NCBI GenBank assembly: GCA_034401795.1
Contig: CM067374.1
Coordinates: forward strand, 135,190,135-135,254,134
Origin: Chaetoderma sp. LZ-2023a
Taxonomy: Eukaryota > Mollusca > Caudofoveata > Chaetodermatida > Chaetodermatidae
Reading direction: 5' to 3'
Length of the DNA: 64,000 nucleotides
Every line of letters starts with the position of its first letter. Position 1 is the first letter of the stretch. The notes below the pieces were generated by a model that made no database searches, was not told the DNA's origin, and was given only the letters and a program-made list of their open reading frames with translations. The position numbers were made by a program, and so were the translations under genes. Positions 1-64,000 of this stretch are shown here, one piece after another.

Positions 1-1271
<1,271 letters not shown>

Positions 1272-1373
1272 CAAAGAGGTCAGACAAAATAAAGGGCTTC
1301 CAGGAAGATACAGCACCAGGCTTCATAAAGACTCCATACACAGTCCAGAACGACTTACACGAGTGTATACTAC

Positions 1374-3963
1374 ATGGTCGAGGGGAGAAAGACCATCTGG
1401 CCTTCCTATATGATAACGATGGCAAGATCGAGAGGAAAGCTGGAGAAAGAAGTTCTTGCAGATGCCTCCACAGATCCCGTGTTGTGGTCGAAGCAGCAGA
1501 TCCTCTTAAAGCCAAGCGACATCGGTGTGGCTCGGAAGGACGACAAATTAAATGTGCTGCAAGGTCTTGAGAACTACATTCGTTATGGGTCTGGCTGGAC
1601 AGTCGACAAGGTTGAGGCACTGTACCTCAACATCGCTAGATATCAACCACCCAGCCTCCATCAAGGGAAAGCGTGATCATTGGCTGTGCTGGTCTCTCAG
1701 GTCTGTGAGAATCCCAACAAGCTGACAATACAAGTCGGCTGTTAAAGTACGCAAACCACTGAGACAGCCTTGACGTCTGTGCTGTGGATTCTCCTATGCC
1801 ACTCTCACAAATAAAGTGAGTTGAATCATATGTCTTCGGATATGATAAGGGTATTGATCCATTGCAGCTGAGTGAGGCTGATCTCGACATTTCTAAGACT
1901 AATCTGCTGCTTATTGAGAAGGGTGGTAAGTAACACTTTGCTTGGATAAAGAACCTGAATCGCCTGCTTTATGATCAGAGTCGGTATGAAGGGAGAAAGC
2001 ACTTCTGTGAGCGATGCCCCCATTGTTATTCCCTAGAGCACCTACTCACTCAGAACCAGCCAGAGTGTACAGGTGTGGAGATGACTAGAGAAGACTGGCG
2101 TGCTCATAAAACGATGGCCAGCTGTCATATGTGCGGCAAACCCTTAGATTGTGACGGAGTCATAGATAGTGTCTGGGACCACTGCCACATCACGGGTCTC
2201 TACCGGGGAGCATCCACAACCTGCATTGGCATGATTCTTACCTCATCATGCAGGCCATATCCGGGACCAAGGGGCCGATAAACCGTATCTCCAATAACAT
2301 GAAGAAGTACATCTCCTTCAGCCCACGCAGCCTCCGGTTTATCAACTCAGTCCAGTTCCTTATGGCATCACTTGACAATCTGGAAGCTAGGAGGACCACA
2401 ATCCCACTCACACAGCAGTATGAGCGTAGTGCTGGCGCGGATGAGCTCCTGCTTCAGAAGGGTGTGTACACATAGGAGCATATGGATGGGTGGGATTGGT
2501 TTAATGAGACCTCTCTGCCGTCACAGTCTGCCTTCTACAGTATGCTTGCTGGGGAGAGCATATCTGACAGCGACTACAGCCATGCCTAAGCTGTTTGGGT
2601 CAGGTTCGACTGTCAGACCATACTAGACTATCACGCGCTCTACCTGCTGTCTGACACTCTTCTCCTCGCAGACGTCTATGAAAACTTCCGCACAACATGT
2701 CTCAGACAATACAGTCTAGACCCAGCCCACTCCTACACTAGTCTTGGTTTGAGTTGGGATGCACTGCTCGGGAAAACAGGTATAGAACTGGAACTACTCA
2801 CCCACTATGATATGCATATCTTCGTGAAGAATAGGCTCAGAGGTGGTGTGTCAATTGTTAGCCAGCGATATATCAAGGCCAACAACCCCAACATCCCTAA
2901 GTATGATCCAATCCAACAGACAAGCCATGTTATTTACCTGAATGCTAACACTCGCTAAAGCTTGATAATGAGCCAGCACCTCCAGATTGGGTGGTTCAAG
3001 AGGGTTGCTGATTTGACGGCCTGAGAGATTATACAACTTCACAACGATGCTGACAATATCTCGTGGAGGTGGACCTGGAGTACCCGCATGAACTGCATGA
3101 CATGCACAATGCTTACACACTGGTGCTTGTGTGAAAGAATGTGAAGGAGGAGTTGCTCACTGAGTATCAGACAGCAGGAACCACAAGCCCGGAGAAACTA
3201 TTCTGAGAGACAAAGAACCCTATGTTCTCCACAACTGCAACCTAAACCTAGACCTTAGACTAGGCATGAGGTTGAAGAAGGTGAACAGTGTTCTATGCTT
3301 TAATCACTCCCCGTGGATGGAGCCCTACACAAGACTCAACACTGGGGTCCGAAAACAGGCCACCAGCGAATTCGAGAAAGATCTCTACAAGTTAAGGAAT
3401 AATGCTGTCTTTGTCAAGCTGGGCCTGTCATCCGAGAAGGACAGGCTGCGATTCATTGCCAAGACCAACTACACGCGAGTGAAGGTGTTTGATGATGACC
3501 TAGCTGCTCTACACATGTACAAGACCAGCCGCTGAACTGGAAAATGTATGTGGGTATGTCAATCCTGGACCTCTCGAAGCACATCATGTACGACTTCTAC
3601 TGCAACGAACTGAAACCGGAGTATGGTACCCGCTGTGAGCTCCTGTACATGGGCACAGGCAGCCTCCTGCTGGAGGCCCAGACAGAGGACATCTACACTG
3701 ATATGGCAGCCAGGAGCAACCTCTATGACACAAGCGCCTACCCAGTAATGCACCCGCTACACAGCAACACCAACAAGAAGGTTCAGGGCAAGATTAGAGA
3801 TGAGTATGCCGGGGTTCCTGGCGAAGAGTGTGTCGGCCTGTGCCAGAAGATGTATTCCATCACATGCTCGGATGAGCAGGAAATCAAGACGGCAATGGGG
3901 CCACCACATCTAGAACAAGACAAGCTTCACCCCCTCAGACACCAAGAGGTGGATTGCTCCTGA
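1374..3963 (+). pseudogene. Polinton/Maverick protein-primed DNA polymerase B, decayed (copy 1)
   Basis: Consecutive + strand segments in shifting frames reproduce a Polinton-type family B polymerase in order. They are an N-terminal region (1374-1676), a Cys-rich finger (about 1980-2070), a Cys/His endonuclease-VII-like patch with DHCHITGLYRG (about 2175-2215), a palm-entry segment with RGGVSIVSQRY (2749-2958), a segment with FEKDLYKLRNNAVF (3266-3535) and the palm segment starting YVGMSILDLSKH (3544-3963). The family replicates the transposon from a protein primer. At least six stops or frameshifts separate the segments. The motif A aspartate reads Asn (YLNANTR, about 2934-2955), and the motif C DTDS reads GTGS (3651-3662), so no active enzyme could be made. 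It converges with the integrase remnant on the - strand. Confidence 0.85.
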
Positions 3964-3989
3964 TGGTGTTCACACCCTAGCTTATGGTC

Positions 3990-4880
3990 ACATGAATATG
4001 GCCTCATCGAAGAGCTGCTACTCTAGGTGGTGGAAGCTGAGTATCTGGAGTGACCAGCTGAGGTTCCTCTCGCACAAATGGTTGTCTGGGGCTGCTTTCC
4101 TAGCATGTCAGGTAGTACAGTATATGCTGCCCCGGAGACTCCACATACCTGCCGAGTCTGTGGACCTCTCTCGACCAGTTTGGATCACGTGCACATCGTC
4201 GCCCACTGCCAGCTCGCCAGGCCCATATAGGTAGCCAACCAGGATATCAGATGACAGTCTGTGCTTCTCGACATTGTCTATAGGCTGGCGCACAGCTGAG
4301 TGCAGCACGGCCTCAGTTGGCCTCTACCCTATCAAGCGATTGATCTCTGTGTTGGATGCCTCTACTACATTTGGTAAGTCTCAGAGCCATACTCTGGAGC
4401 CATCGCCAGGGGTCTTGCCTCTAAACTCCTTACCATCACGCACTTTCAGCAATACTGGCTACTGGAGGGGCCTTTGTGGATCCTCATAAACACTCTGGAA
4501 CCTGGCCACTTCCTGCCCCCGTGGCCTTATCCATAAGCGATACTGCAGTCTTATACCTGCTGGCTACATCCACGATGGTGAGGGCATACTTGCAGTCATG
4601 CGGAAGGAACAGCACATCTGCCTGATGAACTCTGTTCAGAACAGGCATGCCTGCACGCAGAGGTAATAGCCACCAGGCCTGTAATAGAGTACCTCAAGAG
4701 AGGCTGTCAAGACGACTGAGATGGCGGATGAACGCTCAGATTTCATCAATGACGTCGACTACTGTTCTGTCTCACATGGCTTGGGCGAACTCTAGACAGA
4801 TAAAACAGATGGCCGTCATTCATCCGACCATTACTGAACATCTCCTCGAACACCTGGATACACTGTGATCTAATCTATGC
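3990..4880 (-). pseudogene. Polinton integrase (RVE family), decayed (copy 1)
   Basis: Reading the - strand from about 4880 down gives an integrase core that includes NRVHQADVLFLPHD, then YALTIVDVASRYKTAVSL. Its C-terminal tail, rich in YLYGPGEL, ILYYL, FVREE and DTQLPPP, reaches to about 4000. This order fits the Polinton retroviral-type integrase, which inserts the element. Stops and frame changes interrupt it, for example after VPECL near 4490 and near 4240. The second catalytic Asp and the Glu were not located with confidence. It lies tail to tail with the polymerase remnant, consistent with both belonging to one element. Confidence 0.72.
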
Positions 4881-4899
4881 AGCACTAGCACACTCAGAG

Positions 4900-6012
4900 C
4901 CTGGCAGCTTATCAACGAATCCACAAACATTAAGAGTCCTAACTAGGTAATAGAGTGACGCCATATAGCATGTCTTGAATGCTTTGCGGCCCAGATAACT
5001 GTGAGTGCTATGGCAAAATATGGAAGCTATTGGCCAGCGACTCCAAAGAATGTGCCTACCCCTGAGACAATGGCTCGAATGGTTTTGGAGACCGCAAATC
5101 CATGGAGAGTGTTGTCAGAAATCTTGGGGACTGTCTCGCTAGTCTTCGTCGTGAACAGAGGGATCGATCAGAGCTTCAACCGACACCAACGGGCCAAGGG
5201 ACCCCTTCATGTAGGTGCAATAGATCCCTTTGGCTTAGTAGATTAGCTTGCCTCATCCTCATCATAGTCCGGGTTGATGTGATCCTGAGAGGTAACACAG
5301 GAGCCATTGAGAGATACCGAAGAGTGGTTGAATGATATAGAGGTGTAGGTGAAAGACTGTCATATATAGTCTCGAAGAGAGCACGTCCATACTTCAAGCT
5401 GAAGTACAGCAACCGAGCATTGTGGGATCTCATGGGTACCCTTCTAAAAGAGGTTGAGGATCATGATCTTCATGTGCCAGATGCATCTGCTGATGTTGCT
5501 GAGGTACGTGGCTGTCCTCTTGTCTATTGCAGGATCATAGATGACTGGGACTAGTGGGCCGGGCTGATAGCAGCTTCTCTATCAGTGCCTGCAGGTTCTG
5601 TTGCTTGGTGATTGAGTTCCTGTACCATTGGGCATTGCTGTCAACCGCCTCAGCAGCTTAGTCAGACACCAGAATTATGTAGTGTTCACGCAGATGTTCT
5701 GCCAACAGAGCATGCAGCAATATATTTTTTTCATGTTCCGTAGGGGCAATGATCAGCACCAAATGCCCATCATTGGTTGGTCTACTTCTGTATGGTATGG
5801 ACATGTTCCCGGAAGAGGGTTAGCACCTGTTCTGCTATAGCCTCATCTATATCTGGGACGCTAAACGGGAGCACACCCTGTATTAGCTCTTTCATCTGCA
5901 GGGCAGGCACCATCATACTGGCGGCGGAGATGAAGGGTGCGAGGGAGGCATTGAGCATGGCATCCCAGTAACAGCTGGAAATGTAACACAGAGGGCAGTA
6001 GAGGAGAGGCAA
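4900..6012 (-). pseudogene. undeciphered Polinton-associated coding remnants
   Basis: On the - strand upstream of the integrase several protein-like stretches appear in changing frames. One is at 5782-6012 with PALQMKELIQGVLPF and DIDEAIAEQVL. One at about 5580-5760 includes LLAEHLREHYIILVSD. One at about 5440-5540 includes TATYLSNISRCIWHMK, and one is at 5176-5433. Stops break all of them. Orientation and position suggest they are part of the same decayed Polinton, but I do not recognise the proteins, and some stretches may be noncoding. Confidence 0.35.
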
Positions 6013-6235
6013 TATAGCGGTTTATTTTCGTACCTTAAAAGTAGTTGCTGCGTCAGAGCAACCAACTAATTTGTATCACTATCACCTTTTTTCCTTTGAT
6101 CTCACCACCTATTGGAAAAGGTGTGAAAAAACCCCGCTATATATCCTCCATTGTGATTGGATGCTAGATGTAGAGGGTGGCCATAAGCGCTTCCCCATCA
6201 TTAGATCACGCCCCTCATGTCATCCAATGAGGTGA
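6013..6235. other. noncoding, A/T-rich
   Basis: I see no gene here. The stretch separates the Polinton-like coding remnants from the direct-repeat block. A possible element boundary may lie here, but no terminal inverted repeat could be paired by eye. Confidence 0.4.
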
Positions 6236-6632
6236 GCGTAATGGCAATTAGCGTAATGATTGACAATGGTTAATGACCAGGTAATTAAGGATGATTGACA
6301 GGTTACATGTCTGGACTCATCTTTTCCTGTGAACTCATTCGATCGCAAAGCAGCGCTCCTCATTAAGTCCAGGCATCCAGCGCTGTGCACTTAAGGGTAA
6401 TTAGCGTAATGCTGATTGACGAGGGTTAGTGGGTGTAATTAAGGATGAGCTCTTGGAGCCATGCCAAATGCTCAAGGGTTAATGTATTACGTAATGAGGG
6501 ACGACCAGGTCTGGACACGTCTTTTTCTGGGAACTCATTCGATGATGAACCCCCCAACCCTCACTAAATCACAGGTCTCCAGGTATCCAATGAAGCACAC
6601 TTAAGTGTAATTAGCGTAATGACATGTGATGA
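6236..6632 (+). repeat. imperfect ~200-210 bp direct repeat upstream of PC4-like ORF
   Basis: The string GAACTCATTCGAT occurs at 6331 and again at 6531. AATTAGCGTAATG occurs in the same order in both copies (near 6399 and 6609) and a third time near 6246. CTGGAC and a CTCA(C/T)TAA stretch are also shared. The spacing is about 200-210 bp. The block ends about 25 bp before a TATA box, so it could be an upstream regulatory or replication-related repeat. Confidence 0.7.
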
Positions 6633-6655
6633 AAGTTAATCGATAATCATTAGAC

Positions 6656-6664
6656 TATAAAAAG
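6656..6664 (+). promoter_or_regulatory. TATA box of the PC4-like ORF
   Basis: TATAAAAAG lies 55 bp before the ATG at 6719, a spacing typical of a polymerase II promoter with a short leader. It directly follows the direct-repeat block. Confidence 0.55.
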
Positions 6665-6718
6665 CAGCGTTTTAACAATCTGATCTGTTAAGAGTTAACA
6701 GTTTTGATTTTTGCTTAA

Positions 6719-7033
6719 ATGGTTTGTTCAATGTTTGTTATAAGTATAAATACAGGCCATTTTATGGATTGTGAAATGCCTGTAGCACTCGGTAACAATG
6801 TACACATACGCAATGTGAAACATAATGACAAATTTGTAGTAGACATACGCGAGTTTAGTGTTGGTAGTGTTTACCCCACCAAGGCATGTTTGTGTATGGT
6901 AATACGTTTCAAAGGCTCACTGACCCAACTCATTGTAGTGTCGGGGCAGGATCTTGGAATCTGCCATGCCCTCACGGGTAGGACGCTCGTGGTGGATATT
7001 CGTCTCTCTACCCCCACTATAACGATATGTTAG
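6719..7033 (+). CDS. small protein with PC4/Sub1-like fold signature
   Basis: This is an intact 104-residue frame. Residues about 23-65 have the order LGNNVHIRNVKHNDKFVVDI, then REF, then YPTK and a hydrophobic stretch. That resembles the PC4/p15 single-strand-DNA-binding domain of transcription coactivators (basic strand, 'VDIRE', 'PTKKG'-like turn). The resemblance is by eye and the usual final helix is poor. A TATA box precedes the ATG by 55 bp. The 3' part belongs to a repeat with a second, decayed copy at 28.57 kb, where the ORF start is not recognisable. It is probably a mobile-element gene rather than a host gene; a chance frame cannot be excluded. Confidence 0.45.
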   Translation: MVCSMFVISINTGHFMDCEMPVALGNNVHIRNVKHNDKFVVDIREFSVGSVYPTKACLCMVIRFKGSLTQLIVVSGQDLGICHALTGRTLVVDIRLSTPTITIC

Positions 7034-8208
7034 TCATTAAATTTGCTTGTGTAAAATGTAGCCAGCATCCGGTGGTGTTTTATGTGGTTACGGAGCAGGG
7101 TCTCCAGATTCTCACCCAATTTGGATATGTTGCGAAGTAACATGTACACTTGCTATCCATTGAGGTAGATGATTTCCAAAGTAACCTATGGGTAGTTGGG
7201 CGTCTGCGCCCGTGGATGGCCATATCTAATGATAGGTAGGAATATCTGTCACTTGCGGCCAAAACTAGTTCTTGTTTCTAACACCTAAATGGTAGGTTAG
7301 GAATAGCAGAAGGCCCGCATAAATAAAAGCGGCACCTACCAAAACAGTATCTTAGAATAACAGGGACTTGTGAGTCCTTCGGGAGTCGCTTTCCTGTTTT
7401 CACGTAAACCAGTATGCATCACGTTAATTATATTTTCACTAGGATGGTCTATTTCCCTAGCAGTTTGTTGAACAAAAGACTGGCCCTTTTCTCCAGCTCT
7501 TTTCCTCCGCTTCGGCGTCAAAGGCATTGTTCTGTGATGGAGGCCCGCGTGAGGCACTTGGCTCTCACATAAGCGAGATGTCCTGGACGGAGGCCCATGA
7601 GAGACTACTACCTCTCGCACCATGAGGAGATCATCTAGGTGACGGAGGCGTGTGTTAGGCACTTCCCTCCCGCAACATCAGGAATCTCTTTAACTGTATA
7701 ATAATGGTATAATAGCTTATATTAAGTTAAACAGTGACCTCGTTGTGTGGATGCTTTCATTGCAGAGATACCTCTGCAGATTTATGAATCCGTTTGGTAC
7801 CTCCGGCGACCCCACGTGCAAAGTACACCAGCCAGCTCTACTTTATGTATTATTATTATATGCTCAATTCTGTTAGACGATCTACCTTGTTTGATAAATA
7901 GTTACCTCTTTTTCTATATAACTTATTCTCCATAGTCTTAAATTAACATGGAAAGACATACCGATGACACCAAAAGCTGGGATGATACCAAGCAGTTCAA
8001 TCTCAGTGGCAATGGTCGCAGGGCCCTAGCAGAATGATTGAGTTCCACCATCCTTAGGAGCTGGTCTATGTACTTCATGGAGCAATGCCACATGGGATCA
8101 AGAACCCCGAGACTCGGAGCTGGCCAGCCCCCTCGTTCATCGTGCACATGTGGTGCGACGATTGATCAATTAATGCCGGAATGACCCAACAGAACCCCGC
8201 GAGCTACA
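6950..8208 (+). repeat. repeat 'R', copy 1
   Basis: About 1.2 kb aligns by eye with 28570-29681 in the same order. Shared anchors include CACGCCCTCACGGG, ATGTTAGT(C/G)AT(T/C)AAATTTGCTTGT, a GAGGC(A/T)CCCGCGT-type block, the 'gatgcg/gatgct...ATACCTCT' block, an ATG followed by GAAAGACATACC or GAGAGGCATACC, and the common end CCCCGCGAGCTACA. Both copies hold decayed coding sequence, such as a frame starting MERHT at 7948. The unit belongs to no family I recognise. Confidence 0.75.
7028..7138 (+). CDS. 36-residue ORF conserved between R copies
   Basis: The ATG lies at the end of the PC4-like frame and overlaps it by a few bases. The frame begins MLVIKFACVKCSQ, with a CxxC pair, and ends at TAA 7136-7138. 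In copy 2 (about 28670) the first eight codons are retained before an indel, which hints at past coding. It may instead be a downstream exon or a continuation of the PC4-like protein through the TAG at 7031. Confidence 0.3.
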
Positions 8209-9041
<833 letters not shown>

Positions 9042-9105
9042 ATAATAGTGGTTGCACAGTAACGTCATTATATATATAATGACGTTACTGTGCAACCACT
9101 ATTAT
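9042..9105. repeat. 64-bp perfect palindrome
   Basis: The two arms, each about 32 bp and containing TAGTGGTTGCACAGTAACGT, meet at an AT centre near 9073/9074. No mismatch is visible over about 31 bp per arm. Confidence 0.95.
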
Positions 9106-9110
9106 CGATT

Positions 9111-9290
9111 ATGGAAAATCTGAATATTTTGTCTCAATCGGGTGGGCCCCATGGCCTGAACTAATGGTCAAAATGGGGCCATTATGTAATCCGTATATAT
9201 ATATATACGGATTACATAATGGCTCCATTTTGACCATTAGTTCAGGCCATGGGGCCCACCCGATTTAGACAAAATATTCAGATTTTCCAT
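9111..9290. mobile_element. 180-bp near-perfect palindrome (foldback/MITE)
   Basis: Two 90-bp arms meet at a TATATA centre at about 9200/9201. The outer ends are ATGGAAAATCTGAATATTTT and its complement. Only about three mismatches are visible (for example CTCAA against TTAGA near the ends, and GGGGCC against GGCTCC). Such a young, nearly perfect inverted repeat suggests a recent foldback element or inverted duplication. Confidence 0.93.
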
Positions 9291-9450
9291 GTTTCGGGTA
9301 CCTGGAAGGGTCCCAGGATCTGTATTAATGATGAGACACGAGGGTATTATGATACGTTTAGGTATACAGTCTTTAGCGAAAATACCTAGAAACAGCCATC
9401 CTAATCTCTGGTCTCCCAAGCAAATATGCTTGAGCTCTCTAGTAATTAAC

Positions 9451-9523
<73 letters not shown>
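9451..9523. repeat. (TAA)n microsatellite
   Basis: About 24 AAT/TAA units. They sit where the capsid-protein remnant loses similarity, so the array may mark a break in the Polinton. Confidence 0.97.
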
Positions 9524-9584
9524 GATGTATATGTGTTGATGAGTGCAACCATATGCCAGGGTGCGTGAGGATGTGTTGACGTGT

Positions 9585-10110
9585 TTACTTGGTGGCGATC
9601 ATTTCCACATGGTTACTTAGGGAAACATTAAGTGTTCTACCCATATAACCTACATTATTAGCTGTCTTATTATCCATATGTCCCACTGTATCCTTAACCC
9701 ATAATGCAGTAGTTAACTGACTCGACCTAACCTCTGTCGAATAATTAAATAAGCTTTCAAAATAACTGCGAAAAGTGTACATGTCATTAGCGTCAGAGAC
9801 ATGTTTACCTTTTAAAAATACATCTACTTGAGAAAACATAAAGCCAACCCATATGCTAACTGCACAACATCGCTGTTCGCTGTTGAAGGAGGGTCCACCC
9901 CCGCAACAACTTGTACAATGCTAGCCTTAACGTAAATGTAACTTTGAGCTAAATCTATGTATTCATCACTGCTTCCAGTGACGAAAAACTCCAGACTTCC
10001 CCCAGAGTTAGACAGACGTAATTTTGCCAATGCGCTTGATCCATCATAGCCATTACATGGTTCACAGCAAATAAATCTAATTCACTTTCAGTGCAGTGAC
10101 AAGCAGCCAT
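9585..10110 (-). pseudogene. Polinton major capsid protein (double jelly-roll type), 5' part only
   Basis: The - strand ATG at 10108-10110 opens a start MAACHCTESELDLFAV that fits the N-terminus of the Polinton capsid family seen in many invertebrate genomes. After a frame break the next pieces read SGGSLEFFVTGSSDEYIDL (9824-10030). The piece MFSQVDVFLKG onward follows (9585-9839) and contains SQLTTALWVKDT and GHMDN. Only about 170 residues of a normally much longer protein remain. The 3' part is lost near the TAA microsatellite and palindromes. The protein would form the hexon-like shell of the virus-like particle. It is the last gene of the - strand morphogenesis block. Confidence 0.8.
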
Positions 10111-10136
10111 CTTATTAGTTAACTAAATACATCCAC

Positions 10137-10560
10137 TTGCTTAGCATTTCTGATGCTTCTCTTTCTACGGTTATGCCTCAAATCACTTCTGCAAGCAAAT
10201 CGTTGAACCCTATCTTAGCATTTTTGGATCTAGGTTGTGAATTAGCTCCCAAGATATTATTACGAGCTAACCCTATGGCATTTGGTATTATCGCTCCACC
10301 AACATTCAAAACCCTATTTTTCACACATGTTTTCCATTTTTTACCAGCTAAAACATTTTCAGCCACTCCTAAACCAGCTGACAGGGCTCACTTACACAAA
10401 CTTTTTCCAACACTTTTAGCTAATGGCATGGCTGCTCTGAACCATGAACCTATAATATTTCTTGGTCCATGGCCCTTTTGACTCCTAAACGTCCACCAGC
10501 TTGATTAGCATAATAATCTCTCGCATAGCTGCATCTGGTTTACAAGCATAAGTCATTTTT
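10137..10560 (-). pseudogene. Polinton small minor-capsid/pVI-like protein, frameshifted
   Basis: Reading - from about 10530, YYANQAGG-type and RLGVKRGHGPRNIIGSWF-type stretches in adjacent frames are followed by FRAAMPLAKSVGKSL. They continue as LGVAENVLAGKKWKTCVKN down to 10178. The Gly-rich start, amphipathic 'MPL-KSVGK' helix and basic tail fit the small protein that sits next to the capsid gene in invertebrate Polintons and is compared with adenovirus pVI/pX. A stop (CK*A) and at least one indel break it. The functional assignment is an inference from family position. Confidence 0.62.
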
Positions 10561-10619
10561 TACTTTTGTTTTACAGACAAAATGTTTAGAGTTGTGTTAA
10601 TAGAGTGCGTATGCGTAAA

Positions 10620-11515
10620 TTCCTATATCTTAGGTCTAAAATGCAAACAAAGTACCTTTGGTGATGCACCGTCTTCAAATGTTCTCTCCAGTCCTATCAC
10701 TTATAACCACGCCTATCGTGTCAATATAATTCGTAGATACGGTTCTATATTGAATGTCAGGAAATGTCTTCTCCGCCATGACTGCTAGATAATGGCATAA
10801 CTCCTAACAGAGGAGCCGTAGCATCTCCGACTACATTATGGCTTGCAATATTGCAATATACATAAGCCGTAGTTAATGTAATTTTATTACCTTTACGTGT
10901 TGATAGAACTCTACCAGCCGGGGTAGGGCCACTAATGATATGATCGGTATAGCCTACGTATTTACCGATGCAAGCGTCGAATTCAAGAGCGAACATTCGC
11001 TTAATGTTTAATGTTACGAAGTTGATTCGATCCATGAAATAGCTGAATCCAATGGTATTTTTATAACGTTTGTGGCTATTAATCTGCTTATTTATAAACT
11101 CTATTAGAATTTTAATGGTATGGAAGCCTTTACGTATTTCTATTTGTTGCATGTAAAGAGGAAATTCTGCAGTTTTACGTCAAGACTCTGAATTCACTGG
11201 CTCTACTAGTAAATTATTAATCTGGATAAATTTATCAAAAATCTCATTGATAGTGTTCAGAGCGCTTTTTTGTTTCTTCTGCTTCTGCTTAGGTTGAACG
11301 TTAGCTTTCAAGGGTTCATAAGAATGTAGCAGGATCGTCAACGGCTTCACTAATGTTAACCAACTTCTCGGATACAAAATGGATGACAAGCCGACTTCCC
11401 GTTCCCCATAGAATCGTAAAGGCATTTGAAGATGCGTTCTGAATTCTGAAATCTTATTATCAGGATAGTAATCCATGCTACTGTTACTCGGTAGCATAAT
11501 ATAAAACTGCTCCAT
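10620..11515 (-). pseudogene. Polinton penton-like minor capsid protein (single jelly-roll type), broken
   Basis: The likely start is the ATG at 11513-11515, giving MEQFYIMLPSNSSMDYYPDN and then LSSILYPRSWL. A second segment (10757-11152) includes RKGFHTIKIL, TTAYVYCNIASHNVVGDATA and PLLGVMP. A third, in another frame, has YIDTIGVVISDRTGENI (about 10680-10740). The order matches the penton-base-like family of invertebrate Polintons. Several frame breaks separate the pieces. A TATA box lies just upstream, and the adjacent Tc1 insertion falls outside the coding region. Confidence 0.75.
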
Positions 11516-11560
11516 GTTTCTAGCTATTCTTTCTAAACCGTCAATCACTCAACTTCGGGT

Positions 11561-11569
11561 GTTTTTATA
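11561..11569 (-). promoter_or_regulatory. TATA box of the penton-like gene
   Basis: On the - strand TATAAAAAC lies about 46 bp before the likely ATG at 11515. It is close to, but outside, the Tc1 insertion at 11590, which separates the gene from further upstream control sequence. Confidence 0.5.
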
Positions 11570-11589
11570 CTCGGCACTGGTAATATATA

Positions 11590-13246
11590 CACCTGTGCAA
11601 AAGTTAAGCACCAGCAAAAACAATAGAACGTAGAAACATGATGGTACAACTAGGCTGCCATACTTTTTGTCCCCGCGTTAGCTGACATAATTCCAAGTAC
11701 GAAATGCACATGCATGCATGACTTCACGCCGCTTGATGTCCGTGCGTGGCGGGAAACAGCACACGTGTTCAGTTATGTAAAAGTCCAGTTTGAGGTGTAG
11801 AACATTACATACAGATTTAGGCGACAAGATTAGGAATTTTGTGTTCATGACCGTGGTTTATTTGTACAGAGAGAATTAGCTCTTGATTGTGAACCGCTAT
11901 GGCAAGACGAAGGTTAAGTGATCGTGTGAAATGGCAAATCATAGGCATGCATACCACTGGTATGTCATGCAGATAGATTGGCAGACAGCTGAACATTAAC
12001 CAGACTGTAATCAGTCGTTTGATTGCAAAACATGGGCAAACTAACGAGGTGAAGGACAGGCCTAGATCTGGAAGACCGAAGAAGACTACTGCCCGTGATG
12101 ATCGAGCCCTAGTACGCTTTGTTAGGAGATCTCCATTCACCAACAGCAGAGTGCTCAGCCAGCAATGGGAAACGCGCAATAGAGTGTCAATGTCTATCGT
12201 CAAAAGGAGACTGTATGCTGCTGGCATGAAAGCTAGGAGACCTGTCAGACGTCCTCTCCTCACTGCACACCACAAAGAGGAGCGTCTGAGGTGATGCAAC
12301 GAAAGAAGACACTGGAATATGAGATCCTGGAGACGGGTACACTGGTCCGATGAAAGTCGGTTCCTGCTTCATGCCACAGATGGTCGAACTCGTGTATGGA
12401 GGTCCAGACGCACGGCGTACGACCAACGTAACATCATGGAAGAAGTTCCATTTGGTGGAGGTTCCGTTATGATATGGGGGTGCATCTCATTTGATTGTAA
12501 GCTGGATCTGTTGACTGTACCTGGAACACTAAATGGACAAAGATATCAAGATTCCATACTGGATAGAGTTGTGGTCCCTCATTTTGTAAATCATGCACCT
12601 GGAACCCACCCTATATTCATGGATGACAACGCCCGACCACATCGTGCTAGAGCTGTGCATGAATACCTCCGCCAGAATGCCATCGAAACCCTACCATGGC
12701 CAGCAAGGAGCCCTGACATGAACCCTATTGAGCATATCTGGGACATTCTGGGAAACATGGTGAGAAGGAGGGATCCTCCTGTGCAGAACCTACAGGAATT
12801 AACAGACGCACTCCATCTTGAATGGCAACGAATACCACAATGGCGTATCGGTCGGTTGGTGACCAGCATGAGACGTCGTGTCCAGGCCGTCATCCAGGCA
12901 CAAGGTGGATATACCCGGTATTAATAATGACAGTCTCAAACTCGTGCACAGATGTTAAACTTCGTTTTCAGACACCATTAATGACAATCTAGCCACGTGT
13001 GTCAACTGTAGGGCAATACTTGTCAGTTGTGTCAACGTAACCATATTCAGGCCTCGTTTTCAAGTTCAAACAAAAACATACAGTGTTTCCCCACCATCAT
13101 AATCAGCATTCCTCTAGTTGCATTATTACCTCTTGCACTAAGATGGATGGGTACATACATGTTTATGCTATTGCTTTCTTCATAGCACATGAATATACCC
13201 CCGCATGTACGTAAAAATAGGGTGGTGCTTAACTTTTGCACAGGTG
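11590..13246 (+). mobile_element. Tc1/mariner-family transposon, nearly complete
   Basis: 24-bp perfect terminal inverted repeats are visible: CACCTGTGCAAAAGTTAAGC... at 11590-11613 and its complement at 13223-13246. Both are flanked by TA-rich sequence (TATATA on each side), as expected for TA target-site duplication. The element is about 1.66 kb and carries one transposase gene. It interrupts the second Polinton remnant between the penton-like gene and the integrase, so it inserted later. Confidence 0.93.
11899..12924 (+). pseudogene. Tc1 transposase with two premature stops
   Basis: From ATG 11899 (MARRRLSDRVKWQIIGMHTT) the frame runs to TAA 12922-12924, about 341 codons, the usual Tc1 length. 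The order is an N-terminal paired helix-turn-helix region with a GRPKKTT linker (about 12070-12095), then the DD34E catalytic core. The core has Asp in VHWSDESRF (about 12345), Asp in FMDDNARPH (about 12620) and Glu in DMNPIEHIWD (about 12725), with 34 residues between the last two. Two in-frame stops, TAG near 11968-11975 and TGA at 12292-12294, are the only breaks seen; no frameshift was found. The protein would cut and paste the element at TA sites. Confidence 0.92.
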
Positions 13247-13655
13247 TATATATCCCAAACACCCTAAGACGCTAATGCTATCCAAACCCCTTTATCTCCA
13301 TTTTGAATGGTCAGATGTATTACATATGTTACTATTATAACATAAATAATTATAACCTGGCGAGATATTTTATCTCGTCTCTGGGTACATTTGCACTACA
13401 AAGTAACCAACAATAATCATTATTACATAGTTCTGGACTGTTTCGAGACATTTCGACAATGTGTCAACGTTAAGGTAGGGGTGTGGCGAGTAGGTGGTGG
13501 ATGGGTAGGATTGTACCTGTAGCTCTGTAATGATTCTAATTACGGTTATGTTCTGAAAAACTTATCCACGAATTGAACGAATTAGGATAGCCATGCTATT
13601 TGACATATACTTCTCGCTTATTATCTTTCATACACCTATTAATAATTCTTTCTAC
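13247..13655. other. noncoding flank of Tc1 within the Polinton remnant
   Basis: No open frame of note. It contains A/T-rich sequence and a G-rich stretch (TAGGTGGTGGATGGGTAGG). It probably belongs to the Polinton region between integrase and penton gene. Confidence 0.4.
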
Positions 13656-14700
13656 TCAATACAGCTGACTATTAGCTTTGTTTAAACGAAATTTCTGCAA
13701 CTCTTCGGAATAAAATGTACCGATAATGGGATTTTGATTATAATCATTGAGCTTATATACACCCGATCTGTGAGATAGTTTTGAACTCATTTTGAATATC
13801 ACATTGCTCCATGTCAGTCTATAACCCTTGGTAAATGGATCTTTTAACTCTGACACTCTTACGTCATTGCCTACGCTCAAATCACTTGGCTTTACCGATG
13901 CTCTTGGATTTGCTTTCGAGTACATATTATGCCAAGCTAACACCTCTGTACTGTGGTCAACATCTACAGGTTTCATTTTTGTACTACTGTGTACAGCTTT
14001 ATTGTAAGATCGTACCAGATTAGGGAGTGTGTCGATATATTTATCGGTATTTTTGTAAGTCATATATTTCCATAACTTAGTCTATATAGTGTGTTGAACG
14101 CATTCAGCGATCGCAGCCTTCGTGAGAGAGTTCTAAGCTGTTTAGAAATGTACACCTTTAGATGTTAATATGTGTCTAATGGTAGCATCCACGAAGTCAC
14201 CCCCTTTATCGCTCTGAATCAATTTGGATCTTCTAGAGACAGTATTCAGAATAAACTCCAATGCTTGAGCTAAGGTTTTCGCAGTTTTATTCGTTAAAGG
14301 AATTATCCACACACATTTTGATAGACAATCTATTATGAATAGTAGTTAATGCATAGAGTTATTATGTCTGGCTAAACTAGTAACGTCGCTCAGATCCATT
14401 TGCCATAACTTATCAACACTGGTTACATTGAATCGATCGCTCTTAAATTGTATTCACCTAGGTCTATGCAAAGTGTACGTAGCTTACTCCGCTAACCAGG
14501 CTCGTATTAAGAATTCAGATATTGTTCCCTTAAAGGCCCTATACAGTTTTTCCAAACCGCCAAAAGACGCAGAGTGTTTGCTATCATAACATACACACTT
14601 CAATCTGTCAATTACGCTAGTAGATCGCTTATTTCTTACGGTTCTTGCAAGCTTTTTTTCACCATAGTTTAACCAAGTTTTGGACAGCTTAGCATCTCAA
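13656..14700 (-). pseudogene. Polinton integrase (RVE family), copy 2, stops but catalytic triad retained
   Basis: Reading - from about 14700, an N-terminal region with SASFGGLEKLYRAFKG precedes the core. The core contains DKLWQMDLSD (first Asp, about 14395), IIDCLSKCVWIIPL, then IQSDKGGDF (second Asp, about 14205) and AAIAECVQ (Glu, about 14110). An intact frame of 135 residues (13656-14063) finishes the protein with LPNLVRSYNKAVHSST, a chromo-like C-terminal part and GTFYSEELQKF. About five stops lie between 14700 and 14063. The family inserts Polintons. A related remnant lies on + at 58.8 kb, sharing PIIGTFYSEELQK. Confidence 0.85.
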
Positions 14701-14802
14701 GATCTCTGATTTCTAGTTACGGAGCATTGCACTGTCACGACCCTTCTATTAATGGGTGTAGATCGTAAACCTTTAGCCTCGGGTTCGGTTTTTTTCGTTT
14801 TT

Positions 14803-15159
14803 TCACTCTAGACTCACTGCGTTGAAGGTTCTGCGGTTGTCTAATAATAAGCCTGGTGCCCTATGATTTAAGATTTCGATTAATCTCTTGCCTTTATTTC
14901 TTAAGCTAGGGCTCAACGATTGAACTAACTCTTTAATTCTAGCATTATCCAAATTTAAACCCCTAGGCACTGAAGTCTGGAGATTCCACCAACGTTCCAA
15001 ATCATCTGACGACTTAAGCACTGAACCAAATTGCTTACGCTGATATATCTTGAGTCTAAACTTTTGAAGCATCTGAGAATACAAATTTGACTTTTTTCTA
15101 GCCGTCAAGTCGCTATGATTTAGAATTTGTTCCATCTCTTGATCTAAATTCACAGCCAC
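14803..15159 (-). CDS. conserved Polinton protein of unknown function (coiled, basic)
   Basis: This is an uninterrupted 118-residue frame, MAVNLDQEMEQILNHSDL..., with alternating acidic and basic helices. A C-terminal LLDNRRTFNAV stretch follows a 'KGKRLIEIL' helix. Proteins of this layout (helical N-terminus about 'EMEQIL...LYSQML', then a compact C-terminal domain) recur beside the integrase in invertebrate Polintons; this is recollection of layout, not a search. No function is known to me. It may still be only part of a longer gene, because these proteins are often longer. Confidence 0.5.
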   Translation of the reverse strand: MAVNLDQEMEQILNHSDLTARKKSNLYSQMLQKFRLKIYQRKQFGSVLKSSDDLERWWNLQTSVPRGLNLDNARIKELVQSLSPSLRNKGKRLIEILNHRAPGLLLDNRRTFNAVSLE

Positions 15160-15280
15160 TCTAAGGTTTTGATCACTATTTAGAATATAGTAATCTTAGA
15201 CGTCGTGTTTATACCATCTATCATATTATGCTGTACCAACGCCATTTTATAAACGCTTTCCATCGCTATTATTGTTATTA

Positions 15281-15643
15281 TTATCCGAATAATTTAGAAA
15301 TAAGCAGTAATACTGCTGGAAGTATAAGGTGTAAGAAACTCCCTCGTTGAATAACTCGTTGTCTTTCAGATAATGGCGTCTTGCTTTTACTGAGCAATCT
15401 AATGTTATCACGGTATCTACATAAGTGTTTATGTTGTATTCGATTTAATTTTATGTTTCCACGAATTAGGTTTAAACAGCATTCGGACACAGCATCGGCT
15501 AAATCCTTATTACAATGTTCTAGAATTATCTTGCATTGCTTGGGTTTGGCTTTAACTAAACTCTGTAAGAGTGGTAATTGATTTGAGATAATGACAGCTC
15601 TACGTCCTCTTTTAAACTTAGACCCGGATCTAACCGTACACAT
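15281..15643 (-). CDS. small basic Polinton protein with hydrophobic C-terminus
   Basis: An intact 120-residue frame. The pattern LPLLQSLVKAKPKQCKIIL, then LADAVSECCLNLIRGN, a basic RYRDNIRLLSKSKTPLSERQ stretch, GSFLHLILPAVLLLISKL and a final Gly fits a small protein common in Polintons and related animal elements. It typically lies upstream of the packaging or integrase genes. The basic centre suggests nucleic-acid binding, and the terminal hydrophobic helix suggests membrane or capsid contact; both are inferences. It lies between the ATPase and the 118-residue protein, all on -. Confidence 0.6.
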   Translation of the reverse strand: MCTVRSGSKFKRGRRAVIISNQLPLLQSLVKAKPKQCKIILEHCNKDLADAVSECCLNLIRGNIKLNRIQHKHLCRYRDNIRLLSKSKTPLSERQRVIQRGSFLHLILPAVLLLISKLFG

Positions 15644-15655
15644 AGCCTGTCAACG

Positions 15656-15656
15656 C

Positions 15657-15710
<54 letters not shown>
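15656..15710. repeat. (TTA)n microsatellite
   Basis: About 18 TTA units just upstream of the small basic protein gene on the - strand. Confidence 0.97.
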
Positions 15711-15779
15711 GCGTTACTCCGTCTGTTAGCCATTTTGACTTTCGTATGCTTTCTTAGTAGACTTAGGTACGTACACTAC

Positions 15780-16371
15780 ACAAACTTGGGTCGGTAAAAT
15801 ATTGGTGCATAATCTGGTGTTCAGGTGTTGCCTGACAGAGGTCTATGGGTAAATAACCGTGAGCTCACGTAATGGCATCGCTATATGAATCATGCAATGT
15901 CGTGCTATGTCGAGGATACATTTGACGAGCCAATGTACTTATATTGGATGCGTCTCTAGGATTCTTAAATAGGATTATGTAATGATAATTCAGCGAAATA
16001 TTTCTGTGGTGCTTATTTTTTTAGAAAACATTCTGAAGCAAATGAATTATCATTGAATTCTCGTGATGCCCTCATCTCGTAAACAATGTAGTAACCCTGC
16101 TATCTACGTCCTCCATCAGATCATCAAGGATAATTAGATTAGCTATGTTGGAATCTATTTCTAAATCTTGAACTCCTGAATATATCTCTACATCCGTGCC
16201 GAGCCTCTCATAACCACGTTGATATGACCTGTAACATAATATAATTCGTTGAGGTGTTTTATCGAATAGTTGAGCTCTGTATCTAATTATTTTGCTTAAT
16301 AGTATGGATTTACCTGCTTGAAACGGTCCGCTAACTAATATATTATTCAGATGTTTAACTTGTGTATACAT
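15780..16371 (-). pseudogene. Polinton FtsK/HerA-type packaging ATPase, 3' part broken
   Basis: The first 99 codons (16072-16371) are open. They hold a Walker A GPFQAGKSILLSKII (P-loop GxxxxGKS, about residues 15-22) and a Walker B LIILDDLM. Downstream on -, after a stop and frame changes, FKNPRDASNISTLARQMYPR and a HGYLPIDL-type C-terminal region continue to about 15780. This is the A32-like ATPase that would pump the element's DNA into capsids. It is the first gene of the - strand morphogenesis block. The P-loop residues look intact, but the C-terminal half is frameshifted. Confidence 0.82.
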
Positions 16372-16442
16372 TTTGTCGTGTTGTTTTACAAAGCTTGAAG
16401 AGCACTAGAGCATCAACTCCGAGCATGCCACGCATCACCATC

Positions 16443-16643
16443 CTATCTGTGATGCCCATTCCCTTGTACAGTATTGGCCTTGTTGATGGCCCCTTGTCCT
16501 AGTGTGTCAGAGTTTCCAACAAGGTATCTGGCCAGTATGGTACCTTGGATCTCCCGTGGCTCGCCATTTTCATCGAAATCTAGGAAGGAGATGGGAGCAA
16601 GAGTGGCATCTGAACCAAAGCGTGCCTCGCCCAAGTGTGCCAA
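16443..16643 (-). CDS. hypothetical protein fragment
   Basis: A 66-residue frame with FLDFDENGEPREIQGTILAR, which reads like genuine protein but is not recognised. It has the same orientation as the genes at 16.8-20.1 kb and may be part of the same element. It ends at a stop near 16443. Confidence 0.3.
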   Translation of the reverse strand: MAHLGEARFGSDATLAPISFLDFDENGEPREIQGTILARYLVGNSDTLGQGAINKANTVQGNGHHR

Positions 16644-16837
16644 GTCTCAAAGCTCGTTGCTTTCTATGTCTGTGAGTGATAGAGACAGAGCGAAGGGCAG
16701 GGGGGGGGGGAGGTCGTATATAGAACTATACATAACAGCTTAAATTTAGTCATATCTCCAGTGAAACAGGTTGGCATAGGTAGACCACACAGAGGATGTG
16801 CCAGTCTCCCATCTCTGTGTTACTATCCAGATGCTAC

Positions 16838-17314
16838 TCACTCCGATTGAGTCGTTATCTTGGTGGGGAGTGCAGGAAGATGCCTCCTTTTGAGATGCCT
16901 CCTTTTGTGTTTGCCATTGATTGAAGCGGTCGTATATGACCTTCTTCTGCTCTTTGGTGAGGAACTTCTTCCAGGCAACAGTACCCTCAACAGGAGGCGG
17001 GCCTCAACACTGTCCATCTTGGCCACACATTCTTCGGCAGCCAGGATATCCTTGACTTCGTCGCTATCGCTTGCTAACTCAGTATGAAACTTGGCGTCAG
17101 TTTCCCACATGGCATGGCAGAACAACATACTGTTCTTCACACCCCCTCCCTTTGCTGACGCTCTGACAGTCGTCCCGCAGGTGCATACCACATGCTTTGT
17201 CCTGTTGCTAGATACGATGTTGAGGACTTCGAGGATGGACTCGAAGACTGGTTGCAGGCTAGATGTGACTATTTTGTCTATGGACTGAGCAAGTTCATTA
17301 TGATGGGCTGTCAT
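16838..17314 (-). pseudogene. hypothetical Polinton-block gene, frameshifted near its 3' end
   Basis: I choose the ATG at 17312-17314 (MTAHHNELAQSIDKIVT) because TATATAA lies about 17 bp upstream on the - strand. The frame has a helical N-terminus, a single CTC motif (VVCTCGTT), then an acidic segment (SDSDEVKDILAAEE). Near 16990 the coherent reading jumps frame to FLTKEQKKVIYDRFNQWQ. That suggests an indel, with the 3' end in another frame. The family is unknown to me. Confidence 0.45.
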
Positions 17315-17330
17315 TGTGTGTGGTTCTGGT

Positions 17331-17337
17331 TTATATA
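17331..17337 (-). promoter_or_regulatory. TATA-like box
   Basis: TATATAA on the - strand, immediately upstream of the chosen start at 17314. The same arrangement is seen before the penton-like gene and before the membrane-protein gene at 20080. Confidence 0.4.
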
Positions 17338-17428
17338 GATATCTTAAACTTGGTGGCATCTAGTCAGACATATGCCATGATGATCTCGGCCATAGCACTC
17401 GTTGCTAACCGTAGAGCGGTGGCTTCCC

Positions 17429-17680
17429 TTATTGGAATATGCCCCCCCCCCATGAGCTTGGCAGCAGCCGTGTGGCAAGTACGGCCGCACCGGTGGATGG
17501 AAGAACTTTGCTCCCACCAATCATCTTCACCACAGTCACATTCACCGCCACCTTACTGGAGACATGAACTGGTAAAGACTTAGCCTGTGTCAGTATCTTC
17601 TGGGATTTGCTCTTGCGCAGCTTCTCCAGCTTCTGAAGGCTTGCCTGGCTCCCTGGGCATTGCTTTACAATCTGTACCAT
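17429..17680 (-). CDS. hypothetical basic protein fragment
   Basis: An 83-residue frame with a Lys-rich N-terminal helix (LQKLEKLRKSKSQKILTQ) followed by a Val/Ala/Gly-rich part. It has the same strand as its neighbours. The gene is not recognised and may be the 5' part of a broken one. Confidence 0.25.
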   Translation of the reverse strand: MVQIVKQCPGSQASLQKLEKLRKSKSQKILTQAKSLPVHVSSKVAVNVTVVKMIGGSKVLPSTGAAVLATRLLPSSWGGGIFQ

Positions 17681-17850
17681 CGACGTCGTCGTTTAAGCGC
17701 TGAGTATACAATAAGGTTAGATCTGTCCAGGCTGCGTCTGCTAGCTGCCTAGATAGGTACTCGAAAACATCCTTCTCTCTATATTACCGCGATAGAAATA
17801 ATGTAAACATGGTCCAGCTCGCGAGGTACTGTGACGTCTTCTGCACATAG

Positions 17851-18120
17851 TTGAAAGGCTACAAGAAGAATAGATCAAATGAGCCGAGCAAGCTCTCTAG
17901 CACTGAGCTAACAGAGGAGCTGACAGACATGAAGCTCTACCAACAGTTTGGTAAGGGACAGATCTGCTTTGTGGAGTACCTCACCATGAAGGAGAGGGAA
18001 CACATAGAGCAGCTCCTGCATATCAAGGGATTCCAGAAGGATCGGTGTCTTTCAGTTACTCTAGCTATGATCATGGCATCCCCCGACTCTGAGTTGAATA
18101 AGGCTCTGCACTACTACTAG
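17851..18120 (+). CDS. hypothetical + strand protein fragment
   Basis: An 89-residue frame, mostly helical and charged (SSTELTEELTDMKLYQQFGK, then LTMKEREHIEQLL). It reads as real protein although its neighbours are on -. An earlier ATG at about 17811 (MVQLARYCDVF) would join it through one stop. No family is recognised. Confidence 0.35.
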   Translation: MKGYKKNRSNEPSKLSSTELTEELTDMKLYQQFGKGQICFVEYLTMKEREHIEQLLHIKGFQKDRCLSVTLAMIMASPDSELNKALHYY

Positions 18121-18506
18121 CTGGACAAAGACCGCTACTGAACCATCTCGCCCTTGGCTGTTTTGCTGGTGGCGTGTATAGGAGCAGCCACGCTAGTTCA
18201 AGTGATCTCACCCACAGTGAGCCTCTAACTGAACTACATGGGGCAGAGAAGTCTGGAGACCAGCAAAGCAATAGGTAGGCGTACCACCACTAGGACGATC
18301 CTCCCAATGCGCTTGCTCTGCAGTACTCTGTGTGATTCCAGAGGAGCAGTTGTGGGCACCAGCACAGGTGGTCATGCTGATGGTGGTGTAGTGCTGGCTT
18401 ATGGGGCCCACAGAGATGCTGGTTGTGTGTGACATGGCACTACGCGCAGGCGAGTTGATGTCTGTGTTGAAGCGAAAGTGGACACCGGGGGAATTCCCCT
18501 CAACTA

Positions 18507-19480
18507 TCATGTTTTATAGTTCCTGACCACCAGGACTTCGGTATTCATGGTCATGTTGCTCGGAATCATCTCTAGGTGTGGCGATATGACAAAATTGAGC
18601 TGCCGACGGGCTTTCTGCAAGGCTTGCTGGAACTTGGCAATGAAGCTTCTAGGGTCTGAAACGTTGATCATGTCCTCAAAGAGACTGCTGAACATGACCT
18701 GCACCTCTTTTAAGCTCACCCCATCTATAGAGTGTCGCAGCATGGTCCGACCTGTTAGGAAACAATAACATAATGCGAAGATCTGTTGGTTCGAACGATC
18801 CATGCTGGTGTGAGCCCTGAGGTTGTATGTGGGACAAAGTACTTCCAATCATCTGTGTGGTCCTGATTGATGCTAGTGATGTGCATATTCTTCACCAGTG
18901 CATCGGACCCTATATCTAAGTCAAATGAGAACATCACAGTCTTATGACAGCCAATTCATGGTGATTGATAGGGTAAGCCTGAGTAGTCTCGTCTCTGGTC
19001 GGCGTATATAATGCCTAGACAGCTGTTGTCTCCACCATGGAAATGATAGTCTGAGTGGGCGCTTAATTCTCGCGGAAGTCTACTGGCCGCTGAGAGGCTG
19101 TAGCAGTTGGGCTCCGAGTCGAAGTCATTCATATCATGGGAGTGAAGCAAACTGGCGCCGATTCCACAACCTGGGGTGGCAGCCCAGACGACAAAGTTCA
19201 GCTGTTGCATCCAGAACGAGAGAGGTGTGAGCTTTCCTTGCATCCTTGATGATGACTGTGTGGTTGGTCAGTGGTCGTGGATTGATGGAAATGCTGATGC
19301 GATCATCTCATCGAGTATGATGGAGATCGGTGTTAGGTCTGGCACATCATCCAGTGGGACCACGTTGTTTGTCAGTCTAGAGTGTATCAAGGAAGGCAGG
19401 TTGGCTCTGGATGATCATCGTGAGATTCACTGGGAAGGCCATCTATAGACGTCATCATAAAACAGGAAATTATTTGACAT
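18507..19480 (-). pseudogene. Polinton major capsid protein, second clade, decayed
   Basis: ATG at 19478-19480 opens MSNNFLFYDDVYRWPSQ. The same frame then continues through three TGA stops as far as 18956, including TPLSFWMQQLNFVVWAATPG, and after that jumps frame. 18755-18937 contains DDWKYFVPHTTSGLTPAWI, and 18507-18848 contains QQIFALCYCF and QALQKARRQLNFVIS...NMTMNTEVLVV. This order matches a second Polinton capsid type seen in cnidarian and other invertebrate genomes, clearly different from the capsid at 9.6-10.1 kb. The identification is from memory of the family and by eye. Confidence 0.68.
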
Positions 19481-19604
19481 CGTAGAGACTCACGATGTGG
19501 TCATACAACGGTATCTCGTTTTTTAGCTCATCCACGTCCACACACCCACTGGAGCCCTTGAGGAATTGCTAGCGCACTTTGAGTTTCTCCGTGTAGTACA
19601 GGGT

Positions 19605-20080
19605 TTATAGATTCAGCATATGGTGGTACGCTTCATCACTGATCTGTCCGTCCTCGAGAGCTTTACGGACAGATTCGGCGATGGCCCATATGGCACGCTG
19701 TGCCAGTGTCACATACTTAGCATGGTTCTCTAGCTTCTTAGTGGTCTGGCACTGTCCAACTGCAAAGGCAGTAGCCAGGACAGTGGCCGTAATGGTCAAT
19801 CCAGCCAGCGGGATAGCAACTATTCTACACACACCTGTAGCGAGAGTAGCAGTGGCTGATACACCAGCACTGGCTCCGATCACCCCCAGCAGCTGAGGTT
19901 GTGCGCGCAAGATGGTCGCAGGCCCTTTTATATCGTTATAATAAACTGCTGCCTCGTGGATAAGATTCTGCCTGATAGTGTCGATCTGCTGTAGTCGCCA
20001 GCCGTGAACTGTACCACCCTCATCGGGTGCCAAGGAGGGGGTTTTTTCAGGTTGCTTTCGCCACCCTGGTTTTTAACCAT
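19605..20080 (-). pseudogene. small Polinton membrane protein (two hydrophobic helices), one indel
   Basis: The likely original start is ATG 20078-20080 (MVKNQGGESNLKK), eleven bases or less downstream of a TATATATATA run on -. An indel in an A/C run near 20040 shifts the frame. From 20033 the frame is open for 142 codons: a helix (LQQIDTIRQNLIHEAA), then two long hydrophobic segments (about residues 48-90), then a helix ending GQISDEAYHHMLNL. A protein with a coiled start, two membrane helices and an 'ISDEEF'-like end is frequent in Polintons; its function is unknown. Confidence 0.6.
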
Positions 20081-20511
20081 GGTATATATATAGGACTTAA
20101 ACTCGAGCTAGTTCTGCATCACCGTTAGGATCTGCCGATGGGCCATCGTGGGATTCATCTAGGCTAACCTAACGAAGCGAGTGAGCTTATTGGTGTGGCT
20201 CCATACCTCACTTTGGCACTCCTGGTCCGGCTTGTAACATTTGGAGCTTCATTTTGTCCCTTTGTTAGTACTCCCGACGTTGTGAGGCCTTCATCATCCA
20301 TTCTTGGGTAATATTCTTTAGATTTATAGTCTCCTTGTCATTCTGGCGTTCTGTTGATAACACCGCTCCTGCTATAGTCACTCATCTTCTTGTCGAAAAA
20401 ACATTTCCTGTAGGTTTATCTGTACCACCTCAGAGAAGGTGTGTGGGTGAGTTGGCTGTTCTATCTCCTTTTTCAACAGTTCAGCAAAGGTCATATATAT
20501 CTGGTATGATA

Positions 20512-20838
20512 TCATGTTGATAGGTCAATGAGTAGCAGCATCGTAAATTCTAAATGGGCATCCAACCACCCACATGTGCTGGCATACAGGGTAATGGTCG
20601 AGGTGTCTACCAGGTGGTCTGTGGGCGTGAAGAGTTTGGGACTGATTGCTTTCCACATGATGCTGTTCGCGCTCGGCAGATATTCTATCACGTCTAACAC
20701 CCTGTGATAAGCACTGCCTGGAGATGGATGTAGCACATTGGCATGTATGTATGGGGTGGAACGACGAACCAACACGAAGAGGACCCATTCTACACGGTAC
20801 TGTACCACCCATCTAACCACCAGAGATGGCTTGATCAC
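20512..20838 (-). CDS. hypothetical protein, unknown family
   Basis: A 108-residue frame with a hydrophobic N-terminus (VVRWVVQYRVEWVLFVLV) and a Leu/Thr-rich remainder. An overlapping frame is also open, so coding is uncertain. It lies in the Polinton-like block on the common - orientation, and its 5' end faces a + strand gene starting near 20.9 kb (divergent pair). Confidence 0.3.
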   Translation of the reverse strand: MIKPSLVVRWVVQYRVEWVLFVLVRRSTPYIHANVLHPSPGSAYHRVLDVIEYLPSANSIMWKAISPKLFTPTDHLVDTSTITLYASTCGWLDAHLEFTMLLLIDLST

Positions 20839-20895
20839 GTTCTCACCACCTCAGAGCATCAGTCGGCTATATGCTACGCTTAAACACAATATATA

Positions 20896-21633
20896 AGATG
20901 GAGCCAATATTTTCTCACTAGACAGGTCTTGCTGATCACGTGGATGTGTACGATGTTGATGCTGCCAAGGTTAAGGAAAGCGACGGCAAGTCGTTCACCC
21001 TACTACGCCCTCCAAAACGTTCTCTCAACATCAGTGTTGATGGTGTATAACTATTGACTGACCTAAAGGATGTCTCCAAGGAGCGTCTGGTCGAGACATG
21101 GATGGCAGCAAGTTCGTGCTTCGCTACGATTTCCAGAAGAAGTGATACATTCTCGAGCCTCTGATTGAGGTATCTGAGACGAAGCTGGCAGACATCGACG
21201 CCCTGGATGCTGACCTCAGCTTCCGGCTGGTCACCGTAACTGTGAACCATGGCCCACCGATGACAAATCAAGATCTACTGTTGACCATGGTAAATTATCT
21301 ACAGATTATGTTCGGGAAGATTGAAGTATGGTATCACGCTGGCCCTGGAGGCAAGTGGCAACCATAGCTTCCGCTATGTATGTCCCAGCAGTTATTGACC
21401 ATCGAGTCACCACGCTCCCTACTGTTGTGAAAAAGGATGGCACTGTCCGAAAGCTTTATAACCGCGGGCCATCTTTCCTGACCTATATAGGGCAGGATGG
21501 CACAACCCTAGTCGCGATGGGTCATAGAGTTAGGGTCCTGGAGGAAGGCTCCTGCTGCGGCGCCCCTTTGATGGGCCAGAGGATGTTATTAATATTCAGG
21601 AGGCCATATTATTTTATTAATTATTTTAAATAA
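20896..21633 (+). pseudogene. hypothetical + strand gene, broken
   Basis: From about 20896 a + frame reads HVDVYDVDAAKVKESDGKSF, then LLRPPKRSLNISVDGV, a stop, and LLTDLKDVSKERLVETWM. It shifts frame near 21100 to YDFQKK, a stop and EPLIEVSETKLADIDALD..., and ends near FGKIEVWYHAGPGG at about 21355. A further open stretch (21379-21570) may continue it. The text is clearly protein-like with sparse breaks, but I recognise no family. It is divergent from the - strand genes and close to where the MITE cluster begins. Confidence 0.5.
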
Positions 21634-23040
21634 CCTTCTGTTGGCCTGCAAATGGACATTCCCTAGGAGCACTCCAGAGGCCAGTTTTGGACAGCTTGAC
21701 CATTAAAAGTGTTAAAGCTAATTTGACTGAGAATTGTCATTGCTAGAAACATTGCAAACTATCGAGTCACGATATCATGACAACAACTCGTTCAACTCTC
21801 CAGCTCAGATACAATATACTGTGACTCCCAATGATATAACATTGTAGGTCTGTCTGTCGGTTAACTTCTTATCAAAATACTTTCAAACCATTCAGCTGTC
21901 CTTATCTTTGCTTTGTAAGTGAAAGCTTGGCTTCCTGGGATGAAACAGTTAAGCTAATGGTCAAGAAAATCAAAAGATTGCTTATCAAATGTTCTTTTGC
22001 AGGCAAAGAGAGGATTATTTTCGAGAATTTGGCATTTTAATGACTGACTCCGTTTTCGATCCAGGCATTCTAGTGGTTAATTCTCAAAAATAGTCCTCTT
22101 TTTAGCCTGTAAATGTACATTCCTCAAGGCCACTGACCACTGTAGAGCCTGATTTCGGCCGGCTTGCCCGGCAAAGGATTAACTAAAGACTTGATCTATG
22201 CCTGAATCAGTCAGTGCTCAGACATGTGTATATAGATCATTTTATTTTTGTTAAAGAGTGTACAGTTACATACCATATATAATGAATACACTATGAGCTG
22301 TCTATTACTTTGTCACAAGTTGTAAAATATAGACCACGAGTGATAGGACAACGTAAATCAGATTATCCAGCTTGTCTATTAGAACTAATCCCGCAATGTC
22401 ATCATTTTAGCAGCTCTCGATTATCAGAATAATGTTATGTAGTCTTACCCTTTTACGGGCAAGAAAATCAAAACATTTGCTTATTGAAAGTCCATTTGCA
22501 GACCAGGGGCATGCTATTTTTGAAACTTTACCACTGGAATGACTGGCTCGATTATCGTCTTATTTTGGTTTGCAAATAGGTATTCATCAAGACCACTGGA
22601 AAGGCCGGATTTGGCCAGATTGACCATTAACCCTTTCCTGACGAAGCCGGCCAAAACCGGCCTCTGCAGTGGTCTTGAAGAATTTCCATTTGCAGGTCAA
22701 GTGAAGACTATTTTTGAAAATGTACCCCTGGAATGATTGGCTCGGTAACCAAAATAGATTGACGCTTCTATTTTAATAAATTACAGCTACAGACTTAGTA
22801 ATTTTCGATTTAGCTGAACAAGAATGTCATGTACAGTCACATATCCCACAATACCTGGCGAGTTAAACCTTTACTCGTCAAGATTTGTTTAACAAAAATA
22901 TTTTGTGTTGAAAAAGTTCCCATTCGCAGGCTAAGAAGTCTATTTTAGAGTGTTCCATTCCAGTGTTAAGTTCCCAAAGATGGTTTTCTCTTGGCCTGCA
23001 AATCGACATTGCTCAAGAGCACTGCAAAGGAGGGGTGTGG
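21588..23040. mobile_element. cluster of TTAA-type MITE copies (family M2)
   Basis: At least four degenerate copies or halves are visible by the shared strings GGCCTGCAAATGGACATT(C/T), GAC(C/T)ACTG(C/G)A(G/A)AGGCC, TT(G/T)ACCATTAA and GGAATGA(C/T)TGGCTCG. They lie near 21640-21715, 22000-22190, 22440-22740 and 22880-23030. No coding capacity is evident. Better-preserved copies elsewhere in the window (for example 40118-40558) show the complete structure. Confidence 0.8.
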
Positions 23041-23216
23041 TGGGTGGGATGCGGGGCTTGAAATAAGTCACATATATACACAAGTATATTGCAAGTGTGA
23101 TATCTATCCGACTCAGTTTGTGCTGATTTAACGAATAGTTACATTACCCAATTAAACCTAGAAAACTTAAATTTGCCTTATTACCCATTTGCAGACCGAA
23201 AGAAGACTAAATCTTA

Positions 23217-23328
23217 TGGTCAGTCAGCCAGCCAGCCCATCAGTCAGTCAGTCAGTCAGTCAGTCAGTCCGTCCGTCCGTCCGTCCGTCCGTCCGTCCGT
23301 CCGCCTGTCCGTCCGTCCGTCCGTCCGT

Positions 23329-23360
<32 letters not shown>

Positions 23361-23404
23361 CAGTCAGTCAGTCAGTCAGTCAGTCAGTCAGTCAGTCAGT
23401 CAGG

Positions 23405-23438
<34 letters not shown>

Positions 23439-23513
23439 ACTAATCAGAGCCAGCCAGCCAGCTAGCCAGCTAGCCAGCCAGCAAGTCAGCCAGCCGACCA
23501 ACCAACCAACCAA

Positions 23514-23563
<50 letters not shown>

Positions 23564-23678
23564 AGCCAGCCAGCCAGGCAGAACCAGCCAGTCAGCCAAC
23601 CAACCAGTCAGTCAGCCAGTCAGCTAGGCATCTAGGTAGCTAGGTAGCTAGCCAGCTAGCCAGCCAGTCAGTCGGTCA
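23217..23678. repeat. (GTCA)n/(GTCC)n/(GCCA)n tetranucleotide array
   Basis: A 460-bp array made of homogeneous blocks of GTCA, GTCC, GTCA and GCCA units with a few CTAG-type variants near the end. The Ser-Gln/Ser-Val frames across it are artefacts of the repeat. The identical unit type recurs on the other strand at 52.5 kb, again beside the repeat family at 23.69-24.2 kb. Confidence 0.97.
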
Positions 23679-23689
23679 CAGAATCTTAT

Positions 23690-24200
23690 TCTGGACTGTC
23701 GCTTCATATACATATACAGTAAACAAACGTGGGGAAAAGTTTGCCTGTGGATTCCTGAAGATATCTGATAAATTTGGTGTCAAACGGTCACGGTCAATGC
23801 CCCTGCGACCAGATTAAAACGAGTATTTTTTAAAACGATGTACCTGAAAGACATCATATTGGTCAATAACTCTGGTTAACTGGAGAGATCTTAAGCAGAC
23901 TTTGGTGGGCTTAGGGTGCTCGTGGGGTCCTGAGAGCTGAAGATGTGTGATAAATTTGGGGGTGAAAAGATCAACGGTCAAGGCCATATGGTGACCCGAT
24001 AAAAATTATTATATTGCCAACCATGTGCATAAAAGACACATTTGTCATGCATTGTAGGCTTATGTAAGGTATGTAGCTTAACAGAAGCAGGCCAGTGTAA
24101 CCTACTTTCCACGCTTCGTCCGCAGCTATCAAGATCCTATCAATCTTGATTTTAAAGGTGAACCAAGTTCGGTTGAAACAAGACAACGAGTTAATGAGTT
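23690..24200. repeat. dispersed modular repeat (family D), copy 1
   Basis: Repeating modules contain 'GATAAATTTGG(G)G', 'GGTCA(A)GG', 'AAAGACAC/ATTTGTC' and 'GGTGACCCGATAAAAAT'. They match the modules at 52.1-52.5 kb and 54.93-55.44 kb on comparison by eye. No coding capacity is seen. Confidence 0.6.
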
Positions 24201-24621
24201 GTCTTTTAAAGCAGAATTTGATGAATGGATGGATGGATGGATGGTCTCCATGGCATATTTGCTCAGTTGGCCTTTCATCCCACTGGTGTGCTCATAGTTT
24301 TCAAACAGCTTGTCAGCGTGGCTGATGAGATTGATATATGAGAACATTTCGGGGATGTAAGGATAATAGCGACAACATGAATGCTCGCAAACACCGATAG
24401 ATAATTTACACTATTCACGTCATTGTGTAGATCAATGTAGATCCACGCACGCACGCACGCACGCACACACGCACGCACTCACACACATGACTTCATAAAT
24501 TTTTGTCTAGTTCACAGTGTACTTAATTTAGGGATACATATGTAAATAAAGATTATATAATAATCATCCATTTCGTCAATAAATCCCCCTTATCTTATTT
24601 TCAAGGCAATAATACAGTAAA
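24201..24621. other. noncoding with short GGAT and GCAC runs
   Basis: Holds (GGAT)4-5 near 24222-24243 and a GCAC run near 24445-24475. I see no gene. Confidence 0.5.
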
Positions 24622-24718
24622 AATATTCACTAATTTGAAATTAATTTGACTGGAAGACGTTGCTGCATTAGGCAACAACGGCTTCCAGTCAAATTAATTT
24701 CAAAATATTGAACAGAAT
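24622..24718. mobile_element. MITE family M1 palindrome
   Basis: Inverted arms TTTGAAATTAATTTGACTGG and CCAGTCAAATTAATTTCAAA flank a short loop containing GTTGCTGCATTAGGCAACAA. This is the palindromic core of the family seen more completely at 31545-31990. Confidence 0.88.
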
Positions 24719-24741
24719 AAGTTTTAAAGAAGTTACTTTTT

Positions 24742-24960
24742 CAGGGGTTTGTCGGTGAAAGGGTTAATGATTAAGACTTCTAAATGTATGGCCATTTCCA
24801 GTACAAGAAGACTATTTTTAGAAAATTTAGCACTGGAATGACTGGCTTTTTATCGTCAAGAATTCTACAGAGAACAGTTTTGACGAGCTTGGTCATAAAG
24901 GGTTTAACACGCTTAATGTGTCCATTCGGGCATGAAGACGCACCTTTAACAAAGAAGACG
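24742..24960. mobile_element. M2 MITE fragment
   Basis: The strings AAGAAGACTATTTTTAGAAA, CACTGGAATGACTGGC and GACGAGCTTGGTCATAAAGG show a degenerate M2 copy. Confidence 0.65.
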
Positions 24961-25597
24961 TTTCGGGTGTAAAATGGGATTTCTCAGTTTGTATATTATA
25001 CGACGTAATTAATCCGAAAAATAGCAGATTGTCATAGTTTGCAGATTTAGCAAGATGTTTTAAAACGTTTTCCCTTTTGAACTAGATTTCAAATATGTTA
25101 TTCATATACGTAAAATGTACGATGACTAAATTTATATCTTTCATTGCCCACCACAAAATTGTGTACAGTTGTATGCCCAAGATCTATGGGTCTATCATGG
25201 AAAATAATTTATCTGTCTATGTATAAAATAACAAAATCATAACAATACCCAAATATACATTTTTTATTCAGTTTGTAATTAATATAGTATACATGCACAG
25301 CAGTATATTAGAAAGAGAAAGTGAATCAGCTACTTTAGATATAGCATCTTACAGCTTGGACAATTAACACATCATGGCCTTAAAATCTGCAAAGACATAC
25401 ATGAGAATCAATCATATCAATTAGTGAATTGTGAGCACTGAGTGTTTATACAATATTTGGCACAATTTTGGAAATAAAAATCATAGAATGTCTGGCATTT
25501 ACTGTGCCATATGTGCAGAGCCGGATTAAGCCTATTTGGGGCCCATGGCTAGTTGGTTGTGGGTGCCCTTATCGGGTGGGCCAGTGAGGGGGATGTG
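24961..25597. other. A/T-rich noncoding
   Basis: No gene seen. The last ~90 bp (AGCCGGATTAAGCCTATTTGGGGCCC...) is G-rich and leads into a trinucleotide array through GGCCAGTGAGGGGGATGTGTA. Confidence 0.5.
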
Positions 25598-25830
<233 letters not shown>

Positions 25831-26272
25831 ATGCAGCGCGGACCGACTGGATGGGTACTGACCGTCCTAGTAAAGCTGGGTACGGAACAGCCACTTCGGA
25901 TTCGCTCCAAGCACGCCCCCTGGGTAGGATAGTACGCCTACATAAGCCCTATGAGAGGGTCTTGTTAAAATCTAGTCTGATAAAACGCGTGGTACGCATG
26001 CGCGCGCGTCAGAGCTTCCCTGACAACATGTCACGGGATTGGTAGCGAGTGCATGCCAGTAATGTAACGAGTGGGTACTCATAAAACCCTTTAATTACTC
26101 CGTTCTCGTTGTTCTTGGTAGCGATCAGGACCAGAATAAAACGAGCTTTCCAGGTCTGTTAACCATTTCAAAGTCGGCTCAGAGATGGCTGAGTTATCTA
26201 CGGAAAACCCACTTGAATTATGTTCAAACTATTACTTTTGACGTCGTAACCACGTGTATGCGTGAAAAGATC
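25831..26272. other. noncoding flank of a promoter-like array
   Basis: No convincing frame. It contains CGCGTGGTACGCATGCGCGCGCG (purine-pyrimidine alternating) near 25985-26010. Confidence 0.4.
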
Positions 26273-26289
26273 TAGAATGTTCTAGAACA
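26273..26289 (+). promoter_or_regulatory. perfect heat-shock element
   Basis: TAGAATGTTCTAGAACA contains three alternating 5-bp nGAAn/nTTCn units with exact spacing, the consensus HSF-binding site. It lies about 92-108 bp upstream of a TATA box. Confidence 0.7.
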
Positions 26290-26320
26290 TGGCAAATGCG
26301 TCACTGATCTATCTGCACGC

Positions 26321-26387
26321 TGATTGGCTATTGCTCGGCCGCTGATTGGCTGAGGCATCTGCCTCTGACGTCACAAGTAGTATAAAT
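26321..26387 (+). promoter_or_regulatory. promoter array: two ATTGG boxes, CRE and TATA
   Basis: TGATTGGCT at 26321 and CTGATTGGCTG at 26342 are inverted CCAAT boxes. TGACGTCA at 26366-26373 is a full CRE/ATF site. TATAAATGGGG begins at 26381. With the upstream HSE this is a textbook inducible polymerase II promoter. No recognisable coding sequence follows on +, so it may drive a spliced or noncoding transcript or be a solo LTR or element promoter. Confidence 0.65.
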
Positions 26388-27249
26388 GGGGTGAAAGACC
26401 AAGAATCAGTAGCATCGCCGGGGTGGAATCCGGCCCGGGCAGGACCTCTGCACCATCAGGAGGACGGATGTAACCTGCTGACCTACCAGTGATTCTCACT
26501 TCTACCGGTGTCTTACGGAACCCAGCACATCCGCGGTAGTAGGACGTCCTCGGCTTCCACCAGTTTTTGTATACTCCCGGACGGCCCTCCGAGAGTAATA
26601 AACTAATTTAAAATTAGACCTTCCACATCCGAACTTTCCTAACACAACTTCTGCGGGAGGGGCCGTGCGGGCCCGGTATGTAATTCTATGGAATGTAGAA
26701 CTACGGTGATTCTTAGTGGATAACTTGCCGGATCTGCCAACCACGCTGAAAGGTGGGCTTCAATCTCCGCACTGTATGTCGTGTGTGTTTTAATTAACTT
26801 TTTGACCACAGACTGCTGGACTTTGCTAGGTGCGCCGCAAGAGCTATGCGACGCATCCCGCACCGTGTGCCAATATATGTAACTGCCTAAATATTATAAA
26901 CAGCCCTCTCTGTTAATGGGCACACTTCAACTTTATTATTTCCGTCGCCGGACGGATAACTTTCTCAACTTCCGTATAAATTATATACTAGTTGCTATGA
27001 CTATCTAATGGGCATCTCTTCACTGCTCTGTTTCACTGTCCTGAGTATGTACCGTGTCTACCCTGTCTGGAGAAGTCAGCTTGCGAAATCAACCGGCGGA
27101 AACCAGTTGCGGAAATCGCCAGCGGAAATCTCTCCAGCTCCAGAGAAAGTGTCGACTCGCGCTATGAACATGTTCGTGCCTCGATTTCAGTAACATAGTA
27201 GCCTGTTCCGTACCGATGACTATTAGGTACTGAAGTAACTATGCTATTG
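26388..27249. other. putative transcript or LTR body, no gene recognised
   Basis: Downstream of the TATA box are GC-rich sequence and AATAAAC (near 26600) as a possible poly(A) signal. Only short frames on both strands appear and nothing is recognisable. TACCGATGACTATTAGGTAC near 27213 is echoed at about 27651, on the other side of the LINE fragment. Confidence 0.4.
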
Positions 27250-27620
27250 TACATCTAATTCTTCTTCTTCTTTTCGATCGCTGGTATCACACTTGGAGAG
27301 CCGTTCTCAAGATGAAATCTGTGGTTTTCTGCAGTTCTTCCACAGGCCCATAGAGCTTTTCAAGAAAAGAGGTTGACAAAGGCCAGATCTCTTCTCTCAG
27401 CAGCTGATACGTACTCCAACATTGAAGTATGTGCTCTGTGGTCTGTTTTGCTTCTCCACAAGGACAAGCGGGCGATGTCGTAAGGTGGAACCGCCTGTAC
27501 ATGTGTTGGTTTAGTCTGTTGTGTCCAGTTCTGAGATGAAAAATGGTCACTTGCTCTGGCCTCGAGAGATAATGATAGGCATCTTCTGATTGAGGTGTTC
27601 TATAGAGTGACTTGTACAGC
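27250..27620 (-). pseudogene. LINE (Jockey/RTE-like) ORF2 3' end fragment
   Basis: The - strand frame from about 27620 to the stop at 27287 contains EQVTIFHLRTGHNRLNQHMY, then CPCGEAKQTTEHILQCWSTY and EKLYGPVEELQKT. This is the C-terminal CCHC-like tail found at the end of many invertebrate non-LTR retrotransposon polyproteins. A GAAGAAGAAGAA run on - (forward 27259-27271) follows the stop, as a LINE 3' tail. The fragment is 5'-truncated, the usual LINE outcome. Confidence 0.85.
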
Positions 27621-28296
27621 TAATTATTATTATTATTTCCGTATTTTGTACCGATGAGTAATAGGTACCTTCCCGGTCTTAGGACCGCAATTTATAATGT
27701 CTTTATTACTGTGAATATTATTATTGTTTACTGTGGTGCTCTCAACTAGCCGCACCATCTAAGTTTATCAGTCTATGATACTTAGTTACTTAATTTAATT
27801 ACAATCTATTCATTGCATTGGTTAGTTGTATATGGCAGATAGCCATCCAGTTGATATGTTTTGCTTAATTATAGAAAACTTTGGACCGCAGTACGCTAGG
27901 AGATACCATACAGCAGCATTTATATACGCATCACTTATTCCCGCCATCATCAACTTTACACTGAGGTTGCTGACCGTGCTCTAATTGTTTGAGCCCGGCA
28001 TGTTACCGACTAAACCCTACTATTCAGCTCGATAGGATAGGGACAATTTCTTCGTTTAGAGACATATAGTGTACGCCTCTTTTCTGGTTGTTGCGGTAAT
28101 GTAGCCCCGCACTCCGTAAAGGTTGTGTCAAATTGGCCATATATATATATCAAGTTATTGTCTCTTCCCACGATCCACCAACCTTATGGCTTTATAATTG
28201 TTTGGATTCCACATCAGCACGTTGATCTGAACCAACCCTGGGAAACTATCGGAGGTTTCCGAGCGGTGATGGTTAAAGTGCTGATTTACACACACT
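27621..28296. other. noncoding A/T-rich
   Basis: No gene seen. It begins with a TTA run (27621-27636) and the TACCGATGAGTAATAGGTAC echo. Confidence 0.45.
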
Positions 28297-28373
28297 TCCC
28301 CACCCCACCCACCCCCCCACCCCCACCCCCACCCCCACCCCCCACCCCCCCCCCCCACCCCCACCCCACCCCG
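28297..28373. repeat. (CCCCA)n low-complexity tract
   Basis: A C-rich strand with CCCCA and poly-C runs; the G-rich complement could form G-quadruplexes. Confidence 0.9.
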
Positions 28374-28569
28374 TATCTTCGGATACTTGTTAGTTAGATA
28401 CCCTTGCCAATGTAGGAAGCACTGCGAAAACATATAGTTATAATTATGAGATAGTGAGTTTATTCACCGGCCCACAGTGCATATTTGGGCATATTGGAAT
28501 TTAACCCTGACGACAGGTCAACTGTTAGATCGGTAGAACGCGGTGACGGACGAGATGCGGATCTCCATC
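28374..28569. other. noncoding, no feature seen
   Basis: Nothing recognised. Confidence 0.4.
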
Positions 28570-29681
28570 CAATTCGTTGGAGTATCTGGATGAAGCGTTG
28601 AAGCTCGTCACGCCCTCACGGGAAGGATGCTCGCGATGGATATCCGTCTCTCCACACCCACCATAAAGACATGTTAGTGATCAAATTTGCTTGTATGAAA
28701 TGGAGCCATTGTCCAGGTAATGTTTTATGTGGTTGCGGGGCAGGGTAGCCGGATTTTCATCGAATTCGGATGCCTTGTGTCGTAACATGTGCGCATGCTG
28801 TCCTTTGAGGTAGATGCTATTCTAAAGCGACCTACGGAAAGCTGAGCGTCTGCGCCCATTGGACAATCATATCTAAAGATAGGTAGGAATGCCTGCCACT
28901 TGCGGCCAAAGCTAGTTTCCGTTTCTAACAACTAATTCGTAGGTTAGACTGTAGTAGAAGGCCCGCATAAATAAAGCGGTATCTACCAATACAGTATCTT
29001 TGGAAACTACATAAGACAGTGACCTGGGAGTTCTTCGGAAATCGTTCATCTCGTCTTCACGGAAACCAGCATTCAACACCTTAGCAGTAGCTTCACTAGG
29101 ATATTTCAGCACTTAGCATTTTCTGTTGAACAAAAGAGTGGCCCTTTTTGTCAGCTCTTTTCTTCCGCTTCGGCGTTGAAGGCATTTTCCTGTGACGGAG
29201 ACCCGCGTAAGGCACTTTCCTCTCGCAACAACAATATTTTCTTTGCATGTGTTAGGGGCATATTAGCTTAGTGACTTCGTTGCGGATGCGTCTCTTGCGG
29301 GGATACCTCTACGGATTCAAGATTCTGCGTGGTACCGACTTACTGTCAAACGATTCACCTTGTTTGCATAGTATTTATTAACATTTCTACTGTTTAATTA
29401 CAAAGTTATTCCATAACCCTAAATTGGTATGGAGAGGCATACCAGTGATACTAATAGTTGGGATGAGACCGTGTGGTTCTTGGCAGCAATGGTCGCACGG
29501 CCCCACTGGATCATCCTTGTTCCACCGGCTCTAGAAGTCGGTCTTTGTATTTCACAGAGGGACGTCATATGGGATCCGCAACCCCGAGATACGCAGCTAA
29601 CCAGCCCTCCCAGTCATCGTGCACTTGCGGTGCGATGGGCAGAAATCTATTGGCGGACCAGTCCGTAGCCCCGCGAGCTAC
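28570..29681 (+). repeat. repeat 'R', copy 2
   Basis: Collinear with 6950-8208; anchors are listed under copy 1. The conserved ATGTTAGTGATCAAATTTGC lies near 28670 and the second ATG at 29429-29431. The unit ends at CCCCGCGAGCTACA and passes directly into a trinucleotide array. The PC4-like reading frame of copy 1 and its promoter are absent or unrecognisable here, so this copy is truncated or diverged at its 5' end. Confidence 0.75.
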
Positions 29682-29690
29682 ACTACTACA

Positions 29691-29741
<51 letters not shown>

Positions 29742-29754
29742 GCTACTGCTACTA

Positions 29755-29819
<65 letters not shown>

Positions 29820-29846
29820 ACTGCCACTGCTACTGCTACTGCTACT
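29681..29846. repeat. (ACT)n/(CTG)n trinucleotide array
   Basis: CTA units, then about 18 CTG units, then mixed CTA/CTG. It starts exactly at the end of repeat R copy 2. Confidence 0.97.
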
Positions 29847-29884
29847 ATCTTGCGAGTGCGAGCGAGGCCCAGTGAGGGGATGTG

Positions 29885-29949
<65 letters not shown>

Positions 29950-29960
29950 GTAGTAGTAGT
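29885..29960. repeat. (CTA)n array ending in (GTA)n
   Basis: CTA units run to ACTAGTAGTAGT, where the strand polarity of the repeat flips, making a small inverted repeat. The lead-in CCCAGTGAGGGGATGTGTA matches that at 25580-25597. Confidence 0.97.
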
Positions 29961-30124
29961 ATCTTGCGAGTGCCTAGTGAGTTAGCGGGAGAAATCTCAG
30001 AAACGCAAAAAGTAAAATATCTGGAATGTACACAATCAATTCCAGTCAATTCGTAATTCGTGTGGTTGTGAGACGGGGTTTTGAAAGCTCGTTCGGTGAA
30101 AGATGATTTTTGTTCTCTGGATGC

Positions 30125-30200
30125 TCGTCAAGTGGTAGAGCACTCACCTCCCAAACGCTAAGTGGAAGGTGCCACAGAATTGACATGGATTGAACCCTAC
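30125..30200 (+). mobile_element. tRNA-derived SINE head
   Basis: An A-box-like AGTGGTAGAGCACTCACC (about 30131) and B-box-like GGATTGAACCC (30187) are spaced as in a tRNA gene, with tRNA-like stems. It is not a functional tRNA, because the anticodon arm is irregular. It is probably the head of a SINE whose body follows. Confidence 0.6.
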
Positions 30201-31263
30201 TTAGGTCGAAAATTGGCAAAGGTAAAAATTACATTCCAGATGATGAATGGGCTATATTCTAGTGTCAGTGCGCCGTTAATTACAGGGTTCATCAAACTAA
30301 TGCTTGACAATTATAAAAAAAAAAGACTGCTGCTGCTATATATATATTTCGTAAAAGATGTCCAATGTGGCCAATGAAAGAGAATGGGAGACACACAATG
30401 TTTAATTTATTAAAGTGATAATCAGTATAAGACTAAAGAGACTAGCACAAGCCAGCAGGGAATCGGGCTGCTTTAAGCTAAAACAGTTTATGTTATTGTC
30501 ATTACTGGAGGGATCTGTCACTCCTGTATATGACGTCATAATCAATTACATCACACGTTGGCTGACATCACAATTAAAATGCGTAATTAAAGACTATCTA
30601 GGCCCGTCATGAACATTGAATAGTCCATCAAGTGTACGAATTGGATGTCATTACTATTTAATAAACATTCTGTTGGATATTTTGAAACTCATTTGACTGG
30701 GCCCTCTTTCTGCCACAGGTATTTGATTGTGATGCGACTGACTCCAGCTAAGAAAAGGAGTATTTTGATTATGACGTCAGATACTGGACAGATCAAATAG
30801 CTCTATAAGCTATTGCATTACTGGCTTTCAACGTGATCTATCGTGCCAATATATTATACTAACTAAAAGACCATTACAGACAACCGAAACGCGCTAAGCA
30901 ATTTGAGAACAAGTTGACCGAAAATTGTTGCTGCCAATGTTTCAGTCAAATTTTGTCTTGGACCGTATGACGAGTAGGATAGTCTAGTTTTATAACAATC
31001 GGACGGATTGATAATAAATATAATTATGATTGTACTGATAAATATGCAAATAATGTTTCAATTAAAGAAAATAAACACAAAATGTACCGTAAATGAAACT
31101 TTCTATATACCACTCATCTCCCAAGCTTCATGTGTATTTCATGAATGGTTAATACTGATTATTATTGTGAAAATTTAATAACGATCACAGTAATATTGCA
31201 TAAGTTAACCCTTTAATCCCTGGATTCACAGCATCTCAATTTCAAAGTGAACATACATGAAAG
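30201..31263. other. noncoding with M1 fragments
   Basis: Holds an M1 half-palindrome at 30660-30712 (GAAACTCATTTGACTGGGCC) and CRE-like TATGACGTCA motifs near 30528 and 30769. No gene is seen. Confidence 0.55.
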
Positions 31264-31361
31264 CTGTTGCATATCTTAAAACTAATTTGACAGGAACCTG
31301 TTATTGCCACAGCCACAGGCACAGCTTCTAGTTAAATTAGTTTTAAAATATGCAACAGAAT
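31264..31361. mobile_element. M1 palindrome copy
   Basis: Arms GTTGCATATCTTAAAACTAA and TTAGTTTTAAAATATGCAAC flank a loop with GCCACAGCCACAGGC. Confidence 0.88.
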
Positions 31362-31544
31362 CGTTATTGCATTGCGCATGATTTTTCGTTGTTTTGCCTT
31401 TCGGGTTTAAAAAGGTTAAAGAATGCAGGAAATGGCTTATCAGAATGTCCAGTTTTCAAAATCTTCATGGGCGGAACAATGATATACATATCAGAACGAA
31501 AGATAGCATGACAAAACCTCTTGCTGTACCTGGGAGGTGAATGG

Positions 31545-31990
31545 ACCTTTCCATTTTAGCCATGCCCCGCCCACATCTAGCAACGCTCCGCCCACGACTC
31601 GCTCATGTTGGGATCGATCGATCGATCTATGAACTCACTGCCTAACAATTTCTAGAAAACTGTACAGGTAAGATGTTGAATATTTTGAAACTAATTTGAC
31701 TGGGTGATCTTGCCATGGCAACAACAGCGCCCAGTCAAATTAGTTTCAAAATATTCAACAGTATGTTTATTAAATAATTTAAACATACAATTCTTACAAC
31801 GTGTCGGACTTTCAAGAGTTAAAGCCGGTCCGTATAGAATCATTTATGACGTAATGATTATGACGTCATCTTACAGAGATTTCCGCAGATCTTACATTAA
31901 TCTAGGCTATGTAAAGTAGATATGATAGTGGTCAGTCATTAATCTAGGCTATGCGCATTAGATATATGACGTCATACTCATTTCATTTTT
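31545..31990 (+). mobile_element. MITE family M1, fairly complete copy
   Basis: From left it holds GCCATGCCCCGCCCACATCT, then CTCCGCCCACGACTCG, ATCGATCGATCGATC, CTAGAAAACTGTACAGGTAA and the 90-bp palindrome (31673-31765: TTGAATATTTTGAAACTAAT... and complement). A/T-rich sequence and three TGACGT(C/A)A sites (31848-31966) follow. The same order is found at 35845-36570, 45040-45440 and, inverted, at 49737-50060 and 53815-54000. There is no coding capacity. Confidence 0.85.
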
Positions 31991-32283
31991 CACTTACCAA
32001 TAATTACTTTTACACTATTTAAAAAATGAACATTCCGTCAGTTGTCATAGTAACAATATTTCATGAAATAAAACAGTGGCCTTTTAGATTTGTCAGATCG
32101 CATCTACACTACCTATTTTACCCGCAAATTGTTCTATTATTATCAATTTATCAGTCACAACAATGCATATTTTTAGCAGGTGACAATATTGGTGAACATT
32201 TGACCTGAGTAAAAACTGATTTGCATATAAAGCCATACCAATGTATTTATTTTTTGTTTTACAAACCCTCTTAAATGTGACCG
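31991..32283. other. A/T-rich noncoding
   Basis: Nothing recognised apart from short frames. Confidence 0.4.
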
Positions 32284-32652
32284 TGCACTCGGGACGACAC
32301 GACGCGATTTTGAAAATCGCTCTATTGTGCGCCAGAAACCGACGGCGACGCTACAAGCAAGCAACTGATGCCAGTACTCGCTCGATATAATTGAACACTC
32401 TTTCAAATATGTTTGTCGCTTGAAAATCGCCAGCGATCGCAAATAACATTAACCAATGACTGGGGAGGCTTAAATCACGTCATTTTGTATACCTAATTTA
32501 TGCACGTGGGCTGATGTTAAAAATATAGATATACGCTGTTAAATCGCATCCTGTCGGCGTAGTGTTTGCTCAATAACGACACGATAGCGACACTTTGAGA
32601 CTAGTAGGTGATAGGTAGCGATGGCTGTGGCGTCGTGCCAGTGTGCACTGCG
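32284..32652. mobile_element. short element with imperfect terminal inverted repeats, progenitor of the 42-bp array
   Basis: The left end GTGCACTCGGGACGACACGA is partly complementary to the right end, which reads GGCGTCGTGCCAGTGTGCAC. The inside near 32590-32640 contains one copy of the sequence that is amplified in the adjacent array (AGTAGGTGATAGGTAGCGAT). Non-autonomous; no coding. Confidence 0.6.
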
Positions 32653-32764
32653 ATTAACATTTCTTTCCATATCTAGTTAAAATATAGATATAAGCTGTTA
32701 ACTCGCATCCTGTCGGCGAAGTGTTTGCTCAATAACGACACGATAGCGACACTTTGAGACTAAT

Positions 32765-35240
32765 AGCGACACTTTGCGACTAGTAGGTGATAGGTAGCGA
32801 TGGCTGTGGTGTCGCACTAGTGTAGTAGGTGATAGGTAGCGATGGCTGTGGTGTCGCAGTAGTGTAGTAGATGATAGGTAGCGATGGCTGTGGTGTCGCA
32901 GTAGTGTAGTAGGTGATAGGTAGCGATGGCTGTAGTGTCGCAGTAGTGTAGTAGGTGATTGATAGGTAGCGATGGCTGTGGTGTCGCACTAGTGTAGTAG
33001 GTGATAGGTAGCGATGGCTGTGGTGTCGCACTAGTGTAGTAGGTGATAGGTAGCGATGGCTGTGGTGTCGCAGTAGTGTAGTAGGTGATAGGTAGCGATG
33101 GCTGTGGTGTCGCACTAGTGTAGTAGGTGATAGGTAACGATGGCTGTGGTGTCGGAGTAGTGTAGTAGGTGATAGGTAGCGATGGCTGTGGTGTCGCACT
33201 AGTGTAGTAGGTGATAGGTAGCGATGGCTGTGGTGTCGCACTAGTGTAGTCGGTGATAGGTAGCGATGGCTGTGGTGTCGCACTAGTGTAGTAGGTGATA
33301 GGTAGCGATGGCTGTGGTGTCGCACTAGTGTAGTAGGTGATAGGTAGCGATGGCTGTGGTGTCGCCCCCTAGTGTAGTAGGTGATACGTAGCGATGGCTG
33401 TGGTGTCGCACACTTTGAGACAAGTAGGTGATAGGTAGCGATGTCTGTGGTGTCGCACTAGTGAAGTAGGTGATAGGTAGCGATGGCTGTGGTGTCGCAG
33501 AAGTGTAGTAGGTGATAGGTAGCGATGGCTGTGGTGTCGCCCCCTAGTGTAGTAGGTGATAGGTAGCGATGGCCGTGGTGTCGCACTAGTGTAGTAGGTG
33601 ATAGGTAGCGATGGCTGTGGTGTCGCCCTAGTGTAGTAGGTGATAGGTAGCGATGGCTGTGGTGTCGCCCCCTAGTGTAGTAGGTGATAGGTAGCGATGG
33701 CTGTGGTGTCGCACACTTTGAGACTAGTAGGTGATAGGTAGCGATGGCTGTGGTGTCGCAAACTTTGAGACTAGTAGGTGATAGGTAGCAATGGCTGTGG
33801 TGTCGCCCCCTAGTGTAATAGGTGATAGGTAGCGATGGCTGTGGTGTCGCACACTTTGAGACTAGTAGGTGATAGGTAGCGATGGCTGTGGTGTCGCCCC
33901 CCTAGTGTAGTAGGTGATAGGTAGCGATGGGTGTGGTGTCGCACACTTTGAGACTAGTAGGTGATAGATAGCGATGGCTGTGGTGTCGCACTAGTGTAGT
34001 AGGTGATAGGTAGCGATGGCTGTGGTGTCGCCCCCTAGTGTAGTAGGTGATAGGTAGCGATGGCTGTGGTGTCGCACACTTTGAGACTAGTAGGTGATAG
34101 GTAGCGATGGCTGTGGTGTCGCACTAGTGTAGTAGGTGATAGGTAGCGATGGCTGTGGTGTCGCAGTAGTGTAGTAGGTGATAAGTAGCGATGGCTGTGG
34201 TGTCGCACTAGTGTAGTAGGTGATAGGTAGCGATGGCTGTGGTGTCGCCCTAGTGTAGTAGGTGATAGGTAGCGATGGCTGTGGTGTCGCCCCCTAGTGT
34301 AGTAGGTGATAGGTAGCGATGGCTGTGGTGTCGCACACTTTGAGACTAGTAGGTGATAGGTAGCGATGGCTGTGGTGTCGCAAACTTTGAGACTAGTAGG
34401 TGATAGGTAGCAATGGCTGTGGTGTCGCCCCCTAGTGTAATAGGTGATAGGTAGCGATGGCTGTGGTGTCGCACACTTTGAGACTAGTAGGTGATAGGTA
34501 GCGATGGCTGTGGTGTCGCCCCCTAGTGTAGTAGGTGATAGGTAGCGATGGGTGTGGTGTCGCACACTTTGAGACTAGTAGGTGATAGATAGCGATGGCT
34601 GTGGTGTCGCACTAGTGTAGTAGGTGATAGGTAGCGATGGCTGTGGTGTCGCCCCCTAGTGTAGTAGGTGATAGGTAGCGATGGCTGTGGTGTCGCACAC
34701 TTTGAGACTAGTAGGTGATAGATAGCGATGGCTGTGGTGTCGCACTAGTGTAGTAGGTGATAGGTAGCGATGGCTGTGGTGTCGCCCCCTAGTGTAGTAG
34801 GTGATAGGTAGCGATGGCTGTGGTGTCGCACACTTTGAGACTAGTAGGTGATAGGTAGCGATGGCTGTGCTGTCGCACTAGTGTAGTAGGTGATAGGTAG
34901 CGATGGCTGTGGTGTCGCAGTAGTGTAGTAGGTGATAAGTAGCGATGGCTGTGGTGTCGCACTAGTGTAGTAGGTGATAGGTAGCGATGGCTGTGGTGTC
35001 GCCCCCTAGTGTAGTAGGTGATAGGTAGCGATGGCTGTGGTGTCGCCCCCTAGTGTAGTAGGTGATAGGTAGCGCTGGTTGTGGTGTCGCACACTTTGAG
35101 ACTAGTAGGTGATAGGTAGCGATGGCTGTGGTGTCGCCCCCTAGTGTAGTAGGTGATAGGTGGCGATGGCTGTGGTGTCGCACACTTTGAGACTAGTAGG
35201 TGATAGGTAGCGATGGCTGTGGTGTCGCCCCCTAGTGTGC
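32765..35240. repeat. 42-bp minisatellite with higher-order structure
   Basis: About 55 copies of a unit built on GTAGTAGGTGATAGGTAGCG + ATGGCTGTGGTGTCGC, plus variable ends (ACTAGT, AGTAGT, CCCCCTAGT, or the longer ACACTTTGAGACTAG). The rare variants AACTTTGAGA and GCAATGG recur 621 bp apart (33761 and 34382), showing a segmental duplication inside the array. Both edges carry GTGTGCACTGCGATTAAC, as in the progenitor element. The open frames across it are repeat artefacts. Confidence 0.97.
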
Positions 35241-35402
35241 ACTGCGATTAACTTTTCTTTCCATATCTAGAAAAAATTAACGCTGGAATTTTAAGGAAAT
35301 ATTTTCAACATTCTTTCCATCTAGCAATTCTTCGCAGCCAAATCTTTATCACTTGGAAATCCTCATAATTTTTTGTAACTCTTTCTGTTCTCTGTAGCTT
35401 TG
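35241..35402. other. array flank
   Basis: The sequence TTTCTTTCCATATCTAG and onwards repeats the flank at 32658, followed by A/T-rich noncoding DNA. Confidence 0.5.
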
Positions 35403-35643
35403 TTAACCCTTTAATGGTCAAGCCGCTCAAAATGGCTTTGCAATGGTCATGAGAAAGGTCGATTTGCTGGCCAAGAGAAGACTTTTTGACAATTTGCCAA
35501 TGGAATGGCTGGCTCGTTAACGAGCCACCCATTCCAGTGGTACATTTTCTAAAATAGCCTTCTCTTGGCCAGCAAATGGCCACTCACTGAGAAAAGGTTT
35601 GGATTTTCTTGATAAATCTTGACAGTTAACATGATGAAAGGAT
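35403..35643. mobile_element. M2 MITE copy
   Basis: Begins TTAACCCTTTAATGGTCAAG. The palindromic centre is GGCTCGTTAACGAGCC (about 35510-35525), with arms CCAATGGAATGGCTGGC and its near-complement. Confidence 0.85.
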
Positions 35644-35844
35644 TAATACTGTGATAGCTTATAACTTCTGAGCTGAAATTGTGCATTATTTTTATTTTTT
35701 CCCTCATCTCCGATCTTGTGTCATGGGTGGGAATTTTCCGAAAGTACAACATTAACTTGGTCTGGCCTAACACAAAGATAATAATAGATGTCCATTTACA
35801 CAATAATTTAAGTGGCCACCTGCTCGTCTACTATAATAGAAGAA

Positions 35845-36570
35845 TCCAGATTCAGCTATGCCCCGCCCATCTTTAGCTAAGCTCCACCCACACTGTTCCC
35901 GTGTTGGGAAGAATCCAGATTTAGCTATGCCCCGCCCATCTTTAATTAAGCTCCACCCACACTGTTCCCGTGTTGGGAAGAATCCAGATTTAACTATGCC
36001 CCGCCCATCTTTAGCTAAGCTCCACCCACACTGTTCCCGTGTTGGGAAGAATCCAGATTTAGCTATGCCCCGCCCATCTTTTGCTAAGCTCCACCCACGC
36101 TGTTCCCGTGTTGGGAAGAATCCAGATTTAGCTATGGCCCGCCCATCTTTAGCTAAGCTCCACCAACGCTGTTCCCGTGTTGGGAAAAATCCAGATTTAG
36201 CTATGCCCTGCCCATCTTTAGCTAAGCTCTACCCACGCAGTTCCCGTGTTGGGATCTATCAAAACCATGCACACTCTGAATGTCAATTTCCAGAAAACTA
36301 TACAGATAAGCTGTTAGATATTTTGAAACTAGTTTGCCTGTGCGCTGTTGCTACCTATGGCCGCAACTGCGCCCGTCTAAATTAGTCTCAAAATATTGAA
36401 CAGCATGTTTACCAAACAGTAAAGACATACAATTCATAGTCCATCATCAATTAAGCATTCGTGACGAACTTATCTACGCCATTCATGACGTCATTGATTA
36501 TGACGTCATCCTACACGTCACGTTATTGTTTATGGCGTCATATGATTGATGGATAAACTGAAAAGGTCCT
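35845..36570 (+). mobile_element. M1 MITE with internally amplified 69-bp unit
   Basis: The CCCCGCCCATCTTTAGCTAA...CCCGTGTTGGGA part of M1 is repeated six times at an exact 69-bp period (35858, 35927, 35996, 36065, 36134, 36203). It is followed once by the rest of the element: the palindrome at 36310-36408 and TGACGTCA motifs near 36484-36510. Because 69 is divisible by three, a 175-codon frame crosses it; this is not a gene. Confidence 0.92.
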
Positions 36571-37059
36571 ATATCTCGAAAACAGTAGCGGATTATAATA
36601 GGGGGCATCGGGGTGGTGGGGGCGCATTTGCCCCTGGTCATCGTCCTAGATCATGATCAGCCTGACTATGTTTCATGTTCAGTTTTTCTTTTCCCAAACG
36701 AAATCAGGTGTCTCTACATGATCGTCAGAGAGCTCAATTGTCGCTTGTATAAAGCGAAACTTCATTTTCCAGTTTTGACAATTAACTATTGCAAGTTGAG
36801 TGAAAATAAGTGTTAATTAAATGTTAAAGTTGAGTACAAAAAAATTGAAAAATTTAATTAAATGGCTAAAGTAGAATAATAAGTAGATGGTCCATATTTA
36901 ACTTTAGAAATGCACGAGACGCCATCTGGGAGCATCTAGATTTGCAAAATTCGCCAACCCCTTCTCTCTCCCCCAACCCCCTCCCACCAAGGACCTCCTT
37001 CTGGTTTGGCTTTCACATACCCCAAATCCAAAAATATTCTTTGCCACCAGCGCTGGCAA
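36571..37059. other. noncoding
   Basis: G-rich near 36600, otherwise A/T-rich with a CCCCCAACCCCC stretch near 36970. No gene seen. Confidence 0.5.
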
Positions 37060-38533
37060 GGCATAATCCGGTACTGCTGGCAAGGCCTAATCCGGCACTG
37101 CTGGTAAGGCTTAATCCGTCACTGCTGGCAAGGCTTAATCTGGCACTGCTGGTAAGGCCCTAATCCGGCACTGCTGGAAAGGCTTAATCCGGCACTGCTG
37201 GTACGGCTTAATCCGACACTGCTGGAAAGGCTTAATCCGGTACTGCTGGTACGGCTTACTCTGGCACTGCTGGCAAGGTTCAATCTGGCACTGCTGGCAA
37301 GGCTTAATCTGGCACTGCTGACAAGGCATAATCCGGCACTGCTGGCAAGGTTCAATCTGGCACTGCTGGCAAGGTTCAATCTGGCACTGCTGGTGAGGCT
37401 TAATCTGGCACTGCTGGCAAGGTTCAATCTGGCACTGCTGGCAAGGCTTAATCCGGTACTGCTGACAAGGCATAATCCGGCACTGCTGGCAAGGTTCAAT
37501 CTGGCACTGCTGGCAAGGTTCAATCTGGCACTGCTGGTAAGGCTTAATCTGGCACTGCTGGCAAGGTTCAATCTGGCACTGCTGGTAAGGCTTAATCTGG
37601 CACTGCTGGCAAGGTTCAATCTGGCACTGCTGGCAAGGCTTAATCCGGCACTGCTGGCAAGGCTTAATCCGGCACTGCTGGCAAGGCTTAATCCTGCACT
37701 GCTGGCAAGGTTCAATCTGGCACTGCTGGTAAGGCTTAATCTGGCACTGCTGGCAAGGTTCAATCTGGCACTGCTGGCAAGGCTTAATCCGGCACTGCTG
37801 ACAAGGCATAATCCGGCACTGCTGGCAAGGTTCAATCTGGCACTGCTGGCAAGGTTCAATCTGGCACTGCTGGTAAGGCTTAATCTGGCACTGCTGGCAA
37901 GGTTCAATCTGGCACTGCTGGTAAGGCTTAATCTGGCACTGCTGGCAAGGTTCAATCTGGCACTGCTGGCAAGGCTTAATCCGGCACTGCTGGCAAGGCT
38001 TAATCCGGCACTGCTGGCAAGGCTTAATCCGGCACTGCTGGCAAGGTTCAATCTGGCACTGCTGGTAAGGCTTAATCTGGCACTGCTGGCACGGTTCAAT
38101 CTGGCACTGCTGGCAAGGCTTAATCCGGCACTGCTGGCAAGGTTCAATCTGGTACTGATGGCAAGGTTCAATCTGGCACTGCTGGCAAGGTTAAATCTGG
38201 CACTGCTGGCAAGGCTTAATCCGGCACTGCTGGCACGGTTCAATCTGGCACTGCTGGTAAGGCTTACTCCGGCACTGCTGGCAAGGTTCAATCTGGCACT
38301 GCTAGCAAGGTTCAATCCGGCACTACTGGCAAGGTTCAATCTGGCACTGCTGGCAAGGTTCAATCTGGCACTGCTGGCAAGGCTTAATCCGGAACTGCTG
38401 GAAAGGTTCAATCTGGCACTGCTGGCAAGGTTCAATCTGGCACTGCTGCCGAGGTTCAATCTGGCACTGCTGGCAAGGCGTAATCCGGCACTGCTGGCAA
38501 GGTTCAATCTGGCACTGCTGGTAAGGCTTAATG
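37060..38533. repeat. 24-bp minisatellite
   Basis: About 61 copies of a 24-bp unit, AAGG(T/C)T(C/T)AATC(T/C)GG plus CACTGCTGGC. The period is a multiple of three and the unit lacks stops in several frames, so long frames (388 codons +, 531 codons -) arise on both strands. They encode only 8-residue repeats such as ARFNLALL. They should not be annotated as proteins. Confidence 0.98.
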
Positions 38534-40110
38534 ATTCGTGCCATGTTTGTTTGAACTGATCGATGAGTCTTTGCTTTATATTATGTATTGTAATTATTTT
38601 GTCCATGATTTGTTGTGATGTCCACAAGTAACTGTACCCTACGTTATTTAATATTGATTCGACATACGTAATCCATTTGTATTGAAACCCCTCCTCATTG
38701 TACTGTTTATGCATATATTTGTATATTTGATACGATAATTTATCTTGTTTATCTTGGTCCTGCCCAGAAATTTAACATTCTGCATTGTATGTTTATTTGT
38801 AAAGAATACCTTCCCAGTTCACTATACACTATTGCAGATGGCATTGTGCGTTTAACATTGAGCACATATCTCATAAATTCTAGGTGGGCTTGCTCTAATG
38901 GCCGACATTTTTCAAAGCCCCATAATTTAAGTTGGCAGTCAATGGGTTAGGCTTAAGTTGGAGGTGCGGCGATACAGGCAACACATTGATTTTTGTCATT
39001 GTTGCGTTAGGTGCTTGATTCTCTCACCGTATTTTTTGTTTGTTGAAAACATAATTCCTAAATATTTATAAATATCAATAATATTTATTTGTATATTATT
39101 TTGTGTTAATGTTTGCATATGCCCTAAAGTAGCTATCTTAGTTTTATTAAGTTCAATAGTATACGATAATTATTGTATTCAGTCCGAGCTTCTGGAGATC
39201 TTCCCTTTGGTCAACCATTATTACAGTATCGTCAGCATAGAGTAAATCAAGTATTATAGGTATGTTGCCTCGTTGTCACTTATAATTAGTTTCCGGCAGT
39301 CCTTACCTTCCAAACAATCAATTAGGTCATTTAAATATAAGCTGAAAAGTACAGGTGAAAGAATCTCGCCTTGCCGTACCCCGTTCCTCCCACATCCATC
39401 CCCACCTCCCCATCAGGTGATCAGATGTAAGCCCATTAATGCACATCCTAGATTTTACACTGTTATACATGCTTTTAATTACTGTTATAACCTTGCTGTT
39501 CAAAATTGGTTCGACCAGTTTCCGCTTTATAATGCTTCTCTCCAGATAGTATTGAATGCCTTCTCCATATCAATAAATGCACAGAAAAGTCGTTCCCTTT
39601 GTTTTAATTAAGGAGTGGAGTGTAAAAATATGGTCAGATGTGGAATACCTACATCTGAACCCGGGTTAGTTTTCGTTTAGGATCTTGTCGCCTTCTATAG
39701 ATTTACTGATACGTGCGCTTAGTAATAGAAGTAAACAGCGTTCTTAAACAGGTTTCCATGGTTATGGGCCTATTGTTGTGTGGGTCAATTATTCCACCCT
39801 TCCCTTTGTATATTGGTATGATCAAACCTTCAGAGTCAAGGATGTTATTAAATAGATAATGATAGATGGGTCATAATATCTTGGGTAGATTTGATGTATT
39901 CATTCAGGGCATCGTCAGCTTCTGCTGTGTCACCGCTGTTTAGACGTTGGATACTCTTAGAGCTCACCTGCTCTGTAATTTCATTGTTTAGTGTTGCATT
40001 CTCTTGATAGTTATTTACTTCCTTTGTGTAGTTTCCTGGTATTGTATCCTTTTCGTTTGTGGCTTTAAAATGATTAAACATATTTTCTATAGTTTGTCTG
40101 TTTTAGGGTC
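38534..40110 (-). pseudogene. LINE reverse-transcriptase ORF2 remnant
   Basis: Reading - from about 40080, DDALNEYIKSTQDIMTHL and LIIPIYKGKGGIIDPHN-type finger sequence lead to RNGVRQGEILSPVLFSLYLN (about 39330-39390). The catalytic DLLYADDTVIMVD box follows (about 39190-39240), then IDIYKYLGIMFST, LELGRYSLQINIQ-type text and a C-terminal QRLIDQFKQTWHESL ending at the minisatellite edge near 38540. The YADD catalytic motif is intact but several frame breaks and stops separate the parts. The 3' end is replaced by the 24-bp array. The family is a non-LTR retrotransposon; the clade is not resolved. Confidence 0.88.
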
Positions 40111-40117
40111 ACATTGT

Positions 40118-40558
40118 TTAACCCCTCTTGTGTCCATTTGTCGCTAGAATAATAACACCGCCTCTGCAGTAGTCTTCAGGTCTGTCTATTGAAGGTCAAG
40201 AAAAGACTATTTTTGAAAATTTACTACTGAAATGACGGGCTCGGTTACGGAGCCAGTCATTCCAGCGGTAAATTCTCAAAAATAGTCTTCTCTTTTCCTG
40301 CAAATTAACACCGACTAAGCAAAGATTTAGATTTCCTAGACGAGTAGCCCTAAAATCAGCAAGTCGTTCAAAAGATCAGCTCTTTAAAAATAGCTTCCGA
40401 AATTCCAGTGGTAAATTTACAACGTTCTGTTGGCCAGCAAAGGATCTTTCACTGAGTAAATATTTGAATTTTCTTTTAAAATCAGGAGAAATGAAAGGGT
40501 TAATTGATTAAAGTAGCATTTTGAGCGCTTTGGGGCGCTGTTGACACAAGAGGGTTAA
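40118..40558. mobile_element. M2 MITE, most complete copy, TTAA-flanked
   Basis: TTAA at 40118-40121 is followed by CCCCTCTTGTGTCCA. The other end is GTTGACACAAGAGGGTTAA (TTAA at 40555-40558), so the 441-bp element has about 15-bp inverted ends and a TTAA duplication. Internal arms (TGAAATGACGGGCTCGG and complement) form a second palindrome. TTAA duplication plus CCC-ends is characteristic of piggyBac-superfamily elements. No transposase is present. Confidence 0.88.
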
Positions 40559-41221
40559 GAAGTTTCCAATAGGATTTGCGATCGTTGTACTTAGGTTTCA
40601 AATGTAACCATGGAATCTATACTTCCGGATTGTGCTTACCTCAATGTCAGACTTGTCTAAACTGGACAAGCCAGTTCGCACCCTCAGCATTGTGATCTTT
40701 ATGAAGCTAGCCAGTCTTGTAAGCTAGCCATTACTGTCTAATCCATTCACGTGGCATTGGTGAGACCAGGTTGTCTCTCGCCAGGACTGCGTCGCTACGA
40801 CAGTCTTCAAGGATGTGATGAGATGTCTGTACAGCTGTATCACACGGAGAGATCGATATATATCTATTTCAATTTAATTTGACTAGGTGAGCTCGAAGAC
40901 ATCCGTTCATCGTTCTTAATCACACGAAGATTATTTGATCTGATCACTTTTATTCGGGCAGTAGTCGCTAGCTCTGACATCCTAGTCAGAGTAAGATACC
41001 TCGTACTTTGATTTTAACTGAATGAGGGCCATTGGATAACTACGACGATATATACTTATGAAGTGTACGCATGCATATACAACGCATCATGCATTATCCC
41101 AGACCAAGTTAATGTTTTGTTTTACGAAGATTTTCACTCAAAACGCAAGATTGGGCATGGGGGGAGATATAAATAATTCACAATTTCCACTCAGAAGGTT
41201 TAGGCTATTACAGCATTAATC
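40559..41221. other. noncoding
   Basis: No gene seen. Confidence 0.45.
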
Positions 41222-41467
41222 CTTTCATCTTGTTAATTGTTAATCTTAAGAAAATTCAAAACGTTCTTTGAGTGAGTGTCCATTTGTAGGCCAGTCATTC
41301 CAGTCGTAAGGTTTCAAAAATAATCTTCGCTTGGCCTGCAAATAGACACTCATTGAGAAAATGTCCCAGCGGGGAATTTTCAAAAATAGTCTTCTCCTGG
41401 CCAGCAAATGGACTTTTCTCATGACTAGTGCAAAAGCATTTTTGAGCGGCTTGACCATTAAAGGGTT
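41222..41467. mobile_element. M2 MITE copy
   Basis: It starts near CTTTCATCTTGTTAA and ends GACCATTAAAGGGTTAA (TTAA at 41464-41467). Inside are CCATTTGTAGGCCAGTC and TTGGCCTGCAAATAGACA. It lies 0.5 kb downstream of the GPCR. Confidence 0.82.
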
Positions 41468-41942
41468 AACAAAGCTACAGAGAACAGAAAGAGTTACAGA
41501 AAATTGTGAGGAATTCTGAGTGATAAGGAAGTGGCTGAGAAAAATTGCTAAATGGAAAGAATGTTGAAAATATTGCCTTAAAATGACAGCATTAGTCTTT
41601 TTTCTAGATATAGAAAAAATAAGTTAAGATGGTTTGGAATAGAAAAAGAAAAATTGGTATGGCCTTATAAAGAATACATCTCTATATAGTTTTATGGTAC
41701 AGAAGTAACCCACGTACTCATGAAGAGTTCCATTGTAAAACAAACAGTAGCCCATTGCATACGGTGCAGACAGTGTCTGAAAGACGTTGCCATGTCTTCA
41801 AATCCAATTTTGTTCAAATATGCAACAGAACATTTCTTACTAACGAACACGTTTCTAGGGTTTTTGTTTTGGAGACCGTAACATATTTCTGAGCGATACC
41901 GTATGTACTAGCTTGAAGGAAAGGAGTACTATATCAGTTAAT
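41468..41942. other. GPCR 3' flank
   Basis: A/T-rich, likely 3' untranslated or intergenic sequence for the - strand GPCR. The start (AGCTACAGAGAACAGAAAGA) matches 35390-35410 in reverse, indicating a repeat-derived piece. Confidence 0.45.
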
Positions 41943-43064
41943 TTATGATTTACCGCAACATCTCATAGCTTCACGGACAAGAGAGGTTATCATTTCGATA
42001 AAAATTTCTCTAAATCGTCTTCCACTCAGAACATACAAGAAGAAATTTATGGCGTTGTTAGCGTTTGTAAGAAATGACAGTATGCATGCTGTCAAATATC
42101 TTCTAGAATCGACAGCGCTGTCACCTGTAGGCGCGAGCCACGTGACTCCGCCAGCAAAAGCATAATATGCATTGGCTCCTATACATATCATGCTCGTCAT
42201 AGAGACAGTTAAGAGCATCGTGGTCAAGGATCTGTTTTGACGCCTGTGCTCGACTCTAGTGCTGGATCTATCCAATAATTTATCATCATCTCTTGTAAAT
42301 GTTATGGTCGTAAGTATAGCTATGTTACACGTGAACAATGAAGTCAGTGGGATAATAGTATATGATATTGCATCGACAAACAGCCATGCGTCCATTAAGG
42401 CAACATACCTGGGTTTGAAGTAACACTTGAGGTTTCGGCCTGTCGCTGATTCATACACAAATGTATTTACAATGCAGATAAACGCGTCCACGATAACCAA
42501 AATGGCGACTCCTCTAACAGCATTCGAGACAGTGCAAATACGAGCTGCTCTCATCGGTAAGCACACGACGACAAGGCGTTCAAATGTTAAAAGCATTACT
42601 AGCCAAATAGGAAGATTTTGAATAAAGGTTGCAACAGTTGCATCCAAGTTACAAAGAACGTCCCCATGAAAGAGAATGCCATTTATCTTCCGTATGGCTG
42701 TATACCAAATTAATATGAATGTATCCAGTACAGCCAGGATCATCAACAACAGAGTGGTCGATGTTACTGGCTTCACCCGTTTCATGATGATAAAAGATAG
42801 TACATTACACGGAACTCCGATACATGCCAATATACGGGAATAGTGCTGCGTCCAAACATAAGCTAATCTGAAATCTGGATTGGCCCACATCTCCATCCGG
42901 TAGACAGCCCAGTCGAAGTCCTCACTGCGCCCGGTCACGTTTGCTCCATTAACGGTCACATTGTGGTCGGGATCTATGGTGTGTGGAGTGATACTCGCCA
43001 TGACTTGTGCCGTTGTCATTGTTATGTTTGCTTCCAGAGAAAAAGTATTGCAGTAAGCCTCCAA
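41943..43064 (-). CDS. rhodopsin-class (class A) G-protein-coupled receptor, peptide-receptor-like
   Basis: An intact, intronless 373-residue frame. The extracellular N-terminus has three N-glycosylation sequons (N13, N35, N42). Seven membrane segments are clear: TM1 about 77-95 (GVPCN, N87), TM2 with LAVLD (D114), and TM3 after C138. TM3 is followed by ERL (162-164) in place of DRY. C214 in the second extracellular loop would pair with C138. TM5 has P239, TM6 is about 281-302, and TM7 is about 325-346 with NFFLY instead of NPxxY. A CC pair at 369-370 could be palmitoylated. The layout, including the 'INFFLYVLSGRRFR' ending, fits FMRFamide/neuropeptide-like receptors expanded in invertebrates. 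The ligand is unknown. It sits in the plasma membrane. No promoter was recognised. Confidence 0.9.
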   Translation of the reverse strand: MEAYCNTFSLEANITMTTAQVMASITPHTIDPDHNVTVNGANVTGRSEDFDWAVYRMEMWANPDFRLAYVWTQHYSRILACIGVPCNVLSFIIMKRVKPVTSTTLLLMILAVLDTFILIWYTAIRKINGILFHGDVLCNLDATVATFIQNLPIWLVMLLTFERLVVVCLPMRAARICTVSNAVRGVAILVIVDAFICIVNTFVYESATGRNLKCYFKPRYVALMDAWLFVDAISYTIIPLTSLFTCNIAILTTITFTRDDDKLLDRSSTRVEHRRQNRSLTTMLLTVSMTSMICIGANAYYAFAGGVTWLAPTGDSAVDSRRYLTACILSFLTNANNAINFFLYVLSGRRFREIFIEMITSLVREAMRCCGKS

Positions 43065-43901
43065 CTCAGAAATACGCTAGAATGTTTCCAAAAAAACCTA
43101 ATTTTGAACACGATGTAAGGCATTTTTTTCTTGTGAATATTTTGGACTTAATTTGATAGTAAGGCCAAAATATTCAACACTACGTTTTATTTTGTCATGG
43201 AAACATGCTATTTTATATTCATGGTTTTTCTTAGGTATACACACATCTGAGAATGACTGTTGAGTTGGTTATCAAGATGATGAATCTATCGACGATGTTA
43301 CAGTTACTCGCACTCAGCTGAGAACTCCATGTATTGACTCACGGAGACGGAGTTTTAGATTATATACATTTCTAAGTCTCGATACAACCAAACCTCTCAA
43401 TAACGACACTGAATGGATCGTCAGTGGCCTTTCACTAAAGATGTGTTAATGGCACTTAATGCTATACAGTTACTGAGGTAAATACGCCTTTGTGTCAAAT
43501 GATGGTGGTTCATTACGTTCGGTAATCATACGGACACACAGAAAGAACTTCTTAAAGAACCACCATCTTTTGATCCCATAAGCCAATGCCCGCTATACTG
43601 AGGTTTTCCATTTGCTTTATCGTTGTGTGATATCATGCTTTAAATCGTACCGCCACTGATGCACACTCTCTGTATATTGGCGATTAGCATCATCTCTCTA
43701 TTATCAATACATAAGAATGATTGATTGCTTTACAAGATAGAAGACTATTTTCAATTTCAAAGCCTATAGTTGATCTACAACCAATCTTCATATATATTCA
43801 TAAATGTATCTTTGTGCTTTACAGGACAGATTAACCAGAGTAATCAACATCGGCGAGACATGTGCTTTTATCATAATTGTTTGTGCGGACACCATTCCCT
43901 T
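43065..43901. other. GPCR 5' flank
   Basis: Contains an M1 half-palindrome near 43133-43180 (GAATATTTTGGACTTAATTT) and otherwise unremarkable A/T-rich DNA. There is no recognisable TATA box directly upstream of 43064. Confidence 0.5.
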
Positions 43902-44046
43902 ACCACCAGCACCACCAGCACCACCAGCACCACCAGCACCGTCACCGCCGCCGCCAACACCACCACCACCAACACCAACACCACCACCATCATCATCATC
44001 ATCATCATCATCATCATTATTATTGTCATCATCATCGTCAACATCG

Positions 44047-44112
<66 letters not shown>

Positions 44113-44134
44113 CCACCACCACCACCACCACCAC
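43902..44134. repeat. (CAC/CAG)n and (ATC)n trinucleotide array
   Basis: CCA-CCAGCA units, then about 40 ATC units with GTC/ATT variants, then CAC units. All six frames are open as homopolymers, none of which is a gene. Confidence 0.97.
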
Positions 44135-44579
44135 GGCACGTTATGGGTGGGGGGTTCTTTCCAGGATTACGATAGGGATATAAAATAACGTATTCGAAAT
44201 TAGAGGGTAATATAGGTGCGGTCATATGGCGAAATACGTGCGTAACGATCGAACTATCGATTTCAGACAAATAAGTTAACATCTTGCCTGCTCAATAAAA
44301 CTTTTTTCTATAGGAGTGCTGCCAGTGTTATAAACATTTCCTCATTAGTCGTGACAACCCTTGTCACGCTGGTTTCAAAACTTTAAATTAATAAGCATTG
44401 CTGAGTCGAAATGTCTGCCTCATATATCGCAGCCAATGTTGCTGTCAATGTAACAATTAGCGGTAATCATAATATTAAATTGCTGCAAAGTCTGCATGTT
44501 TTAATTGTATTTTATTTACCAGACAGGCTATATGCATCTAGCCATAGAATACCGGAAACAGTCAATTATATAACGCAAA
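44135..44579. other. noncoding
   Basis: No gene seen. Confidence 0.45.
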
Positions 44580-44672
44580 CGTGTTAACCATTTTGAACCG
44601 AATTTGACTAGAAGTTGTCGCTGTCTATATCAGCAACAGCTTTCAGTCAAATTAGCTTAAGAATAAACAACA
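44580..44672. mobile_element. M1 palindrome, diverged
   Basis: Arms ACCGAATTTGACTAGAAG and CTTTCAGTCAAATTAGCTTA flank a loop with CAGCAACAGC. Confidence 0.75.
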
Positions 44673-45039
44673 GCTTACATATGATTCCCCACCCACCCAC
44701 CCCACTCTATGCAAAATAACGTTATAACTAATGAAGAGTTTGTTACAGTCAATGTTGCTGCAAACTGTTGCTGTACATATATAACAATGGCTTACAGCAA
44801 CAATAATTAAGGACGTTAAAATGGCATGTTCGTCGGATAATCTGAGTAGTGCATTGCGGTAGTAATTAGGTAGCGTTTCTTATCGTAATGTATGAAAAAA
44901 GTCGCAAATAAAAATGTAATGAAACTCATCTCCAATTTCTTTTTTGTTGCAAATACTGCATTTCCTTTCTTCACTTAGCATTCTTTCCCACCTTCCATTT
45001 TCTATTGGCAATGAATGGTTCCGCCATTTTCAGGTAGCT

Positions 45040-45440
45040 GTAGCGGTTTTAGCTATGCCCCGCCCATCTCTATCTAAGCTCATCCCACACTTCGCCGTGT
45101 TGGGATTGATCGATTCCCGAATGCCCTAACAATCAATTTCTGAAAACTGTACAGGTAAGCTGTTGAATATTTTGTAACTAATTTGACTTGGGTGTGTATG
45201 GCAGCAACAGCGCCCAGTCAAATTAGTTTCAAAGTATTCAACAGAATATTTATTAAATAGTAAAGACATACAATTCGTACACCAACGCATAGCCCATCTT
45301 CAAATATGTGTTCGTGACGTACTTATCGACGTTATTCATGACGGTATTCATTATGATGGCATTCTACATGTCGGCGCGTATTTGAGTCTGACGTAATAGG
45401 ATGGGTTGATAAAGTGGAAAGGTCTATTACGTCATAATAT
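45040..45440 (+). mobile_element. M1 MITE copy
   Basis: Order: AGCTATGCCCCGCCCATCTC, CGCCGTGTTGGGAT, CTGTACAGGTAAGC, palindrome 45160-45246, GACATACAATTCGTAC, then CATGACG and TTACGTCAT-like sites near 45335-45435. Confidence 0.85.
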
Positions 45441-45571
45441 CGATACAGATTAGATTCAGATTCAGATTATTTATGGACATAAAACCTACATACATATAGA
45501 TATAGCCATACATAGATAGGACATAAGACATACACATGACAATAAGTAAAATATACATGATATATACAATA

Positions 45572-45618
45572 CGCACACGCACGCACACTCTCACATGTCA
45601 CGACCACACACACAGACT

Positions 45619-45688
<70 letters not shown>

Positions 45689-45714
45689 CACTCACTCACT
45701 CACTCACTCACTCA

Positions 45715-45754
<40 letters not shown>

Positions 45755-45757
45755 CAT
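45572..45757. repeat. (CGCA)n/(CTCA)n array
   Basis: GCAC-type tetranucleotide units with a central ACTC block (45690-45713). Confidence 0.97.
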
Positions 45758-46239
45758 TGCAATGCTGCAGAGTTTTTACTAAATACATTACTAATGTTGC
45801 CCTGGCGGAAGCAGCACAATGGAATGAAGGCATTTACTCATAAAATAGATATCGCTAGTGTTTGAGAAGAATGAGAAGTGGCATCGCGGATGCCATGCCA
45901 GTAATAGAGGCATCCAATCTGTCACTCTTGCATGTGACAACATATAACAAAATCATCAAAAACCTGAATGTTAGCTGACAGGGCAATATATCACAATTAA
46001 AATGATGTAGCTCTGTCACGAAAATCGTAATGTCTGTCACTAAGTTATACGAATTGTATGCCTTTCATAAATTTACAATTTAGTCAACATTGTTGAATAT
46101 TTTGAAACTCATCTCACTGTGAGCTGTTGCCTGTACAGGCATTTGACCCTCATAATGCTTTTTTTTTTTTACTGACATGGAGCTCACCAGATAGATAGCA
46201 ATACATGTTCTGAACCATATTTAATTCCTCTTATGTCAA
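45758..46239. other. noncoding with M1 half-copy
   Basis: Holds a half M1 at about 46090-46143 (TTGAATATTTTGAAACTCAT) and a T-run. No gene seen. Confidence 0.5.
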
Positions 46240-46640
46240 AAGCGCCAACGATGTCAATTAACCGTGTATTTGGCAAGATTGTTCAATAACATTATAATGT
46301 GTGCAGGCCAAGGGACGACTATTTTCGTAAATTTACCACTGAAATTTACAAAATAGCTTTCTGGCCTCAAGACAACTACAGAGAACGTGTTTGACCAGGT
46401 TGACCGGCAAAGGGGAAATTGTTAAGAAAATTCGATTTTTTTTTTTTATTAGCCAACTTCTATTTGCAGGCCAAGAGAATCATAATTTTGAAAATTTACC
46501 ACTGGAATGAGTGGCTCGGTTACCGAGCCTGTTATTGCAGTGGTAAATTAAAAAAACAAATACTATTCTCTTGGCCTGCAACTGGACATTTTTAAAAGCA
46601 TTGCAGTGGGGTTTCTTGCTGACTTGACCCAAGAAGGGTT
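46240..46640. mobile_element. M2 MITE copy
   Basis: The centre CTCGGTTACCGAGCC lies near 46513-46528. The flanks CTATTTGCAGGCCAAGAGAA and TTCTCTTGGCCTGCAACTGG lie in inverted orientation, with an end near AGAAGGGTTAGGGTTAA. Confidence 0.8.
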
Positions 46641-47545
46641 AGGGTTAACCAATATGTAAGATTGCATATGGGAGCTGACATGAAAGTTGTTTGTTATTTC
46701 CTTTAAATGTTGAATGCGACATATGGAAATACATGTGCCCCTCAGAATGCTGGGAGACAATCTGGCTAATACTGTTGAGGAAACGTAATAAAGCAACTCA
46801 AAATTTGCCATGGCCTAATATTTTGACAATCTCTTCGAGTTAAAACAAAAAATGATTCTGTTTCTGTAAGTCTTTCCTTTGATGTTCCCAAAGTGTACGT
46901 GTGCTGCCCCCTCAGAAGCTGGCTTTCCAAATTACAGATCAAGACATTGTATATTTCGTTACAAAAATCGTGTATGTTGTATTATTTTATAGCCCGTGGC
47001 AGCCAATGTATGCAACAATGTGTCGCAGAAAAAGGACAAAAGAGCAACATGAACCAACAAACAATAAAATGGTTTATTATTTTAGGCTTACGTCTTAACA
47101 GCAGTCTCTTTATAATTTTCAGGTAAATTGAAAATGAAGCCAACATTTAGCATGCCTATCATGGTGATGGTACAATGCCCTTGCTCAATTGACAATGTAG
47201 TGGCTATCCCTCAGGACTGCTTAGCCGGAGATCGCAATATTTCGCTGTCGTTGGAAACATGGGCAATCGCCCAGTAGTATAAATGGGTATAAGTGTAAAT
47301 ACTGGGGAAGTTACCAATAATAAACTGAAATAAAACTAGCATAGATACAGCGTGAATATGACCTGGAATCATGGACTCAATAGGCTCCAATTAAATCAAT
47401 AACTTCTTAAGACAATGTTAAATTGAGAACAATTGCAGATGTTATTCAGTTCTGTAGACAAGGAACTACCGCTTGATCAAACATACAAACTGCCATTCCT
47501 TTTTACTACTATCCAATAACTATGTAAATTTCCAAAAGTTATTAC
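46641..47545. other. noncoding
   Basis: Two short overlapping frames near 46.9-47.1 kb are not protein-like. Nothing else is recognised. Confidence 0.45.
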
Positions 47546-47632
47546 CACCACCATCACCACCTCCATCATCAACAACAACACCACAACCACTACCACCTCC
47601 ACCATCAACAACAACACCACCATCACCTCCCT
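47546..47632. repeat. CCA/CAA trinucleotide-rich tract
   Basis: Two ~43-bp halves with the same order ACCACCTCCA(T/C)CATCAACAAC, that is a short imperfect duplication. Confidence 0.85.
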
Positions 47633-47984
47633 TTTCTTGTCAGTGTTCACTAAAGTGCTGAAGAGATACATCTGCTTCTATTGAAAATTCTGGAATTAAG
47701 ATTTGCAGAAAACAATACTTATCATCAAATAAATTTGAAACTTTCATGCAAAACCTGGGAATTTTCCAATTTTAGCTTGCCTATTTACATAGCCTATTCG
47801 AGTAGTATAATGGGAATGTCTTGACCCGTTTTCATTTTATTTTAGCTAATTATGTTTGTGCACCTGCATTCAGAGGGGCTACAACATTCTGACAGAACTT
47901 GTACATTTTCAGTGAAAGTTAGATTCCGGCTTCAAAGTTTCAAATCGATTCCAACATGCATAAAAAGTGTGTGTAGTTTAGCTA
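47633..47984. other. noncoding
   Basis: Nothing recognised. Confidence 0.4.
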
Positions 47985-48200
47985 GAAATGGGTTGGGCAT
48001 ATGTAGAAAACTAGAAATGGGCCTGAAATAGCTAGAGATGTGTTGGGCATATGTAGAAAACTAGAAATGGGCCTGAAATAGCTAGAAATGGGTTGGGCAT
48101 ATGTAGAAATAGGAGGGGCATAGCTAGACATTGGTTGGGCATAGTTAGAAATAGCCTTGTAATAGCTAGTAATGGGTTGGACATATCTAGAAATAAGGGG
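47985..48200. repeat. M1-derived short tandem repeat
   Basis: Five to seven imperfect copies of AGCTAGAAATGGGTTGGGCA followed by TATGTAGAAA or similar. The motif resembles the GGGCGGGGCATAGCTAGAAA end of M1 in inverted orientation, so it may be an amplified M1 terminus. Confidence 0.75.
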
Positions 48201-48419
48201 TGTGCTTTTGGGGCAATACCAGTACACGTGTACACGTTAGCATTCTGCTTTAAAAATGTAGTATTAATATGATATCTATTTAGCCTATTAAGTATGAAGG
48301 GGTGTACTATGGTGGGGTTGGAAAATAAAATAACAATTTATTAACTCCTGTCCCCACCCACATCCACCTTGTGTGAACAGTGCCTCTAAGCGCTCAAGTG
48401 CTACTCATTTTGATTAACC
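48201..48419. other. noncoding
   Basis: Nothing recognised. Confidence 0.4.
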
Positions 48420-49065
48420 GAATACTAAATATAAATTTTTGTTCGGTTAAAGTTTATTTTCAGATCAAGAGAAGACTGCTTTGTCAAATTATCATTGGGA
48501 TTTACAAAAAGAGCGCTTTGATGTCATTCAAATGGATATTTCTCAAGACCACTAGATGATGTTTAGGCCGGCTTTAACATTAAAACGAAAATGAAAATCA
48601 TATCTTTTGCAGGCACCATTTGCATGCCAAGAGAAAATTATTTTTAAACATAGCCACTGCAGCGACTGGCTCAGTTACCGAGTCACTCATTGCAGTGGTA
48701 AATTTAGAAAACTAATCTCTTTGCCTGCAAATAGAAATTCATAGAGACCATTGCAGTGTCCACTTTGGCTGACCTGGAATTATAGGGTTAAGTTGACATA
48801 AGAGGGATAAACATTGTTTAACTTCCTTTGACAAAGATTCGTATTTGACCCCCTAAGGGGACAGATCAACATCAACCAACATTGCTTCACCCTTTGATGG
48901 CCAAGATTGGCTAAGAAAAATCGAAATCTGACATTACTGATTGTCCATTTGCGAGTAACGATAAAATAAACTTTTTGAAAATTTACCGCTGGGGTGACTG
49001 GCTCGCTCGATGAGTCAGTTATTGCAGTGATAAACTTACAAAAAATAGTCCTTTTTATCATATAA
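48420..49065. mobile_element. two adjacent M2 MITE copies
   Basis: The first (about 48420-48800) has the centre GGCTCAGTTACCGAGTC and ends AGGGTTAAGTTGACATAAGA. The second (about 48880-49065) has CACTTTGATGGCCAAG... and a CTCGCTCGATGAG centre. They lie in tandem. Confidence 0.8.
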
Positions 49066-49090
49066 ACTAGCCCGTTCCATATTTTTCGAT

Positions 49091-49534
49091 ATGAGCACAC
49101 CTGTCATATTCAACGGAGTATTTTCATTGGCTGTTGGGTGCGCAACCCATTTAAATCTACCAATTAAAACATCGATTGGTGCGAGCATGACGCGTAGGGA
49201 TTATTACTACGCGGTACTGTTTTACTACAATTTGTCATTCATGAAATCTCATCGCAAAATGTCATCGTTTGACAGTTTCTCAGTCGGCAGCGAAATAACG
49301 ATTGATGGCCGCGGCTCTGTGATAGTCTTAGAAGAAAAGTGTAGTTTACAGCTGACACCGCCAGATATTGTGTTTGTCACTATATTTTGCTGCGCATTCA
49401 GTAGCTGTTATCAAGTAGTGGTGCGTCACAGCGGCGGTATCGATTTCATGAAAATCAATAATGAGAAATCAGATAAAAGTCACATCAACAACTATTGGCA
49501 AATATTTCGAAATTACAGTTTATATGATAAATAA
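49091..49534 (+). CDS. hypothetical 147-residue ORF
   Basis: An open frame with mixed hydrophobic and polar composition (for example FDSFSVGSEITIDGRGSVIV, then a Cys-rich hydrophobic stretch FVTIFCCAFSSCYQVVV). It lacks repeats, so it is not a microsatellite artefact. No family is recognised and no promoter is seen. It begins right after an M2 MITE and ends 3 bp before a 49-bp tandem repeat. It could be a chance frame or one exon of a gene. Confidence 0.3.
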   Translation: MSTPVIFNGVFSLAVGCATHLNLPIKTSIGASMTRRDYYYAVLFYYNLSFMKSHRKMSSFDSFSVGSEITIDGRGSVIVLEEKCSLQLTPPDIVFVTIFCCAFSSCYQVVVRHSGGIDFMKINNEKSDKSHINNYWQIFRNYSLYDK

Positions 49535-49536
49535 AA

Positions 49537-49672
49537 TCTCATCTTTTGTATACCAAACAAGGAAGCGAGCATTTCACGATGCACCCCTCATCTTTTGTAT
49601 ACCAAACAAGTAAGCGAGCATTTCACGATGCACCCCTCATCTTTTGTATACCAAACAAGGAAGCGGCAGGCG
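49537..49672. repeat. 49-bp tandem repeat, about 2.7 copies
   Basis: The unit TCATCTTTTGTATACCAAAC plus AAGCGAGCATTTCACGATGC recurs at an exact 49-bp spacing. Confidence 0.95.
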
Positions 49673-49736
49673 GATCTTTAAGACAGGTGGACGTAATTAC
49701 CCTTTCCAGAGTATCAATCCATCGTCTGACTTCGTA

Positions 49737-50060
49737 TGACGTCATAATCAGATCAGTGCGTGTATGATGATGTTACAATCATTACGTCGCAGAGGGTTCC
49801 ATTTAGACCATCACCAAATCTCAAACAGTCCGACACGTTGTATGAATTGTATGTATTTGTACTTCTTTGCTATTTAATAGGCAGCAACAGCGCCAAGTCA
49901 AATGAGTTTCAAAATAATCAACAGCTTACCTGTGTAGTTTTTTGGAAATTGATAGTCAGGGTGCTCAGAAATCGATCGATCACAACACGATCGATGTGTG
50001 GGTGGAGCTTAGCTAGAGATGGGCGGGGCATAGCTAAAATCGGAAAGGTCCATCCCCCCC
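49737..50060 (-). mobile_element. M1 MITE copy, inverted
   Basis: ATGACGTCATAATCAG, then CAACAGCGCCAAGTCAAATG, AACAGCTTACCTGTGTAG, GTGTGGGTGGAGCTTAGCTA and GGGCGGGGCATAGCTAA, all on the reverse orientation relative to 31.5 kb. Only half of the palindrome is kept. Confidence 0.85.
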
Positions 50061-50834
50061 CCCCAACTCCCACCCCAAGATACAAACGTGGTTGTGGAGG
50101 TAATTGCCATCTTTCACCTGCTCTTCCTACACCAATGCATATGATAAGTGGTTGAGCAGGCGCTGCAGAGAGAACAGTCCCCATCCACACCCACCACGAT
50201 TTGGCATCACAGCTAGGATAGGCCAAACATGGTCCCATGTCCCGATGAGCAGAGCTGCACTCCTCGTCTCATTCTAGCTTCGTGCCAAGTTCAAGTTCAC
50301 TTTATTACACTCAACCCTTGTATAGGCATATGAGGTATTACAGATGATACTATATTTCACGACGCTAGATTTTATATACATAATTATATTTAGTACAGAT
50401 TTATCGACAAAATGCGATTCGTACACTCGAAAGTAGCACAAGGAGAAAGGTCGAAATATTCGACAGATTGTGACTCAAATCGTACACTTGAAAATGGCAC
50501 AAAGAGAGGGTATCTGAGAATATTTCAGCCAAATTAGTTTCAAAATATTCGGAAGTCGTTAAATTATTAATTTATAAACGAGATACAATTCGTAGACTTG
50601 AAAAAGACAAAGAAAAACTCAATTGAACATATTCACAAGTTAAATTAGTTTCAGAATACCAAACAGTTATTAAATTGATTTATCCATAATATACAATTCA
50701 TACACACGAAGGTGGTATAAGGAGAATTGAAAATCTTCTCCAGTTAATCGTGAGGGGTGGGGGGGGGGGGCAATGGGCACTGTCGTATTCATATATCGTG
50801 TGGTGAATTGTTAAAGCATACCGTATCATTCTGT
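50061..50834. other. noncoding with repeat-like pieces
   Basis: The piece near 50290 (CAAGTTCAAGTTCACTTTAT) looks like a LINE/SINE 3' end in reverse. From 50350 to 50740 four imperfect ~100-bp modules recur with AAATGCGATTCGTACACTCG / ACTCAAATCGTACACTTG / ATACAATTCGTAGACTTG / ATACAATTCATACACACG. A G-run lies at 50757-50770. No gene. Confidence 0.55.
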
Positions 50835-51250
50835 AATCCTCTTGTGTCAACTTAACCCTTTAATGATCAACTTAGTAAAAAAAAACTACCGCTGCAGTGA
50901 TCTTGAGAAATGTCTATTTGCAGGCCAAGAGAATAACATTCCAGAAAACTCACCACTGGAATGACTGGCTCTGTAACCGAGCCAGTCATTCCAGTGGTAA
51001 CTCCTCAAGACTACTCCTCTTGGTCAGCAACTGGACATTGGCCAAGCAGAAATCTGAATTTTCTCGACAACCACACTTCTGATGAATGTCCACTTGAAGG
51101 AAACAGAAATCTATTTTTCGGTAAATGTTCGTTATAAATTTACAAAAGATAGTTTCCAAAAATCTAAATTTCCTTGAAAAGCATTGGCAATCAAATGGTT
51201 CATTGAAGTAAGTAGTATTTTGCGCGTTTTAAAGCTCTCGTGTTCTGTTA
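50835..51250. mobile_element. M2 MITE copy
   Basis: CCTCTTGTGTCAACTTAACC at the left end, centre GGCTCTGTAACCGAGCC (about 50968-50984), right end near TCTCGTGTTCTGTTAA. Confidence 0.85.
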
Positions 51251-52099
51251 AATATAGACACTTTTGCACGAGATATGAGATACCTGTTCAATTTACCCAG
51301 CATGCAATACTACCCGGCGTGCAATGCTACCCAGCATGCAATGCACTGACTCCATAATGGTTGGAACTATTAGACACCATATTCGTTTATCCTATTGTCT
51401 GCACAAGCAAGGATTTCTCAAACAAAACCAACCTGCTTGCACGTGCAAATAGGCATTTGTCCTCCAGCTCTGAAAGAGTAAGCATGCACGTAGGGCGTAT
51501 TCACGGCAGTACATTCGAGTCTGTATTTCAATACTGTTCAGAGAAAGTGTGTCAATGTCCAGGAGAAAATAGGAGAAAGTTTTTGTATACATTGACAGTA
51601 ATTTGTGTGAAAGTTGTTGCTATCAATGACAGCACCAACATTCAGTCAAATAAGCCATCTGTTAAACGGATCGTCTAACGACTTCACGCGACCAACGACT
51701 CACAAAACTGCCTGAATTGTATATTACGTTTGCCTATACACACAATATTGCCTTTAGGAATTTACGTGTATACCTATATACACAAAGCAAAAAAAACAAC
51801 GATCTATTTGACGGTCTAGGGGTTAGATTAATGGGCTTTGGCCATCTGGCCAAAGACTTACATTTCCCACCTGGTCCCCATTCATTTACGAAGATCCCAA
51901 AAATGTGTCCAAAAGCCTAGCAAAAATGTTTCTTCCTGGGCATTTCAGCCTCAGTACCTGGGATCTTTAACATCCATATTGGTAGACTTGGCATATGTTT
52001 AATTCTCATCTGAAAGACAGTAGAAACAAGATCGGTAGAATCTCGGTGGCTGCAGCTGGACCGTAAAAGTAGGGCACACTGGGGTCACACTGACTACAT
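51251..52099. other. noncoding
   Basis: A 105-codon frame (51361-51678) shows no protein-like signature beyond its length, and its end overlaps an M1-like stretch (ATGACAGCACCAACATTCAG). 51880-52050 (CTGGGATCTTTAACATCCAT...) resembles a SINE/LINE 3' tail in reverse. Confidence 0.45.
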
Positions 52100-52480
52100 T
52101 TTTTACGCTACATACCTTACACCTACCATGAATGGCAAATGGGCCTTTGTTGTGTATGGTTTTCAAAATAATTATTTTAATCGGGTCACCATGGTCTTAA
52201 ACTTCAACTTCGTGACCACAAATTTATCACGCATCTTCGAGACTCCATGAGTCACCTTCTAGCTGAGACTGGTCAGTGGACAAGATCTCTCAAGTAGAAG
52301 CAAAGTTATTGACAAATGTGTCTTTCAGACAATAATAATATTAATCTGGTCGCCGTGTCGTTGACCTTTGACATTTTGAGCCCTGATTTATCACAGATCT
52401 TCAGGGCTACACAGACAATCTTTTCCACAAGATTGATTACTGTATATGAAAAGCTTGTTCAACAGCAGCCAGGAATACGT
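52100..52480. repeat. dispersed modular repeat (family D), copy 2
   Basis: Modules with GTTATTGACAAATGTGTCTT, CGGGTCACCATGG and TTTATCACAGATCTTC match 54.93-55.44 kb closely and end at ATACGTTTTTGTGACTGACTG, just before a tetranucleotide array. Confidence 0.8.
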
Positions 52481-52496
52481 TTTTGTGACTGACTGA

Positions 52497-52640
52497 TTGA
52501 CGGCTGGCTGGCTGGCTGACTGGCTGGCTGGCTGACTGGCTGGCTGGCTGGCTGGCAGGTAGGCTGGCTGGTTGGCTACCTGGCTGACTGGCTGGCGGGC
52601 GAGCGGGCGGGCGGTCGGTCGGACGGACTGACTGACTGAG
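52497..52640. repeat. (GGCT)n/(GACT)n tetranucleotide array
   Basis: GGCT/GACT units, then GGCG/GGTC units. This is the same unit type as 23217-23678 but on the opposite strand. Confidence 0.95.
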
Positions 52641-52664
52641 TCAGGGGGCAAATTTGAAGCCATG

Positions 52665-52998
52665 CTGTACAGAAGTGCTCGAAGATATTTGTGAGTAGCG
52701 TATCAGATCGCAGGTAGGGGTCATGGTAATTTCGCATGCTTTGGCAATCAAACCCGCCCCAGGCAGCTTGTGCATGCCAATAATCAACAAGGGGATCATG
52801 TTTCCTCAAACCGTCCCCTGATATCCATGTGCTGGTGCGGATCTCTACACCCATACAAATCATGAACTCATATGTGGCAAGTTCATAGCATGGAGTGAAT
52901 GTGACCGTTGTGATGCTCAAAACCAGCTTGTCAAGTGGAGCCAGGAGGAACTGGGTCGAATCGATGAACCGCCGGCTGCAGATGCTGGGTGATCTTCT
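52665..52998 (-). CDS. possible coding exon, unknown protein
   Basis: On - an open stretch of about 110 codons reads RRFIDSTQFLLAPLDKLVLS, then TPCYELATYEFMICMGVEI, GDGLRKHDPLVDYWHAQ and SDTLLTNIFEHF. The composition is convincingly protein-like, with no repeats. It has no good ATG at its 5' end but a CTGCAG acceptor-like site (about 52976) and a T|GTACAG donor-like site (about 52665-52670). It may therefore be an internal exon of an unrecognised gene. It could also be a decayed element gene. Confidence 0.35.
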
Positions 52999-53399
52999 TT
53001 ATGTTGTTAGGTGTGTGGCTGATCTGTTCCTCTGCATGAGATGTGTTCTGCCCGGTGAAGTGGAAGTCATAAATCATTACATTATTATGGAATGCAATTA
53101 TCACTGTCGTTGTTTTCCGGATAATCCGCAGCTTAAGTGTGCCTGGCATCATGAGTCTCATTGCTGTGCAAACAGGTGATATCGGAAACTATCTTTCTAG
53201 CAATCTTTCTTTACATCAGCATGAACTAGGGTCTGTAGCATATATCAAAGGTTAGCACCATGCTGTATACCCACCCGTCTCTATTCATTTCTACTTGCTT
53301 ATGTTGAGTGAATACGGATTTTATTTCGCCTATTCCTTTATGGGCGAAAACATATCACGTCATTAGCGTTGCTAAGGGTGGTGGGCGCGCAGTGGATTA
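52999..53399. other. noncoding
   Basis: Nothing recognised. Confidence 0.4.
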
Positions 53400-54000
53400 A
53401 GTGGGCTGTGGGTGGAGCTTAGCTAGTGAGGGGGGGGGGGGGGGCATAGCTAGAAATGGAATGGTCGATTATGAACCTCTCATTAAAATCGCCCATTAAT
53501 CGAAGTGACACAGGCGCATTCATTTTGCTTGCTGGCTGATGACGTCAAGGATGATGACGTATTTAGAGCACACATTCTGATTGGCCACGCCTTCACACAA
53601 AATTTTAACCTGTCCAACTCTTCAGATTTTATTGAAATCGAAAAAACTGAAGACCCATTCAGATTCGCCTTCAAACATCAGACTTGAGATTTGGTGTTTA
53701 CACGGTCAGACTTTATCGAATTCGCCAAATCGATCAGATTAATCTGCTAATGAAAATATGACTTACGCGTTGTTGTAGGCCAATGCATTGTCTGTCTTTA
53801 CTATTTAAAAAACATGCTGTTGACCAGAGCCAGCAACAACAACTGTCAAATTATATTCAAAATATGCAACAGCTTACCTGTATAGTTTTCTGGAAATTGA
53901 TAGTCAGGGAATTTAGGGATCAATCGATTCTAACACGGCCGAGGTGTGGGTGGAGCTAAACTAAAGATGGGCGGGGCATCGCTAAAACTGTATTCCTCCA
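53400..54000 (-). mobile_element. M1 MITE copies, inverted, one interrupted
   Basis: GGGTGGAGCTTAGCTAGTGA with a G-run and GCATAGCTAGAAATGG at 53407-53460 is one M1 end. A larger inverted copy runs from CCAGCAACAACAACTGTCAA (about 53830) through ACAGCTTACCTGTATAGT to AGATGGGCGGGGCATCGCTA (53966-53990). Between them 53480-53800 is unrecognised and contains TGACGTCA (53541). Confidence 0.75.
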
Positions 54001-54666
54001 TTGACCTATAATTGAATTACATTTATAGTCAAATCTAGCCTGGGTACAATCAATCATCATCGCTATATAGCGCGCCGCTATAACGTAGACCTGTCACGCA
54101 TGATGAACAGCAGAAGGTCATATGGCAAACAGTATAATGACGTTAATATTTTCTTTTATGTAGCTGTGCACATGTTACATTTAAGCAGTACTTCATATGA
54201 CAAACATATAATAACCGTGAGCATATAGCTCGGTTAATATAGTACCTACAAATTCTGGAGGAAATACGGTGGCATACGTTTTCCCAACAAATCGACAAGT
54301 AAGTAAACAGCAACTAGTTGGCCTTCTTAAAGGAAGAGGCAGAATATTAGGGCTACGTATTCTTTCCGATTTGAAAAGTATATACACTCAATGCGTACGT
54401 GCGTGCGTACGTACGCTCGTGCTTGCGTGCGTGGTAACTGGATATCCCTTTCTCGCTGATTTCTTTGCCTATCTTTTCACAGCATAGTGTCCAGGATCTG
54501 GTAGGAACGTTCCCCCATCACGTCTCCACGAGAATGAGTTGGAAGCGTCCTTGTCGTGACGATCTTCGGTATACTTCAATAAACAAATGTGTGCTTTGAT
54601 CTGAACATAACTTATGTATTGTAAATTGTACGAATTGTATTATGCGATGAATCTACACGTTAATAA
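54001..54666. other. noncoding
   Basis: Short GCGT/ACGT alternating runs near 54395-54430. No gene. Confidence 0.45.
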
Positions 54667-54885
54667 GCATTATGTTGATATTTTTAAACTAATTTGACAG
54701 GGAACTGTTGCCGCAATATGCAGCAACAGCCCCCAGTCAAATTAGTTTTAAAATATTCAACACATGCCTGTATATTTACTTTGGAAATTAGATTCTGATA
54801 TTTTAGGTTTATAGTTTCAAATCGATTCCAAAAAAAAGTGGGCGGTGCCTAGCTATAACTGGGCGGGGCATAGCTAGAAATAGAT
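54667..54885. mobile_element. M1 MITE copy
   Basis: Palindrome 54667-54763 (TTTAAACTAATTTGACAGGG and GCCCCCAGTCAAATTAGTTT). It is followed in inverted order by GTGGGCGGTGCCTAGCTATA and CTGGGCGGGGCATAGCTAGA. Confidence 0.82.
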
Positions 54886-54919
54886 CACTTAATTTCTCCC
54901 ATTCTGATTATCTTTAAAC

Positions 54920-55445
54920 ACACTGGCATCTGAGTTATCATATCGTCGTCTTAAGCATTTTGAGGAAAACAAGGTCGATAGAATCTCTGTAACTACCCAG
55001 GTCACTTTGACCTTGATATTTGAACTTTTGACCCCGAAATTGGCACATCTCTTAGAGATAAAACGGGCACCCTCAAATCCCAGGTTGGTCAAGAACCCTA
55101 GTTATTAACAAATGTGTCTTTCAGACACATAATTTTCAGAATAATTATTTTAACCGGGTCACCCTGACCTTGGCCATTGCCCGTTTGACCCCAAATGTAT
55201 CACACATCTCTAGGAGCCCAAGTCTGATCAAAATCGCAAAACTACACCTAGAGTTATTGACAAATGTGTCTTTCAGGCACATGGTTTTCAAATTACTAAT
55301 TTGATGTGGTCGCCAAATTTATCAATAATCATCAGGACTTCACGGGCAATCCTTCCCCAAGTTTGATTACTGTATAAAATGTTATTCAAACTATCGCCCG
55401 GAATACGCTTTTGTGACTGACTGAGTAATTGACTGACTAACTCAG
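54920..55445. repeat. dispersed modular repeat (family D), copy 3
   Basis: Three modules of about 130 bp share GTTATT(A/G)ACAAATGTGTC, TTCAG(A/G)CACAT, AATAATTATTTTAACCGGGT, CACCCTGACCTTG and 'CACACATCTC'. It ends in CTTTTGTGACTGACTGAGTA, about 70 bp before the EF-hand start codon. Confidence 0.85.
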
Positions 55446-55514
55446 GAACATGTGGCCGTTTATTGAGCTACTGCAAGCAGTTAAATACACATTATTTGGT
55501 ATTCTGTAGATAAA

Positions 55515-56096
55515 ATGGATGGATTCTACATACTTCAGGAGAAATGGACTAAAGTTTTTCATACTCACACCAGAGACGGAACAGGTGTCTATACGTTGAA
55601 CGATCTTGTGGATAACTGTACTACAATGAAAGACGCAGGACCCATTATACCTGAGCTCATGGACATTGCAACTGGTCAATGCATGCTATCGATTACAGAT
55701 CTTGCCGCCGGCCGATTCGGGGATGGAAGATACCAAACTACCGTAGATGAATACGTAGAGGCCTTTAGTTGGTTCTTCCTAAAATACCCACGTGTGTTTC
55801 GTCAGAGATGGAATCAATTATTCAAAACATTGTTTGAAACAATTGACATGGACAGAGACGGTGTGATCTCCCTAGATGAGTACAAAGTATACAACAGGGT
55901 AAGCAACATGCCTGATGAAACGGCTGCCGAAGTGTTTGCCATGCTAGATCTAAATGGGGATGGCCTGATCACGAAAGAGGAGTATGTGGGCATTAACCTT
56001 AGTTATATATGCGACCCGGATGTTAGTGATAAAGCTCTGCCTCTATATGGATACCTGCCAGGGCATGGCGACCCTCTTGTGTCAACAGCGTATTAA
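55515..56096 (+). CDS. EF-hand calcium-binding protein, sarcoplasmic-calcium-binding-like
   Basis: An intact 193-residue intronless frame. Two canonical EF-hand loops are present: residues 111-122 (DMDRDGVISLDE) and 145-156 (DLNGDGLITKEE). Each has Asp/Asn at positions 1, 3 and 5, Gly at 6 and Glu at 12. An N-terminal loop near 19-30 (TRDGTGVYTLND) is degenerate. The ~190-residue length, helical spacer (76-106) and Leu/Pro-rich end fit invertebrate sarcoplasmic calcium-binding or calexcitin-like cytosolic Ca2+ buffers or sensors. A CTGTAG acceptor-like site 5 bp before the ATG would allow an upstream noncoding exon. The last seven residues and the stop lie inside an M2 MITE, so the original C-terminus has probably been replaced. 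Confidence 0.88.
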   Translation: MDGFYILQEKWTKVFHTHTRDGTGVYTLNDLVDNCTTMKDAGPIIPELMDIATGQCMLSITDLAAGRFGDGRYQTTVDEYVEAFSWFFLKYPRVFRQRWNQLFKTLFETIDMDRDGVISLDEYKVYNRVSNMPDETAAEVFAMLDLNGDGLITKEEYVGINLSYICDPDVSDKALPLYGYLPGHGDPLVSTAY

Positions 56097-56482
56097 ACCG
56101 CTTAAAATGTTAATTATTTCAATGATCCATTTAATTGCCAATACTTTTCAAGGAAGCAGAAGGAGTATTTTTGTAAATTTATAGCGAAAATTTACGCAAA
56201 ACAGATTTCTGTTATCCTCCAAATAAACATTCAACAAACGTGTAATGGTCAAGAAAATTCAAATTTCTTCTTAGCCAGTTCCCAATTGGAGGCCAAGAAG
56301 AGTATTTTTGAAAATTTACCACTAAAATGACTGGCTCGGTTACCGAGTCAGTCATTCCAGTGGTAAATTTGCAAAAAATATTCTTGTCTTAGCCTGCAAA
56401 TGGATATTTCTCTAGATCACTGCAGAGGTCGTTTTTGACCGACTTGACCATTAAAGGGTTAAGTTGATACAAGGAGGGTTAA
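56072..56482. mobile_element. M2 MITE overlapping the EF-hand gene 3' end
   Basis: CCCTCTTGTGTCAACAGCG at 56072-56090 is identical to the complement of the right end of the 40118-40558 copy. The centre GGCTCGGTTACCGAGTC lies near 56334, and the right end is CATTAAAGGGTTAAGTTGAT...GGAGGGTTAA (TTAA at 56479-56482). The left TTAA is missing or mutated (GCGA). Confidence 0.88.
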
Positions 56483-57689
56483 AGAGATTGATGAATCATA
56501 CTAGCCGTGTACTCTTCTTGTAAACTCTAGCACTGTGAATATTGTATGATTATCTTTAGTCAGAAATGTTAGAAGCTCGTCATCCAATGGACCTTTCCAG
56601 TTTATCCATCAACCATATAACGTTACAATCAACTACGTGACGTGTCGGATGATGTCATAATCAATTACGTCATGAATGACGTATATATGATCGTCACAAA
56701 CGCCTAATTAATGGCGGGCAACGCGTTGTTGTACGAAGTGTATGTCTTTGCTATTTAATAAACATTCTATTGAATATTTTGAAACTAATTTGACTGGGCG
56801 TTGTTGCTGCCATAGTACAAATATCGTACTTTACATTATTTATGATGTAAGAATTTATTTGTTGACTATTTTGTATCAAATTTGACTTTAAAGTGTTGAT
56901 TCCATTGAGAACAAGAACGTATAGCAGACTTTAATCGAAGATATATTTCACTTCCTAGAACAGATAAAATAATGATTTCGTTGCCTAAATGTAGGGTTTA
57001 AGTAGAATTTGGGCTGGCTTATGCCCATTGAAAGTTATTTCGGCGCCAGCAACATACAAGGGAGAGAACTCTTAATGTATCAAGGGTGAAATATAAGAGG
57101 AAAACACATATTTAAAAACCTTTCACTGATATTGACTCCGTTCAAAATACACTATTTTCGTATATGCCTAGTTAAGTTCTATAGTAATGCAACCTATGTA
57201 ATTTTAATTCACACTCCACAACATGGCAAAGTGGTATGCAATATAAAGACACCCACGTATAGACTGGCGTCATAATAAATTACGACCGTCATACACGCTT
57301 AATAGTCTGTCAAGTTGTACGAATTGTGTGTCTTAGTAGAAGGACAACTATATATGGCCGTCTATTCTGATCGGTTTAAATGGGTCACATTACCTGTGAC
57401 GTCAACTCATTTGTGTATTAGGCCTCGCGCACATGACCATATATGAGCTTGGGTGGTGACGTAGAGTTATCGATTTGAAATGGGTGACAACCCATGCCTA
57501 TATATGGTTATGTGAACATGGTCTAATATGCAAATAAAATGACATCACATATGTGACACCCACCACCACCCCCAGCCCCTTCTCAAGAATAGACGCCCAT
57601 ATCTTCGCTGTTTTCGGGGGTGTATATGTGTGTGGGCACGTGTCCGATGTCACGTGACAGCTCCAGGCCAATCGCCATAGACACCCATA
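56483..57689. other. noncoding with M1 half-copy
   Basis: An M1 half-palindrome at 56755-56815 (TTGAATATTTTGAAACTAAT) is preceded by TGACG/GTCAT sites (56640-56690). 57340-57580 contains alternating CCATATATGG-type boxes. No gene is seen. Confidence 0.55.
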
Positions 57690-58510
57690 ACGTCACCCTG
57701 GCCGGGTTACGTGATGCCATCTATGCTTGTTGACGGGCCTAATGACCTGTACAAATGGTGTGACGTAATAGAGCGTTGGTAAGGCAGTCCATACCGTCGT
57801 CCAGGTCGGGTCACATGATACCATCTATGCCCGTTGACGGGCCTAATGACCCATTAAAAAGGGGCGAGGCCTATGTTGTGGGGTGGCCTAATGTAGTTAA
57901 CATCGATGCAATGTTAAGGGGGTTGATACCATCACACTGGGTTAGGCCAAATTATGAGACGCCAGCGGTTGTGTTGTCAGCCGAATGACCTGTGAAAGGG
58001 GCGTGCCTTACGATCTGGTGCATTGCCTAATCGAGCCCATATCGTCGCACTGGTAAGGGAGCCGATACCATCGCCCTGGGCTAGGTTAGGCTATGGGACA
58101 CTAGCTTGTGCGTTGTCGGCCTAATGGCCTGTGAATGGGGTGTCTCCTAAGGGCTGGGGCATGACCTAATGGAGCCCATATCGTCAACCTGTTAAGGGAG
58201 TTCATACCGTCGTAGTTTAAGTAAGATTCTGGGACGTCAGCTGGTGCGTTGTCGTGAAATGTTGGTGGTCTAATGTCTGGGGACGTTGGCTAATGGAGCC
58301 CATCTTGTCGTACTGGTCAGGGAGTCCAAAGCGTCATCCCGGAGTAGGTCAGGAGCCAGCCAGCAGATTGTCGGCCTAATGACTCACGAAAAGGGTGTGA
58401 TCTAATATATAGGGTCGAGGCATAATGGAGGCCATATCATCGTCATGGTTGGGTCATGTGATGCCAGCTGGGTCGTTGCCGGGGGGGGGGGGGGGGGCTA
58501 ATGACCCATG
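57690..58510. repeat. degenerate ~145-bp tandem repeat
   Basis: Five to six imperfect units share GCCTAATG(G/A)CC(T/C), CATA(T/C)CGTCG, (A/T)GGG(A/G)GTC(C/G)ATACC and GTGCGTTGTCGGCCTAATG. A G-run (58482-58498) ends it. The frame at 57776-57988 is a by-product. Confidence 0.85.
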
Positions 58511-58799
58511 AAATTGTCAGGGACTAAGGATTTGGGAACATCCTTTTGTCAGATCTATTGCAATGGAGGGTGATGTGCGAACGCATTTAGATGGGCTGTG
58601 TACAGGTTATTCTTTGCCAAAGACTATACTAAAGAAAGCCTTTTAGCATGTCCAAATGACCTCAGACTCTAAGTTTAACCTATCTTGGGAAAAAATCAAT
58701 ATTAAGTAAGTTCTTACTATTTGCTAAAAAAGCCTGCACTTTGTACGGTTATTCATTATATAGACCTAAACATTTGAAGTTTACCTGAGGTCCTATCAG
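58511..58799. other. noncoding
   Basis: A/T-rich; possibly decayed Polinton sequence upstream of the integrase. Nothing specific recognised. Confidence 0.4.
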
Positions 58800-59540
58800 A
58801 TTCACGAACGTGGATCAAATATGGCAAGTTGATCTAAGTCAACATAACGTGTCAATTTTAGCCAAAGACAATGACAATATGCGTTATCTTCTGTACGCTA
58901 TAGACAGTTTATCGAAGTTTTTATGGATCTCACCTTTAAAGCATAAATGGCCAAAACCGTTTTGGAAGCTCTAGAAAGTTTTCTGAAGACCGTAGTTAGA
59001 CAGCCTGAATCTGTTCAAAGTGACAAGGGCGGTGGCTTTGTAAACACACCGGTAAGGCATATCTTAGAATTCAGAAATATTAAGTTTTACACATCTCAGA
59101 ATGATCCTCACATGGCCATCGTCGATTGAGTTCAGAGAGCTCTAAACAGAAAAATATGGAGATACATGGCATACAAGAATATGAATAGATTTATGTCGGT
59201 GTTACTGTAGTTGGTACAAGATTATAACACGTCTATACATAGCAGTACAAAAATGTGACCGGTCATCATAGACTGAAGCACCAAGTTTTTGGCATGGCGC
59301 AATATCATGCTAGACTTCATTGACACATTGTAAAATGTAGCGAGTTAGCTATAGTTGACCCTTGTATGTGTAGCTGCGTTAAAGGACGCAAAAGGTTATA
59401 GACCCGTATACAGCAAAGAGATCTTCACAATTAGCGTCAAAACCCCTCAACAGTCAGTGGTAGATAAACCGCAGGATTATAATGGCGAGCCTATAATCGG
59501 TACATTTTACTCCGAAGAGTTACAAAAAGGGGGAGAGTAG
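58800..59540 (+). pseudogene. Polinton integrase (RVE family), copy 3, decayed
   Basis: The + frame begins FTNVDQIWQVDLSQHN (first Asp), then YLLYAIDSLSKFLWISPL. It shifts by one at about 58947 and continues VQSDKGGGFVN (second Asp) and FYTSQNDPHMAIVD. There the catalytic Glu position reads Asp, followed by a stop. Further broken text (YNTSIHSSTKM) leads to the end GEPIIGTFYSEELQKGGE. It is clearly related to the - strand integrase at 13656-14700 but more decayed, with about six stops. No accompanying capsid or ATPase genes are seen, so this is a fragment. Confidence 0.83.
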
Positions 59541-59685
59541 TAGTGTCGGAATTAAAATGATACCACCTCCCTCAACTGGCTGCCGTTTGGTGATCCGTGG
59601 CCATGGAAGGCTGTGGCAAATATAAAACTCCCGTGCGGACCCCACTGTCCGGAAGAACCTCCTCAGGATACCGGCCAGTGGCCGG

Positions 59686-59718
<33 letters not shown>

Positions 59719-59983
59719 TCTGACCAGTATCCTGAGGAGGTTTTTCTATCTGTGGGACACTTTTCTACCTATCCTACCTATCCTACCTATCATATCCTAC
59801 CTATCATACTCCACATATCTCCTACCCAACCCTGTTGCTATTTCAGCCGGCTGTTGTGTGTATGTGACTGTGGTGCTTTGACCCCACACTGGGGAGTGTC
59901 ACGGTGGGTCTTTATCTAACCTGGTCATATTACCGCGGCCCTAGTTTCGAAATTTCAGGTAAGTTCTAGCGAGGTCTTTTGAG
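59541..59983. repeat. inverted repeat around (TC)n, plus CCTAT-rich tract
   Basis: GGAAGAACCTCCTCAGGATA (59651) and TATCCTGAGGAGGTTTTTCT (59729) form arms of about 27 bp around a TC run (59687-59716). 59765-59810 has CCTACCTATC repeats. No gene. Confidence 0.85.
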
Positions 59984-60060
59984 CAGATTTGAACCCCAGT
60001 CTGCAGCCTGGGAATCTTATGCAATTCAATACTATATTGATTGACCTACCACAACACCAC
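59984..60060 (-). mobile_element. tRNA-like SINE head (- strand)
   Basis: On -, a TGTGGTAGGTCAATC A-box-like sequence (about 60053) and GGGTTCAAATCTGC B-box (59984-59996) are tRNA-spaced. It is head to head with the + copy below. Confidence 0.55.
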
Positions 60061-60211
60061 TAAAATCTCGACTCTTAGTAATCTTATCTCTGAACGTGAG
60101 TTGTAAAATTGCTGTTACTACGCTTATCAGTCCATCTAGATCTTGATGTCACTTCGAGATAACGCAGTAACAGCAATGAAAATACATAACTTATCAGCTA
60201 TAATTACTAAT

Positions 60212-60390
60212 GCATACATGGCTGAGGTAGTTAATGCTGGAGATCCTTGTTCTGTGTTTATTAGCAAACTTAAAATCACAGGTTCAAATCCTGTTCAAAT
60301 TGAAATTCTTGCTTCATTCCGGGCCTAATCGGTGCCAAGAACGCCGAGAATGAAGTGATTTCTCGGTACAATATAAGCATACACTCTCTC
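60212..60390 (+). mobile_element. tRNA-derived SINE
   Basis: An ATGGCTGAGGTAGTTAATGC A-box region (60219-60237) and GGTTCAAATCC B-box (60281-60291) are followed by a body with TTCCGGGCCTAATCGGTGCC and ATTTCTCGGTACAATATAAG. It is not a functional tRNA, since the anticodon arm does not close properly. Confidence 0.65.
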
Positions 60391-60489
60391 ACAATACTGA
60401 CATGTGGATCTGACACATGCGCATGCATGCTACACGTTCTTATGGATTTAGCCATACCTCTCTCATAGGGCTTTCTACACGTGCATGTA

Positions 60490-60975
60490 CTATCCTATCC
60501 AGGGGGCATGCACGCACACCACCCATTTAGAGACAGGCACTCACAGGGATATATACCCCCACAGGTACTGATCGCCAGCACCACACATAATAGGGTCTAA
60601 ATGCCCATTTAGAGACAGGTATCCACAAGGATATACACCACCTACAGGTACTGATCGCCACACATAATAGGATCTGAACACCCAGACAGGCATCCACAGG
60701 GTTATACACCACCCACGGTACTGAACACCCATTTAGAGACAGGCATCCACAGGGATATACACCACCAATAATAGGGTATGAACGCCCAGACAGGCATCCA
60801 CCCACACATAATAGGGTATGAACGCCCATTTAGAGCCAGCATCCACCCACAGGTACTGATCGCCAGCACCACACATAATATATCTGAACGCCCAGACAGG
60901 CATCCACAGGTACTGATCGCCACACATAATAGGGTCTGAACGCCCATTTAGAGACAGGCATCCACAGGGATATAC
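60490..60975. repeat. imperfect ~75-80 bp tandem repeat before the polymerase
   Basis: Six to seven shuffled copies of CCCATTTAGAGACAGGCATC, CACAGG(G/T), GATATACACCA, GGTACTGATCGCCA and CACACATAATAGGGT(C/A)TGAA. The last copy runs directly into the ATG of the polymerase region at 60979. Confidence 0.9.
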
Positions 60976-60978
60976 ACC

Positions 60979-63900
60979 ATGAGTACTGTTGCACAGAGTC
61001 ACGCTATTGCAAAGCAATTCGGCCTTAGAGGCTACTCTAAGGTCAAGAAAGCCGAACTGCTGAAGCGACTCTCCAGAGCAATGAATATGGGAAGGTTTCA
61101 AGCACTTACCGAGGATTCCCCACAAGAAAACGCAGTGGATACGTGAATTTAGTCAGTTGGACGAGGAGGTGACTGCTAGCTTGCAAGCCAAGACTGTAGT
61201 GAGGTGGATGGAGGCCCATCCACTGGAATTGTTAATTCTCAAACACAGGATCGTTAAGCAATGCTGAGGTCTGAGCTCAGCCTGGAGCATAAGGGGGGCC
61301 GTGGTCTGAACCCTTAGCCCAGAGCATGAGGCGAGAAGGCGAACACATTCTCGACCAGTGTCTCGGCGAAAGGGAGAGAGAGGATAGAGGACGCCGGTCA
61401 GTACGATGGACATTCTTCAGAGGTTTAGAAGGAGACCTTACAGGCCGGATCATGCAAAAGATCCAGCAGACTGTCCAGAACGCCTCTACCTCCGCTACAC
61501 CCATACCTATCGCATCCGTAACATCGAAGACACTAGGGTGGTGCTCTTCCACAAGAATGCTCCAGGGAGCCCATGGCTGAACACGATAGGAGCAGCTCAG
61601 GACTGGGTGGCAGCAAAAGAGCAAGCCCGCCTTGACACAGACAATATTGACCGACCCAACACCAAGTGGGCTTTCGTTCGATCAATCAACATTGAGGTCA
61701 GGCTGTCATCGACTGCCAACCTCTACTTGGCCCCTCCAAGACTGGCTACAACAGAAGAAGAGTATGCCTGCCCTCGATACCTACAGGGACAACATGTGTC
61801 TCTGGAGATGTCTAGCAGTCCACCAAGGAGCGAGAGCTGATTGAAGTACAGCTCCTGCATGAGAGCTTGCCACACATTTCTACGGCAAGACAGTACCTGA
61901 TGTCTGCAAGACCTCGATGGATCAGCTGGACAAGGTAGAGTTCTTCGCCAAGATCGGGATTCGCGTATATGAACCCACCGAAGAGGGCACCTGGCACATG
62001 ATCAGGCAAGCGGCTCACTACCGTGACACCATGACCATCGGAGTGTGGGACCACCACGCCTTCTACATCAAGAACATCTCCAAGCTGGCACACACACTAA
62101 TCTGCAGTCACTGTCAGAAGAGGTGTACACAGGCATGCAGTCTTCAATGCCACGCTGATCACTGTACAGGCGGCAAAACAAAATCGTGTGTCCTGACGAG
62201 AAGGTTGAGGTGCCACAGTCTGCGTATGAGAAAGCTTTCTATCCACCCCAACCATCCAGTTCAAGGGCTACTCGTTGGATCGAGTATGAGTCGAGAAACA
62301 GAGGTGTGCACATACACCATGTAGAGTGTGGGCACAGTGGCGAGCATTGGATCGAGGGCGCTCCCGTAGATGATTATGATCTGACCACCAACACCGTTTA
62401 CCAGTTCCATGGCTGTCACTGGCATGGGTGTCCACAACACCAGCGAGGTGAGGATGTCGAACAAAGATACCGCAAGACAGTCCTGAGAGAGGAGAAGCTG
62501 AGAGCCTCTAGATGCACGCTTGTGGTACAGTGGGAGTGCTGTATAAAACGCTGGCAAGCGTCCCTAAACGAGTTCGGAGGGTCCCATACCCACACCTCAT
62601 AATTTACGACTTCGAAGCACTCCTAGATGGTATCAAGACTCATCCTACGGAGACTCTCACGATCTTGAGTACTCACATATCTATCTCTGTGTCAGTTTGC
62701 TGCTCCTTAGATGGCGCCACGAGTGAGCCCACCCACCTCTGCAATCCTGACCCCAAAGAACTGATCAGAGAGTTTATGCTGGTGATCCAATGGTGAGCAT
62801 ATCTAATCCGGACAAGGGTTAGGGCACAGTACATACTGACAGACCTGGACAAGCTCTCAAAGTAACAGCAGCGACTGATCAACGAGTGGTGTGGCCAAGT
62901 GCATGTACTGGGGGTTCAACTCTGGGTGGTATGACCTGAACCTCATCAAGAAGTACTTTGTCAATGAGCTGACTGACAGTACAGGTACAGTGAAAGTCGC
63001 CAAGAAGGCTAGTCAGACCATGTTCCTCATTACACCTGAGCTACGGTTTCTCGATGTGCTGAACTACCTTGGAGTCTCGTACGAGGTATGGGTCAAAGCT
63101 TACGGGTGTACACAGCAGAAGAGCTGGCTCCCATATGAATTGTTTGACACACATGGGAAGCTCAACTATCCATGGCTTCCTGACTACTCAGCATGGACAT
63201 CTTAGCTCAAGGGTGGCTACCTCTTGATGTGAACAGAGTGGGAACAGTGCAACCAGACATTCAGTGAGTATGGAATGCGGACATTCGCCGATTGGCCGTG
63301 ATACTACAACAACCTGGACGTCAGTCCATTCATCGAAGCCCTAGAGCGGATGTGAGAGTTCTACACAGAATGAGAAATAGACATCCTCTAAGACGTGGTG
63401 TCTCTCCCAGGTGTGTCACTGCAGTACCTCCTACGTGGAACCGCTCAGCACATGTCAGATGTTAGCCTCTATTCACCGGACAAGGAAACCTACGAGATGC
63501 TGAAGGGTGCTGTTGGTGGTGGTCCTAGCATCGTGTTCACCAGATACCATGAGGCCGGTGTGACTCGAATCCGGCAGAGTGAGTGTGTCTGCCAAAGTAT
63601 ACTTGGCTACGACGCAAATGCTTTGTACCTGTCAACGATGGCCAAAGAGATGCCATGTAGTAAGGAGAAAGTGCGCCATTGGTCCGGTGCCAGTGGGGTA
63701 GCTAGATTTACGGAGGCTTTCCTAGCAGACAGCTGGTTTGGGTTTGCTGAGGTGGATATAGAGGTCCCCAAGGCTCTGTGTGCAAACTTCGAGGAAATGC
63801 CTGTTTTCTTCTATAACCGCGAGATCCCGGTAGAGGCAACCCCGTCTGAAGTGCTGGCATATCTAGGGCGAACAGGGAGGAAGTGTCCCACCTTCTACTA

Positions 63901-64000
63901 GTCAGTGCTCTCTCTGGCACGAAGTGGCTGCTGTACGTCCCGACCCTCAAGTGGTATATAAGCCATGGCCTGGAGATCACTGCTGTATACCGCACCATAG
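60979..64000 (+). pseudogene. Polinton protein-primed DNA polymerase B, decayed (copy 2), 3' end beyond window
   Basis: From ATG 60979 a short frame (to TGA 61146) reads AIAKQFGLRGYSKVKKAELL, a SAP-like motif. It shifts one base to WIREFSQLDEEVTASLQAK and continues after more breaks as 61406-61840. Next come 61917-62200 (two Cys/His finger pairs CSHCQKR..C, then QRHADHC-like), 62186-62602 (TNTVYQFHGCHWHGCP), then the exonuclease motif IIYDFEALLD (Asp at about 62608). FLDVLNYLGVSYEVWVKAYG, several stops (63204-63395), and an intact 168-codon frame (63395-63901) with polymerase motif A GYDANALYLSTM (Asp at 63611) follow. A last frame shift gives LLYVPTLKWYISHGLEITAV at the edge. Motifs B and C lie outside. 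It differs in type from copy 1. Confidence 0.85.

What the first reader, a model, noticed from the sequence alone, without database searches (positions are those of the whole stretch)
1374..21633. Three Polinton blocks of at least two clades, possibly nested
Capsid genes of two distinct Polinton types (9.6-10.1 kb and 18.5-19.5 kb), two integrases and a polymerase lie within 20 kb. The 16.4-21.6 kb block lacks polymerase and integrase, while the 1.4-6.0 kb block lacks a capsid; together they would make one element with the 6-16.4 kb material inserted into it. Nested insertion of one virus-like transposon into another is inference; the order and gene content are read directly.
Basis: partly seen in the sequence, partly recalled or inferred. 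Interest (0 to 1): 0.75.

Follow-up and report, generated by a model that had tools for sequence, protein, structure and literature searches.

The report
Cluster of decayed Polinton transposon fragments
This stretch of what is probably an animal genome holds broken remains of several virus-like transposons (Polintons); one piece lies between two others that look alike in composition, but it is not proven that those two were once a single element that the middle piece split.

Summary
The block structure is real. 1.33-6.0 kb (A) and 16.4-21.6 kb (C) share base composition (GC 0.496, 0.493) and dinucleotide signature; 8.8-16.4 kb (B) is AT-rich and distinct. A is a decayed pPolB (shown for 2081-3906, +) tail-to-tail with an integrase (-). 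B holds a second integrase, an ATPase-like piece and presumed capsid pieces, all (-), and is perhaps younger. Capsid identity in B and C rests on gene order and recall; no search confirmed it. Nesting is possible but unproven: no terminal inverted repeats, no duplication above chance, B breaks off in its presumed capsid gene (9.58 kb) and at its ATPase start (16.4 kb), and much of 6.0-9.5 kb is other repeats. A different PolB fragment at 61.2-64 kb has the same signature, so it marks a class, not one element. In the one relative with the same PolB-integrase pair, the ATPase and most other genes lie on the polymerase's other side, so 6.0 kb could be A's own end. Best reading: a Polinton graveyard (0.52); strict nesting 0.38. 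The window's assembly could not be reached, so the deciding test was not run.

The parts
2081..3906 (+). Block A: decayed pPolB; at least four frame changes and one stop between the matched pieces; 1330-2080 may be its upstream part but shows no similarity
   Evidence: tblastn of separate stop-to-stop pieces against L001 pPolB, collinear; shuffle z 7.2, 47.4, 22.3, 39.8 for the four pieces tested from 1934 on, 0.1 for 1329-1676
4108..4693 (-). Block A: decayed integrase, tail-to-tail with the polymerase
   Evidence: rve E 0.022 for 4484-4693, z 3.3-4.8 against the L002 integrase; 4108-4323 z 2.2-2.3 against it and 3.6-4.1 against block B's 13656-14081; same tail-to-tail arrangement in L001
4875..6003 (.). 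Rest of block A, identity unknown
   Evidence: no Pfam hit for 5782-6021; over 3966-6003 no ORF excess on -, but 719 aa of ORFs of 60 aa or more on + against 359 in shuffles, 0 of 200 reaching it
6006..6148 (.). imperfect fold-back (62% self-complementary)
   Evidence: sequence
6719..7033 (+). ORF with weak PC4-like match
   Evidence: PF02229 E 0.0081, 16.1 bits, below cut-off 25
6925..8208 (+). repeat of unknown class; second copy at 28569-29682
   Evidence: 66.9-76.2% DNA identity in three pieces
9008..9290 (.). two adjoining fold-backs (MITE-like)
   Evidence: 9111-9290 98%, 9008-9134 80% self-complementary
9585..10081 (-). Block B: presumed start of a major capsid protein gene, breaking off at 9585
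   Evidence: gene order and recall only. Piece search found nothing; z 0.5 or less against L002's presumed capsid protein
10178..10387 (-). Block B: presumed PW-like piece
   Evidence: position between the presumed minor and major capsid genes; no Pfam hit
10757..11548 (-). Block B: presumed minor capsid (penton) gene, one stop
   Evidence: gene order and recall only; family scores below cut-off, PDB E 0.94; model of 10757-11179 pLDDT 41, unusable
11583..13253 (+). Tc1/mariner insertion inside block B, 31-bp perfect inverted ends
   Evidence: DDE_3 E 7.7e-12 for 12295-12924
13656..14696 (-). Block B: integrase (13656-14345 shown; 14484-14696 taken as its N-terminal piece by recall)
   Evidence: rve 1.9e-6 for 14142-14345; z 7.1-9.1 and 6.4-7.1; 14484-14696 z 1.3-1.5, not significant
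14803..15649 (-). Block B: two small ORFs (130 and 122 aa) between ATPase-like piece and integrase
   Evidence: no family above cut-off; ORF excess over 13640-15650
16072..16404 (-). Block B: start of an ATPase-like ORF with Walker A motif
   Evidence: Walker A at 16329 (one of two matches in 1270-23100, the other at 4434 in the A integrase region); FtsK 0.098, AAA_14 0.06; z 1.1 against L002 ATPase, not significant
16443..17359 (-). Block C: decayed ORFs of unknown product, next to the B/C junction
   Evidence: ORF excess on - over 16400-19300 (z 3.2 for ORFs of 100 aa or more, 1 of 200 shuffles reaching it), none on + at that length
18208..19267 (-).
   Evidence: searches found nothing
19605..20072 (-). 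Block C: ORF with one environmental relative
   Evidence: P0001, jgi, 96 aa, E 2.6e-13, 56% identity over 43% of the query; 1 of 258 candidates
20512..21274 (-). Block C: two further decayed ORFs; block ends at about 21582
52658..53070 (-). Related fragment: A-type pPolB piece
   Evidence: 60.6% and 66.4% DNA identity to 2231-2510 and 2572-2702
58760..59537 (+). Related fragment: B-type integrase
   Evidence: 62% DNA identity to 13692-14467; z up to 27
61200..64000 (+). Related fragment: pPolB of another kind, running off the window
   Evidence: 31% identity over 102 aa to L001 pPolB, z 10.7; DNA_pol_B_2 E 0.032, below cut-off. Only 63392-63901 is shown; the pieces before it gave no match

Best explanation
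A graveyard of Polinton fragments. Polintons of at least two lineages inserted here at different times, each by its own integrase, then lost ends and genes through deletion, point mutation and insertion of smaller transposons. A and C are GC-rich remains; B is an AT-rich, probably younger remnant that lost its polymerase side (right) and capsid/protease side (left) and later took up a Tc1/mariner. A and C need not be the two halves of one element. Shown: blocks, polymerase and integrase identity, composition classes, mariner. Inferred: capsid identity, relative age, separate insertions.
For: Block steps (right junction 16392, support 16367-16428, log-likelihood gain 69.4). Polymerase and integrases. 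Age sign: CpG observed/expected A 0.46, C 0.57, B gene stretches 0.77-1.03. Three more Polinton fragments in the same 64 kb, so separate fragments are common here. B stops inside its presumed capsid gene and at the ATPase start, so it is not an element with ends. In the relative L002 the order is end repeats, a 245-aa ORF, integrase, polymerase, then ATPase (Pox_A32 E 5.6e-11) and a presumed capsid gene: by that order A would end near 6.0-6.4 kb and its other genes would lie left of the window.
Against: A and C are closer in dinucleotide signature (43) than the halves of A (63) or of C (64) are to each other, though halves are shorter and so noisier, and closer than any of 48 overlapping 5-kb windows of the rest to A (121 or more) or to C (82 or more); they have complementary gene content and lie 10 kb apart. 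L002 is one distant relative, held for 12,243 of 17,398 bases, its capsid gene presumed by eye (no Pfam hit). Vertebrate Mavericks have another order (PMC8097293, section 7). Against B being younger: the raw share of codons in ORFs of 100 aa or more is highest in the A polymerase (836 of 878, overlapping frames counted), not in B (373 of 658, 393 of 670); B leads only relative to its own shuffles; and ordinary stretches of the window also have CpG ratios of 0.54-1.03.
Confidence: 0.52

Rival explanations
1. Strict nesting: A and C are the two parts of one GC-rich Polinton, and a B-bearing stretch of DNA was inserted into it at 6.0/16.4 kb, later eroded and joined by smaller transposons.
For: Same GC and dinucleotide signature of A and C; complementary content; C ORFs and A integrase on the same strand; sharp junction at 16.39 kb; B perhaps younger by CpG.
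Against: No inverted repeats between the edges (local score 10 against 11.9 +- 1.9 in 300 shuffles; no blastn hit between 5400-9400 and 15200-17400). The best shared strings at the edges are a 5-mer TAGAG, which 325 of 400 random pairs of places also have, and 11-base matches with two mismatches, which 54 of 400 have; no exact 6-mer. B shows no ends; much of 6.0-9.5 kb is other repeats; the left edge is poorly placed (support 5648-6246); the signature is shared with the 61.2-64 kb PolB fragment (53 to A, 72 to C); L002 gene order puts ATPase and most other genes on the other side of the polymerase.
Confidence: 0.38
2. One rearranged or chimeric element: A, B and C were brought together by recombination or inversion between Polintons rather than by insertion.
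For: Abrupt joins without TIRs; B lies on the same strand as C.
Against: Sharp differences of composition between B and A/C speak for different origins or ages.
Confidence: 0.07
3. The blocks are ordinary variation of base composition with chance ORFs.
For: Weak family scores for many pieces.
Against: PolB match E 2.8e-33, integrase z 7.1-9.1, ORF excess reached in 0 of 200 shuffles for A polymerase and both B stretches.
Confidence: 0.03

Closest known systems
Vertebrate Mavericks/Polintons (PMC8097293: passages, and section 7)
   Same: Integrase, presumed minor capsid, PW-like and major capsid pieces in B follow the order of the second Maverick module; the paper calls the vast majority of elements mutationally degraded, with no discernible TIRs in 2,166
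   Different: Here the ATPase-like piece, small ORFs and the second module lie on one strand (the paper reports that for Xenopus tropicalis only); no TIR, no 6-bp duplication, no protease or polymerase seen in B
IMGVR_UViG_3300028392_002905 (L001/L002), a 17.4-kb Polinton-like viral contig
   Same: pPolB of the same kind as A (41.6-45.7% identity in the three longest pieces) with integrase tail-to-tail
   Different: Long open frames; ATPase and presumed capsid gene beyond the polymerase start; that presumed capsid protein shows no similarity to B or C pieces
Polinton-like viruses with nested retrotransposons (PMC12220804: passages)
   Same: Nested inserts there were identified from local GC deviations and retrotransposon genes
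   Different: There the inserts are retrotransposons; here a Polinton fragment is the candidate insert

Membership tests
Polinton/Maverick (block A) | protein-primed family B polymerase | tested here: met
   similarity to the L001 polymerase; that L001's is protein-primed is inferred from its kind, its Pfam scan gave no polymerase model at E 0.01
Polinton/Maverick (block A) | retroviral-type (rve) integrase | tested here: met
   weak: rve 0.022, z 3.3-4.8
Polinton/Maverick (block B) | rve integrase | tested here: met
Polinton/Maverick (block B) | packaging ATPase | tested here: inconclusive
   Walker A only; family scores weak
Polinton/Maverick (block B) | double jelly-roll major and single jelly-roll minor capsid proteins | tested here: inconclusive
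   no homologue or usable model
Polinton/Maverick (block C) | capsid module | tested here: inconclusive
   only 19605-20072 has a relative, named hypothetical protein
Polinton/Maverick (insert at 6.0-16.4 kb) | terminal inverted repeats | tested here: not met
Polinton/Maverick (insert at 6.0-16.4 kb) | 6-bp target duplication | tested here: not met
   no exact 6-mer; other matches not above chance
Nested insertion (A+C as one element) | uninterrupted copy or empty site elsewhere | not testable with these tools
   window's assembly unreachable in 16 of 16 tries,
Nested insertion (A+C as one element) | matching inverted repeats at the outer ends of A and C | not testable with these tools
   A's left end lies beyond the window; no match of 20800-23300 to 1270-4000
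Tc1/mariner (11583-13253) | DDE transposase and inverted ends | tested here: met

The most novel reading that the evidence does not exclude
One Polinton was inserted into another of a different lineage, and the layers (GC-rich outer element, younger AT-rich Polinton, youngest mariner) record the order of invasions in one animal locus.
Probability: 0.38. Interest if true: 0.5.

Novelty: new member of a known kind. Interest (0 to 1): 0.35.

Why it matters
If nesting were shown, the locus would give the relative age of two Polinton lineages in one host and show that one such virus-like element can land in and silence another. As it stands it documents five Polinton fragments, six if C is one, of two composition classes in 64 kb, for which an order of arrival can be proposed and tested.

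Tried and rejected
Inverted repeats between the edges of the blocks and a target duplication: none above chance (one search listed only the 25 longest of 189 inverted pairs, all of them local). Homologues of the presumed capsid pieces: none. Scans of viral contigs with window pieces (22, 1 and 1 pattern matches, no relative) and with degenerate motifs (0 matches); one motif gave L001, and L001's integrase gave the same contig again, longer. A scan of prokaryote genomes gave one match in a bacterial assembly, judged chance and not followed. PDB searches with two B pieces and the L001 polymerase: nothing of note. Structure models without alignment: mean pLDDT 41 and 36, not used. I considered that a C gene might run on from 16.4 kb into 6.0 kb on the minus strand; 3966-6003 (-) shows no ORF excess, so it is not claimed.
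Full report
Block structure. Binary segmentation of GC from 1330 to 23100 gives 1330-6010 at 0.496, 6010-8480 at 0.442, an AT-rich microsatellite stretch 8480-8820 at 0.188, 8820-16400 at 0.386, 16400-21580 at 0.493 and 0.384 beyond. Refitted one by one, the right junction is sharp (best 16392, two-unit support 16367-16428, gain 69.4), as is the end of C (21582, support 21562-21610, gain 29.7), while the left one is blurred (best 6010, support 5648-6246, gain 9.6). I.33-6.0 kb A, the Polinton-like part of the middle B, and 16.4-21.6 kb C.

Block A. Separate stop-to-stop pieces match, in order and on one strand, about residues 536-1212 (computed from the hit coordinates) of a 1286-residue polymerase in L001, a public 17.4-kb viral contig: 34% over 50, 54% over 37, 44.5% over 119, 60% over 25, 45.7% over 70 and 41.6% over 125 residues. 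The pieces change frame at least four times, with one stop between two of them. The ORF at 1329-1676 shows nothing (z 0.1), so the polymerase is shown for 2081-3906 only. An integrase piece at 4484-4693 (-) is weak in Pfam (rve 0.022) but scores z 3.3-4.8 against L002's integrase; polymerase and integrase lie tail-to-tail as in L001. A second piece, 4108-4323, scores z 2.2-2.3 against L002 and 3.6-4.1 against B's integrase, so the A and B integrases may be distant kin; their remnants overlap too little to say how distant. The rest, to 6.0 kb, is unidentified; over 3966-6003 there is no ORF excess on the minus strand and some on the plus strand.

The middle. 6925-8208 is a repeat with a second copy at 28569-29682; an ORF that overlaps its start has a weak PC4 match. 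8.5-9.5 kb holds microsatellites and fold-back DNA. Block B runs from 9585 to 16404, all on the minus strand: an ATPase-like ORF start with a Walker A motif, two small ORFs, an integrase (rve 1.9e-6; z 7.1-9.1 and 6.4-7.1), a Tc1/mariner with perfect 31-bp ends, and pieces that I take, from order and recall, for minor capsid, PW and the start of a major capsid gene. Integrase, minor capsid, PW, major capsid is the order of the second module of vertebrate Mavericks (PMC8097293, section 7). No search supports the capsid identity directly, and the ATPase is not significant against L002's (z 1.1).

Block C. Minus-strand ORF excess is modest: for ORFs of 100 aa or more z 3.2 and 3.6 in its two parts, 1 of 200 shuffles reaching the value in each; for 60 aa or more z 2.7 (0 of 200) and 0.6 (55 of 200). 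One ORF, 19605-20072, has one environmental relative among 258 candidates; its two Pfam scores are below cut-off and were not followed.

Are A and C one element? Their dinucleotide distance (43) is smaller than between the halves of A (63) or of C (64), which are shorter and so noisier; 48 overlapping windows of 5 kb from the rest of the sequence, satellite stretches left out, lie at 121 or more from A and 82 or more from C; B lies at 168 and 132. But the PolB fragment at 61.2-64 kb lies at 53 from A and 72 from C, while it is a different polymerase (31% to L001; z 4.4 to the A piece 2590-2958). So the signature marks a class of GC-rich Polinton remains in this genome, not a single element. 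No TIR and no exact 6-base duplication; the best shared 5-mer is met in 325 of 400 random pairs of places, and an 11-base match with two mismatches, of which the edges have three overlapping ones, in 54 of 400. In L002 the order from the end is tandem repeats, a 245-aa ORF (RING-like by eye), integrase, polymerase, a 151-aa ORF, ATPase, a 589-aa ORF and a presumed capsid gene; if A followed it, A would end near 6.0-6.4 kb and its other genes would lie left of the window. One distant relative, not held to its far end, is thin evidence, and vertebrate Mavericks differ.

Relative age. CpG observed/expected is 0.46 in A, 0.57 in C (0.48 and 0.67 in its halves) and 0.77-1.03 in the B gene stretches. 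ORF excess relative to shuffles is largest in B (z 12.6 and 17.8, against 8.5 for the A polymerase), but the raw share of codons in ORFs of 100 aa or more is largest in the A polymerase (836 of 878, overlapping frames counted; B 373 of 658 and 393 of 670; C 490 of 967 and 379 of 760). So B being younger rests mainly on CpG, which base composition confounds: other stretches of the window range from 0.54 to 1.03. The mariner inside B has identical ends and, by position, came after B.

Other fragments: an A-type polymerase piece at 52658-53070 (-), a B-type integrase at 58760-59537 (+), and the other polymerase at 61.2-64 kb (+), of which 63392-63901 is shown.

Literature. Ten papers hold both Polinton and nested insertion; the passages read in one (PMC12220804) tell of retrotransposons nested in Polinton-like viruses, found by GC shift. 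In the listings (20 of 41 listed; none; 10 of 13 listed) I saw no title or abstract start on one Polinton inside another; that is no proof that none is in print. PMC4028283, PMC10294476 and PMC10328495 were seen in passages only, PMC11071308 in abstract and passages, PMC8547959 in search listings only.

Verdict. A real cluster of Polinton fragments of at least two kinds; nesting possible, not shown.

Noticed in passing
window 61200-64000 (+): A further pPolB fragment of a kind different from that in block A, running off the window's end.
   Followed up: partly
window 58760-59537 (+): Integrase fragment close to that of block B.
   Followed up: partly
window 52658-53070 (-): Second A-type polymerase fragment.
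   Followed up: partly
window 6150-8480 and 57700-60300: These two stretches have nearly the same dinucleotide signature (distance 33) and GC (0.445, 0.448); the second holds a B-type integrase, so the first may be another Polinton part. Unexplained.
   Followed up: no
window 11583-13253: Tc1/mariner copy with perfect 31-bp inverted ends inside block B.
   Followed up: yes
window 9008-9290: Two adjoining palindromes (80% and 98% self-complementary), MITE-like.
   Followed up: partly
window 6925-8208 and 28569-29682: Unclassified repeat in two copies, with a weak PC4-like ORF overlapping the start of the first.
   Followed up: partly
window 32781-35238 and 37052-38532: Two satellite arrays (units 42/133 bp and 24 bp).
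   Followed up: no
window 1-1269: A (CA)n-type array of 1.27 kb at the very start of the window, next to block A.
   Followed up: no
window 41943-43076 (-): Open 377-aa frame of a rhodopsin-type GPCR (7tm_1 E 3e-09).
   Followed up: no
L002 1-250: 58-bp tandem repeats at the end of the Polinton-like viral contig.
   Followed up: no
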